From the NCBI GenBank assembly GCA_017440525.1, contig JAFSHB010000014.1, forward strand, positions 1 through 47,034: a stretch of 47,034 nt of DNA, in the 5' to 3' direction. The notes below the pieces were generated by a model that saw only the letters and a list, made by a program, of their open reading frames with translations, was not told the origin of the DNA and did no database searches. Origin of the DNA: Oscillospiraceae bacterium (lineage in GTDB: Bacteria > Bacillota > Clostridia > Oscillospirales > Oscillospiraceae). Shown here one piece after another: positions 1 to 47,034 of the stretch (its first letter is position 1; every line of letters starts with the position of its first letter). Made by a program: the position numbers and the translations under genes.

Positions 1-170
1 CAGAAATGTATCAGATTTTCGTTGACATAAGAGAGAAAACATACGATAATGTAGACATGGTGTGCTTATCGATGGGCATGTCGGATGATTACGCCGATGC
101 CATCGCCTGCGGCAGCACCATGATTCGCGTGGGCACTGCCATTTTTGGTGCCCGAAACTACAGCGTATAA
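1..170 (+). CDS. YggS/PLPBP-family pyridoxal-phosphate homeostasis protein, C-terminal fragment
   Basis: Only the last 55 or so codons are in the window; the reading frame is open from base 3 to the TAA at 168-170. The end of the protein carries the family signature [20 protein letters not shown] followed by VGTAIFGAR, which in YggS/YlmE proteins forms part of the PLP phosphate-binding end of the TIM barrel. The family binds PLP and is linked to vitamin B6 and amino-acid homeostasis rather than a defined catalysis. Its position directly before sepF and a divIVA-like gene matches the ylmE-sepF-ylmG-ylmH-divIVA neighbourhood of Firmicutes, here without ylmG and ylmH. The start and promoter lie outside the window. 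Confidence 0.9.
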
Positions 171-192
171 AACCTTTTGGAGGATATATATT

Positions 193-762
193 ATGGGATT
201 CATGGATGAACTGAAAAAGCTCACACGCCCCTACAGCGATGATGACGACGATTTCGAGGATGATATCGATCTGGAAGAGGAAGACGCCGCACCCAAGCGT
301 ACTTCCCGCGAGCGTTTCGCCCGTGAGCGTGCCCCTCGCGAAACGGCCCGTCCCTCCCGCGATCGCAGCTCCTCGTATTTTGATGAAGTGCTGGATGGCT
401 TGGGCCATGACCGCGAGCGTACTTCCGCCGCGTCCTCTGCGACCCAGCGTGCCGACAGCAATGTGGTAGACCTCGGCACTGCCATCGGCACCGGCCGCAG
501 GATGGTCATGGTCAAGCCCGACCGCTTCGAGCAGGTCGAGGAGATCGGTAAGAAGCTGCAGGACGGCTGCACTGTGATCGTCAATCTGGAAGTCGCCAAC
601 AAGGATATCGCCCGCCGCATCGTGGACTTCCTCTCCGGCTGTGCCTACGCGCTCAACGGCGGGATCGAGAAGGCCGCCACCTTGACCTATGTCGTCACCC
701 CCCGCGGTGTGGACGTCGTCAATGAGATCAACGCCGCAGAAAACGGCGGTGCCTATCTGTAA
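193..762 (+). CDS. sepF: SepF, cell division protein
   Basis: A 189-residue SepF, which in Gram-positive bacteria anchors and bundles FtsZ filaments at the septum. I chose the ATG at 193 because GGAGG at 179-183 precedes it; an in-frame upstream ATG at 145 lies inside yggS. The N-terminus (MGFMDELKKLTRP) fits the membrane-binding amphipathic helix. A very acidic stretch (SDDDDDFEDDIDLEEED) and an Arg-rich linker follow. The C-terminal SepF core begins near MVMVKPDRFEQVEEIGKKL and includes IARRIVDFLSGCAYALNGG, the dimerising fold that contacts the FtsZ tail. The 22-bp gap from yggS and the 20-bp gap to the divIVA-like gene suggest one operon. Identification is secure; the strongly acidic linker is unusual but in keeping with a variable region. 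Confidence 0.95.
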   Translation: MGFMDELKKLTRPYSDDDDDFEDDIDLEEEDAAPKRTSRERFARERAPRETARPSRDRSSSYFDEVLDGLGHDRERTSAASSATQRADSNVVDLGTAIGTGRRMVMVKPDRFEQVEEIGKKLQDGCTVIVNLEVANKDIARRIVDFLSGCAYALNGGIEKAATLTYVVTPRGVDVVNEINAAENGGAYL

Positions 763-782
763 GGGAAAAGGAAGGTGTCACC

Positions 783-1502
783 ATGTTCACCCCTCAGGAA
801 ATTCAGGAAAAGACATTTGAAAAAGCCGTATTCGGCGGCTATGATATGCAGACCGTCGATGCATTTCTGGAGCCTCTGACGCAGGATTACATCACCCTGT
901 ACCGCGAGAACGCCGTGCTCAAGAGCAAGATGAAGGTCCTTGTGGAGAAGCTGGAGGAGTACCGCGCACAGGAGCAGAACATGCGAAACGCGATCGTCTC
1001 CGCCCAGCGCACCGCTGACGCTATGGTGGCTGATGCCGAGCGCAGATGTGCCAAGCTCATGGACGATGCCGGCGCTGCCGCCCGCACCAAGGACGCCGAT
1101 GCCGCAGTTGCCCGCGAGACCGAGCGCATGAACAATGCAAAAAAGACTGCCAAGAACTTCATCGAGGTCCTGGAGCAGGACATCCGCGGTCATCTGGAGC
1201 TGCTGGAGAAGCTGAAAAACGAGGATCTGACCGAAGAGCCGATCCCCCAGCCTGCCCACAAAGCCTACGACTTCGACCGTGAGGAGGCCGCCGAGCAGCG
1301 CCGCGCCGAGCCTGAAGTCGTGGAGACTGCCGCCGACATCGCAGATGCCATCGAGCAGAACATCGGCAGGATCATGGAGATGGAGACGCCCGCCGAGCGG
1401 CCTGAGGCACCCGCCGAGGAGCCCAAGTCCGCCACGGAGAACACCATCAAGTTCACCAATCTCCAGTTCGGCAGGAACTACGATCCCACCACAGACGCAT
1501 AA
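783..1502 (+). CDS. DivIVA-domain protein
   Basis: This 239-residue protein begins with the DivIVA N-terminal module: MFTPQEIQEKTFEKAVFGGY, then a segment DMQTVDAFLEPL with the usual spacing. It continues as a long heptad-rich coiled coil (about residues 30-130, rich in Glu, Lys, Ala and Leu). DivIVA-family proteins oligomerise on negatively curved membrane at septa and poles and recruit division or wall-synthesis partners. The C-terminal 100 residues are acidic and Pro/Glu-rich, ending with IKFTNLQFGRNYDP, perhaps a short partner-binding tail. An AGGAAGG sequence precedes the ATG. It is the last gene of the yggS-sepF operon, closed by the terminator at 1506-1533. Whether it acts as DivIVA itself or as a GpsB/SepIVA-like relative cannot be settled from sequence alone. 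Confidence 0.88.
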   Translation: MFTPQEIQEKTFEKAVFGGYDMQTVDAFLEPLTQDYITLYRENAVLKSKMKVLVEKLEEYRAQEQNMRNAIVSAQRTADAMVADAERRCAKLMDDAGAAARTKDADAAVARETERMNNAKKTAKNFIEVLEQDIRGHLELLEKLKNEDLTEEPIPQPAHKAYDFDREEAAEQRRAEPEVVETAADIADAIEQNIGRIMEMETPAERPEAPAEEPKSATENTIKFTNLQFGRNYDPTTDA

Positions 1503-1505
1503 AAA

Positions 1506-1533
1506 GAGAGTGGCTGAGCCACTCTCTTTTTTT
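1506..1533 (+). terminator. Rho-independent terminator of the yggS-sepF-divIVA operon
   Basis: A 9-bp perfect stem (GAGAGTGGC / GCCACTCTC) with a TGA loop starts three bases after the divIVA-like stop codon and is followed by seven T residues. Confidence 0.9.
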
Positions 1534-1561
1534 AGGTAAGAAGTAAAATATAATAGTGAAG

Positions 1562-1622
1562 AAGTATGGGGCCCGGCAGAGCCGGACAGATCAAAACAGG
1601 CGCCTCCGGCGACACCATACTT
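1562..1622. repeat. MITE-like double-hairpin repeat, copy 1
   Basis: A 61-bp unit bounded by AAGTATGG and CCATACTT. It contains two short hairpins: CCGGC-AGA-GCCGG at 1573-1585 and CGCC-TCC-GGCG at 1601-1611. The same architecture occurs, in opposite orientation, at 19110-19170, so this looks like an interspersed repeat family rather than a terminator. No coding capacity. Confidence 0.65.
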
Positions 1623-1641
1623 ATTACTTATTCCCTATCTC

Positions 1642-1679
1642 AAAATAAGAAAGCCGCCCGAAGGCGGCTTTCTTATTTT
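1642..1679. terminator. Bidirectional terminator downstream of XRE gene
   Basis: A 17-bp perfect stem (1642-1658 with 1663-1679) with a CGAA loop and A/T-rich outer arms, so it can act in both directions. The minus-strand XRE gene ends inside the right arm. Confidence 0.85.
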
Positions 1680-1879
1680 TGCTTTTTGTCGCTCAGCCCC
1701 AAAAGATAGTCCACACTGACATCATAAAACGCAGATAATTTGATCAATGCTGATGTGGGGATATCCAGCGCACCACTTTCATATCTGGAGTATGTCGTCT
1801 GAGATACATTCAAGAGCTTCGCTAAGTCTTGCTGTTTCAGATCTTTATCTTCGCGCAGATCGCGGATCCTTTGATACAA
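1673..1879 (-). CDS. XRE-family HTH transcriptional regulator
   Basis: A 68-residue protein that is essentially a single lambda-repressor-like HTH. The segment LKQQDLAKLLNVSQTTYSRY is the helix-turn-helix and LSAFYDVSVDYLLGLSD is the conserved C-terminal helix pair of Cro/CI-like regulators. I chose the TTG at 1877-1879 as start because AGAGGTGATC lies just upstream. A longer reading from the TTG at 1906 would begin inside the operator palindrome and lacks a ribosome site. It is divergent from a second XRE gene (1972-2256). The 1904-1948 palindromes lie between the two, so it probably represses itself, its neighbour, or both. The target is not known. Confidence 0.85.
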   Translation of the reverse strand: MYQRIRDLREDKDLKQQDLAKLLNVSQTTYSRYESGALDIPTSALIKLSAFYDVSVDYLLGLSDKKQK

Positions 1880-1903
1880 AACGATCACCTCTGTCGTATC
1901 ATA

Positions 1904-1948
1904 CAATATGCGAAAATCGCATATTGACTTTTATGCATTTTTCGCATA
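1904..1948. promoter_or_regulatory. Pair of operator-like palindromes between divergent XRE genes
   Basis: Two 17-bp dyads of the same form lie 25 bp apart centre to centre: TATGCGAAAATCGCATA at 1907-1923 and TATGCATTTTTCGCATA at 1932-1948. The first extends to a 10-bp arm (1904-1926). The second lies between and overlaps the -35 and -10 of the plus-strand promoter. This is a typical layout for XRE repressor control; binding itself is inference. Confidence 0.75.
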
Positions 1949-1952
1949 TTAT
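1924..1952 (+). promoter_or_regulatory. Sigma-A promoter of second XRE gene
   Basis: TTGACT (1924-1929), a 17-bp spacer, then TATTAT (1947-1952). The spacer and -10 overlap the second operator palindrome. Confidence 0.75.
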
Positions 1953-1971
1953 TTCTGTAGGGGGGATCTTT

Positions 1972-2256
1972 ATGGACAAAGGAAAGACCGAAGCAGAGAT
2001 CTTCGCAGAGAATCTACGCTTTCTTCGAATCGTATATCGACTCTCGCAAAAAGAACTGGCCAAGATCATGGATGTGAGTGTCTACTGTGTAAGAAAAGCA
2101 GAGAGCGGCGTCTTTGCCAACTCTCTGCATATCGATGCACTTGTGTATCTGAGCAACTTCTTCCACCTGCCTTGCGCACTCTTTTTTACACCGTTGGCGC
2201 AGTGGGGCATAAGTTTTCCTATAAAGGGAACCGCGGCAGAGCGAAGCTGTGACTGA
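1972..2256 (+). CDS. XRE-family HTH regulator with repeat-derived C-terminus
   Basis: A 94-residue HTH protein starting at the ATG at 1972 behind a GGGGGG-type ribosome site. The segment IVYRLSQKELAKIMDVSVYC matches the XRE helix-turn-helix, followed by LVYLSNFFHLPCALFFTPLA, the usual tail of Cro/CI-like domains. It is divergently transcribed from the 1673-1879 regulator and has its own promoter overlapping the shared operators. The last residues (IKGTAAERSCD) and the stop codon are encoded by a degenerate R-end of the hairpin repeat family described at 21846-22309. The natural C-terminus was therefore probably replaced by a repeat insertion. Function beyond DNA binding is unknown. Confidence 0.8.
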   Translation: MDKGKTEAEIFAENLRFLRIVYRLSQKELAKIMDVSVYCVRKAESGVFANSLHIDALVYLSNFFHLPCALFFTPLAQWGISFPIKGTAAERSCD

Positions 2257-2260
2257 GGGG
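2212..2260 (+). repeat. Degenerate R-end hairpin repeat at the XRE 3' end
   Basis: Resembles the R-end of the paired-hairpin family: a TTTTCC...GGGAACC arm pair, then a GCAGAGCGAAGCTGTGACTG segment and GAGGGG. Compare the intact R-end at 45907-45957. No matching L-end is visible nearby, so it is a solo or eroded copy. Confidence 0.55.
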
Positions 2261-2305
2261 ATAAAATAAGATCGTTGCGAAGCAACTCCTCCATTATTCA
2301 TTTTC

Positions 2306-2342
2306 AAAATAAAAAAGAGGCCCGAAGGCCTCTTTTTATTTT
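2306..2342. terminator. Bidirectional terminator, rny and XRE
   Basis: AAAAGAGGCC-CGAA-GGCCTCTTTT hairpin with A/T runs on both sides. It overlaps the rny stop codon region and can also end the plus-strand XRE transcript. Confidence 0.85.
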
Positions 2343-3892
2343 GCGTATTCCACAGCTTTGGTCTCGCGGATGACATTGACCTTGATCTGGCCGGGATATT
2401 CCAGCTCAGCCTCGATCTTCTTGGCAAGCTCCCGTGCCAGCAGGACCATATTGTCCTCGGACACCTCTTCGGGCTTGACCATGATGCGGACCTCGCGGCC
2501 TGCCTGGATGGCATAGGACTTCTCGACACCGGGGTAGGAGCCGGTCAGCTCTTCCAGCTTTTCCAGACGGCGGATATAGTTCTCCACATTCTCGCGGCGT
2601 GCGCCGGGACGGGCAGCGGAGATCGCGTCGGCTGCCTGGACCAGGCAGGCGATCACGGTCTGAGCTTCCACATCGCCGTGGTGCGCTTCGATCGCATGGA
2701 TGACGGCAGGGGACTCCTTGTACTTGCGGGCCAGCTCCACGCCCAGCTGGACATGGCTGCCTTCCATCTCATGGTCGACGGACTTGCCAAGGTCATGCAG
2801 CAGACCTGCGCGTTTGGCGAGGGTCACATCCACGCCCAGCTCGCTGGCCAGCAGGCCTGCGATATGCGCCACTTCCATGGAATGGTTCAGCACATTCTGA
2901 CCGTAGGAGGTGCGGTACTTCTGACGGCCCAGGAGCTTGACCAGCTCGGGATGCAGACCGTGGATACCGGTCTCGAAGGTGGCGCGTTCGCCCTCCATCT
3001 TGATGGTGTGATCCACTTCTCTGCGGGCCTTCTCCACCATATCCTCGATACGGGTGGGATGGATGCGGCCGTCGGCGATCAGCTTCTCCAGCGCCAGTCT
3101 TGCCACTTCGCGGCGGACAGGATCGAAGGAAGAGACGGTGATAGCTTCGGGGGTATCGTCGATGATCAGATCCACGCCGGTGATGGTCTCCAAGGTGCGG
3201 ATGTTGCGGCCTTCGCGGCCGATGATGCGGCCCTTCATCTCATCGTTGGGCAGGGGCACCACAGAGACGGTAGCTTCGGCGGCATGGTCGGCGGCACAGC
3301 GCTGGATGGCAGTGGAGATGATCTCTCTTGCCAGCTGATCGGACTGCTCCTTGAGCTGCGTCTCGATCTCCTTGATCTTCATGGCAGTCTCGTGCTTGAC
3401 CTCGGACTCCACGCTCTGCAGCAGCTGATTCTTGGCATCTTCCTTGCTCAGGCCGGAGATCTTTTCCAGCATCTCCATCTGGCTGCGCTTGATGGTGTTG
3501 ACTTCCTGCTGTGCGGCTTCGACACCGGCCAGCTTCTTTGCCAGCTCTTCTTCTTTCTTTTCGTGAGCGTCCACTTTCTTATCGAAAGCTTCTTCTCTCT
3601 GCTGGAAACGGCGCTCCTGCTTCTGCAGGTCGCTGCGGCGTTCCTTGAGTTCTTTTTCGTTTTCGGCACGCGATCTATGAATCTCTTCCTTGGCCTCCAG
3701 CAGCATCTCACGCTTCTTGCTTTCGGCGCTCTTGATGGCCTCATTGAGGATGCGCTTGGCCTCCTCCTCCGCAGAGCCGATCTCCTTTTCGGCGACTCTC
3801 TTGCGGTGTGCCATACCGACGAGGAAGAAAATAATACCACTGACCACAAAGGCCCCTGCGATCAGACCGATCGCCAGTATCATATTCATCAT
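2336..3892 (-). CDS. rny: Ribonuclease Y
   Basis: A 518-residue RNase Y, the membrane-anchored endoribonuclease that starts bulk mRNA decay in Firmicutes. In order: an N-terminal transmembrane helix ([20 protein letters not shown]), a long charged coiled coil to about residue 200, a KH RNA-binding domain with [17 protein letters not shown], and an HD domain with [17 protein letters not shown], in which the His-Asp pair binds the catalytic metals. Length matches the family (about 520). The likely start is the ATG at 3892, 14 bp after AAGGAGG. An in-frame GTG at 3907 overlaps that Shine-Dalgarno sequence and is unlikely. The gene ends within the bidirectional terminator at 2306-2342. Upstream lies a strong promoter 280 bp away (4172-4200), so it may have a long leader. 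Confidence 0.97.
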
Positions 3893-4068
3893 AATTAGCG
3901 GACCCACCTCCTTGTCAGATCTTCGAAATGTTTTGCTCGTGTTTGGGATACAGTTTGAAAGAAAAGGCCTTGTGTACTCCCCGGAAGCAAGCGCAAAACG
4001 ATACGAAAAGACAGAAAGTGGGTCTATCGGCTATATCAATATGAAGCTTTTGAAGATATATGATATAT

Positions 4069-4166
4069 AAAAAGGCGAGATGCCTAACATGAACCAATGT
4101 CCCACAGCCTGTCACAGACGGTCGTTCCGCTGCCTGCCAAATACAGCTGGGCCATACTACTCTCAT
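4069..4166 (-). ncRNA. Candidate structured small RNA or rny leader
   Basis: A near-consensus promoter at 4172-4200 would start a transcript at about 4166 on the minus strand. About 90 nt later comes AGGC-ATCTC-GCCT followed by TTTTT (4069-4085), a short, weak terminator-like hairpin. The interval can fold: CCCA-GCU pairs with GGC-UGUGGG around an inner GCGG-AACGA-CCGU hairpin. It has no credible ORF. I checked by eye for SRP RNA, 6S RNA and tmRNA hallmarks and saw none. It is either an independent RNA of about 95 nt or an attenuator-like part of the rny 5' leader. Confidence 0.4.
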
Positions 4167-4171
4167 GGTAC

Positions 4172-4200
4172 ATTGTAACTTTTTAACGCTGTGCTGTCAA
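4172..4200 (-). promoter_or_regulatory. Near-consensus sigma-A promoter toward rny / candidate RNA
   Basis: On the minus strand: TTGACA (4195-4200), exactly 17 bp, TACAAT (4172-4177). It is one of the two best promoters in the window. Confidence 0.85.
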
Positions 4201-4215
4201 GCAGAAATCGCCCTC

Positions 4216-4244
4216 TTTTCAAATAAAAACGATCGTGGTATGAT
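4216..4244 (+). promoter_or_regulatory. Probable lplA promoter with extended -10
   Basis: TTTTCA (4216-4221), 17 bp, TATGAT (4239-4244), with TGG just before the -10 as in other promoters of this window. Confidence 0.55.
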
Positions 4245-4261
4245 ACCATCGGTGATGAAAG

Positions 4262-5212
4262 ATGAATTACTGGTATGTATCCCCCTCAAGAGACGGCTGG
4301 CAGAACCTTGCCATGGACGAATGGTTCCTCGACCACATGGGCCCGGAGGATGTTTTGCTCTATTTTTATATCAACGCCCCTGCCGTGATCATCGGCAAAA
4401 ATCAAAACCCGTGGAAGGAATGCGATCTTGCCGCCATGGAGCGTGACGGTGTGCGGTTGGTCCGCCGCATCTCCGGCGGCGGCGCGGTGTATCACGACGA
4501 AGGGAACCTGAACTTCTCCTTCATCGTGGGAAAAGAGATCTATGATGTGCCGCGCCAACTGGAGGTCATCCTGCAGGCCGTTCGCTCTTTTGGCATCGAC
4601 TGCACCTTCTCCGGCCGCAACGATCTTCTGGCAGACGGCAAAAAATTCTCCGGCAACGCCTTCTGCGGAAGAGGCGCGCTTCGCCAGCATCACGGCACGC
4701 TCCTTTTAAATTCCGACTTGAGCCGCCTGCAGCATTATCTCCATCCCGACCCCAAAAAGCTCAGGGCCAAGGGTGTGGAGTCGGTACGCTCCCGTGTGGA
4801 TGATCTCGGTATCGAAACGGACGCCATGCTCCGCGCCATCCGCCATGCCTTTGAAGCGGCCTATGGTCAGGTGACAGAGCTTTCCGTCACACCGGAGCAG
4901 CTGGCGCAGGTCGTGCCCTACTATGAAAAGCAGTCCTCCTGGGAGTGGCGCATGGGCAAGACCCCTTCCTTCGACCTGGAGCTGTCCGAGCGCTTCCCCT
5001 GGGGCGGCATCGACCTGCAGCTCACTTTGAAGGACGGCTGTGTGCTGGATGCCAAGGTCTGGTCCGACGCCATGGATGCCGATCTGCCCGACCGCATCGC
5101 AGCAAAGCTCCTCGGCTGCCGCTGCAGCTCCGAAGCCCTCTGCACCGCCCTGCAAGGTCAGGATGACCACATGAACGACCTCGCCGCCTTCCTGCTCTCG
5201 CAGGGATTATAA
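4262..5212 (+). CDS. lplA: Lipoate--protein ligase
   Basis: A 316-residue LplA-type ligase. The family activates free lipoate with ATP and transfers lipoyl-AMP to a lysine of E2 subunits or GcvH in the cytoplasm. The signature RRISGGGAVYHDEGNLNFSF (residues 68-87) is the lipoyl-AMP loop, and KKFSGNAF (127-134) carries the conserved catalytic lysine. The C-terminal 90 residues (from about LPYYEKQSSWEW; actual V-P-Y-Y-E-K) form the accessory domain, so the protein is full length. The ATG at 4262 follows GGTGATGA; the upstream promoter is at 4216-4244. It is monocistronic, ended by a long perfect terminator. The lipoylated partner proteins are not in this window, so the physiological target is unknown. 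Confidence 0.95.
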   Translation: MNYWYVSPSRDGWQNLAMDEWFLDHMGPEDVLLYFYINAPAVIIGKNQNPWKECDLAAMERDGVRLVRRISGGGAVYHDEGNLNFSFIVGKEIYDVPRQLEVILQAVRSFGIDCTFSGRNDLLADGKKFSGNAFCGRGALRQHHGTLLLNSDLSRLQHYLHPDPKKLRAKGVESVRSRVDDLGIETDAMLRAIRHAFEAAYGQVTELSVTPEQLAQVVPYYEKQSSWEWRMGKTPSFDLELSERFPWGGIDLQLTLKDGCVLDAKVWSDAMDADLPDRIAAKLLGCRCSSEALCTALQGQDDHMNDLAAFLLSQGL

Positions 5213-5248
5213 ACGCAAGCCCATCGGCTGAGCCGATGGGCTTGCGTT
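5212..5248. terminator. Bidirectional terminator, lplA and minus-strand small gene
   Basis: A perfect 17-bp stem (5212-5228 with 5232-5248) with TGA loop. It starts at the lplA stop codon and includes the end of the minus-strand gene 5247-5429. Confidence 0.85.
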
Positions 5249-5429
5249 ATTCTTCCGTATATTCGCTCAGTTCGATCCATTTCTCGGGCGCGCCCAAGCG
5301 GCGCAGGTAGTCCAGTCCGCCGTCCACCGCCACCGCGCGGCACTTGCAGAACTTGAAGTCATCGCCGGGGATGCTCTCGATCACATCGCCGCAGGCTTTG
5401 CATTGGATCTTATTCACAAGGATCTTCAT
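5247..5429 (-). CDS. Small Cys-rich protein, DUF7695-like
   Basis: A 60-residue protein: KILVNKIQCKACGDVIES near the N-terminus, then FKFCKCRAVAVDGGLDYLRR. The CxxC and CxC pairs suggest a small zinc-binding knuckle. Similar short proteins (KIQCKKCGDIIES...FKFCSCGAVAVDGG) are common in Firmicutes and are uncharacterised; the DUF number is from memory. I chose the ATG at 5429 because GGAGG lies 7 bp upstream. An in-frame ATG at 5444 overlaps that ribosome site. It is the last gene of the minus-strand group starting at 8353, though a hairpin at 5466-5490 separates it from the next gene upstream. No function can be assigned. Confidence 0.75.
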   Translation of the reverse strand: MKILVNKIQCKACGDVIESIPGDDFKFCKCRAVAVDGGLDYLRRLGAPEKWIELSEYTEE

Positions 5430-5465
5430 ATAGGCAGCCTCCATTCTCGATCACAGGAAGGAAAC

Positions 5466-5490
5466 GGACGAGTTTCATCGAAACTCGTCC
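5466..5490 (-). terminator. Possible terminator hairpin after membrane gene
   Basis: An 11-bp stem GGACGAGTTTC / GAAACTCGTCC with a 3-nt loop, downstream of the 5513-5899 gene. Only a modest T-rich tract follows (GTTTCCTTCC), so it may attenuate rather than stop transcription. Confidence 0.5.
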
Positions 5491-5498
5491 CATTCATT

Positions 5499-5529
5499 AG
5501 AAATACCGTTTTTTAGAAATACCGTTTTT
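5499..5529. repeat. Short tandem duplication over a stop codon
   Basis: TAGAAATACCGTTTT occurs twice in direct succession (5499-5513 and 5514-5528). On the minus strand it is the last codons (KRYF) plus stop of the 5513-5899 gene repeated once downstream. Confidence 0.85.
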
Positions 5530-5899
5530 GCACGCGGCGGAGGGCGATGGCGAACCAGATCAGCACCGCAAAGGGGAGGACCGATGTCGTCACGACCAGG
5601 ACCGGCACCTGCAGATCCTCTGGCAAAAGCGCCGACAGCGGCTCCAGAAAGTCCAGATAGGCATCGGCAAAGATCACGCCGCCGATCACTGTCATCACGA
5701 GGCCGAAGATCAGCAGCAGGGGCATAGCCTCCGTCAAAAAGGCCTCCCGATCCAGACAGTCCGCCATGGTGCTGCCCTGCGGCACGAGAGAGCCGTTGCC
5801 GGGGTCTTTTTCATAAAAACGGGTGGCGATCCACTGGTACAGGCAGAAAATGCCGTAACCGCCCATGGATACGCCCATCAGCAAATTCAGGTCAAGCAT
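5513..5899 (-). CDS. Hypothetical membrane protein
   Basis: A 128-residue protein with three hydrophobic stretches: LNLLMGVSMGGYGIFCLYQW at the N-terminus, LLLIFGLVMTVIGGVIFADA in the middle and VLVVTTSVLPFAVLIWFAIA near the C-terminus. It ends in a basic tail (RRVQKRYF). I do not recognise the family. I chose the ATG at 5899 because AGGTG is 7 bp upstream; an in-frame ATG at 5920 has no ribosome site. It is probably cotranscribed with the 5945-6157 gene (45-bp gap). The last four codons and stop are duplicated in tandem just downstream. Confidence 0.65.
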   Translation of the reverse strand: MLDLNLLMGVSMGGYGIFCLYQWIATRFYEKDPGNGSLVPQGSTMADCLDREAFLTEAMPLLLIFGLVMTVIGGVIFADAYLDFLEPLSALLPEDLQVPVLVVTTSVLPFAVLIWFAIALRRVQKRYF

Positions 5900-5944
5900 A
5901 CGATCACACCTATCACACATCTATCAGCGCGTATCTCCGCGCGA

Positions 5945-6157
5945 TCATTTTTTCCGCTTTTTCTTCACATCCACGATCAGCAGCGCGCAGACCGCCGCCA
6001 CCAGGATCACGCCGAGGATGCTGACACAGCCGGAGAACCAGTGTCCGTCCAGAAATTGGCTCACGGCACCGGCGATCAGGATGCCGGCAAGGAACACCAT
6101 TGCCACAGCCATGATGACCGACAGGAGCGAGGGTCTTGTGAGCTTGAGTTTTTTCAT
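5945..6157 (-). CDS. Small two-helix membrane protein
   Basis: A 70-residue protein with a basic start (MKKLKLTRP), two transmembrane helices (LLSVIMAVAMVFLAGILIAG and VSILGVILVAAVCALLIVDV) and a very basic tail (KKKRKK). AAGGAGG sits 6 bp before the ATG, so the start is well supported. No family is recognised. It lies between a metallophosphoesterase and another small membrane protein in a minus-strand series that may be one operon. An envelope role is only a guess. Confidence 0.7.
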   Translation of the reverse strand: MKKLKLTRPSLLSVIMAVAMVFLAGILIAGAVSQFLDGHWFSGCVSILGVILVAAVCALLIVDVKKKRKK

Positions 6158-6230
6158 CGTCAGCCTCCTTTCGACAGCATCTTTATTCTACCTTTTTCTA
6201 TGATAAAAGTAAAGAGACCCGCGCCATCGT

Positions 6231-7055
6231 TCAAGGATCGTTCACACTTTTCAGCACGATGGTGGGGATATGGGGCCTGTTCCACACACGGACGCCCGCC
6301 ACACCGCCGGAGACGGCAAGGGTGGTGCGCCCCTTGGTGTAGAGCCCGAAGCAGTTATCGGGAAAGAAGTCCCGCTCCACGCCTAAGACACCGCCGACGA
6401 AGGGCAACCGTAAAACACCGCCGTGACCGTGACCGGAGAGGACAAGGTCGGCATCCAGCGCCGCCCACCGCTCCAGATCCGTGTTTCTGTGGTACAGCGC
6501 CATCACATAGGGATCGCCCACTACGGTATCACGGATCTCCGCCATGACGCTCTCCGGGGTCGGCTGTTCGGCGTAGCCGTTGGCGTCGTCCACACCGGCA
6601 AGGATGATGGCCCGTCCGTCACGCTCCAGCGAGACCCAGTCTCCCCGCAGGACCGTCACACCGCAGGCCGCCACCATATCCAAGATCGCTTCCGTATCGT
6701 CTCTGTCCCATTCGTGATTGCCTGTGACATAGTACACCGGCGCGATCTGACAAAGCCCGCGGAGCATAGGCTCTACGACACGGATATCCTTGCTCCAGCG
6801 GTCGAGAAGGTCACCGCTCACCGCGATCAGATCCGGCTCACAGGTCCTCACCGCATCGAGGAGCTGTTTGCTGTCCTTTCCGAAGCGGGTGCCGTGGATA
6901 TCCGTCAGCAGGGTCACGCGGAAGCCGTCGAAGGCTTCCGGGATGCGGCCGGAGGCCACTTCCCAGGTATCCTTATGGAACTGGGCACAGCACCACACCT
7001 GCACCAGCAGTGCCAGCACGAAGATCCGAATCAAGATATTTCGTAAATGCTTCAT
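6231..7055 (-). CDS. Membrane-anchored metallophosphoesterase, YkuE-like
   Basis: A 274-residue calcineurin-type phosphoesterase with an N-terminal signal-anchor (ILIRIFVLALLVQVWCCAQF). All metal-ligand motifs are visible in order: LLTDIHG (DxH), VSGDLLDR (GD), VTGNHEWD (GNHE), a His in MALYHRNTD, and LSGHGHGG (GHxH). This order and the N-terminal anchor match the YkuE/YpbG-like branch, some members of which are linked to lipid or UDP-diacylglucosamine hydrolysis. The substrate here is unknown. It lies 29 bp after the LCP-like gene on the same strand and is probably cotranscribed. The ATG at 7055 lacks a strong Shine-Dalgarno sequence, which may reflect coupling to the upstream gene. Confidence 0.88.
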   Translation of the reverse strand: MKHLRNILIRIFVLALLVQVWCCAQFHKDTWEVASGRIPEAFDGFRVTLLTDIHGTRFGKDSKQLLDAVRTCEPDLIAVSGDLLDRWSKDIRVVEPMLRGLCQIAPVYYVTGNHEWDRDDTEAILDMVAACGVTVLRGDWVSLERDGRAIILAGVDDANGYAEQPTPESVMAEIRDTVVGDPYVMALYHRNTDLERWAALDADLVLSGHGHGGVLRLPFVGGVLGVERDFFPDNCFGLYTKGRTTLAVSGGVAGVRVWNRPHIPTIVLKSVNDP

Positions 7056-7084
7056 GGTCTATTCTATGCCTGTCCGCGGCCGTT

Positions 7085-8353
7085 TCATTCGCCCATTGCG
7101 AAAACATCCAGATCGCCGTCCGCCACGGCGCGGATATAGGGGTTGCAGTAGGCATTGACGGTCTGCACCGTCAGCTCCGCATCGAGCAGATAGTTCCCCT
7201 CCACCGCTTCGCCGGGCAATGTCGCCATCTCGGCATTCTCGCTGTCCAGCAACAAAGATGCCCGTGCCAGCCAGAGAAGCTCTCGGGTGGTCATATCCGT
7301 CACAGCATTCTCACAGACCGCATCCAGGAGCAGCGGCGCTCTCAGGACTGCGGCGGCGCTCCTGCACTGCCCGATCAGCCCGGCAAGGAACGCCCTCTGG
7401 GTCTGCACTCTGGTCAGATCCAGGGTCTCATCTTTTTCAAGCGTCGTCAGGAGCTCCAGCGCTTCCTCGCCTGTGAGCGCCTCGCCGCCATAGGTCACGC
7501 CCTTCATGGTATCCACAAAGTCCGTCAAAGCCTCGGGGTGTAGCACCAGCGTTCCGTCCGGCACGAAGCCCACACAGGCAGCCACCGCCTTCTCCAGCGC
7601 GGCGATACCGACATGACCACCGCCGGCCAGCGCATAGACAGCTCTCAGCTCCACAGCGCCTTCGCCATCGGGGATCAGGGTGTCCGCCGGGATGCTCACC
7701 AGAGACAGCCGCCCCTTGGCGGTGTTGACGCTCATGAGCATCAGCATCTCGGTGCGTCCGAAGGAGTCGTCCGTACCTGCCAGCAGGATCGTGGAAGTCC
7801 CGGCCGCATGGATATGCTCCGACCGGGCCATGGGCTGCTCCGGCACCACCAGCACCGTCAGCACGACCGCCGTCAGCGTGGCCAGTACCAGAAGCAGGCA
7901 GAGCCAAGGCGCGGCGCGGCGCTTTTTCTTCACGGCCACCGTGCCGTCCTCTTCCGAAGGCTCCGGCTGTTCTGCGAGCTGCTGTTCCCGCTTTTTCTTC
8001 TTTTTGGGCTGCACCTCTTCAAAGACAGGCGGTCCCTCTTCGCCCTTCTCTTCCTGTTCCTTGAGCCATTGGGCATAGGCCTCCTGCTGATGGTTCTGCA
8101 GCCTTGCCACATGCTTGGGCACCTTCTGCCGGTCGGTCCAGCGCTGCTGCTGGAAATGCTCCTCCGGTGCAGGCTCCTCTGCGGGTGCGGCTTCCGGCTC
8201 GGCTTCCGGCTCGATAGGCGCGGCTTCCGGCTCGACCTGAGGAAGCTCCGGCGCGGCAGGCGCTTCCTCCTGCGGCGTTTCGTCGATCAAATGATGGATG
8301 TCGCTGATCAGATCGTCTACATCCGCTTCTGTATGTATGAGGTCATGGTCCAT
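7085..8353 (-). CDS. LytR-CpsA-Psr (LCP)-like protein lacking a key arginine
   Basis: A 422-residue protein. Residues 1-150 are cytoplasmic, rich in Pro/Glu/Ala and then Lys. One transmembrane helix follows (WLCLLLVLATLTAVVLTVLV), then an extracellular LCP-like domain: STILLAGTDDSFGRTEMLML, SLVSIPADTLIPDG, LHPEALTDFVDTMKGVTYGG and TRVQTQRAFLAGL. LCP enzymes attach secondary polymers such as teichoic acid or capsule to peptidoglycan. In typical members the second motif reads SIPRDT; here Arg is Ala, so catalysis is doubtful although the RxQxQR-like motif remains. I chose the ATG at 8353 because GGAG is 8 bp upstream; a GTG at 8362 overlaps this region. It is first in the minus-strand group and has a promoter at 8392-8420. 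Confidence 0.75.
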   Translation of the reverse strand: MDHDLIHTEADVDDLISDIHHLIDETPQEEAPAAPELPQVEPEAAPIEPEAEPEAAPAEEPAPEEHFQQQRWTDRQKVPKHVARLQNHQQEAYAQWLKEQEEKGEEGPPVFEEVQPKKKKKREQQLAEQPEPSEEDGTVAVKKKRRAAPWLCLLLVLATLTAVVLTVLVVPEQPMARSEHIHAAGTSTILLAGTDDSFGRTEMLMLMSVNTAKGRLSLVSIPADTLIPDGEGAVELRAVYALAGGGHVGIAALEKAVAACVGFVPDGTLVLHPEALTDFVDTMKGVTYGGEALTGEEALELLTTLEKDETLDLTRVQTQRAFLAGLIGQCRSAAAVLRAPLLLDAVCENAVTDMTTRELLWLARASLLLDSENAEMATLPGEAVEGNYLLDAELTVQTVNAYCNPYIRAVADGDLDVFAMGE

Positions 8354-8391
8354 GATCGTCACTCCATGAAAGATTTAGTTCACATAATGTC

Positions 8392-8420
8392 ATTTTAACC
8401 CGAAAGGCGGCGCTTGTAAA
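8392..8420 (-). promoter_or_regulatory. Promoter of LCP-like/metallophosphoesterase operon
   Basis: On the minus strand TTTACA (8415-8420), 17 bp, TAAAAT (8392-8397), about 40 bp before the start codon. Confidence 0.65.
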
Positions 8421-8438
8421 GAGCTTTCTCGGCAGAAA

Positions 8439-8467
8439 TTGTAAACTCTTTTTGACTGTGGTATAAT
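8439..8467 (+). promoter_or_regulatory. Promoter of DUF362 ferredoxin gene
   Basis: TTGTAA (8439-8444), 17 bp, TATAAT (8462-8467), with TGG before the -10. Divergent from the promoter at 8392-8420. Confidence 0.75.
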
Positions 8468-8497
8468 GGATCTATCAAACAGCAGGAGGCGACTGTT

Positions 8498-9604
8498 ATG
8501 GTCTCATTCTCTCCCTGTCCCGACTACGAGCCCGCGTCTTGCCGCCGCGCTCTGGAGACTGCGGCAGATCTGAGCTGGGTGCGTCCCGGTATGCGGATCG
8601 GCATCAAGGCGAACCTCGTCCATGCCGCAAAGCCCGACGAAGCCGCCACCACCCATCCTATGCTCCTTCGGTGTCTGACAGACCTTTTGAAGGAGCGGGG
8701 CGCCACGGTGGTCATCGGGGATTCCCCCGGCGGGCTCTACAACGAAGCAACCCTCTCCCGGGTCTACCGCGTGTGCGGCCTGCATGACACCGGCGCGGAG
8801 CTGAACCGCGACTTCTCCATCCGGGAGGTCGAGTATCCCGAGGGCCGCGTGCTGAAGCACTTTACGGCGACTGCATGGCAGGACGGCTGTGACGCTCTCA
8901 TCAACTTCGCCAAGCTCAAGGCACACGGCATGATGGCCATGACAGGCGCGGTGAAGAACCTGTTTGGGCTGATCCCCGGCACGATCAAGCCGGAATATCA
9001 CTACCGCTTCCCGGAGCCCCTAGACTTCGCCCATATGCTGGTGGATATCCAGGAATATCAAAAGCCGCAGCTCCATCTGGTGGATGCGGTGGTGTGCATG
9101 GAGGGCAACGGCCCCACGGCAGGCACGCCCCGGCACATGGGGCTCCTTTTGGCATCGGACAATGCCTACGATCTGGACCAGGTCTGCGTCCGTCTTTTGG
9201 GGCTGGAACCGGAGGCGGTGCTGACCCAAAGAGCCGCCCTCTCCCGGAGCCTTGTGAAAGACCTCGACTTCCCCGAAGCCCTTTTGCCCTACTGCCAAGC
9301 GGACTTCAAGATCCCGCCCACCAAGAGCAATATCTTCAAAAGCCTCCTGCCGGGCAAGGCCGGCGATCTTTTGGGCGAGACCATCGGGAGGCTCATCGCA
9401 CCAAGACCCACCCTGTCGCCCACCGCCTGCATCGCCTGCGGCAAATGTGCGCAGCTGTGTCCTGCCAGGGCCATCACCATGAAGCATAAAAAGCCTCATA
9501 TCAACAGGCACAAGTGTATCGGCTGCTTCTGCTGTCAGGAGTTCTGCCCCAAGGGGGCGCTGGAAGCCAAACGCCCGCCGATCGCAAGGCTGCTGTCGAA
9601 ATGA
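8498..9604 (+). CDS. DUF362 domain protein with C-terminal 2x[4Fe-4S] ferredoxin
   Basis: A 368-residue protein. The N-terminal 290 residues are a DUF362 domain (for example GMRIGIKANLVHAAKPDEAA, GDSPGG, INFAKLKAHGMMAMTGAVKN). The C-terminus is a bacterial-type diferredoxin with CIACGKCAQLCP and CIGCFCCQEFCP, the eight cysteines needed for two [4Fe-4S] clusters. The architecture is widespread in anaerobes and is presumed to serve electron transfer; no specific reaction is known. AGGAGG at 8484-8489 and a good promoter support the start. The downstream acyltransferase-like gene is 119 bp away beyond a hairpin repeat, so cotranscription is uncertain. Confidence 0.9.
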   Translation: MVSFSPCPDYEPASCRRALETAADLSWVRPGMRIGIKANLVHAAKPDEAATTHPMLLRCLTDLLKERGATVVIGDSPGGLYNEATLSRVYRVCGLHDTGAELNRDFSIREVEYPEGRVLKHFTATAWQDGCDALINFAKLKAHGMMAMTGAVKNLFGLIPGTIKPEYHYRFPEPLDFAHMLVDIQEYQKPQLHLVDAVVCMEGNGPTAGTPRHMGLLLASDNAYDLDQVCVRLLGLEPEAVLTQRAALSRSLVKDLDFPEALLPYCQADFKIPPTKSNIFKSLLPGKAGDLLGETIGRLIAPRPTLSPTACIACGKCAQLCPARAITMKHKKPHINRHKCIGCFCCQEFCPKGALEAKRPPIARLLSK

Positions 9605-9615
9605 TGCTTGTAAAC

Positions 9616-9687
9616 GGCGGGCAGGGGCCTGCCCGCCCTACGCCCTGTTCGGCTGTGTGCCGTAGGGCCGCCGGACCCTCAGCGGCC
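9616..9687. repeat. Paired-hairpin repeat with inverted CCCTACG arms, copy 1
   Basis: Hairpin GGCGGGCAGG/CCTGCCCGCC (9616-9637) is followed by CCCTACG. CGTAGGG and a second hairpin GGCCGC/GCGGCC (9666-9687) then run in opposite orientation. Same architecture as 10425-10491. Confidence 0.65.
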
Positions 9688-9723
9688 GCATATCTGAGCG
9701 GCCTTTCAGGAAGGAGTGATCGC

Positions 9724-10422
9724 ATGAAAGAACGCATCTGGGAGCTGGATGTCCTGCGGGGGATCATGATCTGGGGCGTGGTGGTCGTCCATCTGCTCTT
9801 TGACCTCGACTATTTCCTCGGTATCGATGTGGTGAAAGACCCCACCATACAATACTGTCTCGACCGCTGCGGCTTCTTGTTCGTGGTGCTGTCGGGCGTG
9901 TCAGTGACCTTGGGCAAGCATCCGATCAGGCGCGGTCTGCAGGTGTTCGGCTGCGGCATGCTCATCACCGCCGTGACAGCCGGGATGTACTTCCTCGGCT
10001 TCGTGGATGCATTTATCATCATCTACTTCGGCGTACTGCACCTTATCGGCGTTTGTATGCTGCTGTGGTGTCTGTTCCGCAGACTGCCGCCTTGGGCCGC
10101 CGCGCTCCTCGGTGCGGCATTCGTGGCACTGGGCGTAGCCTTGCGCCGTGTGCAGAGCGACAGCTTCTGGCTCGTCCCTCTTGGCGTCACCTTCCCCGGC
10201 TTTTCCTCCTCGGACTATTTCCCGCTGCTGCCCCACCTCGGCTGGTTCCTGCTGGGCGCCAGTCTCGGCCCGCTCCTTTACAGGGAGAAACGCTCCAGAC
10301 TGCCGTGGCGGTCGCAAAACTGTCTGTTCTTCCGCTTCCTCGGCTTCTGCGGCAGACATTCTTTATGGATCTACCTGATCCACCAGCCGATCCTCTACGG
10401 CATCCTGATGCTGTGTGCATAG
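9724..10422 (+). CDS. Heparan-alpha-glucosaminide N-acetyltransferase-like membrane protein (DUF1624)
   Basis: A 232-residue polytopic protein. It starts with the family motif ELDVLRGIMIWGVVVVHLLF and continues through about six or seven transmembrane helices, with LFVVLSGVSVTLG and FCGRHSLWIYLIHQPILYGI near the end. The D-x-x-RG and late S-L-x-I-Y-L-x-H-Q-P motifs are typical of DUF1624/HGSNAT-like and related acyltransferase-3 proteins, thought to move acyl groups across membranes. AGGAGTGATC precedes the ATG at 9724; a longer in-frame reading from 9514 overlaps the ferredoxin gene and is not credible. Acceptor and donor are unknown. Confidence 0.82.
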   Translation: MKERIWELDVLRGIMIWGVVVVHLLFDLDYFLGIDVVKDPTIQYCLDRCGFLFVVLSGVSVTLGKHPIRRGLQVFGCGMLITAVTAGMYFLGFVDAFIIIYFGVLHLIGVCMLLWCLFRRLPPWAAALLGAAFVALGVALRRVQSDSFWLVPLGVTFPGFSSSDYFPLLPHLGWFLLGASLGPLLYREKRSRLPWRSQNCLFFRFLGFCGRHSLWIYLIHQPILYGILMLCA

Positions 10423-10424
10423 AA

Positions 10425-10491
10425 GGGCGACCAATGGTCGCCCCTACGGCGCATGATCTGATAATATCGTAGGGGCGAGCATTGCTCGCCC
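10425..10491. repeat. Paired-hairpin repeat with inverted CCCCTACG arms, copy 2
   Basis: GGGCGACC-AAT-GGTCGCCC then CTACG; 19 bp later CGTAG and GGGCGAGC-ATT-GCTCGCCC in inverted order. It lies directly after the acyltransferase-like gene. Confidence 0.75.
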
Positions 10492-10493
10492 GC

Positions 10494-10523
10494 AAAAAGA
10501 CCGTGTCTCACGACACGGTCTTT
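10494..10523. terminator. Terminator hairpin, identical to 13894-13923
   Basis: AAAAAGACCGTGTC-GTGA loop-GACACGGTCTTT type hairpin (loop read on the minus strand), bidirectional by its A and T flanks. It ends the DUF4450 gene on the minus strand and possibly the acyltransferase-like gene on the plus strand. Confidence 0.85.
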
Positions 10524-10525
10524 CT

Positions 10526-13500
10526 TTATCTGCTGATGCTGATGCCTGCCACACCCAGGATGACCTCGTTGGCGATCGCTTCTATTTTGATGGCCGCCAG
10601 TTCCTTTTGCTGATCCAGCCTGATCCTCTGCACGGTGGCATGGTCAAAGTTGTTGAAATAGAAGATCTCAGCCTCGGTGGTCAGCGCGGAGGTGAGCCAG
10701 TCATCGATGTTGTAGGGATACACGAGCCTTGTGACAGCCTCCGTGCCATCGACATAAGTGACGGTGATGCGGGCGTTTTCCACATGGGCCTGCATGCAGT
10801 AGGTGCTTGCCACAAAGAGGACCGCCAGCTCTTGCCCTTTTCCGCTGAGCGGCACGGTGAACGCCGTGGGGAAGGTATCGAAGATGGAAACACAGGCCAG
10901 ATTCTCCTTTTCCGCAGGTGTGGCAAAGGGGATGCCGGAGGGCGAAGTGACCACACCGCCGGAATTTCGGAAGAAGCTGTCCTCCACATAGACCACATGC
11001 CTGCCATATTGGTTCCAGTTGTGGGAGTAGCGCCCATTTTGGAACAGCCCCATGGAATAGCCCTTGGGTCTGGGGTGGATATAGGCCTGCTCGTGGACCT
11101 CGGTCATATGGCAGTTGAAGAACGCACCCATATCCACAGGCACAAAAGGCCTGTCTTCCAAAGGCGGCAGGGGCGACTTCTCTTCTTCGATCTTGTAGTC
11201 CGCGGCCAGCCATGCGTCATATTCCCCGGCTGCGGCGCGAAGGAAGAGGGTGTGATCGCCCGGGATATCCTTTGCTGTGGCATAGACCTTATCATTCACG
11301 ACCGTGATGTCCGAAAGGGTCTCGGAAATATCAACGACCTCTGCCACCGAAGCGTCTGTGACCGTAAAGACCACACGGCTGCCCATAAGGATGATATCCG
11401 GCACCGACACAGTGGGAACAGGGGCCGTGCCATGGACCACACAAAGGCAGAGCCTGCCGACTTTATCGGTCTCGACCACAAGGAAGCTGTTATTTGGCGC
11501 GGCTGTGATCTCATAGGGGACCGGCTCGCCATCGAGTGAAACAGTCTCCACATCCGCGGCACGCATGGGGATGCGAAAGCGTTTTTTCTCCGTCCTGTCG
11601 CAGTGGATGTGGAAGGTCTCCCGACCGCCGCTTTTGGTGTAATGCAGAGCGATGTCTTTCAGGACAAGGCTTGCGTGATCCCAATCCTCCGGAAAGCCGG
11701 GAGCGATCAGGATGCGGTCTTCCAGACTATTGATCCGGATGCCGAACAGCCCTTCCACCACAAGGCGCAGATAGGTGCTCGAAACATCGGTGAAATCCAG
11801 ATCGCCGAAGTCGGAGGCCCCTCGTGCCGACTGGACATGGGCCGCCATGCCGGGGTTCTTGCCTGTGAAATAGCAGTCCGCGATGCCGTCCAGCAGTTTC
11901 TTTCCCTCTTTGAACAGACCGATCTTAAAGTACATCAGCGCCAGATGGGCATTTTCTGCCGGGAAGATGCCGCAGTTGGAATACTGCTTGGGCAGCCAGT
12001 CGGATGAGAAGCAAAGTCTTCCTTCCGAACCGGGAGTCACGATGTTTTTGATGCGGTTTTCCGTATAGCGAAGCATGGTGTAGGCCTTTCGGTCATCCAC
12101 CATATCGGAATCGATCACATGATACACAGAGGGCAGCTCCACCGCCGGGTGGATGAGGCAGTTGCCCACGGTGTCAAGGCTCTCCGCGATCACGCCTTCG
12201 TTTGCGATCCACAGCTTTTCATGGAGGGCCTTTCGGATCTTCTCCGCTTGTTTACGCAGTACCGTCCCATCCCGGCCCAGTTTTTCAGCGATCTGCGCCA
12301 GCACGAAGTTGGCGCGATAGTTGTAGGCTGTGGACTGGGCACAGCCTGCGCCGTTGTAGTTGTGGCCGTCTGAGATCCAGGTGTTGAGCACATTCTGATA
12401 CAGTCCATCGTCATCGGGATCAAAGATCCTTCTCTCCCATTCGACCATGGCGCAAAGGTCATCAAAATATGTTGCGGCAAAGTCCAGATCCCCCGTCCAC
12501 TCGATATAATAGAGCATCATATCGAGGGCACACTCTTGCATATTGTAAGGGCCGTACTGCGGCGTCATATCCGGGGCATAGTAGGCAGGGAGCCTGCCGA
12601 CTTCGTTCTCCATAGCATGGAATCTTCTGTCGAACTTGTTTTCTCCTGCCGGGATCGGCGTATCGTCATACCACACATGCTCTTGCTCCACATCGCCCTT
12701 GGTGATGTGGCTCAGATGCAGATCCATGGTGGTCCTGACTCTGTCCCACCAGCCGAGGGCCGTAGGTGCATACCAGTTCCGCCAGCCGAGGAAGGGAGCA
12801 TGATAGGCAAAGGCCCCGTGATGGAAGGAATTTTCATGCCAGGACGCATCCAGCGCGATCACCGTAGGCGCGATGGTCAGATCCAGCGGCTTCTCAGGCG
12901 TGGAAACATGGATGCAGGCGTGCTTGGCATAGATCTGCTGACGGATGACGCCGATGGGGTCTTTCATGGAGAGCCATTTGTCCACAACGGCGTCCTCGGA
13001 ATCGTAAAGGGCGATGATACAGCCGTCCAGCGCTTTGCCGGGCTCGATGACCGCCGAGATGCAGACCGCTTGATCGTCCTCATGTTCAGGCTCACTTCCA
13101 AGGAAGATACTGGGATAGGACCCGGCCATGACCTTTGCCGATCCAAGGCAGAATTGCGCCGGGAAGGTGGTGCCGATATGCATAGTCTTGCCATCGGCAC
13201 TTGCGATCCGAGCACGGCGATCTCCAAGCTCGACCGTATTGCCCTTGGTATCTTCGGCAGAAAAACGGCGGCGAGGCTCTTCTTTATACTCAAATCGGCA
13301 TTGCCTGTCGGACAGACCGCCGAAGCCTGCGACAAAATGGATCCTCTGGTCGGTGGAGATCCGATAGCGAATCAAAAAACCATCATCGGGAAGCAGAGGA
13401 TAGGCCTCGATCTGCACACGAACATCAGGGGCCCAAGAGGAGATCTGTGTGAGGGCATACTCCATGCGACCTTCTTTGAAGGTGGCGTGGATATCCTCAG

Positions 13501-13801
13501 AGTTATGGAACCAGCGGGATGTCTGGTCGATGTCCTCGGAATAATAGAAGGCTGTCCGCCGACCGGGCGTGATGGCAAGGCCGCTCATAAGAACACCGCA
13601 TTTTGCCTGATAGGTAGCCGTGTCCTGCATCCAGTTGCATACGGCACCCATAAATATGGGGGCATCGCCCGCAAAGGTAAAAAAGCGCTCCGGCTTGTGA
13701 TCGTTGGCATGGCCGCCATAGAGAGGCCTGTTGAAGATCTCGGAGCTGCCACTGATGGAATAGCCGTTTTCCGCAGGGGTGTAATGGGTATCGGGTCTCA
13801 T
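10526..13801 (-). CDS. DUF4450-type six-hairpin glycosidase-like protein
   Basis: A 1091-residue protein without a signal peptide. Near the N-terminus, SEIFNRPLYGGHANDHKPER resembles the DUF4450 domain. The central part (about 360-700) is an (alpha/alpha)6-like region with NMQECALDMMLYYIEWTGDL, DDDGLYQNVLNTWISDGHNY and SDWLPKQYSNCGIF, as in GH78/GH95-like enzymes. The C-terminal 350 residues are beta-rich. Large proteins of this kind occur in gut anaerobes next to polysaccharide genes; here no sugar genes are adjacent. I chose the ATG at 13801 because GGGAGGG is 6 bp upstream; longer readings to 13852 lack a ribosome site. The substrate is unknown, and the absence of a signal peptide suggests an intracellular oligosaccharide. 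Confidence 0.7.
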   Translation of the reverse strand: MRPDTHYTPAENGYSISGSSEIFNRPLYGGHANDHKPERFFTFAGDAPIFMGAVCNWMQDTATYQAKCGVLMSGLAITPGRRTAFYYSEDIDQTSRWFHNSEDIHATFKEGRMEYALTQISSWAPDVRVQIEAYPLLPDDGFLIRYRISTDQRIHFVAGFGGLSDRQCRFEYKEEPRRRFSAEDTKGNTVELGDRRARIASADGKTMHIGTTFPAQFCLGSAKVMAGSYPSIFLGSEPEHEDDQAVCISAVIEPGKALDGCIIALYDSEDAVVDKWLSMKDPIGVIRQQIYAKHACIHVSTPEKPLDLTIAPTVIALDASWHENSFHHGAFAYHAPFLGWRNWYAPTALGWWDRVRTTMDLHLSHITKGDVEQEHVWYDDTPIPAGENKFDRRFHAMENEVGRLPAYYAPDMTPQYGPYNMQECALDMMLYYIEWTGDLDFAATYFDDLCAMVEWERRIFDPDDDGLYQNVLNTWISDGHNYNGAGCAQSTAYNYRANFVLAQIAEKLGRDGTVLRKQAEKIRKALHEKLWIANEGVIAESLDTVGNCLIHPAVELPSVYHVIDSDMVDDRKAYTMLRYTENRIKNIVTPGSEGRLCFSSDWLPKQYSNCGIFPAENAHLALMYFKIGLFKEGKKLLDGIADCYFTGKNPGMAAHVQSARGASDFGDLDFTDVSSTYLRLVVEGLFGIRINSLEDRILIAPGFPEDWDHASLVLKDIALHYTKSGGRETFHIHCDRTEKKRFRIPMRAADVETVSLDGEPVPYEITAAPNNSFLVVETDKVGRLCLCVVHGTAPVPTVSVPDIILMGSRVVFTVTDASVAEVVDISETLSDITVVNDKVYATAKDIPGDHTLFLRAAAGEYDAWLAADYKIEEEKSPLPPLEDRPFVPVDMGAFFNCHMTEVHEQAYIHPRPKGYSMGLFQNGRYSHNWNQYGRHVVYVEDSFFRNSGGVVTSPSGIPFATPAEKENLACVSIFDTFPTAFTVPLSGKGQELAVLFVASTYCMQAHVENARITVTYVDGTEAVTRLVYPYNIDDWLTSALTTEAEIFYFNNFDHATVQRIRLDQQKELAAIKIEAIANEVILGVAGISISR

Positions 13802-13893
13802 GGTCATCCCTCCCTTTTTGATGGATATATCATAGCACAGGCCCCATGGCAATACGACTGCATTTTCCGATCTTTCCTTGTCTCTATCCGATC

Positions 13894-13923
13894 AAAAAGA
13901 CCGTGTCTCACGACACGGTCTTT
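13894..13923. terminator. Terminator hairpin overlapping the EamA gene end
   Basis: Thirty bases identical to 10494-10523. The EamA coding region runs through one arm (codons for KKTVS) and stops in the loop. Confidence 0.85.
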
Positions 13924-14783
13924 TTTGGCTTCAGCTCTATCTCATTGAGGAGGGTAAAGCCCAGGATCATGGCACCGCCGACGATCTGCACCGGGGTCAT
14001 AGCTTCCTTCAAAAGAAGGGCCGACAGCAAGATCGCCACCAGCGGATCGATGTAGCTGAGCAACGCCACCTTCTGGCCCGGCAGATCCTTCATGGCGGTG
14101 AAATACAGGCAGTAGCAGAAGCCTGTATGGACGATGCCTACGATCAGCATGAACATGAGCCCCTTGCCGCCGATGAAGCCCTCCGTAGGACCTGTCAGCA
14201 CCACATAAGGCACCAGCACCACGATCGCCGCAAAGAACTGGAAGAGCGTGCGGTGGATGCCGCCCACATTTTTGATGTACTTATTCAGCAGCACCACCGT
14301 AGCATACAGCACCGCCGCACCGAGGCCAAAGCCGATGCCGATCAGATGGGTGCCGCCCACGGCAGGATCGCCGAGCCCCGTGATCATCACGATGCCGACG
14401 GTGGCCATGATGGAGCAGACCCACTGCTTGAGCCCTGCTTTTTCCTTGAAGAGGATCGGGCAGGCCACGGTGACGAGGACCGGCGCGAAGTAGTAGCTGA
14501 GGGTCGCCGCCGAAACGGTGGTATATTCGTAGGCTTCAAACAGGAGTATCCAGTTGAAGCCCATAGCCGCACCGGACAGGAGCAGCAGGGGAAGCTCTTT
14601 TTTGATGGCGCGGAAGGGGAGCGGCTGTTTCGTGACCAGCAGCGCCAGCACGATGACCGCCGCCGCAAGCACCGCCCGGTACAGGGCGATCTCGCCGGAG
14701 GTGAGAGGGATCTGCTTTTTGAAAAGCCCGATCGTACCAAAGACTGCCATGGAAACGATCATGCTGAGTTTTGCTTTTTTCAT
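13908..14783 (-). CDS. EamA/DMT-family transporter
   Basis: A 291-residue drug/metabolite transporter with ten predicted transmembrane helices in two EamA repeats. The first runs from SMIVSMAVFGTIGLF to VTVACPILFKEK, the second from QWVCSIMATVGIVMITGLGD to the end. The hallmark segments are TVSAATLSYYFAPVLVTVAC and VALLSYIDPLVAILLSALLL. Such carriers export small metabolites or amino acids; the substrate cannot be read from sequence. AAGGAGAATGGT precedes the ATG. It starts 10 bp after the zinc-ribbon membrane protein gene and is probably cotranscribed. Its last codons lie inside a terminator hairpin identical to one 3.4 kb away. Confidence 0.92.
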   Translation of the reverse strand: MKKAKLSMIVSMAVFGTIGLFKKQIPLTSGEIALYRAVLAAAVIVLALLVTKQPLPFRAIKKELPLLLLSGAAMGFNWILLFEAYEYTTVSAATLSYYFAPVLVTVACPILFKEKAGLKQWVCSIMATVGIVMITGLGDPAVGGTHLIGIGFGLGAAVLYATVVLLNKYIKNVGGIHRTLFQFFAAIVVLVPYVVLTGPTEGFIGGKGLMFMLIVGIVHTGFCYCLYFTAMKDLPGQKVALLSYIDPLVAILLSALLLKEAMTPVQIVGGAMILGFTLLNEIELKPKKTVS

Positions 14784-14793
14784 ACCATTCTCC

Positions 14794-15489
14794 TTAGATA
14801 AAGAGTTTGCGCTCCATCGTCTCTCTTGCCGGGCGGCAGATGGCGAGGAAGATCAAAAGACAGCCTACCAGCACCAGCGCCGTCATGGGATACAAAGACC
14901 ACAGGGCGAAATGCCCCACTCCGAAGGTCAGGACGATCAGCGCCTCGATCAAAAGCATGGCCGCGCCCAGCGCGATCAGTGCGCCGCCGAAGATGTAGAG
15001 CCTGCCCTTTTTCACATACTTCAAAAGCACCGTCACCGCCGTGACGATCAGCCCGATGACTGCTGTCACCGGCAGGGCAAAGGACAAGAACCAGCCGCCC
15101 TTGGTACAAAGGCTGATATAGAGCAGGTACAGCCCCGCCGCCGCAAAGGAGCAGGGCACGAAGATCACAGGATCGGGGCGGCGGAACCACACAGGGAGCG
15201 CGAACACCACATAGCCGATCGCCAGCGCCCCCAGCACGAAGCCTGACCAGTTCACCCGGCCCGACACCTGCAGATCGCACAGCAAAACGATCAGCCCGGC
15301 CAGCAGGAACATGGCGGTCAGGATCATCTGCGGCCACGGAGAGCGCCTTGGCTTTTTGGGCTGTTTGTTTTTGGGATAAAGCCCCGCTCCCGTCTGCTCC
15401 GGCAGGTCGGGATGATAGGCTCTCGTTTGGCACAAAGGGCAAACGAGCTCACTGTCTGCCAGCTTCACGCCGCAATTGGAACAATACAT
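14794..15489 (-). CDS. Zinc-ribbon membrane protein, DUF6320-like
   Basis: A 231-residue protein: an N-terminal zinc ribbon (YCSNCGVKL then CPLCQTRAYHPDLPE), a basic linker (KNKQPKKPRRSP) and six transmembrane helices from MILTAMFLLAGLIVLLCDLQ to LVLVGCLLIFLAICRP. It resembles proteins annotated DUF6320, which often lie beside condensation-like alcohol acetyltransferases, as here. The ATG at 15489 follows GGAGGA; an in-frame ATG at 15504 overlaps that site. Function is unknown. The pairing suggests it acts with the 15612-16874 protein, perhaps at the membrane. Confidence 0.75.
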   Translation of the reverse strand: MYCSNCGVKLADSELVCPLCQTRAYHPDLPEQTGAGLYPKNKQPKKPRRSPWPQMILTAMFLLAGLIVLLCDLQVSGRVNWSGFVLGALAIGYVVFALPVWFRRPDPVIFVPCSFAAAGLYLLYISLCTKGGWFLSFALPVTAVIGLIVTAVTVLLKYVKKGRLYIFGGALIALGAAMLLIEALIVLTFGVGHFALWSLYPMTALVLVGCLLIFLAICRPARETMERKLFI

Positions 15490-15508
15490 ATAGGCTTCCT
15501 CCATTCAA

Positions 15509-15608
15509 GGCTCCCCTTGTCAGGGGAGCTGTCACCGCAGGTGACTGAGGGGTAGTGATCTCTCCCTCCGTCACGCTCCGCGGGCCACCTCCCTCGTCAA
15601 AGGGAGGC
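15509..15608. repeat. Paired L/R hairpin element, R then L
   Basis: The R-end (GGCTCCCC...GGGGAGCTG...GGTGACTGAGGGG) reads on the plus strand. The L-end (GCCTCCC...GGGAGGTGGC...CGTGACGGAGGGA) reads on the minus strand, tips outward. It belongs to the family at 21846-22309, 44803-44928, 45850-45957 and 46441-46551. There is no gene inside. Confidence 0.8.
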
Positions 15609-15611
15609 TAT

Positions 15612-16874
15612 TTAGTCGCTCTGTGCTTCGCAGACGAGCCCCTGCTCCTGCAGGACGCGGAAGAAGTGGTATTCCAGTCTGCTCTCACGGATGTTTCGGA
15701 TGATGTTGATGCAGGTCTTTTCTCCATAGGATATCACACCGCAGTTGTGGGGCGCGGCGGCCTGCACACCGAGGATAAAGTCCATCCGTGTGACGAAGCC
15801 TGCCATCTCCTCCGGCAGCACCACAAGACCAAGATTGGAGAGTGTCAGGCAGGACTTCCGCTCGCCCACCGTGTCGAACACCGCTTTCATCACCGCGTTT
15901 TTGATGAAAAGGGGCAGCAGCTTCACCGCTAAGGCCCGCTCGGAGCCAACATTGACCGCGATCTTCATGCCCATCTGCTTGGGCGTGATCTCAGATGCCA
16001 TGTGGTGCGAGACCAGCTTGCAGATCTCATCCAAGGTGTAGTCTCCCAGCCGCGGCAGGATCTCCGGTGTGGTATAGAGCGCGAAGTTCCGAAGGGTCCG
16101 GGAGGGGAAGAGCTTTCGCAGGTTCACCGGGATCAGCACCTTGAGAGGCTTTCTCCTGCGCCTGTCTGAGACCTGCTCCTTTTGCAGTCTCTGCAAGGCA
16201 TCCATCAGCGCCGCACAGAGAAAGGCCGTGGCGGTGACACCGTAGGTATGGGCCTTTTCCAAAAGAGCCGCCGTATCCAGGGTCAGGCAGACCAGCCTTT
16301 GACGATCCGGCGTGCCGCTCAGATGCCATGCCGTCCGCTCCCGGCGGTCAGCCGGGACAGGGCCTGCATATTTTAAGAAGCTGTCCTCCAATTCCTCTGC
16401 GGCGGGTGCTTCCGCACAGTCCAGGATGCCATGGGTGCAGGGGATCGAAACACCGTACTTCTGCCGCAGATACTCTGCGGTCAGGGTCTTTAAAAAGACC
16501 AGCGCACCGTTGCCGTCGGTGAGGGAATGGAACACCTCCACGGCGATGCGGCAGTCGTAGGCGATCACGCGGAAGGCGCTCTTTCGCACCTCCTCCTTCC
16601 CCATGGGCATGAGGGGCGCTCCATATTCCTCCGAGAGCCCGGGCGCTTCGGGGAGCTCCTGCAGATAATACCAGAAAAGTCCCTTGCGGAGCCGGGCGCA
16701 TAAGGAGGGGAAGCGCTTGGCTGTCACATCCAGCGCCGCCTGCAGGACCGCTTTATCCACAGGCTCTGTCAGCGTCACAGACACGCGGAACAGATTGCTC
16801 CACTCCCGCCGCCTTGCGGCAGGATAGATCTTTGCGGCATTGTCCAGCCGCAGCCAGCGAAGCTGCTTTGCCAT
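15612..16874 (-). CDS. Condensation-like acyltransferase (alcohol acetyltransferase-like)
   Basis: A 420-residue member of the CoA-dependent acyltransferase/condensation-domain superfamily. The key active-site motif HxxxDG is seen as EVFHSLTDGNGALVFLKTL, and the second half has NLRKLFPSRTLRNFALYTTP and a late SNLGLVVLPEEM, all usual for this fold. Relatives are annotated alcohol O-acetyltransferase or PapA-like. Acyl donor and acceptor are unknown. I chose the ATG at 16874 because GGGAGG lies 8 bp upstream; readings to 16964 run into the divergent promoter region. It is first in a minus-strand group with the zinc-ribbon membrane protein and EamA transporter, interrupted only by a hairpin element. 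Confidence 0.8.
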   Translation of the reverse strand: MAKQLRWLRLDNAAKIYPAARRREWSNLFRVSVTLTEPVDKAVLQAALDVTAKRFPSLCARLRKGLFWYYLQELPEAPGLSEEYGAPLMPMGKEEVRKSAFRVIAYDCRIAVEVFHSLTDGNGALVFLKTLTAEYLRQKYGVSIPCTHGILDCAEAPAAEELEDSFLKYAGPVPADRRERTAWHLSGTPDRQRLVCLTLDTAALLEKAHTYGVTATAFLCAALMDALQRLQKEQVSDRRRRKPLKVLIPVNLRKLFPSRTLRNFALYTTPEILPRLGDYTLDEICKLVSHHMASEITPKQMGMKIAVNVGSERALAVKLLPLFIKNAVMKAVFDTVGERKSCLTLSNLGLVVLPEEMAGFVTRMDFILGVQAAAPHNCGVISYGEKTCINIIRNIRESRLEYHFFRVLQEQGLVCEAQSD

Positions 16875-16902
16875 GGCGCGCCCTCCCTTCAAAATTTCCC
16901 CT

Positions 16903-16931
16903 ATCATATCACATGCGCCCGGATTTGGAAA
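16903..16931 (-). promoter_or_regulatory. Promoter of condensation-like acyltransferase gene
   Basis: On the minus strand TTTCCA (16926-16931), 17 bp, TATGAT (16903-16908). Confidence 0.55.
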
Positions 16932-16949
16932 GGGCCTCCTGAAAATTCG

Positions 16950-16978
16950 TTGACATTTCAACATTAAAACGATATAAT
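16950..16978 (+). promoter_or_regulatory. Consensus sigma-A promoter of the enoate reductase-aconitase X unit
   Basis: TTGACA (16950-16955), exactly 17 bp, TATAAT (16973-16978): perfect in both hexamers. A perfect promoter needs repression, and palindromes overlap it. Confidence 0.9.
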
Positions 16979-16997
16979 TTTATCGTATTATGATAAA
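16969..16997. promoter_or_regulatory. Operator-like overlapping palindromes at the -10
   Basis: ACGATA-TAATTT-TATCGT (16969-16986) covers the -10 hexamer, and TTTATC-N7-GATAAA (16979-16997) covers the likely start of transcription. They share the TATC half-site. No regulator gene is adjacent. Confidence 0.55.
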
Positions 16998-17011
16998 GGA
17001 GCTGATCGATC

Positions 17012-19069
17012 TTGGACGACCGTTACAACGCACTATTCACCCCGTGGAAGATCCGCGATGTGGAGATCAAGAACCGCATCGTCCTGTGTCCCATGGGCGG
17101 CACCTCTCTGTTTGGCTGGATGGAGTTCACCGGCTGCCATTTCGACAAGGAAGCCGCCAATTTCTTCCTCGAGCGGGCAAAGAACAATGTAGGCCTCATC
17201 ATCCCCGGCATCGCTCCCATTCGCGATACGATCCTTGGCAAGTGGCTCTGGAAAAACGAAAAGATGTTCCAAGAGCTGAAGGTGTTCATGGATGAGATCC
17301 ACAAGACCGGTGCCAAGCTCTTTATCCAGCTCACTGCCGGTATGGGCCGGAGCTGGGCGATCACCGATCACATCGCACCTCTGCACAAAAACAAGTTCAC
17401 CCGCGCCCTCATCAAGCCCATCATCGACACCTCCCATGAGCTGGCCAGCCCCAGTGCGTGTCCCTCCCGTTGGGACGAGGAGATCGTCTGCCCCGAGATG
17501 ACCGTGGCCCAGATCCAAGAGATCGTGGAGGCCTTCGCCAAGACCGCCAAGCTCTGCATGGACGCGGGCGTAGACGGTGTGGAGGTCCACGCTGTCCACG
17601 AGGGCTACCTCCTCGACCAGTTCACCATGGAGTTCTTCAACAAGCGCACCGATGAATACGGCGGCAGCTTCGAGAACCGCTACCGTTTCCCCGTGGAGAT
17701 CGTCAAGGCGATCAAAGCCGCCTGCGGCGAAGATTTCCCCGTATCTTTGCGCTACTCCGTAGAGAGCAAGCTCAAGGGCTACCAGAAGGGCGCCATGCCC
17801 GGCGAGGACTTCACGGAGCTGGGCCGCGGTCTGGAAGAGAGCGAGAAGGCCGCCAGGTATCTGCAAGACGCGGGCTATGATATGCTCAATGCCGACAACG
17901 GTACCTACGACTCCTGGTACTGGGCCCATCCACCCATGTATATGCCCCAGAACTGCAATCTGGAGAGCGTTTCCCACATCAAAAAATTCGTGGATATCCC
18001 GGTGGTCTGCGCCGGCCGCATGGAGCCAGAGGTGGGCGCACAGGCCATCGCAGACGGGCGCATCGATGCCATGGGCGTGGCACGCCAGTTCCTTGCAGAT
18101 CCCGAATGGATCACCAAGCTGATCGAGGATCGTGTGGAGGATATCCGCCCCTGCATCTGCTGTCACGCAGGCTGCTTCAATTTCTGCAAGCACAAGGGCC
18201 ATGCCAACGACCAGTCTCTGTCTGATACCAGAGGTCTGGCCCGCTGCGCGATCGATCCTCCCACCATGCAGTCGAAAAAATATGTCATCAAGCCTGCCAA
18301 GAAGTGCAAGACCGTGGCTGTCATCGGCGGCGGCATCGGCGGCATGGAATCCGCGCTGGTGCTGGCCAAGCGCGGCCACAAGGTGACGCTGTATGAAAAG
18401 TCCGACCGCCTCGGCGGTGTGTTCATCGCGGCGGCCGCGCCTTCTTACAAGGAAAAGGACAAGGCCCTGATCGAATGGTACCGCCGTGAAGTCGGCAAGT
18501 ACCCCATCGAGGTCAAGCTGAACACCGAGGTAACGGATATCGCGTCCCTCAAGGCCGATGAGATCATCATCGCCACCGGCTCCGTCGCCAACCGCATCCC
18601 TGTGCCCGGCATCGAGAAGGGCGTGCAGGCTGTGGACTTCCTGCTGGGCAAGAAGGAGGCAGGAGAGGATGTCGTCATCATCGGCGGCGGTCTGACCGGC
18701 TGTGAGATCGCCTATGAGCTGTATCTGCAAGGCAAAAAGCCCACTATCGTGGAGATGAAGGAGGACCTGATCGCCGTGACCGGCGTGTGCCTTGCAAACT
18801 CCAGCTATCTTCGTGATTTCTTCGAGACCAACAAGGTCCCCGTGTACTTAAAGACCGGGCTCCTGTCTGTGGAAGACGACGGCGTCACCGTGGAGCAGGA
18901 CGGCAAGCAGATAAAGCTCCATGCCGATACGGTCATCCTCTCCACCGGCTACAAGCCGTCCCCGGCCGCCCCCAAGGGCAGACATATCCACCTTGTGGGC
19001 GACTGCGACAAGGTCGGCAACCTCCGCTCCGTCATCTGGGGCGCGTGGGATATCTGCATGAAGCTGTAA
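17012..19069 (+). CDS. Old-yellow-enzyme/2-enoate reductase-type flavoprotein
   Basis: A 685-residue two-part enzyme. Residues 1-390 are an FMN TIM barrel of the OYE family (NALFTPWKIRDVEIKNR, then FNKRTDEYGGSFENRYRFP, the usual substrate-side motif). A [4Fe-4S] cysteine cluster follows (CICCHAGC and the later RCAIDP). Residues 420-685 bind FAD/NAD(P)H (VAVIGGGIGGMESALVLAKR; VVIIGGGLTGCEIAYELYLQ). This architecture is shared by 2-enoate reductases, 2,4-dienoyl-CoA reductases and BaiCD/BaiH-like enzymes that reduce activated C=C bonds. The TTG at 17012 is the start: AAGGAG lies 10 bp upstream and the consensus promoter 30 bp before. It precedes aconitase X genes, so a dehydration-then-reduction route is likely. 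The exact substrate is not known. Confidence 0.88.
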   Translation: MDDRYNALFTPWKIRDVEIKNRIVLCPMGGTSLFGWMEFTGCHFDKEAANFFLERAKNNVGLIIPGIAPIRDTILGKWLWKNEKMFQELKVFMDEIHKTGAKLFIQLTAGMGRSWAITDHIAPLHKNKFTRALIKPIIDTSHELASPSACPSRWDEEIVCPEMTVAQIQEIVEAFAKTAKLCMDAGVDGVEVHAVHEGYLLDQFTMEFFNKRTDEYGGSFENRYRFPVEIVKAIKAACGEDFPVSLRYSVESKLKGYQKGAMPGEDFTELGRGLEESEKAARYLQDAGYDMLNADNGTYDSWYWAHPPMYMPQNCNLESVSHIKKFVDIPVVCAGRMEPEVGAQAIADGRIDAMGVARQFLADPEWITKLIEDRVEDIRPCICCHAGCFNFCKHKGHANDQSLSDTRGLARCAIDPPTMQSKKYVIKPAKKCKTVAVIGGGIGGMESALVLAKRGHKVTLYEKSDRLGGVFIAAAAPSYKEKDKALIEWYRREVGKYPIEVKLNTEVTDIASLKADEIIIATGSVANRIPVPGIEKGVQAVDFLLGKKEAGEDVVIIGGGLTGCEIAYELYLQGKKPTIVEMKEDLIAVTGVCLANSSYLRDFFETNKVPVYLKTGLLSVEDDGVTVEQDGKQIKLHADTVILSTGYKPSPAAPKGRHIHLVGDCDKVGNLRSVIWGAWDICMKL

Positions 19070-19088
19070 GCTTCATGCAGATATCCCA
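19046..19088. repeat. Perfect 20-bp fold-back palindrome spanning a stop codon
   Basis: Arms at 19046-19065 and 19069-19088 are exact reverse complements around the loop GTA, with the stop codon at the centre. No T-tract follows on either strand. It looks like an inverted duplication of the gene's last codons. Confidence 0.9.
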
Positions 19089-19109
19089 AATGAAGAATTA
19101 AAAATGAAT

Positions 19110-19170
19110 AATTGATGTGTCGCCGATGGCGACGGATCGAATCAGTCCGGCGCAGCCGGACACCTCAATT
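19110..19170. repeat. MITE-like double-hairpin repeat, copy 2
   Basis: Inverted ends AATTGATGTGTC and GACACCTCAATT (one mismatch) enclose hairpins GTCGCC-GAT-GGCGAC (19119-19133) and TCCGGC-GCA-GCCGGA (19146-19160). Same design as 1562-1622, reversed. AT-rich sequence flanks it. Confidence 0.7.
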
Positions 19171-19224
19171 TTTCATTTTACACTTTTCATTTTTCATTTA
19201 CTAAAACTACAAGGAGCGATATCT

Positions 19225-20505
19225 ATGTATCTGACCCCTGAACAGCAGGGGCTCTTGGACGGTGCCAAAGGCGAGACCATGGCGAAAGTCATGAAGACCC
19301 TGGTCATGTACGGCGAAGTCTTCGGCGCGGACAAGATGGTCCCCGTCACGAGCAAGCACAACCACCTCGTCACTTCCTTCGGCCTGAAAGCACTGACCCC
19401 TGTGTATGGGCTCATGGACGAGCTGATCGAAGCAGGTGCGGTGTCTCAGCAGACCTTCTCCGCAGATCCCAGACCTGTGGATAAGAATGTGCCTGCCAAC
19501 TTCCTGCAAAACCTTATCTTCCATAAATTCATGTATTCCAAGCAAGCGCCCTACGAAGAACAGCTGAAGAAGCTGGGTCTGATGGATGAGGATGCTTTTT
19601 CCTGCGCCTGCTACCTCGACCAGATGGGAAACAAGCCGCAAAAGGGCGAGATCCTCAGCTGGGCAGAGAGCTCTGCCGTAGTCTATGCCAACTCCGTCCT
19701 CGGTGCAAGATGCAACCGCAACTCCGGCATCATGGACATCATGGGCTCGATCGCAGGCTTCGTGCCCCACTTCGGTCTTTTGACCGATGAGGGCAGAAAA
19801 GCGACATGGATCGTCAAGGTGGAGACCACCGAAAAGCCCGAAGCCCAGCTCCTCGGCTCCGCCATCGGCATGAAGGTCATGGAGGATGTGCCCTATGTGG
19901 TCGGCCTCGATAAGTGGCTTGGCACAGAGCTGGATGATGCCGCCTGTGCCTGGCTCAAGGACTTCGGTGCCGCCACCGCCTCCAACGGCGCGGTGGGCCT
20001 GTACCACATCGAGAACTTGACCCCCGAAGCCAAGGAACAGGGCGAGAGCCTTGTGGCCGATGGTGCCAAGGTCTATGTGATCGACGACGCCGAGCTGGAG
20101 CGGGTCCAGAGAGAATATCCCGTCATCTGGAAGAACGCCGATGCCAGGCCCAAGCTGTGCTTCGTGGGCTGTCCCCATATGAGCCTGCAGCAGCTGAAGG
20201 ATTGGACGGAGAATGTGGAGCAGGGCCTTGCCGCAAGCGGCAAAAAGAAGGTCTGTATCCCCACGGTGTTCACCACAGCGCCCGCAGTCAGGAAGGAATT
20301 TGAAAAGACCGACTATGCCGAGCGGCTCAAAAAGACAGGGATCATCCTCTCCTGCATCTGCCCGCTTATGTACATGAACAATCCGCTGTGCGGCCCCATG
20401 CCCGTCATCACCTGCTCCAACAAGCTCCGCACCTACACCACGGCGCGGTATTATAAGGAAGCCCAGATCCTTTCCTACATCACCAAAGGAGGTGTGGACG
20501 CATGA
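19225..20505 (+). CDS. Aconitase X, large subunit (DUF521)
   Basis: A 426-residue catalytic subunit of aconitase X. Visible hallmarks are MYLTPEQQGLLDGAKGE at the start, SVLGARCNRNSGIMDIMGSI, FVGCPHMSLQQL and CICPLMYMNNPLCGPMPVIT, which carry the cysteines that hold the iron or Fe-S site. Characterised aconitase X enzymes are dehydratases: cis-3-hydroxy-L-proline dehydratase in some bacteria and phosphomevalonate dehydratase in archaea. Other substrates are likely in Clostridia. The ATG at 19225 follows AAGGAG. The stop overlaps the small-subunit start (ATGA), implying translational coupling. The neighbouring enoate reductase suggests that the unsaturated product is reduced next. Confidence 0.9.
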   Translation: MYLTPEQQGLLDGAKGETMAKVMKTLVMYGEVFGADKMVPVTSKHNHLVTSFGLKALTPVYGLMDELIEAGAVSQQTFSADPRPVDKNVPANFLQNLIFHKFMYSKQAPYEEQLKKLGLMDEDAFSCACYLDQMGNKPQKGEILSWAESSAVVYANSVLGARCNRNSGIMDIMGSIAGFVPHFGLLTDEGRKATWIVKVETTEKPEAQLLGSAIGMKVMEDVPYVVGLDKWLGTELDDAACAWLKDFGAATASNGAVGLYHIENLTPEAKEQGESLVADGAKVYVIDDAELERVQREYPVIWKNADARPKLCFVGCPHMSLQQLKDWTENVEQGLAASGKKKVCIPTVFTTAPAVRKEFEKTDYAERLKKTGIILSCICPLMYMNNPLCGPMPVITCSNKLRTYTTARYYKEAQILSYITKGGVDA

Positions 20506-20945
20506 GAGAGTTCAAAGGAAGAGTGGTCGCCCCCGGCACGGTGACGGCCGAAGCACTGGTCTCCCACGGCGGCCTGAACACCTTGGCCTCCTTCCAGAAG
20601 GCACTGCAGTTCGGCGATAAGACCGCCACCTGCGGCGATCAGAACAACCCCGACCTCTACGGCAAGCAGATGGCAGGCAAGGCCTTGTGTCTGCCCCGCA
20701 CCATCGGCTCCACCACAGGCGGCCTCGTGCTGTACTGCGCCTGCTCCATGAACAGACAGCCTGCGTGCCTGCTGTTCTCCGAGCCGATCGACTCTCTGGC
20801 GGCGGCAGGCTCCATCCTGGCCTCCGTGTGGCTGCCCGATGCCAAGATGCCCGTGATCGACAGCCTTGGCGAAGAGTTCCTGAACTTCGTCCAAGACGGC
20901 CAGACCATCACCCTCAAGGAAGACGGCACAGTGGTCGTCGCATAA
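20502..20945 (+). CDS. Aconitase X, small (swivel) subunit (DUF126)
   Basis: A 147-residue swivelling-domain subunit. It has the usual KGRVVAPGTVTAEALVS start, an SHGGLN segment in the position of the domain's substrate loop, LCLPRTIGSTTGG in the middle and a PVIDSL segment before the end. With the large subunit it forms the active dehydratase, closing over the substrate. The gene overlaps the large subunit by 4 bp (ATGA) and is followed by a strong terminator, so the transcription unit is the flavoenzyme plus two aconitase X subunits, subject to the palindrome and repeat at 19046-19170 not separating them. Confidence 0.9.
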   Translation: MREFKGRVVAPGTVTAEALVSHGGLNTLASFQKALQFGDKTATCGDQNNPDLYGKQMAGKALCLPRTIGSTTGGLVLYCACSMNRQPACLLFSEPIDSLAAAGSILASVWLPDAKMPVIDSLGEEFLNFVQDGQTITLKEDGTVVVA

Positions 20946-20948
20946 AAG

Positions 20949-20982
20949 AACGAGGCATCCTTTCAAGGATGCCTCGTTTATC
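20949..20982 (+). terminator. Terminator of the aconitase X unit
   Basis: AACGAGGCATCCTT / AAGGATGCCTCGTT, a 14-bp stem with a 2-nt apex, followed by TTATCG. The short T-tract makes it moderate. Confidence 0.8.
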
Positions 20983-20999
20983 GCATGTAAAGTTTTGTT

Positions 21000-21458
21000 T
21001 TAAAGCTCACTTAGGAAAGGGATCAGATTCCCATCCGGCGCTACAGTATAGCCAAACCATACTTCGTTATTGTCAGTCATTACCGCTATGATGGCTGTTT
21101 TATTACCATTTTTAAGAGCAACAGCAAGCGGGAGAGAATACTCAGAGATCGTATCCACCATTTCCTCCATGCTTCGTTTTTCGGCATATACTGCAACCAT
21201 TACTGTTTCTTCTCCCAATTCTTCCACATAGTATTGCTCAGAAATACATTTGGCAATTGCTTCAAAAACAATTTTGTCCGCTGATTCGGTAAGCACCTTT
21301 GACTGTTCTTCTAGACACACCTGATGTTGGCTGGTTAAGTCTTTATAGTTTGCATACAAAGTATTATAGTCATTTTGGGTCGCACTTACTGCAATAGTTG
21401 CAAAAACTCCATATATTACAAGAACTATAATAGCAGCAATTTTTAAGAATTTTTTCAT
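21000..21458 (-). CDS. Membrane-anchored hypothetical protein
   Basis: A 152-residue protein with one N-terminal hydrophobic helix (FLKIAAIIVLVIYGVFATIA) and an exported-looking domain that begins with a short coiled-coil stretch (NDYNTLYANYKDLTSQHQVC). I do not recognise the domain. Its sequence is much more AT-rich than the flanking genes, with many AAA and ATT codons, so it probably arrived by transfer. AAGGAGATCCT precedes the ATG at 21458. It is divergent from an XRE regulator, and the palindrome at 21530-21561 lies between them, suggesting control by that regulator. Confidence 0.7.
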   Translation of the reverse strand: MKKFLKIAAIIVLVIYGVFATIAVSATQNDYNTLYANYKDLTSQHQVCLEEQSKVLTESADKIVFEAIAKCISEQYYVEELGEETVMVAVYAEKRSMEEMVDTISEYSLPLAVALKNGNKTAIIAVMTDNNEVWFGYTVAPDGNLIPFLSEL

Positions 21459-21529
21459 AGGATCTCCTTCTTTCAATTTGCGTTTAGGTGTTGCAGCAAA
21501 ACCATCTTTGCTACACAACATTTTTAGTT

Positions 21530-21561
21530 ATTACGCAGGTGCGTATGCGCATTTGCGTAAT
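21530..21561. promoter_or_regulatory. 32-bp operator-like palindrome between divergent genes
   Basis: Outer arms ATTACGCA and TGCGTAAT are exact complements; the inner 16 bp are also largely symmetric. The unit ACGCA/TGCGT recurs four times, as expected for two dimers of an HTH repressor. Confidence 0.65.
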
Positions 21562-21591
21562 AAATTTTACCAGAGTCCTGAGGTGATCATG

Positions 21592-21834
21592 ATGGGCGTC
21601 AAAGATGTTGTAGTAAAGCGATTTATAGCGTTATGCAACGAAAGAAATATAAAACGAAACGAACTTGCGTATCGCTCCGGTGTGACACCATCTACAGCAT
21701 ATAGCATGGTAGATCCCGATCGAAGAGACATCTCTATCGTAACGATCAAAAAATTTTGCGACGGGTTAGACATTACACTTGGTTCATTCTTTTCAACCAT
21801 AGAATTTGATGCACTGGAACAAGAAATAAAGTAG
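21592..21834 (+). CDS. XRE-family HTH regulator
   Basis: An 80-residue protein with a lambda-repressor-like HTH. ERNIKRNELAYRSGVTPSTA and DISIVTIKKFCDGLDITLGS are the scaffold of the YqaE/SinR-like small regulators. Two ATG codons lie at 21589 and 21592; the second is 6 bp from AGGTG and is preferred. It is AT-rich like the divergent 21000-21458 gene, and both probably share the operator at 21530-21561. A DUF559 element begins 12 bp after its stop codon. Confidence 0.85.
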   Translation: MGVKDVVVKRFIALCNERNIKRNELAYRSGVTPSTAYSMVDPDRRDISIVTIKKFCDGLDITLGSFFSTIEFDALEQEIK

Positions 21835-21845
21835 TATCGAGCGGC

Positions 21846-22309
21846 AAAGCCTCCCTTGCGTACAGGGAGGTGGCACGGCGTAAGCCGTGACGGAGGGATC
21901 GTAAATGCGGTCAAAACAAAATAAGCAGTTGGTACCATTTGCAAAACAGCTACGGAAAGAAATGACCAAAGAAGAGCGGCATCTTTGGTATGACTTTTTG
22001 CGGACATATCCTGTTCGTTTTTCCAGACAAAAAGTATTGGGAAAGTATATTATTGATTTTTACAGTGCAACAGCCCAATTGGTGATCGAACTGGATGGTT
22101 CACAGCACTATGAGGAACATCATATTGACAAAGATGCCGAGCGTACTGCATTTCTTGAAAACTATGGCCTGACTATCATTCGTATTCCAAACAACGAAGT
22201 CTTTAGTAACTTTCAAGGGGTCTGTGAATACATTGATGTCGCTGTTAAGCGATCCCTCAGTCAAAAATCAAAAGATTTTTGACAGCTCCCTTTACGCAAG
22301 GGAGCCTTT
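21846..22309 (+). mobile_element. Candidate DUF559 gene-carrying element with inverted L/R hairpin ends
   Basis: The left end starts AAAGCCTCCC, forms a stem around TTGCGTACA, then GTGGCACGGCGTAAGCCGTG and ACGGAGGGATCG. The right end, read on the minus strand, starts AAAGGCTCCC, has the near-identical loop TTGCGTAAA, then a TTTTTGACTGAGGGATCG end. Between them is only the DUF559 gene. The L-end supplies the gene's GGAGGG ribosome site and the R-end encodes its last residues. Four gene-less pairs elsewhere in the window have the same L and R types. Mobility is inference. Confidence 0.6.
21905..22282 (+). CDS. DUF559 endonuclease-domain protein
   Basis: A 125-residue Vsr/PD-(D/E)xK-like protein: AKQLRKEMTKEERHLWYDFL, VRFSRQKVLGKYIIDFYSAT, LVIELDGSQHYEEH and LTIIRIPNNEVFSN. 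The D of YIIDFY, the E of VIELDG and the Q-H pair match DUF559 active-site positions, so it could be a functional nuclease. The family's role is unknown. The ribosome site GGAGGG is part of the left hairpin repeat and the C-terminus (SLSQKSKDF) is encoded in the right one, so gene and ends evolved as one unit. AT content is high. It lies in an accessory patch with an XRE pair. Confidence 0.88.
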   Translation: MRSKQNKQLVPFAKQLRKEMTKEERHLWYDFLRTYPVRFSRQKVLGKYIIDFYSATAQLVIELDGSQHYEEHHIDKDAERTAFLENYGLTIIRIPNNEVFSNFQGVCEYIDVAVKRSLSQKSKDF

Positions 22310-22351
22310 GGGGCTGTCTCAATCGCAAGCATCCTCTTATAAAACTGATAA

Positions 22352-22380
22352 AAAAGAGCGGCGTTTGCCGCTCTTTTATT
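22352..22380. terminator. Bidirectional terminator between DUF559 patch and helicase gene
   Basis: AAAAGAGCGGC-GTTT-GCCGCTCTTTT, an 11-bp stem with A/T flanks. It can end the 22.5-41.6 kb minus-strand cluster. Confidence 0.85.
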
Positions 22381-22414
22381 CTGCCTTGGGCAGGGGATGA
22401 TCGCATCAGCAAAC

Positions 22415-22467
22415 AGCTCCCTCTGATGAGGGGCTGTTGTGTTGATGCCTCCACCGGGCGGACACGC
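22415..22467. repeat. Fragments of two repeat families
   Basis: AGCTCCCTCTGATGAGGGGC (22415-22434) is a solo R-end tip hairpin. CCTCCACCGGGCGGACACGC (22448-22467) is identical to 41991-42010. Confidence 0.6.
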
Positions 22468-22515
22468 AAGTATGCTCGATGTTTGCATAGTTGTCTTCTG
22501 CAGCTATTTTCCTGT

Positions 22516-25500
22516 TTAAGCTGCAGTAAGTTTGTCTATCCTCTCCAGCAAGCGGGCAATGAGATCGCTGCGGGCATCCTTCCACTCCAGAGAGTGAACA
22601 TGATAGATATTCCAACCAAGGCCCTTCAGGACAGCATCGTTGCGGTTATCCCGATCGATCAGGATCCCCAGGATATAACGGTCTTTGTGCTTGACAGCGA
22701 TGTCTACGCGGAAGTTGCCTTCACCCACAAGGGTATTCACTTCAAAGCCAGCAAGCGCGAGCTCACCGGCAATGGCACCGCAGACCTCATCCACATCCGC
22801 AGTCAGCACAGGCTGAGCAGCGCGAGTGGTGCTCTTGGCATAGATGAGGAAGTTACGGAGCGCTCGCACACCGTCACCGACTTTGTCCTCAGGAATCAGT
22901 TCGGGATCAAAGGAATTGTAGATCTTCATATCCTCTCTGGCACGGGTAATGGCAACATTCAGCCGGCGGTCGCCGCCTGCCTGAGTCAGAGGACCAAAGT
23001 TCAGGTCCAGCTTGCCGCTTTCCTTGGCAGAATAGGCCACGCTCAGAAGGATGATGTCACGCTCATCACCCTGCACATTCTCCAGATTTTTGATGAAGAC
23101 CGGTTCCTTCCTTTCGAAGGCCCATACTCGAAGCGCTTCATCCTTGCGGCACTCGGTCTCAAACAAGCTTTCAATGAGCGTTTCCTGCTGGTAATTCATA
23201 GTGACCACACCAACGCTGAGCTCGTTGCGTTCGGGATCCTTATAGATGTTCAGCAGTTCTGCCACCACAGCCTTCGCTTCTTCTTTGTTGGTCCTGGACT
23301 TGCCATGGTCGAACCTACCGTCCACTGCAACACGCTGCACATGAGAGGTCACATCATCTGCTGCAGGGAAGCTGATGAGCTTGGAATCGTAGAATGCTCT
23401 GTTGCTGAATGCGATGAGATCCTCATGTCTGGAGCGATAATGCTCCTTCAGCATGATTCGCGGAAAATTCAGATTGACGGCTTCGCTGAGGATGGATTCT
23501 GCAAAGACATCGCTGACCGGAGTTTCTTTAAAGAAGCTGCAGGGAGGCAGCTGGCGGGGATCGCCAACGATCATAGCCGCCCGCGCTCTTGCCAGCGCAC
23601 CGATGGCAGAAGCCACAGGGACCTGACTTGCTTCCTCGATCGCAGTGACATGGAAGCACTCATCCATGGGGAACACCTCTGCCACCATATCGGTGGTAGC
23701 CAGAACGATAGGACAGGTGCGAAGCGCCAGACGACGAACTTCGGGATCCGCATAGAGCTGGCGGAGACTGGACTTGGAATCATTGAGGAGGGTCATGTAG
23801 CGATTGGGCGCCGTAGAAACAGTCGCTTCACTGACCATATCGGGCACATGCCGGTCCAGCCGAGCAACGAGCTCCTGCGCGGCGACCTCACGAAGCGCCA
23901 CGGTCGCTTCCTCAGTCAAGGTCATGTCATGGTTCATGAGGTTTGCGGAGAACTCCTTCAAGACCTGTTTGGAATCGACGATCTCCTTGAGGATCTTCCG
24001 ATAGATAGCCTTCAACCATGCCTTCTCCACAGTCTCGGCATCGTAGTTATTCTCAAATGCCTCCACAGGAGCGTCCATGCCCAGATCGACAGCCTCTCTC
24101 TTCAGACGAAGCCATCCCATCCACTCAGGCAGTTTGTCCAAATTCTCCAGATAGGTGCTGTATCTGGCTCTCAGGCCATCAATGCTCTCGCCATAGTACG
24201 CTTCGGAAAGGTCCTTGCAGCGGGCAAAGCGCTTCACGGTACCATCATCCAGCAGCTTCTCGATAGCCTCCATATTGCCGTTTTTGCAGGTCTCCAGGAA
24301 GATCCTGCTGAGCGTTTCCACTTCCTCGGGAGTCTTCTGCAGCTTTTCACGGCAGTAGCGGCAATATTCTTCACGATCGTCTGCCTCCACCTGATACAGA
24401 GCCAGCAGCTCCAGCCATTCCATGGTCTCGCCCAAGCTCAAACGGCGCTTGGCATGCGCGTTCAGCTTTTCCATGATACCGGGCACCATGGTATGCTTAG
24501 CCAGACCACGGGCCTTTTCATACCGGTGGATAAGAGCAGCAGCATCCACTCGAAATACACTGGGATTGAAGACGCTCTCCACACGGGCACGAATCTGACG
24601 GTCACCACTGCTGCTGTCGGGAACGCACTTCATAGCATTCCGGAGCCGGGGCTCATCTGCGGCAAAGGCAATGGGCCGCAGACGATCGGCAAGACGGACC
24701 AGATCGCCGATCGTCATGGGCAGTCTGTCCTCACAGAAGGCCATAGCGACAGCATCACCGTCTTCCTTCAGCATATCAAGCATCTGCAGCTCTTTCAGCT
24801 GGATCTCCCGCTGCTCGGAAGGATCGCCATGGATCGCCATGTGACGGAGAGGATGGTGCTGCAGATCCATGGCAGATGCCATAGCTCCCATTCTGCGGAT
24901 GAGGGCGATCTGCTGCTGGATATGACCATCGGTCAGAAGCTCCAGGTCGGGAATGTGTCCCAGAGCAAAGCCCTGCACATTTTCATAGCGAATATTCGCA
25001 TTGATCAGTTCTCTCAGCGTCATCCCGCAGGCATACTTCTTGTCCCGCGCCTCGGCATACTTTTTCTGATCGGCAGCAAGCTTCTCCAGCTCACTGCGCT
25101 TATCAGCATATTCTGAGACCTGACCGCGCTTTCGCTGTTCCAAGGTCTCCCGCATTTTCTTCTTGACCGACTCCGTGCAGTTGGGTCCCAGACGAATCAG
25201 ATAGGGATCTGCACCGAGCTTGCGCAGGCGATCCTCGATCACATCCAGAGCCCCCTTCTGCGCTGTGGTGATGAGGACAGGCTTGCCCTTGGCCGCCGCG
25301 TTGACTGCAACAGCGGTGAGCTCCTGAGACTTACCGCAACCGGGAGGACCCTCACAGATCAGGGAGGCGCCTTTGCAAACGGCAGCAGCGATCCTCTTCT
25401 GTTCCTCGTTCAGTCCAATATCGATGATGTCATCACCATCGATCTTCCGGGTGAGATCTTCTGACTTGCGAACATCGAAATGGATCTGACCATCCAGGAT

Positions 25501-27372
25501 AGAACGCGTCAGTTCGTGCTGGCGAAGGTAGTCTTCATTGTTCACAAGATCCATGTATACGGTAAATGCAGCATTGGCAAAGGAGCCAAGGACACACTTG
25601 TCGAGCACCAACCAGTTGTTTCTGCCGATGATGGCATTCTTCAGCGCATGGATCGTGTTGACAAGAGGAGCACCTACATGGGTATTGAGCTTCACACCCA
25701 GACGGTCCAGACGGAGCTTCAGCACGGGATTGAGCGTCATTTCGCCGTCTGCCGCCAAAGCAGCTCCCTTGGACCCGGTAACAAGCTTTACCGGCTGCAG
25801 CAGGATGGGTGCATAATAGTTTTCAGACTTCTCATCCGTCCAGCGGAGCAGCCCGAAGCACAGATGCAGGCTGTTGAAGCCGAACTGTTCCAAATCGCGC
25901 TTACCGGTCTTGACCAGCTCCTTGACGCGTTTTTCCAGCGCACTCTTCTTCAGGCCGGTGGTCAGGCATGCCGCAGCATGCTCTTTGATAAGCAGCTCCG
26001 TTCCCTCGAGCTTCGCCTCAAAGTCGATAGGACAGTTGCCAAGCTCCTTGGGATAGGGGCGCAGCTCGAAGTGCTTTTCGGCCGCCACATCCTTCAGCAG
26101 CTTGTTCAGATCTGCACTACAGATGGGAATGAGCTTGTCATATTTCAAATTGATGAAAGGGGATGCCTTAGTAGAAGGCAAAAGGTACCGCTGCATGGCG
26201 CGAAGACGCTTTTCGGACGGCGTCTTCGCACCATCCTCTTCCTCTGCACCATCGAATTCGGGGAAATACAGCGCTTCGTCCACTTCATCGTCCTCGTTGG
26301 AGCCAGTCTGTCCCTCTTCCCCGGTCAGCTGTCTGGTAATGGGCAGAGGAACGGCACCCAGCGTTCTTGCACGGCTGACATCCACCATGTATTCGATGTT
26401 GTCCAGCTCGTTCATAGCGGCGGCAACAGCGGAGCTGTAAGGTGTGTTGGCGTTGTTCTGACCATGACAGAAGTATGTCGCCTCCACAGGCACCAGACGA
26501 CCGGCCGACACCAGCTGCTGCAGTTCGGATGCGGTGGCATCGGCACAGGAACTGAGCGCAGTCTTCTCCGTGAAGTATGCAATGAAGATATGGCCAGGGA
26601 CCAAGATCAGGACCACTCTGATACCTGCCTGCTCCAGACAGCCTGCAAAAAAGAGACTGGAGTCCAAACAATTGGCCTTCAGATCGTGAACGATCCGGTC
26701 GGGGAGCCTGACTCTCTGACCGGTCCGTTCAAAGCTGCTAGCCGTAGTACAATAGATGAGTTCCTTCTCCGCAAGCGCATCGTAGATGGCCTCTGCAACA
26801 GCCTTCACGCGTTCAGGATCCTTGCTCTGGTAGCCGGACATGCTGCCGCTGCCGGTACGCTTCTGAAGGAGCTCCTGTGCACGACGGTTGATCTCTTCCA
26901 CTACAGGATGATTGGGGAGCACATAGGACGCAAGGGTGGCCCGATGCGCGGTGGCATCCCACTCATCGAGGGTCAGCACTTCAACAGGAGCAGTGCTCTC
27001 ATAGAGGACATTTTCGCCCTGGCGGACCGTAACGGTCACGCCGCTCTGGCGCTTCTCGGTCAGACGATAGATGGCATCAGCATCCAGGATCAGCTCCACT
27101 GACGAGAGGTCCAGCCTGGCCTGAGCCGGCAGTTCATCCACATGGATAGAGCAGGTCTTGATCTCATCGCCGACGAGTGTGACCAGCAGGTTCTCCAGCG
27201 TTTCATTCCCGTGGTTTTCGAGGACCAGGCTCTGAAGAGGTCCGCGAAGGCCAAGGTTCTGATCGGAAGTACGGCTGATGTGATAGAGCGCATAGTTGAA
27301 CTTGCTGAGTGTCAATTCAGCGCTGACAACACCGATGTTGTCGGCACTCTCTTGGATCGTATAGTGGTTCAT
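22516..27372 (-). CDS. Transglutaminase-like / SF1 helicase / nuclease-like giant protein
   Basis: A 1618-residue protein. Residues 1-140 are beta-rich. At 230-270 lies a transglutaminase-like core: NCLDSSLFFAGCLEQAG with Cys235, then PGHIFIAYF with His261. Residues 400-640 resemble DUF4011-type helicase N-termini. An SF1 helicase follows: Walker A EGPPGCGKSQ (675-682), IEEASQVPVASAIG, IVGDPRQLPPC, LKEHYRSRHEDL, VQGDERDIILLSVAYS and LNVAITRARED. The end (FRVDIAVKHKDRYILGILID) is a restriction-nuclease-like domain, but where relatives have GIECDG this reads GILIDR, so a catalytic Glu may be lost. Such helicases are frequent in anti-phage or conflict loci. AGGAGGAAGGACT precedes the ATG; it starts 13 bp after the PBP gene, last in its operon. 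Confidence 0.85.
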   Translation of the reverse strand: MNHYTIQESADNIGVVSAELTLSKFNYALYHISRTSDQNLGLRGPLQSLVLENHGNETLENLLVTLVGDEIKTCSIHVDELPAQARLDLSSVELILDADAIYRLTEKRQSGVTVTVRQGENVLYESTAPVEVLTLDEWDATAHRATLASYVLPNHPVVEEINRRAQELLQKRTGSGSMSGYQSKDPERVKAVAEAIYDALAEKELIYCTTASSFERTGQRVRLPDRIVHDLKANCLDSSLFFAGCLEQAGIRVVLILVPGHIFIAYFTEKTALSSCADATASELQQLVSAGRLVPVEATYFCHGQNNANTPYSSAVAAAMNELDNIEYMVDVSRARTLGAVPLPITRQLTGEEGQTGSNEDDEVDEALYFPEFDGAEEEDGAKTPSEKRLRAMQRYLLPSTKASPFINLKYDKLIPICSADLNKLLKDVAAEKHFELRPYPKELGNCPIDFEAKLEGTELLIKEHAAACLTTGLKKSALEKRVKELVKTGKRDLEQFGFNSLHLCFGLLRWTDEKSENYYAPILLQPVKLVTGSKGAALAADGEMTLNPVLKLRLDRLGVKLNTHVGAPLVNTIHALKNAIIGRNNWLVLDKCVLGSFANAAFTVYMDLVNNEDYLRQHELTRSILDGQIHFDVRKSEDLTRKIDGDDIIDIGLNEEQKRIAAAVCKGASLICEGPPGCGKSQELTAVAVNAAAKGKPVLITTAQKGALDVIEDRLRKLGADPYLIRLGPNCTESVKKKMRETLEQRKRGQVSEYADKRSELEKLAADQKKYAEARDKKYACGMTLRELINANIRYENVQGFALGHIPDLELLTDGHIQQQIALIRRMGAMASAMDLQHHPLRHMAIHGDPSEQREIQLKELQMLDMLKEDGDAVAMAFCEDRLPMTIGDLVRLADRLRPIAFAADEPRLRNAMKCVPDSSSGDRQIRARVESVFNPSVFRVDAAALIHRYEKARGLAKHTMVPGIMEKLNAHAKRRLSLGETMEWLELLALYQVEADDREEYCRYCREKLQKTPEEVETLSRIFLETCKNGNMEAIEKLLDDGTVKRFARCKDLSEAYYGESIDGLRARYSTYLENLDKLPEWMGWLRLKREAVDLGMDAPVEAFENNYDAETVEKAWLKAIYRKILKEIVDSKQVLKEFSANLMNHDMTLTEEATVALREVAAQELVARLDRHVPDMVSEATVSTAPNRYMTLLNDSKSSLRQLYADPEVRRLALRTCPIVLATTDMVAEVFPMDECFHVTAIEEASQVPVASAIGALARARAAMIVGDPRQLPPCSFFKETPVSDVFAESILSEAVNLNFPRIMLKEHYRSRHEDLIAFSNRAFYDSKLISFPAADDVTSHVQRVAVDGRFDHGKSRTNKEEAKAVVAELLNIYKDPERNELSVGVVTMNYQQETLIESLFETECRKDEALRVWAFERKEPVFIKNLENVQGDERDIILLSVAYSAKESGKLDLNFGPLTQAGGDRRLNVAITRAREDMKIYNSFDPELIPEDKVGDGVRALRNFLIYAKSTTRAAQPVLTADVDEVCGAIAGELALAGFEVNTLVGEGNFRVDIAVKHKDRYILGILIDRDNRNDAVLKGLGWNIYHVHSLEWKDARSDLIARLLERIDKLTAA

Positions 27373-27385
27373 AGTCCTTCCTCCT

Positions 27386-28729
27386 TTATCTGTAAGCGAT
27401 CAGCTCGGCCAGCACATTGGCCACATCTGCTGCATGATAGCCATGCTGATCAAAATTTTCCACTTTCACTACAAAGGCTACATTGCTGTCCTCCAGAATG
27501 CCCAGCAGGAAGCTGTTCTGTCGGTAAAATGGCTGTTCCAACTCGGCCGTTCCCGTCTTTGCTGCGGTGATCTCAGGGACCAGGTTCCTGTTCAGGCCGC
27601 GGTAATAGGTGTCGGTCGCGAGCTTCCAATAGTCATATGTGGTATGAGCAGCCTTCCTGCTGGCATAGGTCTTGAGCTTGACTTTGGCTTCCTGAAGCAC
27701 TTTGGGCTTCTCCGGGTCATTGTCGTTGACGATGGACTGCACCAGATAAGGCTCGGCAGCCTTTCCGTTATTGGCGATGGCTCCGGCGATCTGAGCCAGA
27801 TCGATGAGGGATATCTGGTTATCGCCTTGGCCGCAGAATGCGCTGAGTGTGTGACCATCGGACGAAGACCGGATGTTGGTGTAAGAACCGGAGCGCTTCA
27901 GCTCCCCCAGCGCGACCGACTTGGACACGCCCCCGCAGCCGATGCCCCATTTCTCAAGATCCTGCTTGGCCTCCGCCATATCCAGATCGGTAGCTGCCAT
28001 ATTGGCAAAGGCGCGATTACAGCTCTTGCCCAGCATATCCACGATGCCGATGTTGGCACCATGCGGCCCCTGAGAGCAGAACACCGCCTCACCGGAACGG
28101 TACTGGTCGCCGTGGCGGCCCACGCAGTCGTAAGTAAAGCTGTCAAGCGCAGCTCTGTCCTGTTCAGCAGCCAGCAGCGTGGTCAGGACCTTCATGGTGC
28201 TGCCATTGATATGGAGCTCAGTCAGGACCTTACTCTCAGTCTCGGGACCGTTGCCGTCCTTGCGGACCGACAAAGCCAGGAGCACCTCGCCAGTGACATA
28301 ATTGTAGGCATACACGGCGCCTTCGTTACCATGGAAGGCATCGATGACCGCCCGATGCTCGGAAGGACTCATAAGAGTGGTCGTCATGATATTGCCTCTT
28401 TTGGCTGCCCGCCTGCTGCCGAAGCGATCGATGCGGGGCGTGAGCTCTGCCGCATACTGGTAAAACAGCGTCTGTGCGACCTTGCCGCCCTTGCAGCCTA
28501 CCAGATCGGCGAAGATGACATCGTAGTTTGTGGAGCCATCCTGCTCCATGAGCACGGTGCCATCGGCGCTTCTGATCTCACCGTATATGCCGAGTATTTC
28601 TCTGCGAACGGAGCCGGTGAGCATCACGGAGCTATCGGATACCCGGTGAGAGACGATGGGCAGGCTCATGAAGAGTGCGATGCAGAGGACCGCAGACACC
28701 CAACGGAGCTTTTTTTCAGTATTTTTCAT
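27386..28729 (-). CDS. Penicillin-binding transpeptidase, PbpA-like
   Basis: A 447-residue class B-like transpeptidase. It has an N-terminal membrane anchor (WVSAVLCIALFMSLPIVSHR), a short pedestal and a complete catalytic domain: STMK at 177-180, SCN at 236-238 and KTG at 391-393. These should cross-link peptidoglycan outside the cell. It resembles actinobacterial PbpA more than FtsI in size. I chose the ATG at 28729 because AGGAGCGG precedes it; the gene overlaps the SEDS gene by 14 bp, as expected for a SEDS-PBP polymerase-transpeptidase pair. Its place beside FHA and kinase genes suggests phospho-control. The three motifs are intact, so it is probably active. Confidence 0.9.
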   Translation of the reverse strand: MKNTEKKLRWVSAVLCIALFMSLPIVSHRVSDSSVMLTGSVRREILGIYGEIRSADGTVLMEQDGSTNYDVIFADLVGCKGGKVAQTLFYQYAAELTPRIDRFGSRRAAKRGNIMTTTLMSPSEHRAVIDAFHGNEGAVYAYNYVTGEVLLALSVRKDGNGPETESKVLTELHINGSTMKVLTTLLAAEQDRAALDSFTYDCVGRHGDQYRSGEAVFCSQGPHGANIGIVDMLGKSCNRAFANMAATDLDMAEAKQDLEKWGIGCGGVSKSVALGELKRSGSYTNIRSSSDGHTLSAFCGQGDNQISLIDLAQIAGAIANNGKAAEPYLVQSIVNDNDPEKPKVLQEAKVKLKTYASRKAAHTTYDYWKLATDTYYRGLNRNLVPEITAAKTGTAELEQPFYRQNSFLLGILEDSNVAFVVKVENFDQHGYHAADVANVLAELIAYR

Positions 28730-30458
28730 GCATTTTCCGCTCCTTTCTGATACACACAAGGCAGATCGCCATCAAGCCCGCCGCAAACACAAGGGCACCG
28801 GCAAGGCCTGCTTCATAACCGGCCTGACTTTTGACCTTGTCAATACTGAGCGTGAGATCCACCGTGTCAGTGTGGTCGGTCAGGTACTGGACGATCCTTG
28901 TACAGATCTGCTCAGCCATCCCGGAAGCTTCATCGCACACACGAACACGAATGTACCCCGAGCCGGTATAAAATACTTCCACATTCCCATTCAATTCGGG
29001 ACTGGAGCAGCCGAGCCCCATATCGATCGCCAGTTCACCAAGATATTCATCAGAAGCGGCGTAGACGACCTGATCGACCACGGTATCCTGATCATGGTCT
29101 TCTGTCAGCTCCACGAGACAATAGGCCTCATATCGATCCACGACTTGGGCATCCTTGAAGAAGAAGATAGACAGCGCCACTGCCAGCGCAGCCGCCAGCG
29201 GGATCCAGAGCAGCTTCATGATACGGGCAAGGACCCCAGCAGGCAAGCCTCTTTGCTGTATACTGGGACAGAAGCCACCGCAGGTCATGCCCAGAAGCGC
29301 TCCATAGGCAAGGATGGCAGTACCGCCCCGGCTTATGACAGGGGCAGTGATCCCTGTGAAGGGAAGACAATCCGCACTGCCGAGGTAGTTGAGTATTACC
29401 TGTGCAGCTGTCATCACACCAAGCTGGATCGCTACGATGTGGCCGGAGGGATATACGGTCTTATGGGGCATAGACTGGATGCAGATGATGATGTAAGCAC
29501 CCAATACCACAAACAGCACAGGCTCGCCCAGCAGACATTGGATCCCGGCCAAAGCCAGATCGGTCTCGTGGGAATAGATGCTGCTGAAGAGCTTACCGTT
29601 CTGCAGCCCCAGACCGAAGAAGCCGCCGGCAGCCAGCGCGCGGACCGTGGCACCCTGCTGGGTGAGCTCTTCACTCTCAAGCGCTGAACCGGTGGCCAGG
29701 ATCCGCTCCATAGCGTAGGGGTTTTTGAGGAGCATGACCCAGAAGGCCACAGCACCCACGATCAACAGGCCCACAGTGAACTTCCAGCTATCGACCAGCT
29801 CGATGGACATGTACAGATAGAGGGCTGCGAGGACGGCGGCGCCGCCAAGATCGTGAGCCCACATGAACAACACGGCAGATACAAGGGTGCAGATGGAGTA
29901 GATGACGATCCGCTTGTTGTTGCGATAGGCCATGGAAGCCTGCAGGATCAGCAGCACTTTGATGATCTCGGAGGGCTGGATGCTGATGGGCCCGATGACG
30001 ATCCAGAGCCGGGACACAGTGTCCGCTCTGGTAGATCTGCCCAGCGCAAAGTTCGCCGCAACGAGACCGAGGATCAAGACGGTCAGGATGCTGAACTCCT
30101 GATCGCCGAAGGTGCTGTTGTATCGAAGCAGGAAGAAGCCGGCAAGGGCCGCCACGAACATCACCAACAGGTGAGCGGCATATTCGCCTATGCCGTAGAG
30201 GCCCTGGAACACAGTGCCTACGGCGCATAAGACAGATACGGCAGCAAGAACAGAATGCAAATAGAAGTTCCTGCGAATACAGATCCAGGAGAGCAGTGCC
30301 AGCAAGCCGGCGATCACACCCAAGGTCAGCAGCACCATAGAGCTGTTGTAGCTCTCGAGCTCCAGCTCTATGGGCGTCTTCATAAGGATCACGATGAAGC
30401 CCAGAGCCAGGAATACCGGCATCAGTTTGCGGCAGTTTTGTTTGGTGAACAGCATCAT
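28716..30458 (-). CDS. SEDS glycosyltransferase (FtsW/RodA/SpoVE family) with extra C-terminal domain
   Basis: A 580-residue protein. Residues 1-435 hold the polytopic SEDS core: ISIQPSEIIKV (QPSE at 161-164), QQGATVRALAAGGFFGLGLQ, SHETDLALAGI (Asp300 in the position of the catalytic Asp) and GITAPVISRGG. SEDS proteins polymerise lipid II with a cognate PBP, here encoded next door. Unlike ordinary FtsW/RodA (about 370-420 residues), about 140 residues follow: an external segment (AYCLVELTEDHDQDTVVDQV, YTGSGYIRVRV, TDTVDLTLSIDKV) and a last transmembrane helix. This tail resembles Wzz-type chain-length regulators, by eye only. The gene overlaps the FHA gene by 4 bp and the PBP gene by 14 bp. 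Confidence 0.9.
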   Translation of the reverse strand: MMLFTKQNCRKLMPVFLALGFIVILMKTPIELELESYNSSMVLLTLGVIAGLLALLSWICIRRNFYLHSVLAAVSVLCAVGTVFQGLYGIGEYAAHLLVMFVAALAGFFLLRYNSTFGDQEFSILTVLILGLVAANFALGRSTRADTVSRLWIVIGPISIQPSEIIKVLLILQASMAYRNNKRIVIYSICTLVSAVLFMWAHDLGGAAVLAALYLYMSIELVDSWKFTVGLLIVGAVAFWVMLLKNPYAMERILATGSALESEELTQQGATVRALAAGGFFGLGLQNGKLFSSIYSHETDLALAGIQCLLGEPVLFVVLGAYIIICIQSMPHKTVYPSGHIVAIQLGVMTAAQVILNYLGSADCLPFTGITAPVISRGGTAILAYGALLGMTCGGFCPSIQQRGLPAGVLARIMKLLWIPLAAALAVALSIFFFKDAQVVDRYEAYCLVELTEDHDQDTVVDQVVYAASDEYLGELAIDMGLGCSSPELNGNVEVFYTGSGYIRVRVCDEASGMAEQICTRIVQYLTDHTDTVDLTLSIDKVKSQAGYEAGLAGALVFAAGLMAICLVCIRKERKMHEKY

Positions 30459-30889
30459 GCATCGACCTCCTCAAAATAGATATAGACCGAACCAAGACAG
30501 ATCCTGTCTCCGTCACGCAGACGAGTGGGGGGCGCATTCAAGATCGGCTCGCCGTTTACAGCGACGAGGGAGAACTCCCTGCCCCGGAGCATCGGACTGA
30601 TATAGAAGTGGTTATCTGCTTCTCTGGCGATCAGCGCGTGAAGACGGCTGACACCGGTCCTCGCAGGCAAGAGCAGATCGCATTTCGACCACGAACGCCC
30701 CACCAGAACAGAACAGCTGTCCAGACGGTGTATGGTCTCCGTTCTGGTCTCGGGATCCACGATCCGAAGCCGGGCATTCATGACCTGACTGTAGTAGTTG
30801 GAGCGATGCCAGGCTTCTTTGAATGCTCTGGCAACGCCTGCCGCACAGAGCAGAACACCGAACCCAACAAGAAGGATGTAGGATAACAT
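30455..30889 (-). CDS. Membrane-anchored FHA-domain protein
   Basis: A 144-residue protein with an N-terminal transmembrane helix (LSYILLVGFGVLLCAAGVAR) and a cytoplasmic FHA domain. The phosphothreonine-binding residues are present: VGRS (Gly64-Arg65), SRLHALI (Ser81 to His84) and VNGEPI (Asn112-Gly113), then LRDGDRICLG. It should bind phosphorylated partners at the membrane, most simply targets of the kinase at 37061-38704. It is first in the FHA-SEDS-PBP-helicase block, with its own promoter at 30922-30950 and a 4-bp overlap with the SEDS gene. GGGAGG precedes the ATG. FhaB of actinobacteria has a similar position. Confidence 0.92.
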   Translation of the reverse strand: MLSYILLVGFGVLLCAAGVARAFKEAWHRSNYYSQVMNARLRIVDPETRTETIHRLDSCSVLVGRSWSKCDLLLPARTGVSRLHALIAREADNHFYISPMLRGREFSLVAVNGEPILNAPPTRLRDGDRICLGSVYIYFEEVDA

Positions 30890-30921
30890 AAGGATACCTC
30901 CCGATCAAATTTCATACACAT

Positions 30922-30950
30922 ATCATACCATTCTCGCAAAAAGTGTGCCA
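30922..30950 (-). promoter_or_regulatory. Promoter of FHA-SEDS-PBP-helicase block
   Basis: On the minus strand an extended -10 TGGTATGAT (30922-30930) lies 17 bp after TGGCAC (30945-30950). The same region reads TGGCAC-N5-TTGC, matching sigma-54 -24/-12 spacing. Sigma-A use seems more likely; see findings. Confidence 0.55.
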
Positions 30951-31020
30951 GCCGGAGCATTTGTGACAAAATGGCCGTTCCAAAGTCTGCTTCCGTCTCT
31001 TTTATTATAAGGGAATATGC

Positions 31021-31062
31021 AGAAAAGTCCCGATGTTCATTTGTGAACATCGGGACTTTTCT
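31021..31062 (-). terminator. Terminator between the two blocks of the cluster
   Basis: A perfect 19-bp stem (31021-31039 with 31044-31062) with a 4-nt loop, directly after the stop codon of the GAP1-like gene. It divides the cluster into two transcription units. Confidence 0.85.
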
Positions 31063-31063
31063 G

Positions 31064-32437
31064 TTATTTGGGAGTCTCCTTCGTCTTTTTCTTGCCGATC
31101 CTTCTGCCGACAAAATATGCCGCGACGGTCCAAAGCACCGAACAAACGATAGCCCGGAGAGCATCCGTCGAGATCACGATCACCCTTTCTCCAAGACCGT
31201 CACCAAGATACGCCCATTTGGTCACCATGAAAAGCAGGGCGCCCACTGCGACGGCTCTGAGAACGCGCACAAGATATCTCCATTTGGATCTTCTGCGGGG
31301 GCGCTCGGTCTTTTCCTTCTGGGGAGCGCAGACATCCTGTGTCTTGACATGGTAGCTTTGGCCATCATGATAAAGCTCTCCCTGGTAGGTCCTCCGGGGG
31401 ACTTCCGACCCCTGCCGTTTTTGGATCGCCTCCCATATCGGTTCGTTTTTCTGAAGGGCTTTGCAGAGTTTCTTATTTCTGGAGAGCTTCTTCAGCTCAG
31501 CATCGGTAAGGTCACGAATGAGCTGCCGCATACCATCGGTGGAACACAGCTCCATCAGATCGATGAGAGCTTCCGGGATGTTTTTGGTGTATCTGGCCAC
31601 ATTCAACAGGCCATCCCAGCTGATGTCCTCACCCAGAAGCGTACACCACCATTCCCACTCTTCCTCAGTTCCATCAAACAAGATCTGCATATCATCCTGC
31701 AGCTTCTGGAGCTTCTTTTGCCCCAACAGAGCAGAGCTCGGTCGCACGCCCTGCGGCCCGCATTCGATACAGGTCGCTCTGTCCCGACAAACGCCTCCGC
31801 TGCGATATAAAGTCTCTTCATTGCTCTGCGGCATAAAATACAGGCAAACACCATCCGCATGGGAGATATGACTGCAGGGACCGCAGAAGGATAGCTGTCT
31901 GCGGAGGGAGATCGGCAACAGGGACAGCAATGCCGTGACCGCCGTTTCAAAGAATGGCAGGCAGTAGCCCACTTTGGCTGTCAGCTCCGGTTTGGATGCC
32001 AGACAGGCACCGAAAAGAAAGCCGTTCCGCAAATGGTAGGATAGCTGCACCTGCTCCTCTTTGCCCTTAACAAAAGACCATCCGTTCTCCCGCAGGAGGT
32101 ATCTCTGTTCCTCCAGAGGATAGGGCAGCAATCTTTCTTCTATGCGCTGCGTCAGCCCGACCCAGGAGATACCCAGAAGTTCATCGGCCATTTCCTCATC
32201 CATAAAGTAGGAGACAGTCATGACGCACGCCCTTCTCTCAACTACTTCGGAGCGGATGGCAGAAAGGACATATCCGCCCTCTGCAGGCGTGAAGCGGAGC
32301 ATGGCTTCTTTCGGTACATTGGTAAGATAACTAAAATCCGCGACCAGCGTTTCTGCGACTGCTGTGGGGAATCCGACCGTTGTCTCGGCCGGTGCATTAT
32401 AGTCGCTTCCTCCCCAGCGGCAAACTTCGATCATCAT
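31064..32437 (-). CDS. GAP1-like GTPase-associated protein with membrane tail
   Basis: A 457-residue protein. The N-terminal 110 residues (for example AMLRFTPAEGGYVLSAIRS then ACVMTVSYFMDEEMADELLG) and the middle LLSLLPISLRRQLSFCGPCS resemble, by eye, the GAP1-N and GAP1-M domains that accompany TRAFAC-like GTPases in prokaryotic conflict systems. This call is tentative. A helical stretch follows, a basic linker (KEKTERPRRRSKWR) and two transmembrane helices near the end, with a basic tail. Five cysteines near 210-240 may bind a metal. It is 16 bp after the GTPase gene, same operon. It could link the GTPase to the membrane. AGGTG precedes the ATG at 32437. Confidence 0.5.
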   Translation of the reverse strand: MMIEVCRWGGSDYNAPAETTVGFPTAVAETLVADFSYLTNVPKEAMLRFTPAEGGYVLSAIRSEVVERRACVMTVSYFMDEEMADELLGISWVGLTQRIEERLLPYPLEEQRYLLRENGWSFVKGKEEQVQLSYHLRNGFLFGACLASKPELTAKVGYCLPFFETAVTALLSLLPISLRRQLSFCGPCSHISHADGVCLYFMPQSNEETLYRSGGVCRDRATCIECGPQGVRPSSALLGQKKLQKLQDDMQILFDGTEEEWEWWCTLLGEDISWDGLLNVARYTKNIPEALIDLMELCSTDGMRQLIRDLTDAELKKLSRNKKLCKALQKNEPIWEAIQKRQGSEVPRRTYQGELYHDGQSYHVKTQDVCAPQKEKTERPRRRSKWRYLVRVLRAVAVGALLFMVTKWAYLGDGLGERVIVISTDALRAIVCSVLWTVAAYFVGRRIGKKKTKETPK

Positions 32438-32453
32438 ATTCGGACACCTCTTG

Positions 32454-33584
32454 TCAAATATTGATCAGCCCAAGCTTGTGCAGTACCCAAAGCACCGGGT
32501 CATACACATTTCTGGACTCATCCCAATAAGGTCTTTCCGGGCTGGCGTTATTCTCTCTGCAGGACTGGACAAGGAAGCCCGCCTTGCTTGGATCGTTTCC
32601 AAGTGCGCCAAACACCTCAAATTTTCTATGGGCGATATCATTCTGTGCCGACATACGCTTTTCCATCGGCTCCCGGGTGTAGTAAAAACGATCGTTTTCT
32701 CTCACAAGAGGGAAGCTTTCAGGCGTCAGAAGCGCTACTTCTTTGCCTTCGTCATCCATCGTTGTCGTATACCGGTATCTGTTATCATGTTCGCCGCGTG
32801 AGATCTGATCCAGATGCGTCAGTATGAAGGCGGTGAGCTTTTCATCCGCACCGTCCACCTCTCTATAGATCGTATTGCAGGTCCCATTCGTATCCTGATC
32901 GGGTCCCGATACAAAGAACAACGCATCCGAAGCTCTCAGGAACTCCGCCAGATTCTCGTCTATCGCCTTCCGCGAATCAAAAGCCTCGCCGGGGAAGTCT
33001 CTAAAGACGAGATTTGCAACACCGGTCCTTTTCCCATTCTCATCGATCCGTCTCAGCACAAGGATAAAACTCTTGCCCAGATCTTTGATGTTGTTTCTTG
33101 GAATCTCGACCAACCCGGACTCTTTATCCTTCTCGTCCGTCCACCTGTAGGGTGTATGCAGCATAAAGTCATCTCTGCAGTCATTGACGGACTGCAGCGC
33201 TTTATCGGTATTCAGCTTATGCAGATACACCGACTTGCCCTGACCTCTGGACCCGATCACAGAAAATACATAAGTCGGCAGCTTCTCATCGCCAAACGGC
33301 ATATGATACTGTCCGCAGTTGGGGCAGACCCTGTACCAGATCTCTTCTGTTTGCCCCTTGACACCGATCTTGATTCGATCGCTCGACCGCCCTTTGCCGG
33401 GGATGACCTTCAGATCCTTTAAGATCGCACTGTCTACCTCGCTCCCAAAGCCACAAAGCTTCAGTTGCATTCTTCCCAAGATATTCTTCTGCAAAATAAC
33501 ACCGTATTTGTTGCCGCCGCCCCGGTAGCACCGTTTCGTGAACACCGTAGCACAAAGAGGACAGATATGTTCCCCTGCTTTCAT
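32454..33584 (-). CDS. TRAFAC-like GTPase with zinc ribbons (DO-GTPase-like)
   Basis: A 376-residue protein. Cysteine pairs C8-x2-C11 and C87-x2-C90 form probable zinc ribbons at the N-terminus. The nucleotide-binding part follows: SVIGSRGQGKSVYLHKL (P-loop GSRGQGKS at 111-118), VFRDFPGEAF (DxxG-type switch, Asp196 to Gly199), LRASDALFFVSGPDQ and FILTHLDQ (THLD at 256-259, in place of NKxD). This matches the GTPases of conflict-type loci called double-GTPases in domain databases; subfamily is from memory. It overlaps the large membrane protein gene by 4 bp (ATGA) and is followed by a GAP1-like gene, so the three probably form one membrane GTPase complex. Confidence 0.8.
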   Translation of the reverse strand: MKAGEHICPLCATVFTKRCYRGGGNKYGVILQKNILGRMQLKLCGFGSEVDSAILKDLKVIPGKGRSSDRIKIGVKGQTEEIWYRVCPNCGQYHMPFGDEKLPTYVFSVIGSRGQGKSVYLHKLNTDKALQSVNDCRDDFMLHTPYRWTDEKDKESGLVEIPRNNIKDLGKSFILVLRRIDENGKRTGVANLVFRDFPGEAFDSRKAIDENLAEFLRASDALFFVSGPDQDTNGTCNTIYREVDGADEKLTAFILTHLDQISRGEHDNRYRYTTTMDDEGKEVALLTPESFPLVRENDRFYYTREPMEKRMSAQNDIAHRKFEVFGALGNDPSKAGFLVQSCRENNASPERPYWDESRNVYDPVLWVLHKLGLINI

Positions 33585-36511
33585 AACTGAGTACCTCCTA
33601 TTTTTGTGATAATGAGTCCGTCTTGAGATATCGGACAGGAGCGCTGTAGAACGGCTGCCGATCCGACCTTTTCTTCAAATTCGCTTTCCGTGTAGACCGT
33701 CTCTTTGCCGGTGCTGTCTACGACCCGGATAAACACACGGTCGTAAGACTGCCGCTCCGCGGCAAGTTTCCGGACATATGCCTCATGGGCCTTCTTCGAC
33801 TGCTTCTGTTCCTTTTTCGAGAGGCGGACATCCGCAGCAGGCACTCTGACCGCGATCAAAGACACTCCACCCAACAGACGGCCGCCGCAAAGGAGGAAGC
33901 GCACGAGGAAATATGTGCCGGCAGCCGCAGTCAGGACGGCAAGGACGATCGGCAGGCAAGTCCCGTAGGGCAGTGCTTTCAGCACATCAAGCCCCATCGA
34001 CAGCCGCACCGCCTGCAACCAGGGCAGTTCAAGACGCACCCGGAAGAGCAGGAGAAGCGCCGCCGCCAGCACGAGGATGATCGAAAGATTCCTGCCGTAG
34101 AGATCCCATTTCTGCCACAGTTCCCACTTCGGAAGCTGAGAGGTCACTTTTTTGGCCTTTGTCTGTGGGATCTTTTCGTTGTCCAGTGTATCGAGCCGAA
34201 GAACATTTACCATAGCCAACACAGGCACACCGACGGCGACTATGTAGAACAGCACACCCAGACGGCCTCCCGCAGCCTTACGGTAGATCATGCCGCACGC
34301 AAAGATCTGCAGAAGAAGATATCCGGATGCACAGAGCCAACCACGGAACTGCTGATCCCTTTTTTTCTGCAGGACCTCCCACGCCTTTTCCTTCGTTTTT
34401 TCCATCAGAAGGATCCTCGGTGCGTCCATATGCCCTTCGGCAGCCAATAGCAAGATCATTTGTGCCAGCAGAGAGAACAGCAGTGCCAGACGGCTGTTGA
34501 TCGCGCTTGCATAAATGCCTGCCCAGGCAGACAGCAGCATCCCGGCTGCCATATAGGGACGGAAGCCCACTGTAAGCTCTCTGCCTTTCAGCGGCAATAA
34601 TTCAAATTCTGTCACAAATACGCTCCCGGCCAATATCCCGATCAGGGCCACAGTGACGATTTTTCCGATCGGCGAGGGGCCCGCGCAGGCCAGAGCCGGT
34701 GCAGCCACCGCATAAAAGGCAGTCGCTGCTTCAACGAATTCCTCTTTGTCTACCGGAAGACCTTCTTCGGTCAGACACAGCACGATCGTCAGAAGGGTCG
34801 CAACAGATGCGAATATCCAGAACAGGCTGCCGCCAAGGGCACAAATGGGGATAATGGCCGCCCACATCCGCACCAGCAGTCCGAATGTGTAGTCATGGAG
34901 CCAAAGACCGTGATCCTCCAGACTGGCCAGAAGAAAATAGACAGCTCCAAAGTTCAGTGCTATGCCCCATAAGAGATCCCGGGCGCTATCCAGCAGCAGC
35001 AAGAGCATATCCAGCCGTGTTTCGATAGGATCCCCATTCTGCAGTGTGCTCAGCCACTGAACAAAGCCGCTGACCTTTACAGGCGCGTTGGGATCGCCGA
35101 CAGCGATCGCACGCTCTGCCGCAAAGGTGATCCAGCCAAGGACCAGCAGGATCAAGAACACCGTCCGAAAACCACGGACCTTCTTCATTTTGGGCTGATG
35201 GAGCCACTCTCCATAGGACAGCTTTTCGGAGAACACGGCATCGCCGGTGGCTCTCTTCATCGCATGAGCGGACACCAGCGAAGCGATGATACAAACAAAG
35301 ATCGCAGCGCCGACCAGTATTTTTTCACAGAGCAGCCACTGCAGCAGCTCCGTTATCCGTAAGACCGTCGGCATCCGATACCACAGGATGTAGAGCAGCA
35401 CGAACAGGATCAGACCGCAGATATTCCGGCTGCTCCGATACCAACGGCAAGCCCGCAGCTGTCGACGAGCGACGACTTTGGGATCTTGTTTGGAGACCAG
35501 CTCTTCGCCATCCTCCGGAAGGACGTTCCGCACAGAAGGCTTTTTCTCTACACTCAGGAAGAAAAGTACGCCCTCCAGCAAGACGAACAAAAGCAGATCC
35601 GACCGCAGAAGAGGTGCCATCATCATACGAGCCGTTTGAACGATGTGATATGTCGTTGCCAGTTGATGCTGCCAGCCAACGATGTCAGCGAAGCCGATCT
35701 GGACCATCTTAGAACGCAAGGCCAACGGATCGACGGCACCCTCTGCGCAGACGATCAAATGCAGACCAAACAGGACCGCCAGGACCACGAACCACCCCTT
35801 GACCTTTCGGCCGCAGACCTTGGCGGAGATGAATTCCATCCGAATCACATTCCAAAGGATCCAGAACAGCCCTAGCCCACAGAACAGTGCTTCCGTGGAT
35901 ACGGATGCGCTGTTCAGGAATCCCATATTGATCGCAGAAAGCACTATGGGTCTCACCCGGAGCGCTGCTGCCACCGTCGCCAGACCGATCAGTCTGACGC
36001 AGAGAACATCATGATATTTCCGATATTCGAATGTTGTACCGGGCACACTGCGCTTCTTTCGAACAGCATTGCTAAAGTCATCTCCCACAATGAACAGGAA
36101 TACACATCCGAGCGCCCAGAAGATCGCACCGCCCAACAGCACGATCAGTATCAAAACAGGAAGCAGCAGCCAGATCCCTTTGCGGAACAGCTCCCGCCAA
36201 CGAAGAGGTGCCGCTACCGTTTCCAAGCGATACCATGCTGCGAAGCATTCACTCACAGCAAAGCCGCAGAACAGCAAGGCCACATCCGCAAGGCCGCGGA
36301 TGATATTTTTGAATAGCATCACATCGGCATCGAGAACACCGATGTAGACGCTGCCGAACAGGAACTCTCTCAGCCAGGGCAGTTCGATCGTCCCGGCTGT
36401 GATACCGTTCTTTTCCAGGATCGCCATGGTACCCTGGTAGATCGCCAGCAAGATCATTGCGATCAGCAGGCTCCACAAGACCGGGCTCCATGATCTTTTG
36501 TATGCGCGCAT
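33581..36511 (-). CDS. Large polytopic membrane protein, unknown family
   Basis: A 976-residue protein with about twenty hydrophobic segments (for example WSLLIAMILLAIYQGTMAIL, LLLPVLILIVLLGGAIFWAL and IVLAVLTAAAGTYFLVRFLL). A cytoplasmic C-terminal tail is rich in Lys/Gln (LSKKEQKQSKKAHEAYVRKL), and its end is short and beta-like. I recognise no domain. It is translationally coupled to the GTPase gene by a 4-bp overlap and lies between the small membrane protein and the GTPase, so it is a likely membrane platform or channel of this system. AGGAGAGAG precedes the ATG at 36511. Long length without named domains makes it a good candidate for a novel family. Confidence 0.75.
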   Translation of the reverse strand: MRAYKRSWSPVLWSLLIAMILLAIYQGTMAILEKNGITAGTIELPWLREFLFGSVYIGVLDADVMLFKNIIRGLADVALLFCGFAVSECFAAWYRLETVAAPLRWRELFRKGIWLLLPVLILIVLLGGAIFWALGCVFLFIVGDDFSNAVRKKRSVPGTTFEYRKYHDVLCVRLIGLATVAAALRVRPIVLSAINMGFLNSASVSTEALFCGLGLFWILWNVIRMEFISAKVCGRKVKGWFVVLAVLFGLHLIVCAEGAVDPLALRSKMVQIGFADIVGWQHQLATTYHIVQTARMMMAPLLRSDLLLFVLLEGVLFFLSVEKKPSVRNVLPEDGEELVSKQDPKVVARRQLRACRWYRSSRNICGLILFVLLYILWYRMPTVLRITELLQWLLCEKILVGAAIFVCIIASLVSAHAMKRATGDAVFSEKLSYGEWLHQPKMKKVRGFRTVFLILLVLGWITFAAERAIAVGDPNAPVKVSGFVQWLSTLQNGDPIETRLDMLLLLLDSARDLLWGIALNFGAVYFLLASLEDHGLWLHDYTFGLLVRMWAAIIPICALGGSLFWIFASVATLLTIVLCLTEEGLPVDKEEFVEAATAFYAVAAPALACAGPSPIGKIVTVALIGILAGSVFVTEFELLPLKGRELTVGFRPYMAAGMLLSAWAGIYASAINSRLALLFSLLAQMILLLAAEGHMDAPRILLMEKTKEKAWEVLQKKRDQQFRGWLCASGYLLLQIFACGMIYRKAAGGRLGVLFYIVAVGVPVLAMVNVLRLDTLDNEKIPQTKAKKVTSQLPKWELWQKWDLYGRNLSIILVLAAALLLLFRVRLELPWLQAVRLSMGLDVLKALPYGTCLPIVLAVLTAAAGTYFLVRFLLCGGRLLGGVSLIAVRVPAADVRLSKKEQKQSKKAHEAYVRKLAAERQSYDRVFIRVVDSTGKETVYTESEFEEKVGSAAVLQRSCPISQDGLIITKIGGTQL

Positions 36512-36527
36512 TTTCTCTCTCCTCCCC

Positions 36528-37064
36528 TCACATGCCGAGAATGGCTGTCAAACTGAGGTGGTCGTCATTATTTTTGTTCCGAATGGTGAGCATCTGGCCA
36601 TTGGTCAGGACAGCCCGATCAGGTGTCCCATTTTCGTCCACCGCAGGGATCACAAACCGACGGATGCCGTCCCTCTCCTCACAGTGTACCACGAACTCGT
36701 GGTCTTTGAAGCTGATGGCGATATTTTTGCCAGCTTCGAAGGGAACGATATTTTCCTTCTCGTGAGGCTGAAGGTAACGGTCCTTGCCGACAAGGATATA
36801 CCGAAGGTAGAGCTTCTGCGCCCCCGGAGATACCGGCTTTCTGCCGGGCCGCAGCTTTCCCTTTCTCTTAGCGCCACCGGTCTTGGCAGGCCTTCTGACC
36901 CGACGGATCACAGGCAGGAGCAGCAAACAGGCCAGCAGCACACTTTCGCAGAGGAGCAAAATGCCGCAAAGGACCGGCGGCATCTTGCTCTCGCCAAGGA
37001 ATAGTATGACACCGAGGACTGCAGCGCCAACGATCAGAATGGTCTTTCCGGTCTTATCCATCAT
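36528..37064 (-). CDS. Two-helix membrane protein with beta-rich C-terminal domain
   Basis: A 178-residue protein: two N-terminal transmembrane helices (TILIVGAAVLGVILFLGES and LCGILLLCESVLLACLLLLP), a very basic linker (RRVRRPAKTGGAKRKGKLRP) and a C-terminal domain of alternating strands ending DRAVLTNGQMLTIRNKNNDD. The last part recalls the end of an FHA fold, but Gly-Arg and SxxH motifs are missing, so it may be a degenerate FHA or something else. The ATG at 37064 overlaps the kinase stop codon (ATGA), which supports that start and indicates coupled synthesis with the kinase. Confidence 0.7.
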   Translation of the reverse strand: MMDKTGKTILIVGAAVLGVILFLGESKMPPVLCGILLLCESVLLACLLLLPVIRRVRRPAKTGGAKRKGKLRPGRKPVSPGAQKLYLRYILVGKDRYLQPHEKENIVPFEAGKNIAISFKDHEFVVHCEERDGIRRFVIPAVDENGTPDRAVLTNGQMLTIRNKNNDDHLSLTAILGM

Positions 37065-38704
37065 ATCGAACCTCTCTTTCTGCCAACGAACAGGCGGCGG
37101 TGTTCCTTTTCTATGTACCATCCCGTAGAAGGGGTGATCTTCCCGTATATCCCATCCAGTTCCTCACAGAGCCGATCATAGTCTCCCAAAGCAGATCCCG
37201 ATCCGCGTTCGGGCTCGGGTTCGGGCTTAGGTTCAGGTTCGGGGTTAGGTTCGGGTTCGGGCTCGGACAGTTCTACAAATGTGGAGCGCATCAGTCCTTC
37301 CGGCTTCTGTCCGGGGGCATAGACCGTCACCGAGATCCCCGGCATAGTATACTCCGCACTTTTGATGATCCCGTCCAACCTTTTACCGTCAAACCCCTTC
37401 TGTAGGAAGATCCGAAGATCTTTATTAAAATTTACAAGCGACGGCAATACTGTCAGCACATTTTCAACATACACTTCCGGTGCCGTGACGCAGGAGGCTT
37501 CTCTCCAGAACTCACCAAGTTTTTCTTCGCAGCGCGCTTCATTGGCCAGTTCGCGTGACCTTCCCCAAACCAGAACAGCGAACATACCGCCGGAAAAGGC
37601 CTCCCTCAGATGGGACAGGACCTCCGCTCCCCACTTTTGAAGCACACCGGGATCGATGATCGCCACGAAAGTGGGCCCCCCCACTTTCCTCGGATCGGGA
37701 GGAAGTTCAGTATCGCCTTGCACTTTTCTCTCGAAAGCTGTTTTGACAGCATCGAAGGGCAGACGATCCGTCCGATCGATTCTGGTCATATATCGGAACA
37801 TGGTCTTGACCCAATCATCCGCATCCGGGCCCCACCGGAAGGTTCGCACTTCCTTTTCCATCCATTCATCGTCATGGCCTGCTGCTATCTGTTCCTGATA
37901 GAAGCACCGCAGTTGGGTGGGATTCGGCCAATCGCCCCCACCATGAGCCCTCGTGACCTCTTCAATAGGATTTGCGTTGCCGAACAGCTCTGCCAGCATA
38001 CCGCCCAGCCCCCACACATCCACACGATCATCGACCGAAGCTTCGCAGACAGTTTCAGGTGCCGTATTGCCCAGGCTGATGATATTTTTGACGGTGCCTG
38101 TCGGACCAACAGCAATGGTAGCAAAATCGATGAGCCGTACCTTAAATGTATCGCCATCCAATTCTTCGATCAAAGTGTTTTTCAGCTTTATGTCCCGGTA
38201 TGCAGCGACCTTGCGATCGCCGACCGAATGCGCATACAGTTCTTCCAGTGCCTGCACACACTGGTAAAGGTATTCCAGCTTCGTATTGACATCCGCAGTC
38301 TTCAGGAGATCCTCTGCATCCTCGTAATGGGGTTCCAGCATCATGTAGGTACCAGCCGGCGTTGACAGCATGGCCCTTTCGCCTTCTGCCATCAATTCTT
38401 TCTGCAGGCGCTCAGCGTTATCGTCCAGAAGAAGGATCTCCCGGATATGTTCGCCCCCAAACGGATAGAGATCCCAGAACTGCCTGCAACCGGGGATCCT
38501 TCTGCCTTCGCAGGCATACACATCGGTATTATGTTCGTACACAAAGAGGCAATATTCCTTCTCTTTCACGAACCCATCAGGAACAGCGTCTTTAAACTGT
38601 ACCTTCCAGATCTGCTTCCCGCTATCATCGCTGCAGAGCGGCTGTGTCGCGACCAGCACATATCCCTCTCCATGATGTACGAATCTCATTTCTCTTCTCA
38701 TCAT
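37061..38704 (-). CDS. Serine/threonine protein kinase
   Basis: A 547-residue kinase without a membrane helix. An unusual N-terminal 130 residues precede the C-lobe: AAYRDIKLKNTLIEE (YRD in place of HRD, Asp171, Asn176), VRLIDFATIAVG (DFA in place of DFG, Asp193), GNTAPETV (APE at 215-217) and RVDVWGLGGMLAELF. Catalytic Asp and Asn and the metal Asp are kept, so it is probably active. A second globular part (about 330-470) and a Pro-Glu repeat (PEPEPNPEPEPKPEPEPE) follow. The genes for a PP2C phosphatase and an FHA protein are nearby, and the gene overlaps its downstream neighbour by 4 bp. The start has only a weak ribosome site. Confidence 0.88.
   Translation of the reverse strand: MMRREMRFVHHGEGYVLVATQPLCSDDSGKQIWKVQFKDAVPDGFVKEKEYCLFVYEHNTDVYACEGRRIPGCRQFWDLYPFGGEHIREILLLDDNAERLQKELMAEGERAMLSTPAGTYMMLEPHYEDAEDLLKTADVNTKLEYLYQCVQALEELYAHSVGDRKVAAYRDIKLKNTLIEELDGDTFKVRLIDFATIAVGPTGTVKNIISLGNTAPETVCEASVDDRVDVWGLGGMLAELFGNANPIEEVTRAHGGGDWPNPTQLRCFYQEQIAAGHDDEWMEKEVRTFRWGPDADDWVKTMFRYMTRIDRTDRLPFDAVKTAFERKVQGDTELPPDPRKVGGPTFVAIIDPGVLQKWGAEVLSHLREAFSGGMFAVLVWGRSRELANEARCEEKLGEFWREASCVTAPEVYVENVLTVLPSLVNFNKDLRIFLQKGFDGKRLDGIIKSAEYTMPGISVTVYAPGQKPEGLMRSTFVELSEPEPEPNPEPEPKPEPEPERGSGSALGDYDRLCEELDGIYGKITPSTGWYIEKEHRRLFVGRKRGSI
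37206..37267. repeat. Low-complexity repeat coding for Pro-Glu in the kinase
   Basis: A hexamer-like array of TCGGGT/TCAGGT/TTAGGT units; on the minus strand it encodes alternating Pro and Glu. It may vary in length between strains. Confidence 0.75.
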
Positions 38705-38730
38705 ATTTCCGCCCCCGGTCTTTTTTCGGT

Positions 38731-39486
38731 CTAGCAGCTGTACCGCACAGCAAGAAGTGTGTTGTTATCGTCAGTAGTCGTGCTTTCTGCCACCTTTTCG
38801 CTCAATTTTCTCACCAGCGCATCCATGCTTTGGGCGTTCAGGAGCGCCGCTTCTACGGTCTCATCCCGCTCTCTGTCGCTCATGGCATCCTTCAGCATGC
38901 CATCGCTGCCCACCAGCAAGATGCCTTCGCCGGAGAGCTTCACCGACTGCACCGGCACTTCATCCGCACAGCCGATCACAGCTCTCGGGGTGCCGCAAAA
39001 TTTATTCAGACCGCTTCCGCCGCTCCTGTGATCTTCGTAGACCTCTCTGGCCCCGTTTTTTGTCACCAGCAATACCGGACAGTCGCCGGCATTGGAAACG
39101 AACAGATGCTCTCCGGCCAGCAGCGCAGCAGATACTGCACAGCCCATATCCCCAAAAACAGCGACATTGTCGTTGAGAGCTTCATGGATCTCATATATCA
39201 GGCTTTGCATGGCCTTGGACAGATTCTTTATGGCATTCTCAGCTTCACCGCGCAAGACCAGTTCCGGGAGCCGGGGAAGGATCTGCTTCCCGACCGCCAC
39301 ACCAAACAAGCTCTCCAATGCGATGGCCGAGGAGATCCTGCCATTGCTCATGCTGATGCCATCGATGACCACACCGAGCCAGACCTGTTCGCCCGGGATC
39401 GTTTCGAGCGTCATGGAAAAGCAGGCATCCTCATTACATTCTCTGCCTCCTCGATTGGAGTAGGCTCTCATATCAGAAATCATCAT
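38731..39486 (-). CDS. PP2C-type protein phosphatase
   Basis: A 251-residue PPM/PP2C phosphatase. Motifs are seen in order: GGRECNEDAC (Asn-Glu-Asp at 18-20), GVVIDGISM (Asp42-Gly43, metal site), GCAVSAALLAG, VSNAGDCPVLL (AGD at 133-135), LLVGSDGML (SDG at 194-196) and TTDDNNTLL (Asp239-Asp240). All metal-binding aspartates are present, so it should reverse the action of the neighbouring kinase. It lies between the pseudokinase-like gene (21 bp) and the kinase gene (26 bp). ATG at 39486 is used; a second in-frame ATG follows at once. Confidence 0.93.
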   Translation of the reverse strand: MMISDMRAYSNRGGRECNEDACFSMTLETIPGEQVWLGVVIDGISMSNGRISSAIALESLFGVAVGKQILPRLPELVLRGEAENAIKNLSKAMQSLIYEIHEALNDNVAVFGDMGCAVSAALLAGEHLFVSNAGDCPVLLVTKNGAREVYEDHRSGGSGLNKFCGTPRAVIGCADEVPVQSVKLSGEGILLVGSDGMLKDAMSDRERDETVEAALLNAQSMDALVRKLSEKVAESTTTDDNNTLLAVRYSC

Positions 39487-39507
39487 GATCGTTCACGCTC
39501 CTGTGTC

Positions 39508-40542
39508 TCAAAAATGTTTGAAGGTCCTCTTGCGGTCTTCGGACCGGGCCTCTTTGTTCCGATCGCCGGACTTCCGCAGCTGCTGCCACCATGCAAGGAA
39601 CCGCTCCTTCAGATCTTCCGCACTGTCGATCTTCCGACCGGCGATCGGATCTTCGCTGCACTCAACATATTCCGCCTTCGCCCTTCTGCCAGTATCAGAT
39701 ACAGCAGGAGCAGGTCTTTCGGAAAGGGCCTCGATCAGTTTCTCCAGCTTGGGACGAAACTCGGGGAAGGGAAGGATCGCACGCACGAAGATGCTGTCAA
39801 CATCGCCCATATGAGGCAGCATCGCACCGTCACTTTTGAACAGGCCATAGGCCGCCTCATGAGCAAGAAGCACCGCCGCATAGGCATCTCCGCTGGCATC
39901 CATGATTCCATCATTGGGGAGCTCTGCAGGAGGCTTCCCCACAGCAGACCAGATAGGAAGGATGCGGACAGACAAACTGCCGTTTTGTTCGGAGACGAAC
40001 ACCGTATCGGGGCAAAAAGCCAAGGGGATCCTCTTCGTATTGTTCTGCCAGTATTCTGCAGTGAGCAGAAGCAATTTCAGTAAAAACGCCCTATCGTCTT
40101 GCAGCAGCCGACGCAAAGTGCCGTTCTCCGCCACTGCGCGACGGACAGACATCTCCCCCGTCTGCAGCGGAAACAGACATACATCCAGCTTCTGGTCAAG
40201 TGTGACCTGTCTGGTAGACGGCATGATCCAGGTGCCGCCGGCCGCAAAGCAGCCGGCTATGTGTTCTCTGATCTGCTCATCACCGGCCTCCTTCTTTTCG
40301 GCCGCAAAGCCTACCAGAGGGTTGCCGTATGTATCCTTGTAATCAAAGATCTTGCCGCCATAGAGGGTCTGCTTGCTGTCCTCAATGACCCTGCGAAGGG
40401 CCGGTGCATCGGAGACATAGTCCTCGTAACCATAGGGAGGAACATGACCGGAGGGGTCCTTACGGGCAGATTCCTCCGTTTCTCTTCCGCCTGGTTTTTT
40501 CACATATTCACTATAGTCAATGTCTTCAAACAAACCGTGCAT
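39508..40542 (-). CDS. Probable pseudokinase
   Basis: A 344-residue soluble protein. Its middle resembles a kinase C-lobe stripped of catalysis. IPLAFCPDTVFVSEQNGSLS, RILPIWSAVG, GDAYAAVLLAHEAAYGLF and LPFPEFRPKLEKLIEAL align by eye with the catalytic loop, DFG strand, DVYALG helix and RP motif of bacterial Ser/Thr kinases, but HRD and DFG residues are absent. The call is therefore tentative. It could scaffold or regulate the true kinase two genes on. AGGAGG is 8 bp before the ATG at 40542. An additional extended -10 (TGGTATATC, minus strand 40570-40578) in the 77-bp gap upstream may be an internal promoter. Confidence 0.5.
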   Translation of the reverse strand: MHGLFEDIDYSEYVKKPGGRETEESARKDPSGHVPPYGYEDYVSDAPALRRVIEDSKQTLYGGKIFDYKDTYGNPLVGFAAEKKEAGDEQIREHIAGCFAAGGTWIMPSTRQVTLDQKLDVCLFPLQTGEMSVRRAVAENGTLRRLLQDDRAFLLKLLLLTAEYWQNNTKRIPLAFCPDTVFVSEQNGSLSVRILPIWSAVGKPPAELPNDGIMDASGDAYAAVLLAHEAAYGLFKSDGAMLPHMGDVDSIFVRAILPFPEFRPKLEKLIEALSERPAPAVSDTGRRAKAEYVECSEDPIAGRKIDSAEDLKERFLAWWQQLRKSGDRNKEARSEDRKRTFKHF

Positions 40543-40619
40543 GATCTGTTCCTCCTGTTTTTCATTTTGGATATACCAACTTTATCACAGATCTCGAGCG
40601 TTTTCCACCGGAGCAGATG

Positions 40620-41618
40620 TTAAGTTTTGGGCTCGAACAGCTTTATGTAGTCCTGCATGGCCTGGTCAGTGCTTCTGGGATAGAGCAAAGCACAGTCGGC
40701 CTGCTGGAGTATCAGGTTCATTTCGACCATAGAGCAGCCCATCGCCGCATAGCACCGAACCAGATTGTCATAGCATCCCCGACTCTTTCCAAGCAGGATC
40801 TCCTCGGCAGTCTTCGGTGCGCAACAGGCTTTATTAGCGACCTGATCGTACAATGCACCGCCACTTTTCAGACCGTGTGCTTTCAGGACTGCTCTTCGAC
40901 TGTCACGCAGATCTGCCGCACAGATCTGCTTCACTTTCGCTTCAAGGTCCTCGATCACTTTTTTGAGATCGCCACCACAATCATCCCAAGTAGGAACATT
41001 CATCTTGGCGCAGGATGTGAGAAGGCCCGGCAAGCCCAGACGACGCAAAAGCATCTCCAGAAGACCCAGCCATTCACAGCCGTCAGGCAGCAGCCGCTTG
41101 GTCTCTTCGTCCTCCCGCGCTGCGTTGGCCCAGCCAAAGACACACTTGGTCAAATAATTGCTCCGGTTGCTCTCCTCATCGTATGTATTGGTGAAGAATC
41201 CGGGATAGCCGATCTCCATAAGAACATGTTCAGCTTCTTCCACCGTCAGAGCTTCGGCTGCACAAAGCATGATCGCGATACAGATAGGACGAGCTGTGGG
41301 GCGGGTGTTGCCAAGGAACATCGAGACCACATTCGGCTGCACGCCGATCAGTTCTGCCAGCTTTCCGTTTCTCTTTTTCTCTTCGAGGATGACCGCATTC
41401 TTGGCTCGCTGCACCATGGCCGTTCTCTGCGTCAGACCGTGCACCTCGCTGAAGGGAATGACCTCAGTGCGATCACCATTCTGAATGACGAGACCTTCAG
41501 GTGTGACCGTCACCTTCTCTGCGGAAAGTGCTTTCCAAGTGCCGCTTCTCCGGTCGAACTCCTGATAACGAGCAGCTTCATCAAAATACTCCTGATCGAT
41601 CTCCATTGCTTTTTTCAT
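40620..41618 (-). CDS. Protein with two HTH-like segments, first gene of the cluster
   Basis: A 332-residue protein. Around residues 110-180 is an XRE-like segment (GKLAELIGVQPNVVSMFLGN, then ALTVEEAEHVLMEIGYPGFF). Near the C-terminus a second similar helical set ends LILQQADCALLYPRSTDQAM, reminiscent of the PLYPRNxRD end of XRE domains found in signalling loci. It may be a DNA-binding regulator of the cluster or use its HTH folds for protein contact. I chose the ATG at 41618, 9 bp after AAGGAG; longer readings to 41801 include the promoter. It opens the upstream block of the cluster, directly behind the promoter at 41655-41684. Confidence 0.55.
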   Translation of the reverse strand: MKKAMEIDQEYFDEAARYQEFDRRSGTWKALSAEKVTVTPEGLVIQNGDRTEVIPFSEVHGLTQRTAMVQRAKNAVILEEKKRNGKLAELIGVQPNVVSMFLGNTRPTARPICIAIMLCAAEALTVEEAEHVLMEIGYPGFFTNTYDEESNRSNYLTKCVFGWANAAREDEETKRLLPDGCEWLGLLEMLLRRLGLPGLLTSCAKMNVPTWDDCGGDLKKVIEDLEAKVKQICAADLRDSRRAVLKAHGLKSGGALYDQVANKACCAPKTAEEILLGKSRGCYDNLVRCYAAMGCSMVEMNLILQQADCALLYPRSTDQAMQDYIKLFEPKT

Positions 41619-41654
41619 AGACCTCAACTCCTTCATTTTTTCTATTTCGATCTT

Positions 41655-41684
41655 ATTATACCATGTCCGACTGCCGATCGTGAA
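41655..41684 (-). promoter_or_regulatory. Promoter of the kinase-GTPase block
   Basis: On the minus strand a consensus extended -10, TGGTATAAT (41655-41663), with a weak -35 TTCACG (41679-41684) at 18 bp. A short dyad GAATG-TG-CATTC (41682-41693) overlaps the -35 region. Confidence 0.65.
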
Positions 41685-41724
41685 TGTGCATTCCAAACAA
41701 TTCACAAAAATTCCTCCCAAAAAG

Positions 41725-41750
41725 CTAAAAGCATCCGCGAAGCGGATGCT
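41725..41750 (-). terminator. Insulating terminator upstream of the cluster promoter
   Basis: On the minus strand a 9-bp stem AGCATCCGC/GCGGATGCT followed by TTTTAGCTTTTT. It would stop read-through from the SLH gene side. Confidence 0.65.
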
Positions 41751-41759
41751 CAGTGTGCC

Positions 41760-42070
41760 GGAACATGCTCTTTTCTCACTATTTGTTTTTGACATATCCA
41801 CACAAAAACTGATCTTTTGAGCACATCATCGCACATCTTTCCTCCCGATCGGCTATGTTGAAACTTGCCTAAAGCATAGTAAAATATAAAAGATCTTAGA
41901 CACCAGAGGGCAAGCCGCTCCCCTACAGCTACGACCGCAGTACATGTTCATCGAGGCAAACTGCGTTCGACTGCCCACACACTTCCTCCGCCTCCACCGG
42001 GCGGACACGCGGGTCCGCCCCTACGAAGTCGATCGACAGCGCATTCGCCGCAGATGATGCCGGGGAGGGC
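41760..42070. repeat. Intergenic region with CCCCTACG-type repeat remains
   Basis: No gene is visible between the cluster promoter region and the SLH gene. GGGCAAGCCGCTCCCCTAC lies at 41911-41929. CCTCCACCGGGCGGACACGC (41991-42010) continues to a hairpin with GGGTCCGCCCCTACG. These match the CCCTACG hairpin family and the fragment at 22448-22467. The remainder holds nothing I recognise. Confidence 0.5.
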
Positions 42071-42102
42071 AGCAAAAAGCACCCCGAAGGGTGCTTTTTG
42101 CT
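42071..42102 (-). terminator. Terminator of the SLH protein gene
   Basis: A 14-bp stem AGCAAAAAGCACCC / GGGTGCTTTTTGCT with CGAA-type loop, adjoining the stop codon. Confidence 0.85.
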
Positions 42103-44699
42103 TAGTCATCGACACACTTGGAGCAGGGGGTGTAGTTCCGCTCTGCAACGCTGAGCTTCTTTTCCTTGGCGTTCTTACCGGCGCAGTCCTCGTCGAGGTG
42201 ATACTTGGTGCCGACGACATAGGCGATCTCGTCTTCATCCTCGTCATCGTCGCGGTCATTGGTCCTGTTGCCGGCATCTTCCATGAATCTCGCGAACATG
42301 GCGGCGGCCTGTGCGCGGGTGGCATTTCCGGCAGGCATGAGCTTACCGTCGGAACCGGTGATGATACCGGCCCCCACAGCCCACTTCATGGCAGTCTCGG
42401 CATACTCGGAGACCTTATCGGCATCGGAGAAGCCTGCGAAGCTGCCGCCGGAGACGGTGCTTCCTTCATACTCGGTGGTATAGCGGTAGAGGATCGCAGC
42501 CAGCTGCTCACGGGTGATGGCATTGTCGGGGGCGAACTTGCCGTTGCCCACACCGTTGACGATGCCGTTCTTGGCAGCCCATTCCACAGCGCTGTAGTAC
42601 CATGCACCGTAGGAGACATCGGAGAAGGTGTCGGCAGAGGAGACGGCAGGCTCACCGGCGATACGCCACAGCATGGTGACGACCATGCCGCGGGTCAGGG
42701 TATCGTTGGGGGAGAAGGTGGTGGTCGTAGTGCCGTTCATGATGCCTTCCTCATAAACATATGCCACCTCATCATAGAACCAGTCGGTAGACTTCACATC
42801 GGTGAACTTGATCTCGCCGTTGGTCAGCTTGAAGCTGACGACGCCGGAGACCTTGGTGCCCTCATCACCGTAGCAGGTGAAGCCGACGGAATCGTCGCCG
42901 GTCTGATTCACACCGGGCTTATAGCTGACCTTGGCCAGGTCGTAGGTGTTCTTGTCATCATCGAAGTCAAAGTAGCACTTCCAGGCGGCCTTGAGGACGG
43001 ACTTGTCGTGATAGAGCGTGCCTTCCATATCGGTGGAAGAGGAGACATCGAAGGTCACATAGTTGAACTCCTCGCCGCTCTCGGCATCGGCTTCCTCCTC
43101 CCAGAACTCTTCGAAATCATCGGGATCCAGTTTGACGGAGCCGTTCGCGGTGCAGCGGTACTCGATATCGGAGGCGCCGCCCTCACCGGTGACGATGGTG
43201 ATGGTGCCTCTGCTGGTGGCAAGACCCACACCGGAGACCTGATCGTAGACCTCGAAGTTCAGCTTGTACTCGCCTTCGCTCAGGACCTCGAAGGACAGAT
43301 CCTCCATGGCGCTGAGGGCGTAGTCGTTCTCATCATCGGGATCGTACTGGGCAAAGCTGGACTTGGTATCATAGCTGATACGGCCCACGCGGGAATTGGA
43401 GGTACGGTCCTCGGTAAAGACGACACGGGTGCCCGCACCGTCGGTGATCAGGCTGTAGAGGCTCTTCTTGGCGGCATTGACGGCAGAGTAGCCATCGATG
43501 CCGGAGAACACACCGGTCTCGTCGAAGTCGAACTCATCCACACCGTCAGCCACCTCTACGGTAAAGCTGTTGCGGCGGTAGAAGGAGATGTAGAAGGTGT
43601 CTTTTGCGGTGCTGCCGCTGCCCCAGTCGGCGGTGACATCCACCTTGGCGAGGCCGATGCCGTCCTCGGCCTCCACGGTGACGGTAGCACGGTTGGTGCC
43701 GGTGAAGCTGGACTCGCTGACGGAGAACTCCTCTTCGCCGGAGACGGAGACGCTCCACAGGACGCTGTTGGCCTCCACACCGGAGAGCACGAAGGTCATA
43801 TTGACAGAATCGCCGTTGACCTCATCCATATCCTGCGCGCAGGTGATGGTGCCCTTGTCGGAGACGGTGATATCGCCGTGGCCGGTGTAGGTCTCGCCAT
43901 CGATGGTCGCAGAGACGGTAACTTCGGCAGTGCCTGCCTTCAGAGGGGTGATCAGGCCGGTCTCGGCATCCACTTCCAGCACGGAGCCGGAGGCGGAGAA
44001 GCGGACATCGGCATCGGACACGCTGCTGCCGTCAGCAGCGGTGACGGTGTAGGAGACATAGGAGGTCCCGGAGGTCAGAGGCACGGTGGCATCCTTGACG
44101 GTCACACGGTAAGCCGCAGCCTTGACGGTGATGGTGGCGCTGTCGGAGACAGGGTCGATCGCGCCGCCGTTCTTGGCGGTGGCGGTGACAGTGTAGGTCC
44201 CCTCCTCAGTGGCCTTGAAGCGGCCGTTGGAGACGGAAGCACCGGCAGGGGAGACGGACCATGCGATCTCGGAGTCGTTGCCGGAAGGCGCAGTAGTCGC
44301 ATCGAACTTGACGCTCTCACCGACCGCGGCTTCGGAAGCGCCGCCGGAGATGGAGATAGACTCGGCAGGCTCATTGATATTCAGGGTGATGGACGCGGAC
44401 TTGGAGATCTGGTCGGAGGGACCGCCGAAGGAGACGGTCACACCAACGGTATCCGTGCCAACAGCATCCTCAGGGACGGTGTAGGAGATCGAATTGGAAC
44501 GCTCGCCATTGTCCCATGCCACACCAGAGGTGGCTTCGCTCGCCTCCATGGTCAGGGTCACGGTCTGGCCGGGCCAGACATTATCCTTGTTGGATCTGAT
44601 CTCCACAGTGGGCTCAGCAGCCATGGCAAAGGGCACAGCACCCACGACCATGATCAGAGCCAGCAGGAGCGAGAATGCTCTTGTCAGATGTTTTTTCAT
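42102..44699 (-). CDS. SLH-domain surface protein with Ig-like repeats
   Basis: An 865-residue secreted protein with a signal peptide (LTRAFSLLLALIMVVGAVPF then AMA-AEP). Residues 30-450 hold several Ig-like or BIG-type beta domains (for example SISGGASEAAVGESVKFDAT and ITPLKAGTAEVTVSATIDGE). Three SLH repeats follow near 610-800 (DWFYDEVAYVYEEGIMNG, AWYYSAVEWAAKNGIVNG and AETAMKWAVGAGIITG), which in Gram-positives bind pyruvylated wall polymer. A very acidic linker (NDRDDDEDEDE) leads to a last module with Cys residues, YHLDEDCAGKN and YTPCSKC, like a small metal-binding domain. The promoter is at 44733-44761 and AGGTG precedes the ATG. It is probably an S-layer or surface adhesin protein. 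Confidence 0.92.
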   Translation of the reverse strand: MKKHLTRAFSLLLALIMVVGAVPFAMAAEPTVEIRSNKDNVWPGQTVTLTMEASEATSGVAWDNGERSNSISYTVPEDAVGTDTVGVTVSFGGPSDQISKSASITLNINEPAESISISGGASEAAVGESVKFDATTAPSGNDSEIAWSVSPAGASVSNGRFKATEEGTYTVTATAKNGGAIDPVSDSATITVKAAAYRVTVKDATVPLTSGTSYVSYTVTAADGSSVSDADVRFSASGSVLEVDAETGLITPLKAGTAEVTVSATIDGETYTGHGDITVSDKGTITCAQDMDEVNGDSVNMTFVLSGVEANSVLWSVSVSGEEEFSVSESSFTGTNRATVTVEAEDGIGLAKVDVTADWGSGSTAKDTFYISFYRRNSFTVEVADGVDEFDFDETGVFSGIDGYSAVNAAKKSLYSLITDGAGTRVVFTEDRTSNSRVGRISYDTKSSFAQYDPDDENDYALSAMEDLSFEVLSEGEYKLNFEVYDQVSGVGLATSRGTITIVTGEGGASDIEYRCTANGSVKLDPDDFEEFWEEEADAESGEEFNYVTFDVSSSTDMEGTLYHDKSVLKAAWKCYFDFDDDKNTYDLAKVSYKPGVNQTGDDSVGFTCYGDEGTKVSGVVSFKLTNGEIKFTDVKSTDWFYDEVAYVYEEGIMNGTTTTTFSPNDTLTRGMVVTMLWRIAGEPAVSSADTFSDVSYGAWYYSAVEWAAKNGIVNGVGNGKFAPDNAITREQLAAILYRYTTEYEGSTVSGGSFAGFSDADKVSEYAETAMKWAVGAGIITGSDGKLMPAGNATRAQAAAMFARFMEDAGNRTNDRDDDEDEDEIAYVVGTKYHLDEDCAGKNAKEKKLSVAERNYTPCSKCVDD

Positions 44700-44732
44700 A
44701 GTTACACCTCGTAATGTTCAGAATTCGTTGAC

Positions 44733-44761
44733 ATGATAGCACACAGCACACCGTTTGTGCA
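44733..44761 (-). promoter_or_regulatory. Probable promoter of the SLH protein gene
   Basis: On the minus strand TGCACA (44756-44761), 17 bp, TATCAT (44733-44738). Confidence 0.4.
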
Positions 44762-44802
44762 ACATTTTTCGCAGAATTTTCAAAATCTTCATAATTGCTT
44801 GC

Positions 44803-44928
44803 GCCTCCCTCTGACGAGGGAGGTGGCAAAGATCTTTGATTTTTGACGGAGGGAGAGACAAAATATACACGATGTCTTCTCTCCCTCAGCCTCGCTAACG
44901 CTCAGCAGCTCCCTCATCAGAGGGAGCC
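44803..44928. repeat. Paired L/R hairpin element, L then R, no gene
   Basis: The L-end GCCTCCC...GGGAGGTGGC...TTTTTGACGGAGGGAGAGAC is followed by a 14-bp AT-rich spacer. The R-end (minus strand) is GGCTCCC...GGGAGCTG...GAGGCTGAGGGAGAGA. It has the same order and orientation as the DUF559 element, but empty. Confidence 0.8.
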
Positions 44929-44939
44929 TTTTTATTTCA

Positions 44940-45833
44940 TCAACCGTAGATCCCCGTGGAAAGGTACCGCATCCCTGTATCGGGCAGAAGCACCACCACA
45001 GTCTTATCCTTATTCTCGGGCCTTGCTGCGATCTGCCCGGCGGCATAGAATGCCGCACCGGAGGAGATCCCCACCAAGAGCCCATGGTCTTTCGAGAGCC
45101 TTGCGGCGGCGGCGATGGCATCGTCATCGGCAACATCCATCACCTCATCATAAATGTCACGATCCAGCAGGGCAGGGATGAAGTTGGCGCCGATGCCCTG
45201 GATCTTATGAGGTGCCGCTGTACCGCCGGTGAGCAGGGGAGAGGCCGCAGGCTCTACGGCAACGATCCGGATATCGGGATCTTGCTCCTTCAGATACCGA
45301 CCTGCGCCCGTCAGCGTACCGCCGGTCCCCACGCCTGCCACGAAGATATCCACCTTGCCCTCGGTGTCTGCCCAGATCTCAGGTCCTGTGGTCAGATAAT
45401 GGGCCCGGGCATTGGCAGGGTTTGAGAACTGGTCGGGGATGAAGGAGTTGGGGATCTCTTTCTGCAGCTCCAGCGCCTTGTCGATCGCGCCCTGCATCCC
45501 GAGCTTCCCCTCGGTCAGCACGATCCTGGCACCGTAGGCACGGATCAGCTGCTGGCGCTCCACGCTCATGGTGTCGGGCATGGTGAGGATCACCTCGTAG
45601 CCGCGGCTCGTTCCCACCCACGCAAGACCGATACCGGTATTGCCGGAGGTGGGCTCGATGATCGTGCCGCCCTTTTGCAGGAGCCCCCGCTCCTCGGCAT
45701 CCACGATCATGGCAAGGGCCGCCCGGTCCTTGGAGGAGCCGCCGGGGTTGAAGGCTTCGAGCTTGGCATATAAATTTCCAATTTTTACCAGAGGCGTGTT
45801 GCCTATGGCAGCGATCAAGTTTTCGTGTTTCAT
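44940..45833 (-). CDS. cysK: Cysteine synthase A (O-acetylserine sulfhydrylase)
   Basis: A 297-residue PLP enzyme that makes cysteine from O-acetylserine and sulfide in the cytoplasm. The PLP lysine is in FNPGGSSKDRAAL (Lys35). The substrate loop is PTSGNTGIGLA, the phosphate-binding loop GVGTGGTLTGAGRYL, and the end SSGAAFYAA and VLLPDTGMRYLST. Length fits CysK. The ATG at 45833 follows AAAAAGGAGAAA; an ORF reading to 45995 crosses a hairpin repeat and is not credible. It is flanked by paired-hairpin elements on both sides, so it is probably monocistronic. Against cystathionine synthase-type relatives, the GTGGT loop and size favour CysK. Confidence 0.96.
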   Translation of the reverse strand: MKHENLIAAIGNTPLVKIGNLYAKLEAFNPGGSSKDRAALAMIVDAEERGLLQKGGTIIEPTSGNTGIGLAWVGTSRGYEVILTMPDTMSVERQQLIRAYGARIVLTEGKLGMQGAIDKALELQKEIPNSFIPDQFSNPANARAHYLTTGPEIWADTEGKVDIFVAGVGTGGTLTGAGRYLKEQDPDIRIVAVEPAASPLLTGGTAAPHKIQGIGANFIPALLDRDIYDEVMDVADDDAIAAAARLSKDHGLLVGISSGAAFYAAGQIAARPENKDKTVVVLLPDTGMRYLSTGIYG

Positions 45834-45849
45834 GCTATTTCTCCTTTTT

Positions 45850-45957
45850 GCCCTCTCCGTCATCGCCGTTGGCGATGCCACATCTCCCAAAGGGAGAGGC
45901 AAGCCTTGGCTCCCCCTTTGGGGGAGCTGGCACGGCAAAGCCGTGACTGAGAGGGCC
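45850..45957. repeat. Paired L/R hairpin element in tip-to-tip order
   Basis: The L-end reads on the minus strand (GCCTCTCCC...GTGGC...GATGACGGAGAGGG) and the R-end on the plus strand (GGCTCCCCC...GGGGGAGCTGGC...CGTGACTGAGAGGG). The tips face each other across AAGCCTT, opposite to the other copies. Confidence 0.8.
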
Positions 45958-45965
45958 ATTATAAG

Positions 45966-45992
45966 AAAATGCTCCCACGCAGGGAGCATTTT
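45966..45992. terminator. Terminator of mscL
   Basis: AAAATGCTCCC / GGGAGCATTTT, an 11-bp stem with a 5-nt loop, 7 bp beyond the mscL stop codon; symmetric A/T flanks. Confidence 0.85.
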
Positions 45993-45999
45993 CATACAT

Positions 46000-46416
46000 T
46001 TACTTCTTCAGAAGGTCGCGGATCTCCGTGAGCAGGACCTCTTCCTTGGAAGGCTCGGGAGGAGCGGCGGGTGCCTCTTCTTCCTTCTTCTTCATGGCGT
46101 TCATGGCCTTGACCACAGCAAAGACGACCAGCGCCACCAGGATGAAGTCGATGATATAACCGACGAAGGTACCGAAGCCGATGGTGATGGCTTCCTGCAC
46201 CACGGTCTCACCGTCCATGACGGCCTCACGGACCACCAGATTCAGGGCAGTCATGTCTCTTGCGCCGAAGATCCACGCGATAAAGGGCATGAACACATCG
46301 TTGACGAGGGAAGTGGTGATCTTGCCGAAGGCAGTGGCGATGATGACACCGATGGCCATATCCATCACATTGCCTCTGGCCATGAAGGTCTTGAACTCGT
46401 TGAACAGTTTTTTCAT
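46000..46416 (-). CDS. mscL: Large-conductance mechanosensitive channel
   Basis: A 138-residue MscL. It forms a homopentameric channel that opens under membrane tension to release solutes on osmotic downshock. The sequence shows the N-terminal amphipathic helix (LFNEFKTFMARGNVMDMAIG), TM1 (VIIATAFGKITTSLVNDVFM), a periplasmic loop, TM2 (FVGYIIDFILVALVVFAVVK) and a cytoplasmic helix with Glu/Lys/Pro. Length is normal. AAAGGAG precedes the ATG at 46416; the longer frame to 46494 is repeat sequence. It is flanked by paired-hairpin elements and has its own terminator. Confidence 0.96.
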   Translation of the reverse strand: MKKLFNEFKTFMARGNVMDMAIGVIIATAFGKITTSLVNDVFMPFIAWIFGARDMTALNLVVREAVMDGETVVQEAITIGFGTFVGYIIDFILVALVVFAVVKAMNAMKKKEEEAPAAPPEPSKEEVLLTEIRDLLKK

Positions 46417-46440
46417 ATGTATGCTCCTTTCCATATTCAA

Positions 46441-46551
46441 GCCTCCCCTTTTAGGGGAGGTGGCATGGCGAAGCCATGACGGAGAGGTCTGCATGCACTG
46501 CTTTTCACCTCTCAGTCGCGCTGCGCGCGCCAGCTCCCCTCAAGGGGAGCC
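46441..46551. repeat. Paired L/R hairpin element, L then R, no gene
   Basis: The L-end GCCTCCCC...GGGGAGGTGGCATGGCGAAGCCATGACGGAGAGGT (in parts) is followed by a spacer of about 20 bp. The R-end on the minus strand is GGCTCCCC...GGGGAGCTGGCGCGCGCAGC with GACTGAGAGGT. It lies between mscL and serS. Confidence 0.8.
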
Positions 46552-46556
46552 TTATC

Positions 46557-47034
46557 TTACTTCTTTTCGATGATCTCGATGCCGCCCAGGTACTTGCGCA
46601 GGACCTCAGGCACCACGATGGAGCCGTCGGCGCGCTGATTCTGCTCGACCATGGCAGGGAAGATGCGGGAGGTGGCGAGGCCGGAGCCGTTCAGCGTATG
46701 GACGAACTCGGTCTTGCCGGTGGCCTCGCGGCGGAAACGGATGTTGCCGCGGCGTGCCTGATAGTCTCTTGCATTGGAGACAGAGGAGACTTCCTTGTAG
46801 CCGTCCATGGAGGGGATCAGGATCTCGATATCATAGGTCCTTGCCATGGAAGCGGAGCAGTCGCCGGCAGCCAGCTTCACGGTGCGGAAGTGGAAGCCCA
46901 GGCCCTTGACCAGATCCTCGGCCTTGGTGACCAGCTCATCGAAGGCTGCATCGGAGTCCTCAGGACGGGTGAACTGGAACATCTCCACCTTGTTGAACTG
47001 GTGGCCGCGGACCATGCCGCGCTCGTCGGCACGG
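46557..47034 (-). CDS. serS: Seryl-tRNA synthetase, C-terminal part
   Basis: The gene runs off the right edge; 158 codons and the stop are present. The class II catalytic core is clear. Upstream of the first internal Met the frame continues RADERG-MVRGHQFNKVEMF, and later LAAGDCSASMARTYDIEILI, VSSVSNARDYQARRGNIRFR, VHTLNGSGLATSRIF and EVLRKYLGG follow, covering motif 2 to motif 3. It charges tRNA-Ser. The start and any upstream control such as a T-box lie outside the window. The stop codon is 6 bp from a paired-hairpin element. Confidence 0.97.
   Translation of the reverse strand, partial: RADERGMVRGHQFNKVEMFQFTRPEDSDAAFDELVTKAEDLVKGLGFHFRTVKLAAGDCSASMARTYDIEILIPSMDGYKEVSSVSNARDYQARRGNIRFRREATGKTEFVHTLNGSGLATSRIFPAMVEQNQRADGSIVVPEVLRKYLGGIEIIEKK

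Follow-up and report, generated by a model that had tools for sequence, protein, structure and literature searches.

Do twelve adjoining genes of an Oscillospiraceae bacterium, in which phospho-signalling proteins and a conflict-type GTPase are encoded beside peptidoglycan-synthesis enzymes and a very large helicase, belong to a single system, and if so, which of them are part of it and what might it do? The genes lie in a stretch of 47,034 nucleotides (hereafter the window), which is contig C70 of a genome (G000) of 2.1 Mb in 147 contigs that is 80.8% complete. All twelve open reading frames are on the minus strand, as are all window features given below, and their translations bear out the two blocks (41618 to 31064, then 30889 to 22516) reported in a preliminary description of this DNA. 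The overlaps of 4–14 bp that it placed at four joints were found as 4, 4, 4 and 14 bp by reading the translations from in-frame ATG starts, two of them becoming 61 and 44 bp if the longest open frames are used instead, and its naming of kinase, PP2C, FHA, SEDS, PBP and helicase genes agrees with Pfam (PP2C, kinase, FHA, SEDS, transpeptidase and DUF4011/AAA_11/AAA_12/MTES_1575).

The first gene (40620..41618) encodes a soluble protein of 332 aa with two putative helix-turn-helix-type repeats seen by eye, for which no counterpart was recognised in the other three clusters with a SEDS gene described below (G144, G002 and G436); its Pfam and PDB matches to haemagglutinin were weak and were taken as chance. 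It is followed by a soluble adaptor of 344 aa (39508..40542), for which Pfam gave nothing near cut-off, and which is shared with G144 (25% identity, phmmer 2.8e-9), these two genomes being the only ones among 394 of the order to match its profile. The idea, taken from reading the sequence, that the adaptor is a pseudokinase was discarded, as profile comparison with the kinase failed and no kinase match was obtained in the PDB. A PP2C-type Ser/Thr phosphatase (38731..39486) exceeds the Pfam cut-offs for both PP2C (28.1 bits) and SpoIIE (35.6 bits) and scores 47.2 of 230 bits against NCBIfam Stp1. The Ser/Thr kinase gene (37061..38704; Pfam Pkinase 46.6 bits) encodes an RDxKxxN loop and a C-terminal extension without any Pfam match to PASTA; the kinase is common to G144 (30% identity in the alignment), and in 329 genomes of the phylum its profile found, besides its own genome, six matches, all confined to the kinase core. 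A protein with two transmembrane (TM) segments and a soluble C-terminal domain (36528..37064) shares position and topology with a 253-aa protein of G144 but has no significant sequence match to it, and the two are regarded as counterparts by position and topology only. The gene after it encodes a 976-aa membrane protein (33581..36511) with 18 hydrophobic segments, a candidate sensor for which Pfam again gave nothing near cut-off.

The GTPase (32454..33584) carries N-terminal CxxC pairs, the P-loop GSRGQGKS and the Walker B sequence DFPGE. DO-GTPases are characterised by a conserved glutamate in Walker B and, in 60% of members, by an N-terminal zinc ribbon, according to Kaur et al. 2020 (PMC7159879). 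Both features are present here: the glutamate is kept (DFPGE in the window, DFAGE in G144) and aligns with DIAGE/DMRGE of other DO-GTPases, while the CxxC and RxCPxC cysteine pairs are invariant in the alignment, constituting a predicted metal site of the zinc-ribbon type. Against Pfam DO-GTPase2 the window protein alone reaches 15.5 bits (cut-off 27), and a profile of the window and G144 proteins compared with four DO-GTPases gives an hhalign probability of 98.5% (E 1.9e-15, for a single comparison), so that the conflict-type GTPase of the preliminary description holds as membership of the DO-GTPase family at the level of profiles. The predicted structure of the GTPase (pLDDT 36.5) was too poor for use. 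The next gene (31064..32437), for which Pfam gave nothing near cut-off, had been described as a GAP1-like adaptor; its place directly after the GTPase gene and its two C-terminal TM segments fit that description, whereas homology to GAP1 is only suggestive, with hhalign probabilities of 1% and 24%, scores of 6.5 and 9.0 that narrowly exceed the top score among 400 shuffles (5.2), and a P..LR...SF motif found in the window and G144 proteins and in four of seven other GAP1s.

The second block begins with an FHA protein (30455..30889; Pfam FHA 44 bits) with one N-terminal hydrophobic segment, which is followed by a SEDS glycosyltransferase with an extra C-terminal extension (28716..30458; Pfam 91.4 bits) and a short PBP transpeptidase (27386..28729; Pfam 74.7 bits). 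The conserved Asp of SEDS proteins and the SxxK, SxN and KTG sequences of PBPs are catalytic motifs. All are retained in the alignment (SxxK/SCN/KTG in the window PBP), as expected of a working enzyme, and the pair is predicted from them to be functional. The last gene, starting 13 bp after the PBP gene, encodes a DUF4011 helicase-nuclease of the ProA/Hhe/PDC-S37 type (1618 aa; 22516..27372), which probably shares the PBP transcript.

Transcription of the cluster would start at a promoter-like site upstream of the first block (41655..41684; TTCACG-18-TATAAT with TG before the second hexamer), identified by its match to the consensus only. In the 174-bp gap between the GAP1-like and FHA genes, the stop codon of the former is followed by a terminator-like perfect 20-bp hairpin (31020..31063; -33.8 kcal/mol, z -11.7), and a second promoter-like site, also a consensus match only and with TG before its second hexamer, lies 5' of the FHA gene (30922..30951). 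Because of these two elements we propose two transcription units, as the hairpin and promoter match suggest.

Whether the genes belong together can be judged from other genomes. In G144 (SIG630), a single direction of reading contains, in order, genes for adaptor, kinase, 2-TM protein, GTPase, GAP1-like protein, FHA-like protein, SEDS and PBP. Identities to the window proteins are 20–32% overall (20–30% in the six pairs aligned first; 28.9% for SEDS and 31.9% for PBP), and the collinearity of this core at such values means that gene order has outlasted much sequence change. The FHA-like protein of G144 (203 aa), weakly similar to that of the window, is so called from its position, one N-terminal TM segment and this weak alignment, having no Pfam match. 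Its SEDS and PBP genes share 4 bp, and a 4-bp overlap of its GAP1-like and FHA-like genes joins in G144 what the hairpin keeps apart as two blocks in the window.

Two further arrays were obtained by DO-GTPase searches blind to SEDS, in which 5 of 147 genomes (leading to G002) and 4 of 152 (leading to G436) matched. G002 has GTPase, GAP1-like protein, a membrane protein with an F5/8 domain, PP2C, kinase, a weak FHA protein, a 204-aa protein and SEDS; no PBP follows, the next gene starting like an ABC-2 permease (by eye) before the contig ends. G436 has GTPase, GAP1-like protein, a membrane protein, kinase, proteins of 493 and 80 aa, SEDS and PBP. The membrane proteins of both contain F5/8-type C domains above the Pfam cut-off (with a sub-cut-off SH3 match in G436) and would thus be suited to reading the envelope. 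G144, G002 and G436 represent three families, none of them that of the window, with G002 and G436 the more distant. A gene directly 3' of the GTPase gene whose product has C-terminal TM segments occurs in all four clusters, PP2C in two (window and G002, not being seen in G144 or G436), and the 976-aa protein in the window only. The association of kinase, FHA, SEDS and PBP genes with the GTPase, as claimed in the preliminary description, is thus repeated in G144 and in the related G002 and G436 arrays, and is not restricted to this strain, the outcome it had named as evidence of chance. Judged by these gene orders, the cluster core is not a chance neighbourhood.

The association was also examined by counting. 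Nine DO-GTPase loci were considered (G000, G144, G002, G436, G761, G062, G080, G023 and G419), with about 20 kb read at each and more at G436; a seven-sequence SEDS profile found SEDS in four of them, including the G436 protein missed when the window SEDS was the sole query, and PBP was present in three, tubulin-like genes in three (G761, G062 and G080), and neither SEDS nor tubulin-like genes in the stretches read of G023 and G419. With the window left out, SEDS occurs at three of eight loci, the chance of which is roughly 0.003 on the presumption that SEDS genes are placed at random at the density of the window's own genome (4 in 2.11 Mb). Left out of the count were G007 and G032 (Mrp-type ATPases by eye that matched the window GTPase), G395 and G011 (HypB-like and FtsY-like by eye), G650 (a match on a 3.4-kb contig, too short for judgement), G018 (a weak GAP1-N2 match), G022 (which has a GAP1-N2 protein but no open reading frame that matches a window protein) and G051 (a further match of the window GTPase).

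The clusters are patchy in the genomes searched. The window GTPase matched 5 of 295 genomes of the order, its own included, G144 being real among the others; scans of genome contigs with single proteins yielded nothing beyond SIG630, those of plasmids no close relatives (likewise none with the G436 proteins), and those of viral contigs no relative of query proteins A1 or A5. The kinase occurs in one of six genomes of G144's genus, and the 976-aa protein, the only one tested in the window's own genus, in one of eight genomes, being absent from the seven others, each 70–88% complete. The window GTPase missed G002 among 295 genomes and query A1 missed G436 among 391, and the true spread of the clusters is therefore underestimated. 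Such patchiness, read with the limited sensitivity of the searches and the incompleteness of the genus genomes, suits a core growth pathway less well than it does an optional module for stress or conflict.

The SEDS proteins of the four clusters need not share one origin. The genome of the window encodes elsewhere another SEDS protein, with an FHA-like stretch at its N-terminus, and a PBP gene comes next. Against the SEDS of G144 that of the window scores 123 bits, against this other copy 67 and against that of G002 21; the window PBP scores 168 bits against that of G144 and 47 against the copy elsewhere, which itself gives 108.5 bits with the G144 PBP. In a tree of seven SEDS sequences those of the window and of G144 lie together on one side (98), and G002 groups with G436 (100). 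Because the pairs split in this tree and the window SEDS is nearer to this other SEDS of its own genome than to that of G002, separate recruitment of the two pairs, and with it a double origin of the coupling, is possible.

To what extent has such a system been described? In the actinobacterial PknB/PstP wall locus, FHA, PP2C, SEDS, PBP and kinase genes adjoin one another, and the kinase carries PASTA domains. The window brings together the same set of genes, but its kinase is without a PASTA match, it adds the GTPase, GAP1-like protein, adaptor and large membrane protein, and it is patchy where the actinobacterial locus is conserved. The loci of G761, G062 and G080 share the GTPase family and the order GTPase–GAP1 with the window but have tubulin-like genes and no SEDS match in the stretch read. 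A close precedent is found in the DO-GTPase/GAP1 systems predicted from genomes by Kaur et al. 2020, for which cell-wall proximity was suggested and whose third theme, restricted to Actinobacteria, combines kinase, PP2C and vWA (PMC7159879). The window resembles this GAP1-N2 kinase theme in its zinc-ribbon GTPase with a Walker B glutamate, a next gene with C-terminal TM segments, kinase and PP2C, and envelope association; it differs in belonging to Clostridia, in adding FHA, SEDS and PBP, and in having no Pfam match to FNIII or vWA among the cluster proteins. The terms FtsW, RodA, SEDS, penicillin and transpeptidase are absent from the main text of that paper. In the openly licensed literature, searches found nothing on DO-GTPase/GAP1 beyond it, nothing tying SEDS, FtsW or RodA to defence, TRAFAC, FHA or a GTPase, and nothing linking anti-phage activity, wall and kinase. 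The earlier statement that no such system is described thus stands, within the literature searched, for the SEDS/PBP arm, while the GTPase part belongs to a class already known (PMC7159879). Taken together, the comparisons point to a real and recurrent coupling, undescribed in that literature, in which a DO-GTPase switch and signalling by a kinase are tied to a wall synthase of their own.

As the SEDS and PBP catalytic motifs are kept and the clusters are patchy, the locus has the appearance of an accessory module for wall synthesis that a GTPase/kinase switch controls. The reading to which we give an even chance is that a DO-GTPase/kinase switch drives dedicated SEDS–PBP wall synthesis as an accessory function of the conflict or stress type. 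The DO-GTPase and its membrane-anchored GAP1-like partner would form a switch sensing envelope insult; the kinase, opposed in the window by PP2C, would phosphorylate a partner that the FHA protein then binds; this phospho-FHA step would switch on the dedicated SEDS glycosyltransferase and PBP transpeptidase, which would then deposit or reshape peptidoglycan where the insult occurs. The module would be gained and lost between species, its logic resembling that of a response to conflict or stress more than that of routine growth. A narrower form, in which the switch would serve immunity or damage response by sealing or reshaping the wall wherever phages enter, lysins act or rivals attack, rather than through cell killing or DNA cleavage, is conceivable though rather doubtful. 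Hints of conflict come from the GTPase family and the helicase only.

Unlikely, yet a serious contender, is a species-specific regulator of growth or development, that is, an alternative elongation or division machine whose wall synthesis the GTPase times or places, with no role in conflict. The resemblance of the FHA, PP2C, kinase, SEDS and PBP set to the actinobacterial wall locus (PMC6554272) speaks for it, and so does the FHA-like SEDS and PBP pair elsewhere in the window's genome, which among the proteins compared is second only to that of G144 in its likeness to the window pair; core growth genes, however, would not be expected to be as patchy as this module is even within genera, and other members of the GTPase family adjoin tubulin-like and vWA genes.

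The helicase matches the ProA, Hhe and PDC-S37 models strongly, the likeness to these systems extending to the helicase part only, and it remains under the curated NCBIfam cut-offs (ProA 1021.6 of 1500 bits, Hhe 368.8 of 2000). By phmmer it is present in none of the eight other DO-GTPase loci, including the other three SEDS clusters. Plasmids yielded relatives below 60% identity in 433 records, of which 29 span 80% or more of the helicase, and the two that were opened showed no cluster-type neighbours in an incomplete gene table. In one paper on anti-phage defence, DUF4011 marks a core gene that flanks a hotspot of defence genes (PMC10250203). The helicase is probably a separate defence gene neighbouring the cluster, and its proposed part as the nucleic-acid effector of the system is not borne out.

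It is improbable that the SEDS–PBP pair is bait, guarded by the GTPase and kinase so that a killing effector, possibly the helicase-nuclease, fires when wall synthesis is inhibited: a conflict-type GTPase in the same array and a helicase 13 bp downstream of PBP would suit such an arrangement, but the other three SEDS clusters lack the helicase, Pfam sees no killing domain among their scanned proteins, and the catalytic motifs are kept as in a working enzyme. A single twelve-gene defence system with the helicase-nuclease as effector is very unlikely, since the co-directional helicase close to PBP is its main recommendation while the same absence from the other clusters, and from the neighbourhoods of the two plasmid relatives, counts against it; of the twelve-gene set, the core recurs, whereas PP2C and the 976-aa protein are found in two and one of the four clusters. 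That a GTPase/kinase locus and a SEDS–PBP locus adjoin by accident, as might be read from the hairpin and the second promoter-like site in the 174-bp gap of the window, is hardly credible given the 4-bp overlap at the same joint in the collinear G144 and the arrays in two further families.

What is new here, within the literature searched, is the SEDS/PBP arm beside a DO-GTPase, the GTPase class itself having been known (PMC7159879). As SEDS and PBP neighbours can be assayed by standard methods (polymerisation and cross-linking of lipid II), they provide the DO-GTPase family with a measurable output. If the proposed switch over SEDS–PBP synthesis is correct, wall synthesis would join the outputs that a prokaryotic conflict switch may control, and a patchy cluster of Clostridia in which an immunity-linked GTPase family is combined with private wall enzymes hints that bacteria may answer attack by remodelling their wall.

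Directly upstream of the twelve-gene minus-strand cluster lies a gene for a surface protein of the SLH-domain type that also has an Ig-like domain (42102-44699), and just past the DUF4011 helicase-nuclease gene, in convergent orientation, a DUF559 endonuclease-like gene is found (21905-22282). In G436, one of the genomes from other families carrying a related array, two genes resembling by eye an AbiE-type toxin-antitoxin pair (L055:2-1095) are located approximately 10 kb upstream of the GTPase.

When seven SEDS proteins were aligned, that of the window (28716-30458) was seen to run on at its C-terminus for well over 100 residues that the other six lack; this extension closes with a final hydrophobic segment. 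The SEDS proteins of G002 (L045:114-1649), which bears another related array, and of G436 (L057:6522-8165) have in common a Cys-rich, zinc-ribbon-like insert, positioned before the stretch holding the catalytic Asp and not found in the other five aligned.

A further genome, G761, contains a locus of tubulin-like, DO-GTPase, GAP1-like and vWA genes (L018:5308-18218), which is related to the tubulin theme already in the literature but comes from a Clostridial genome.
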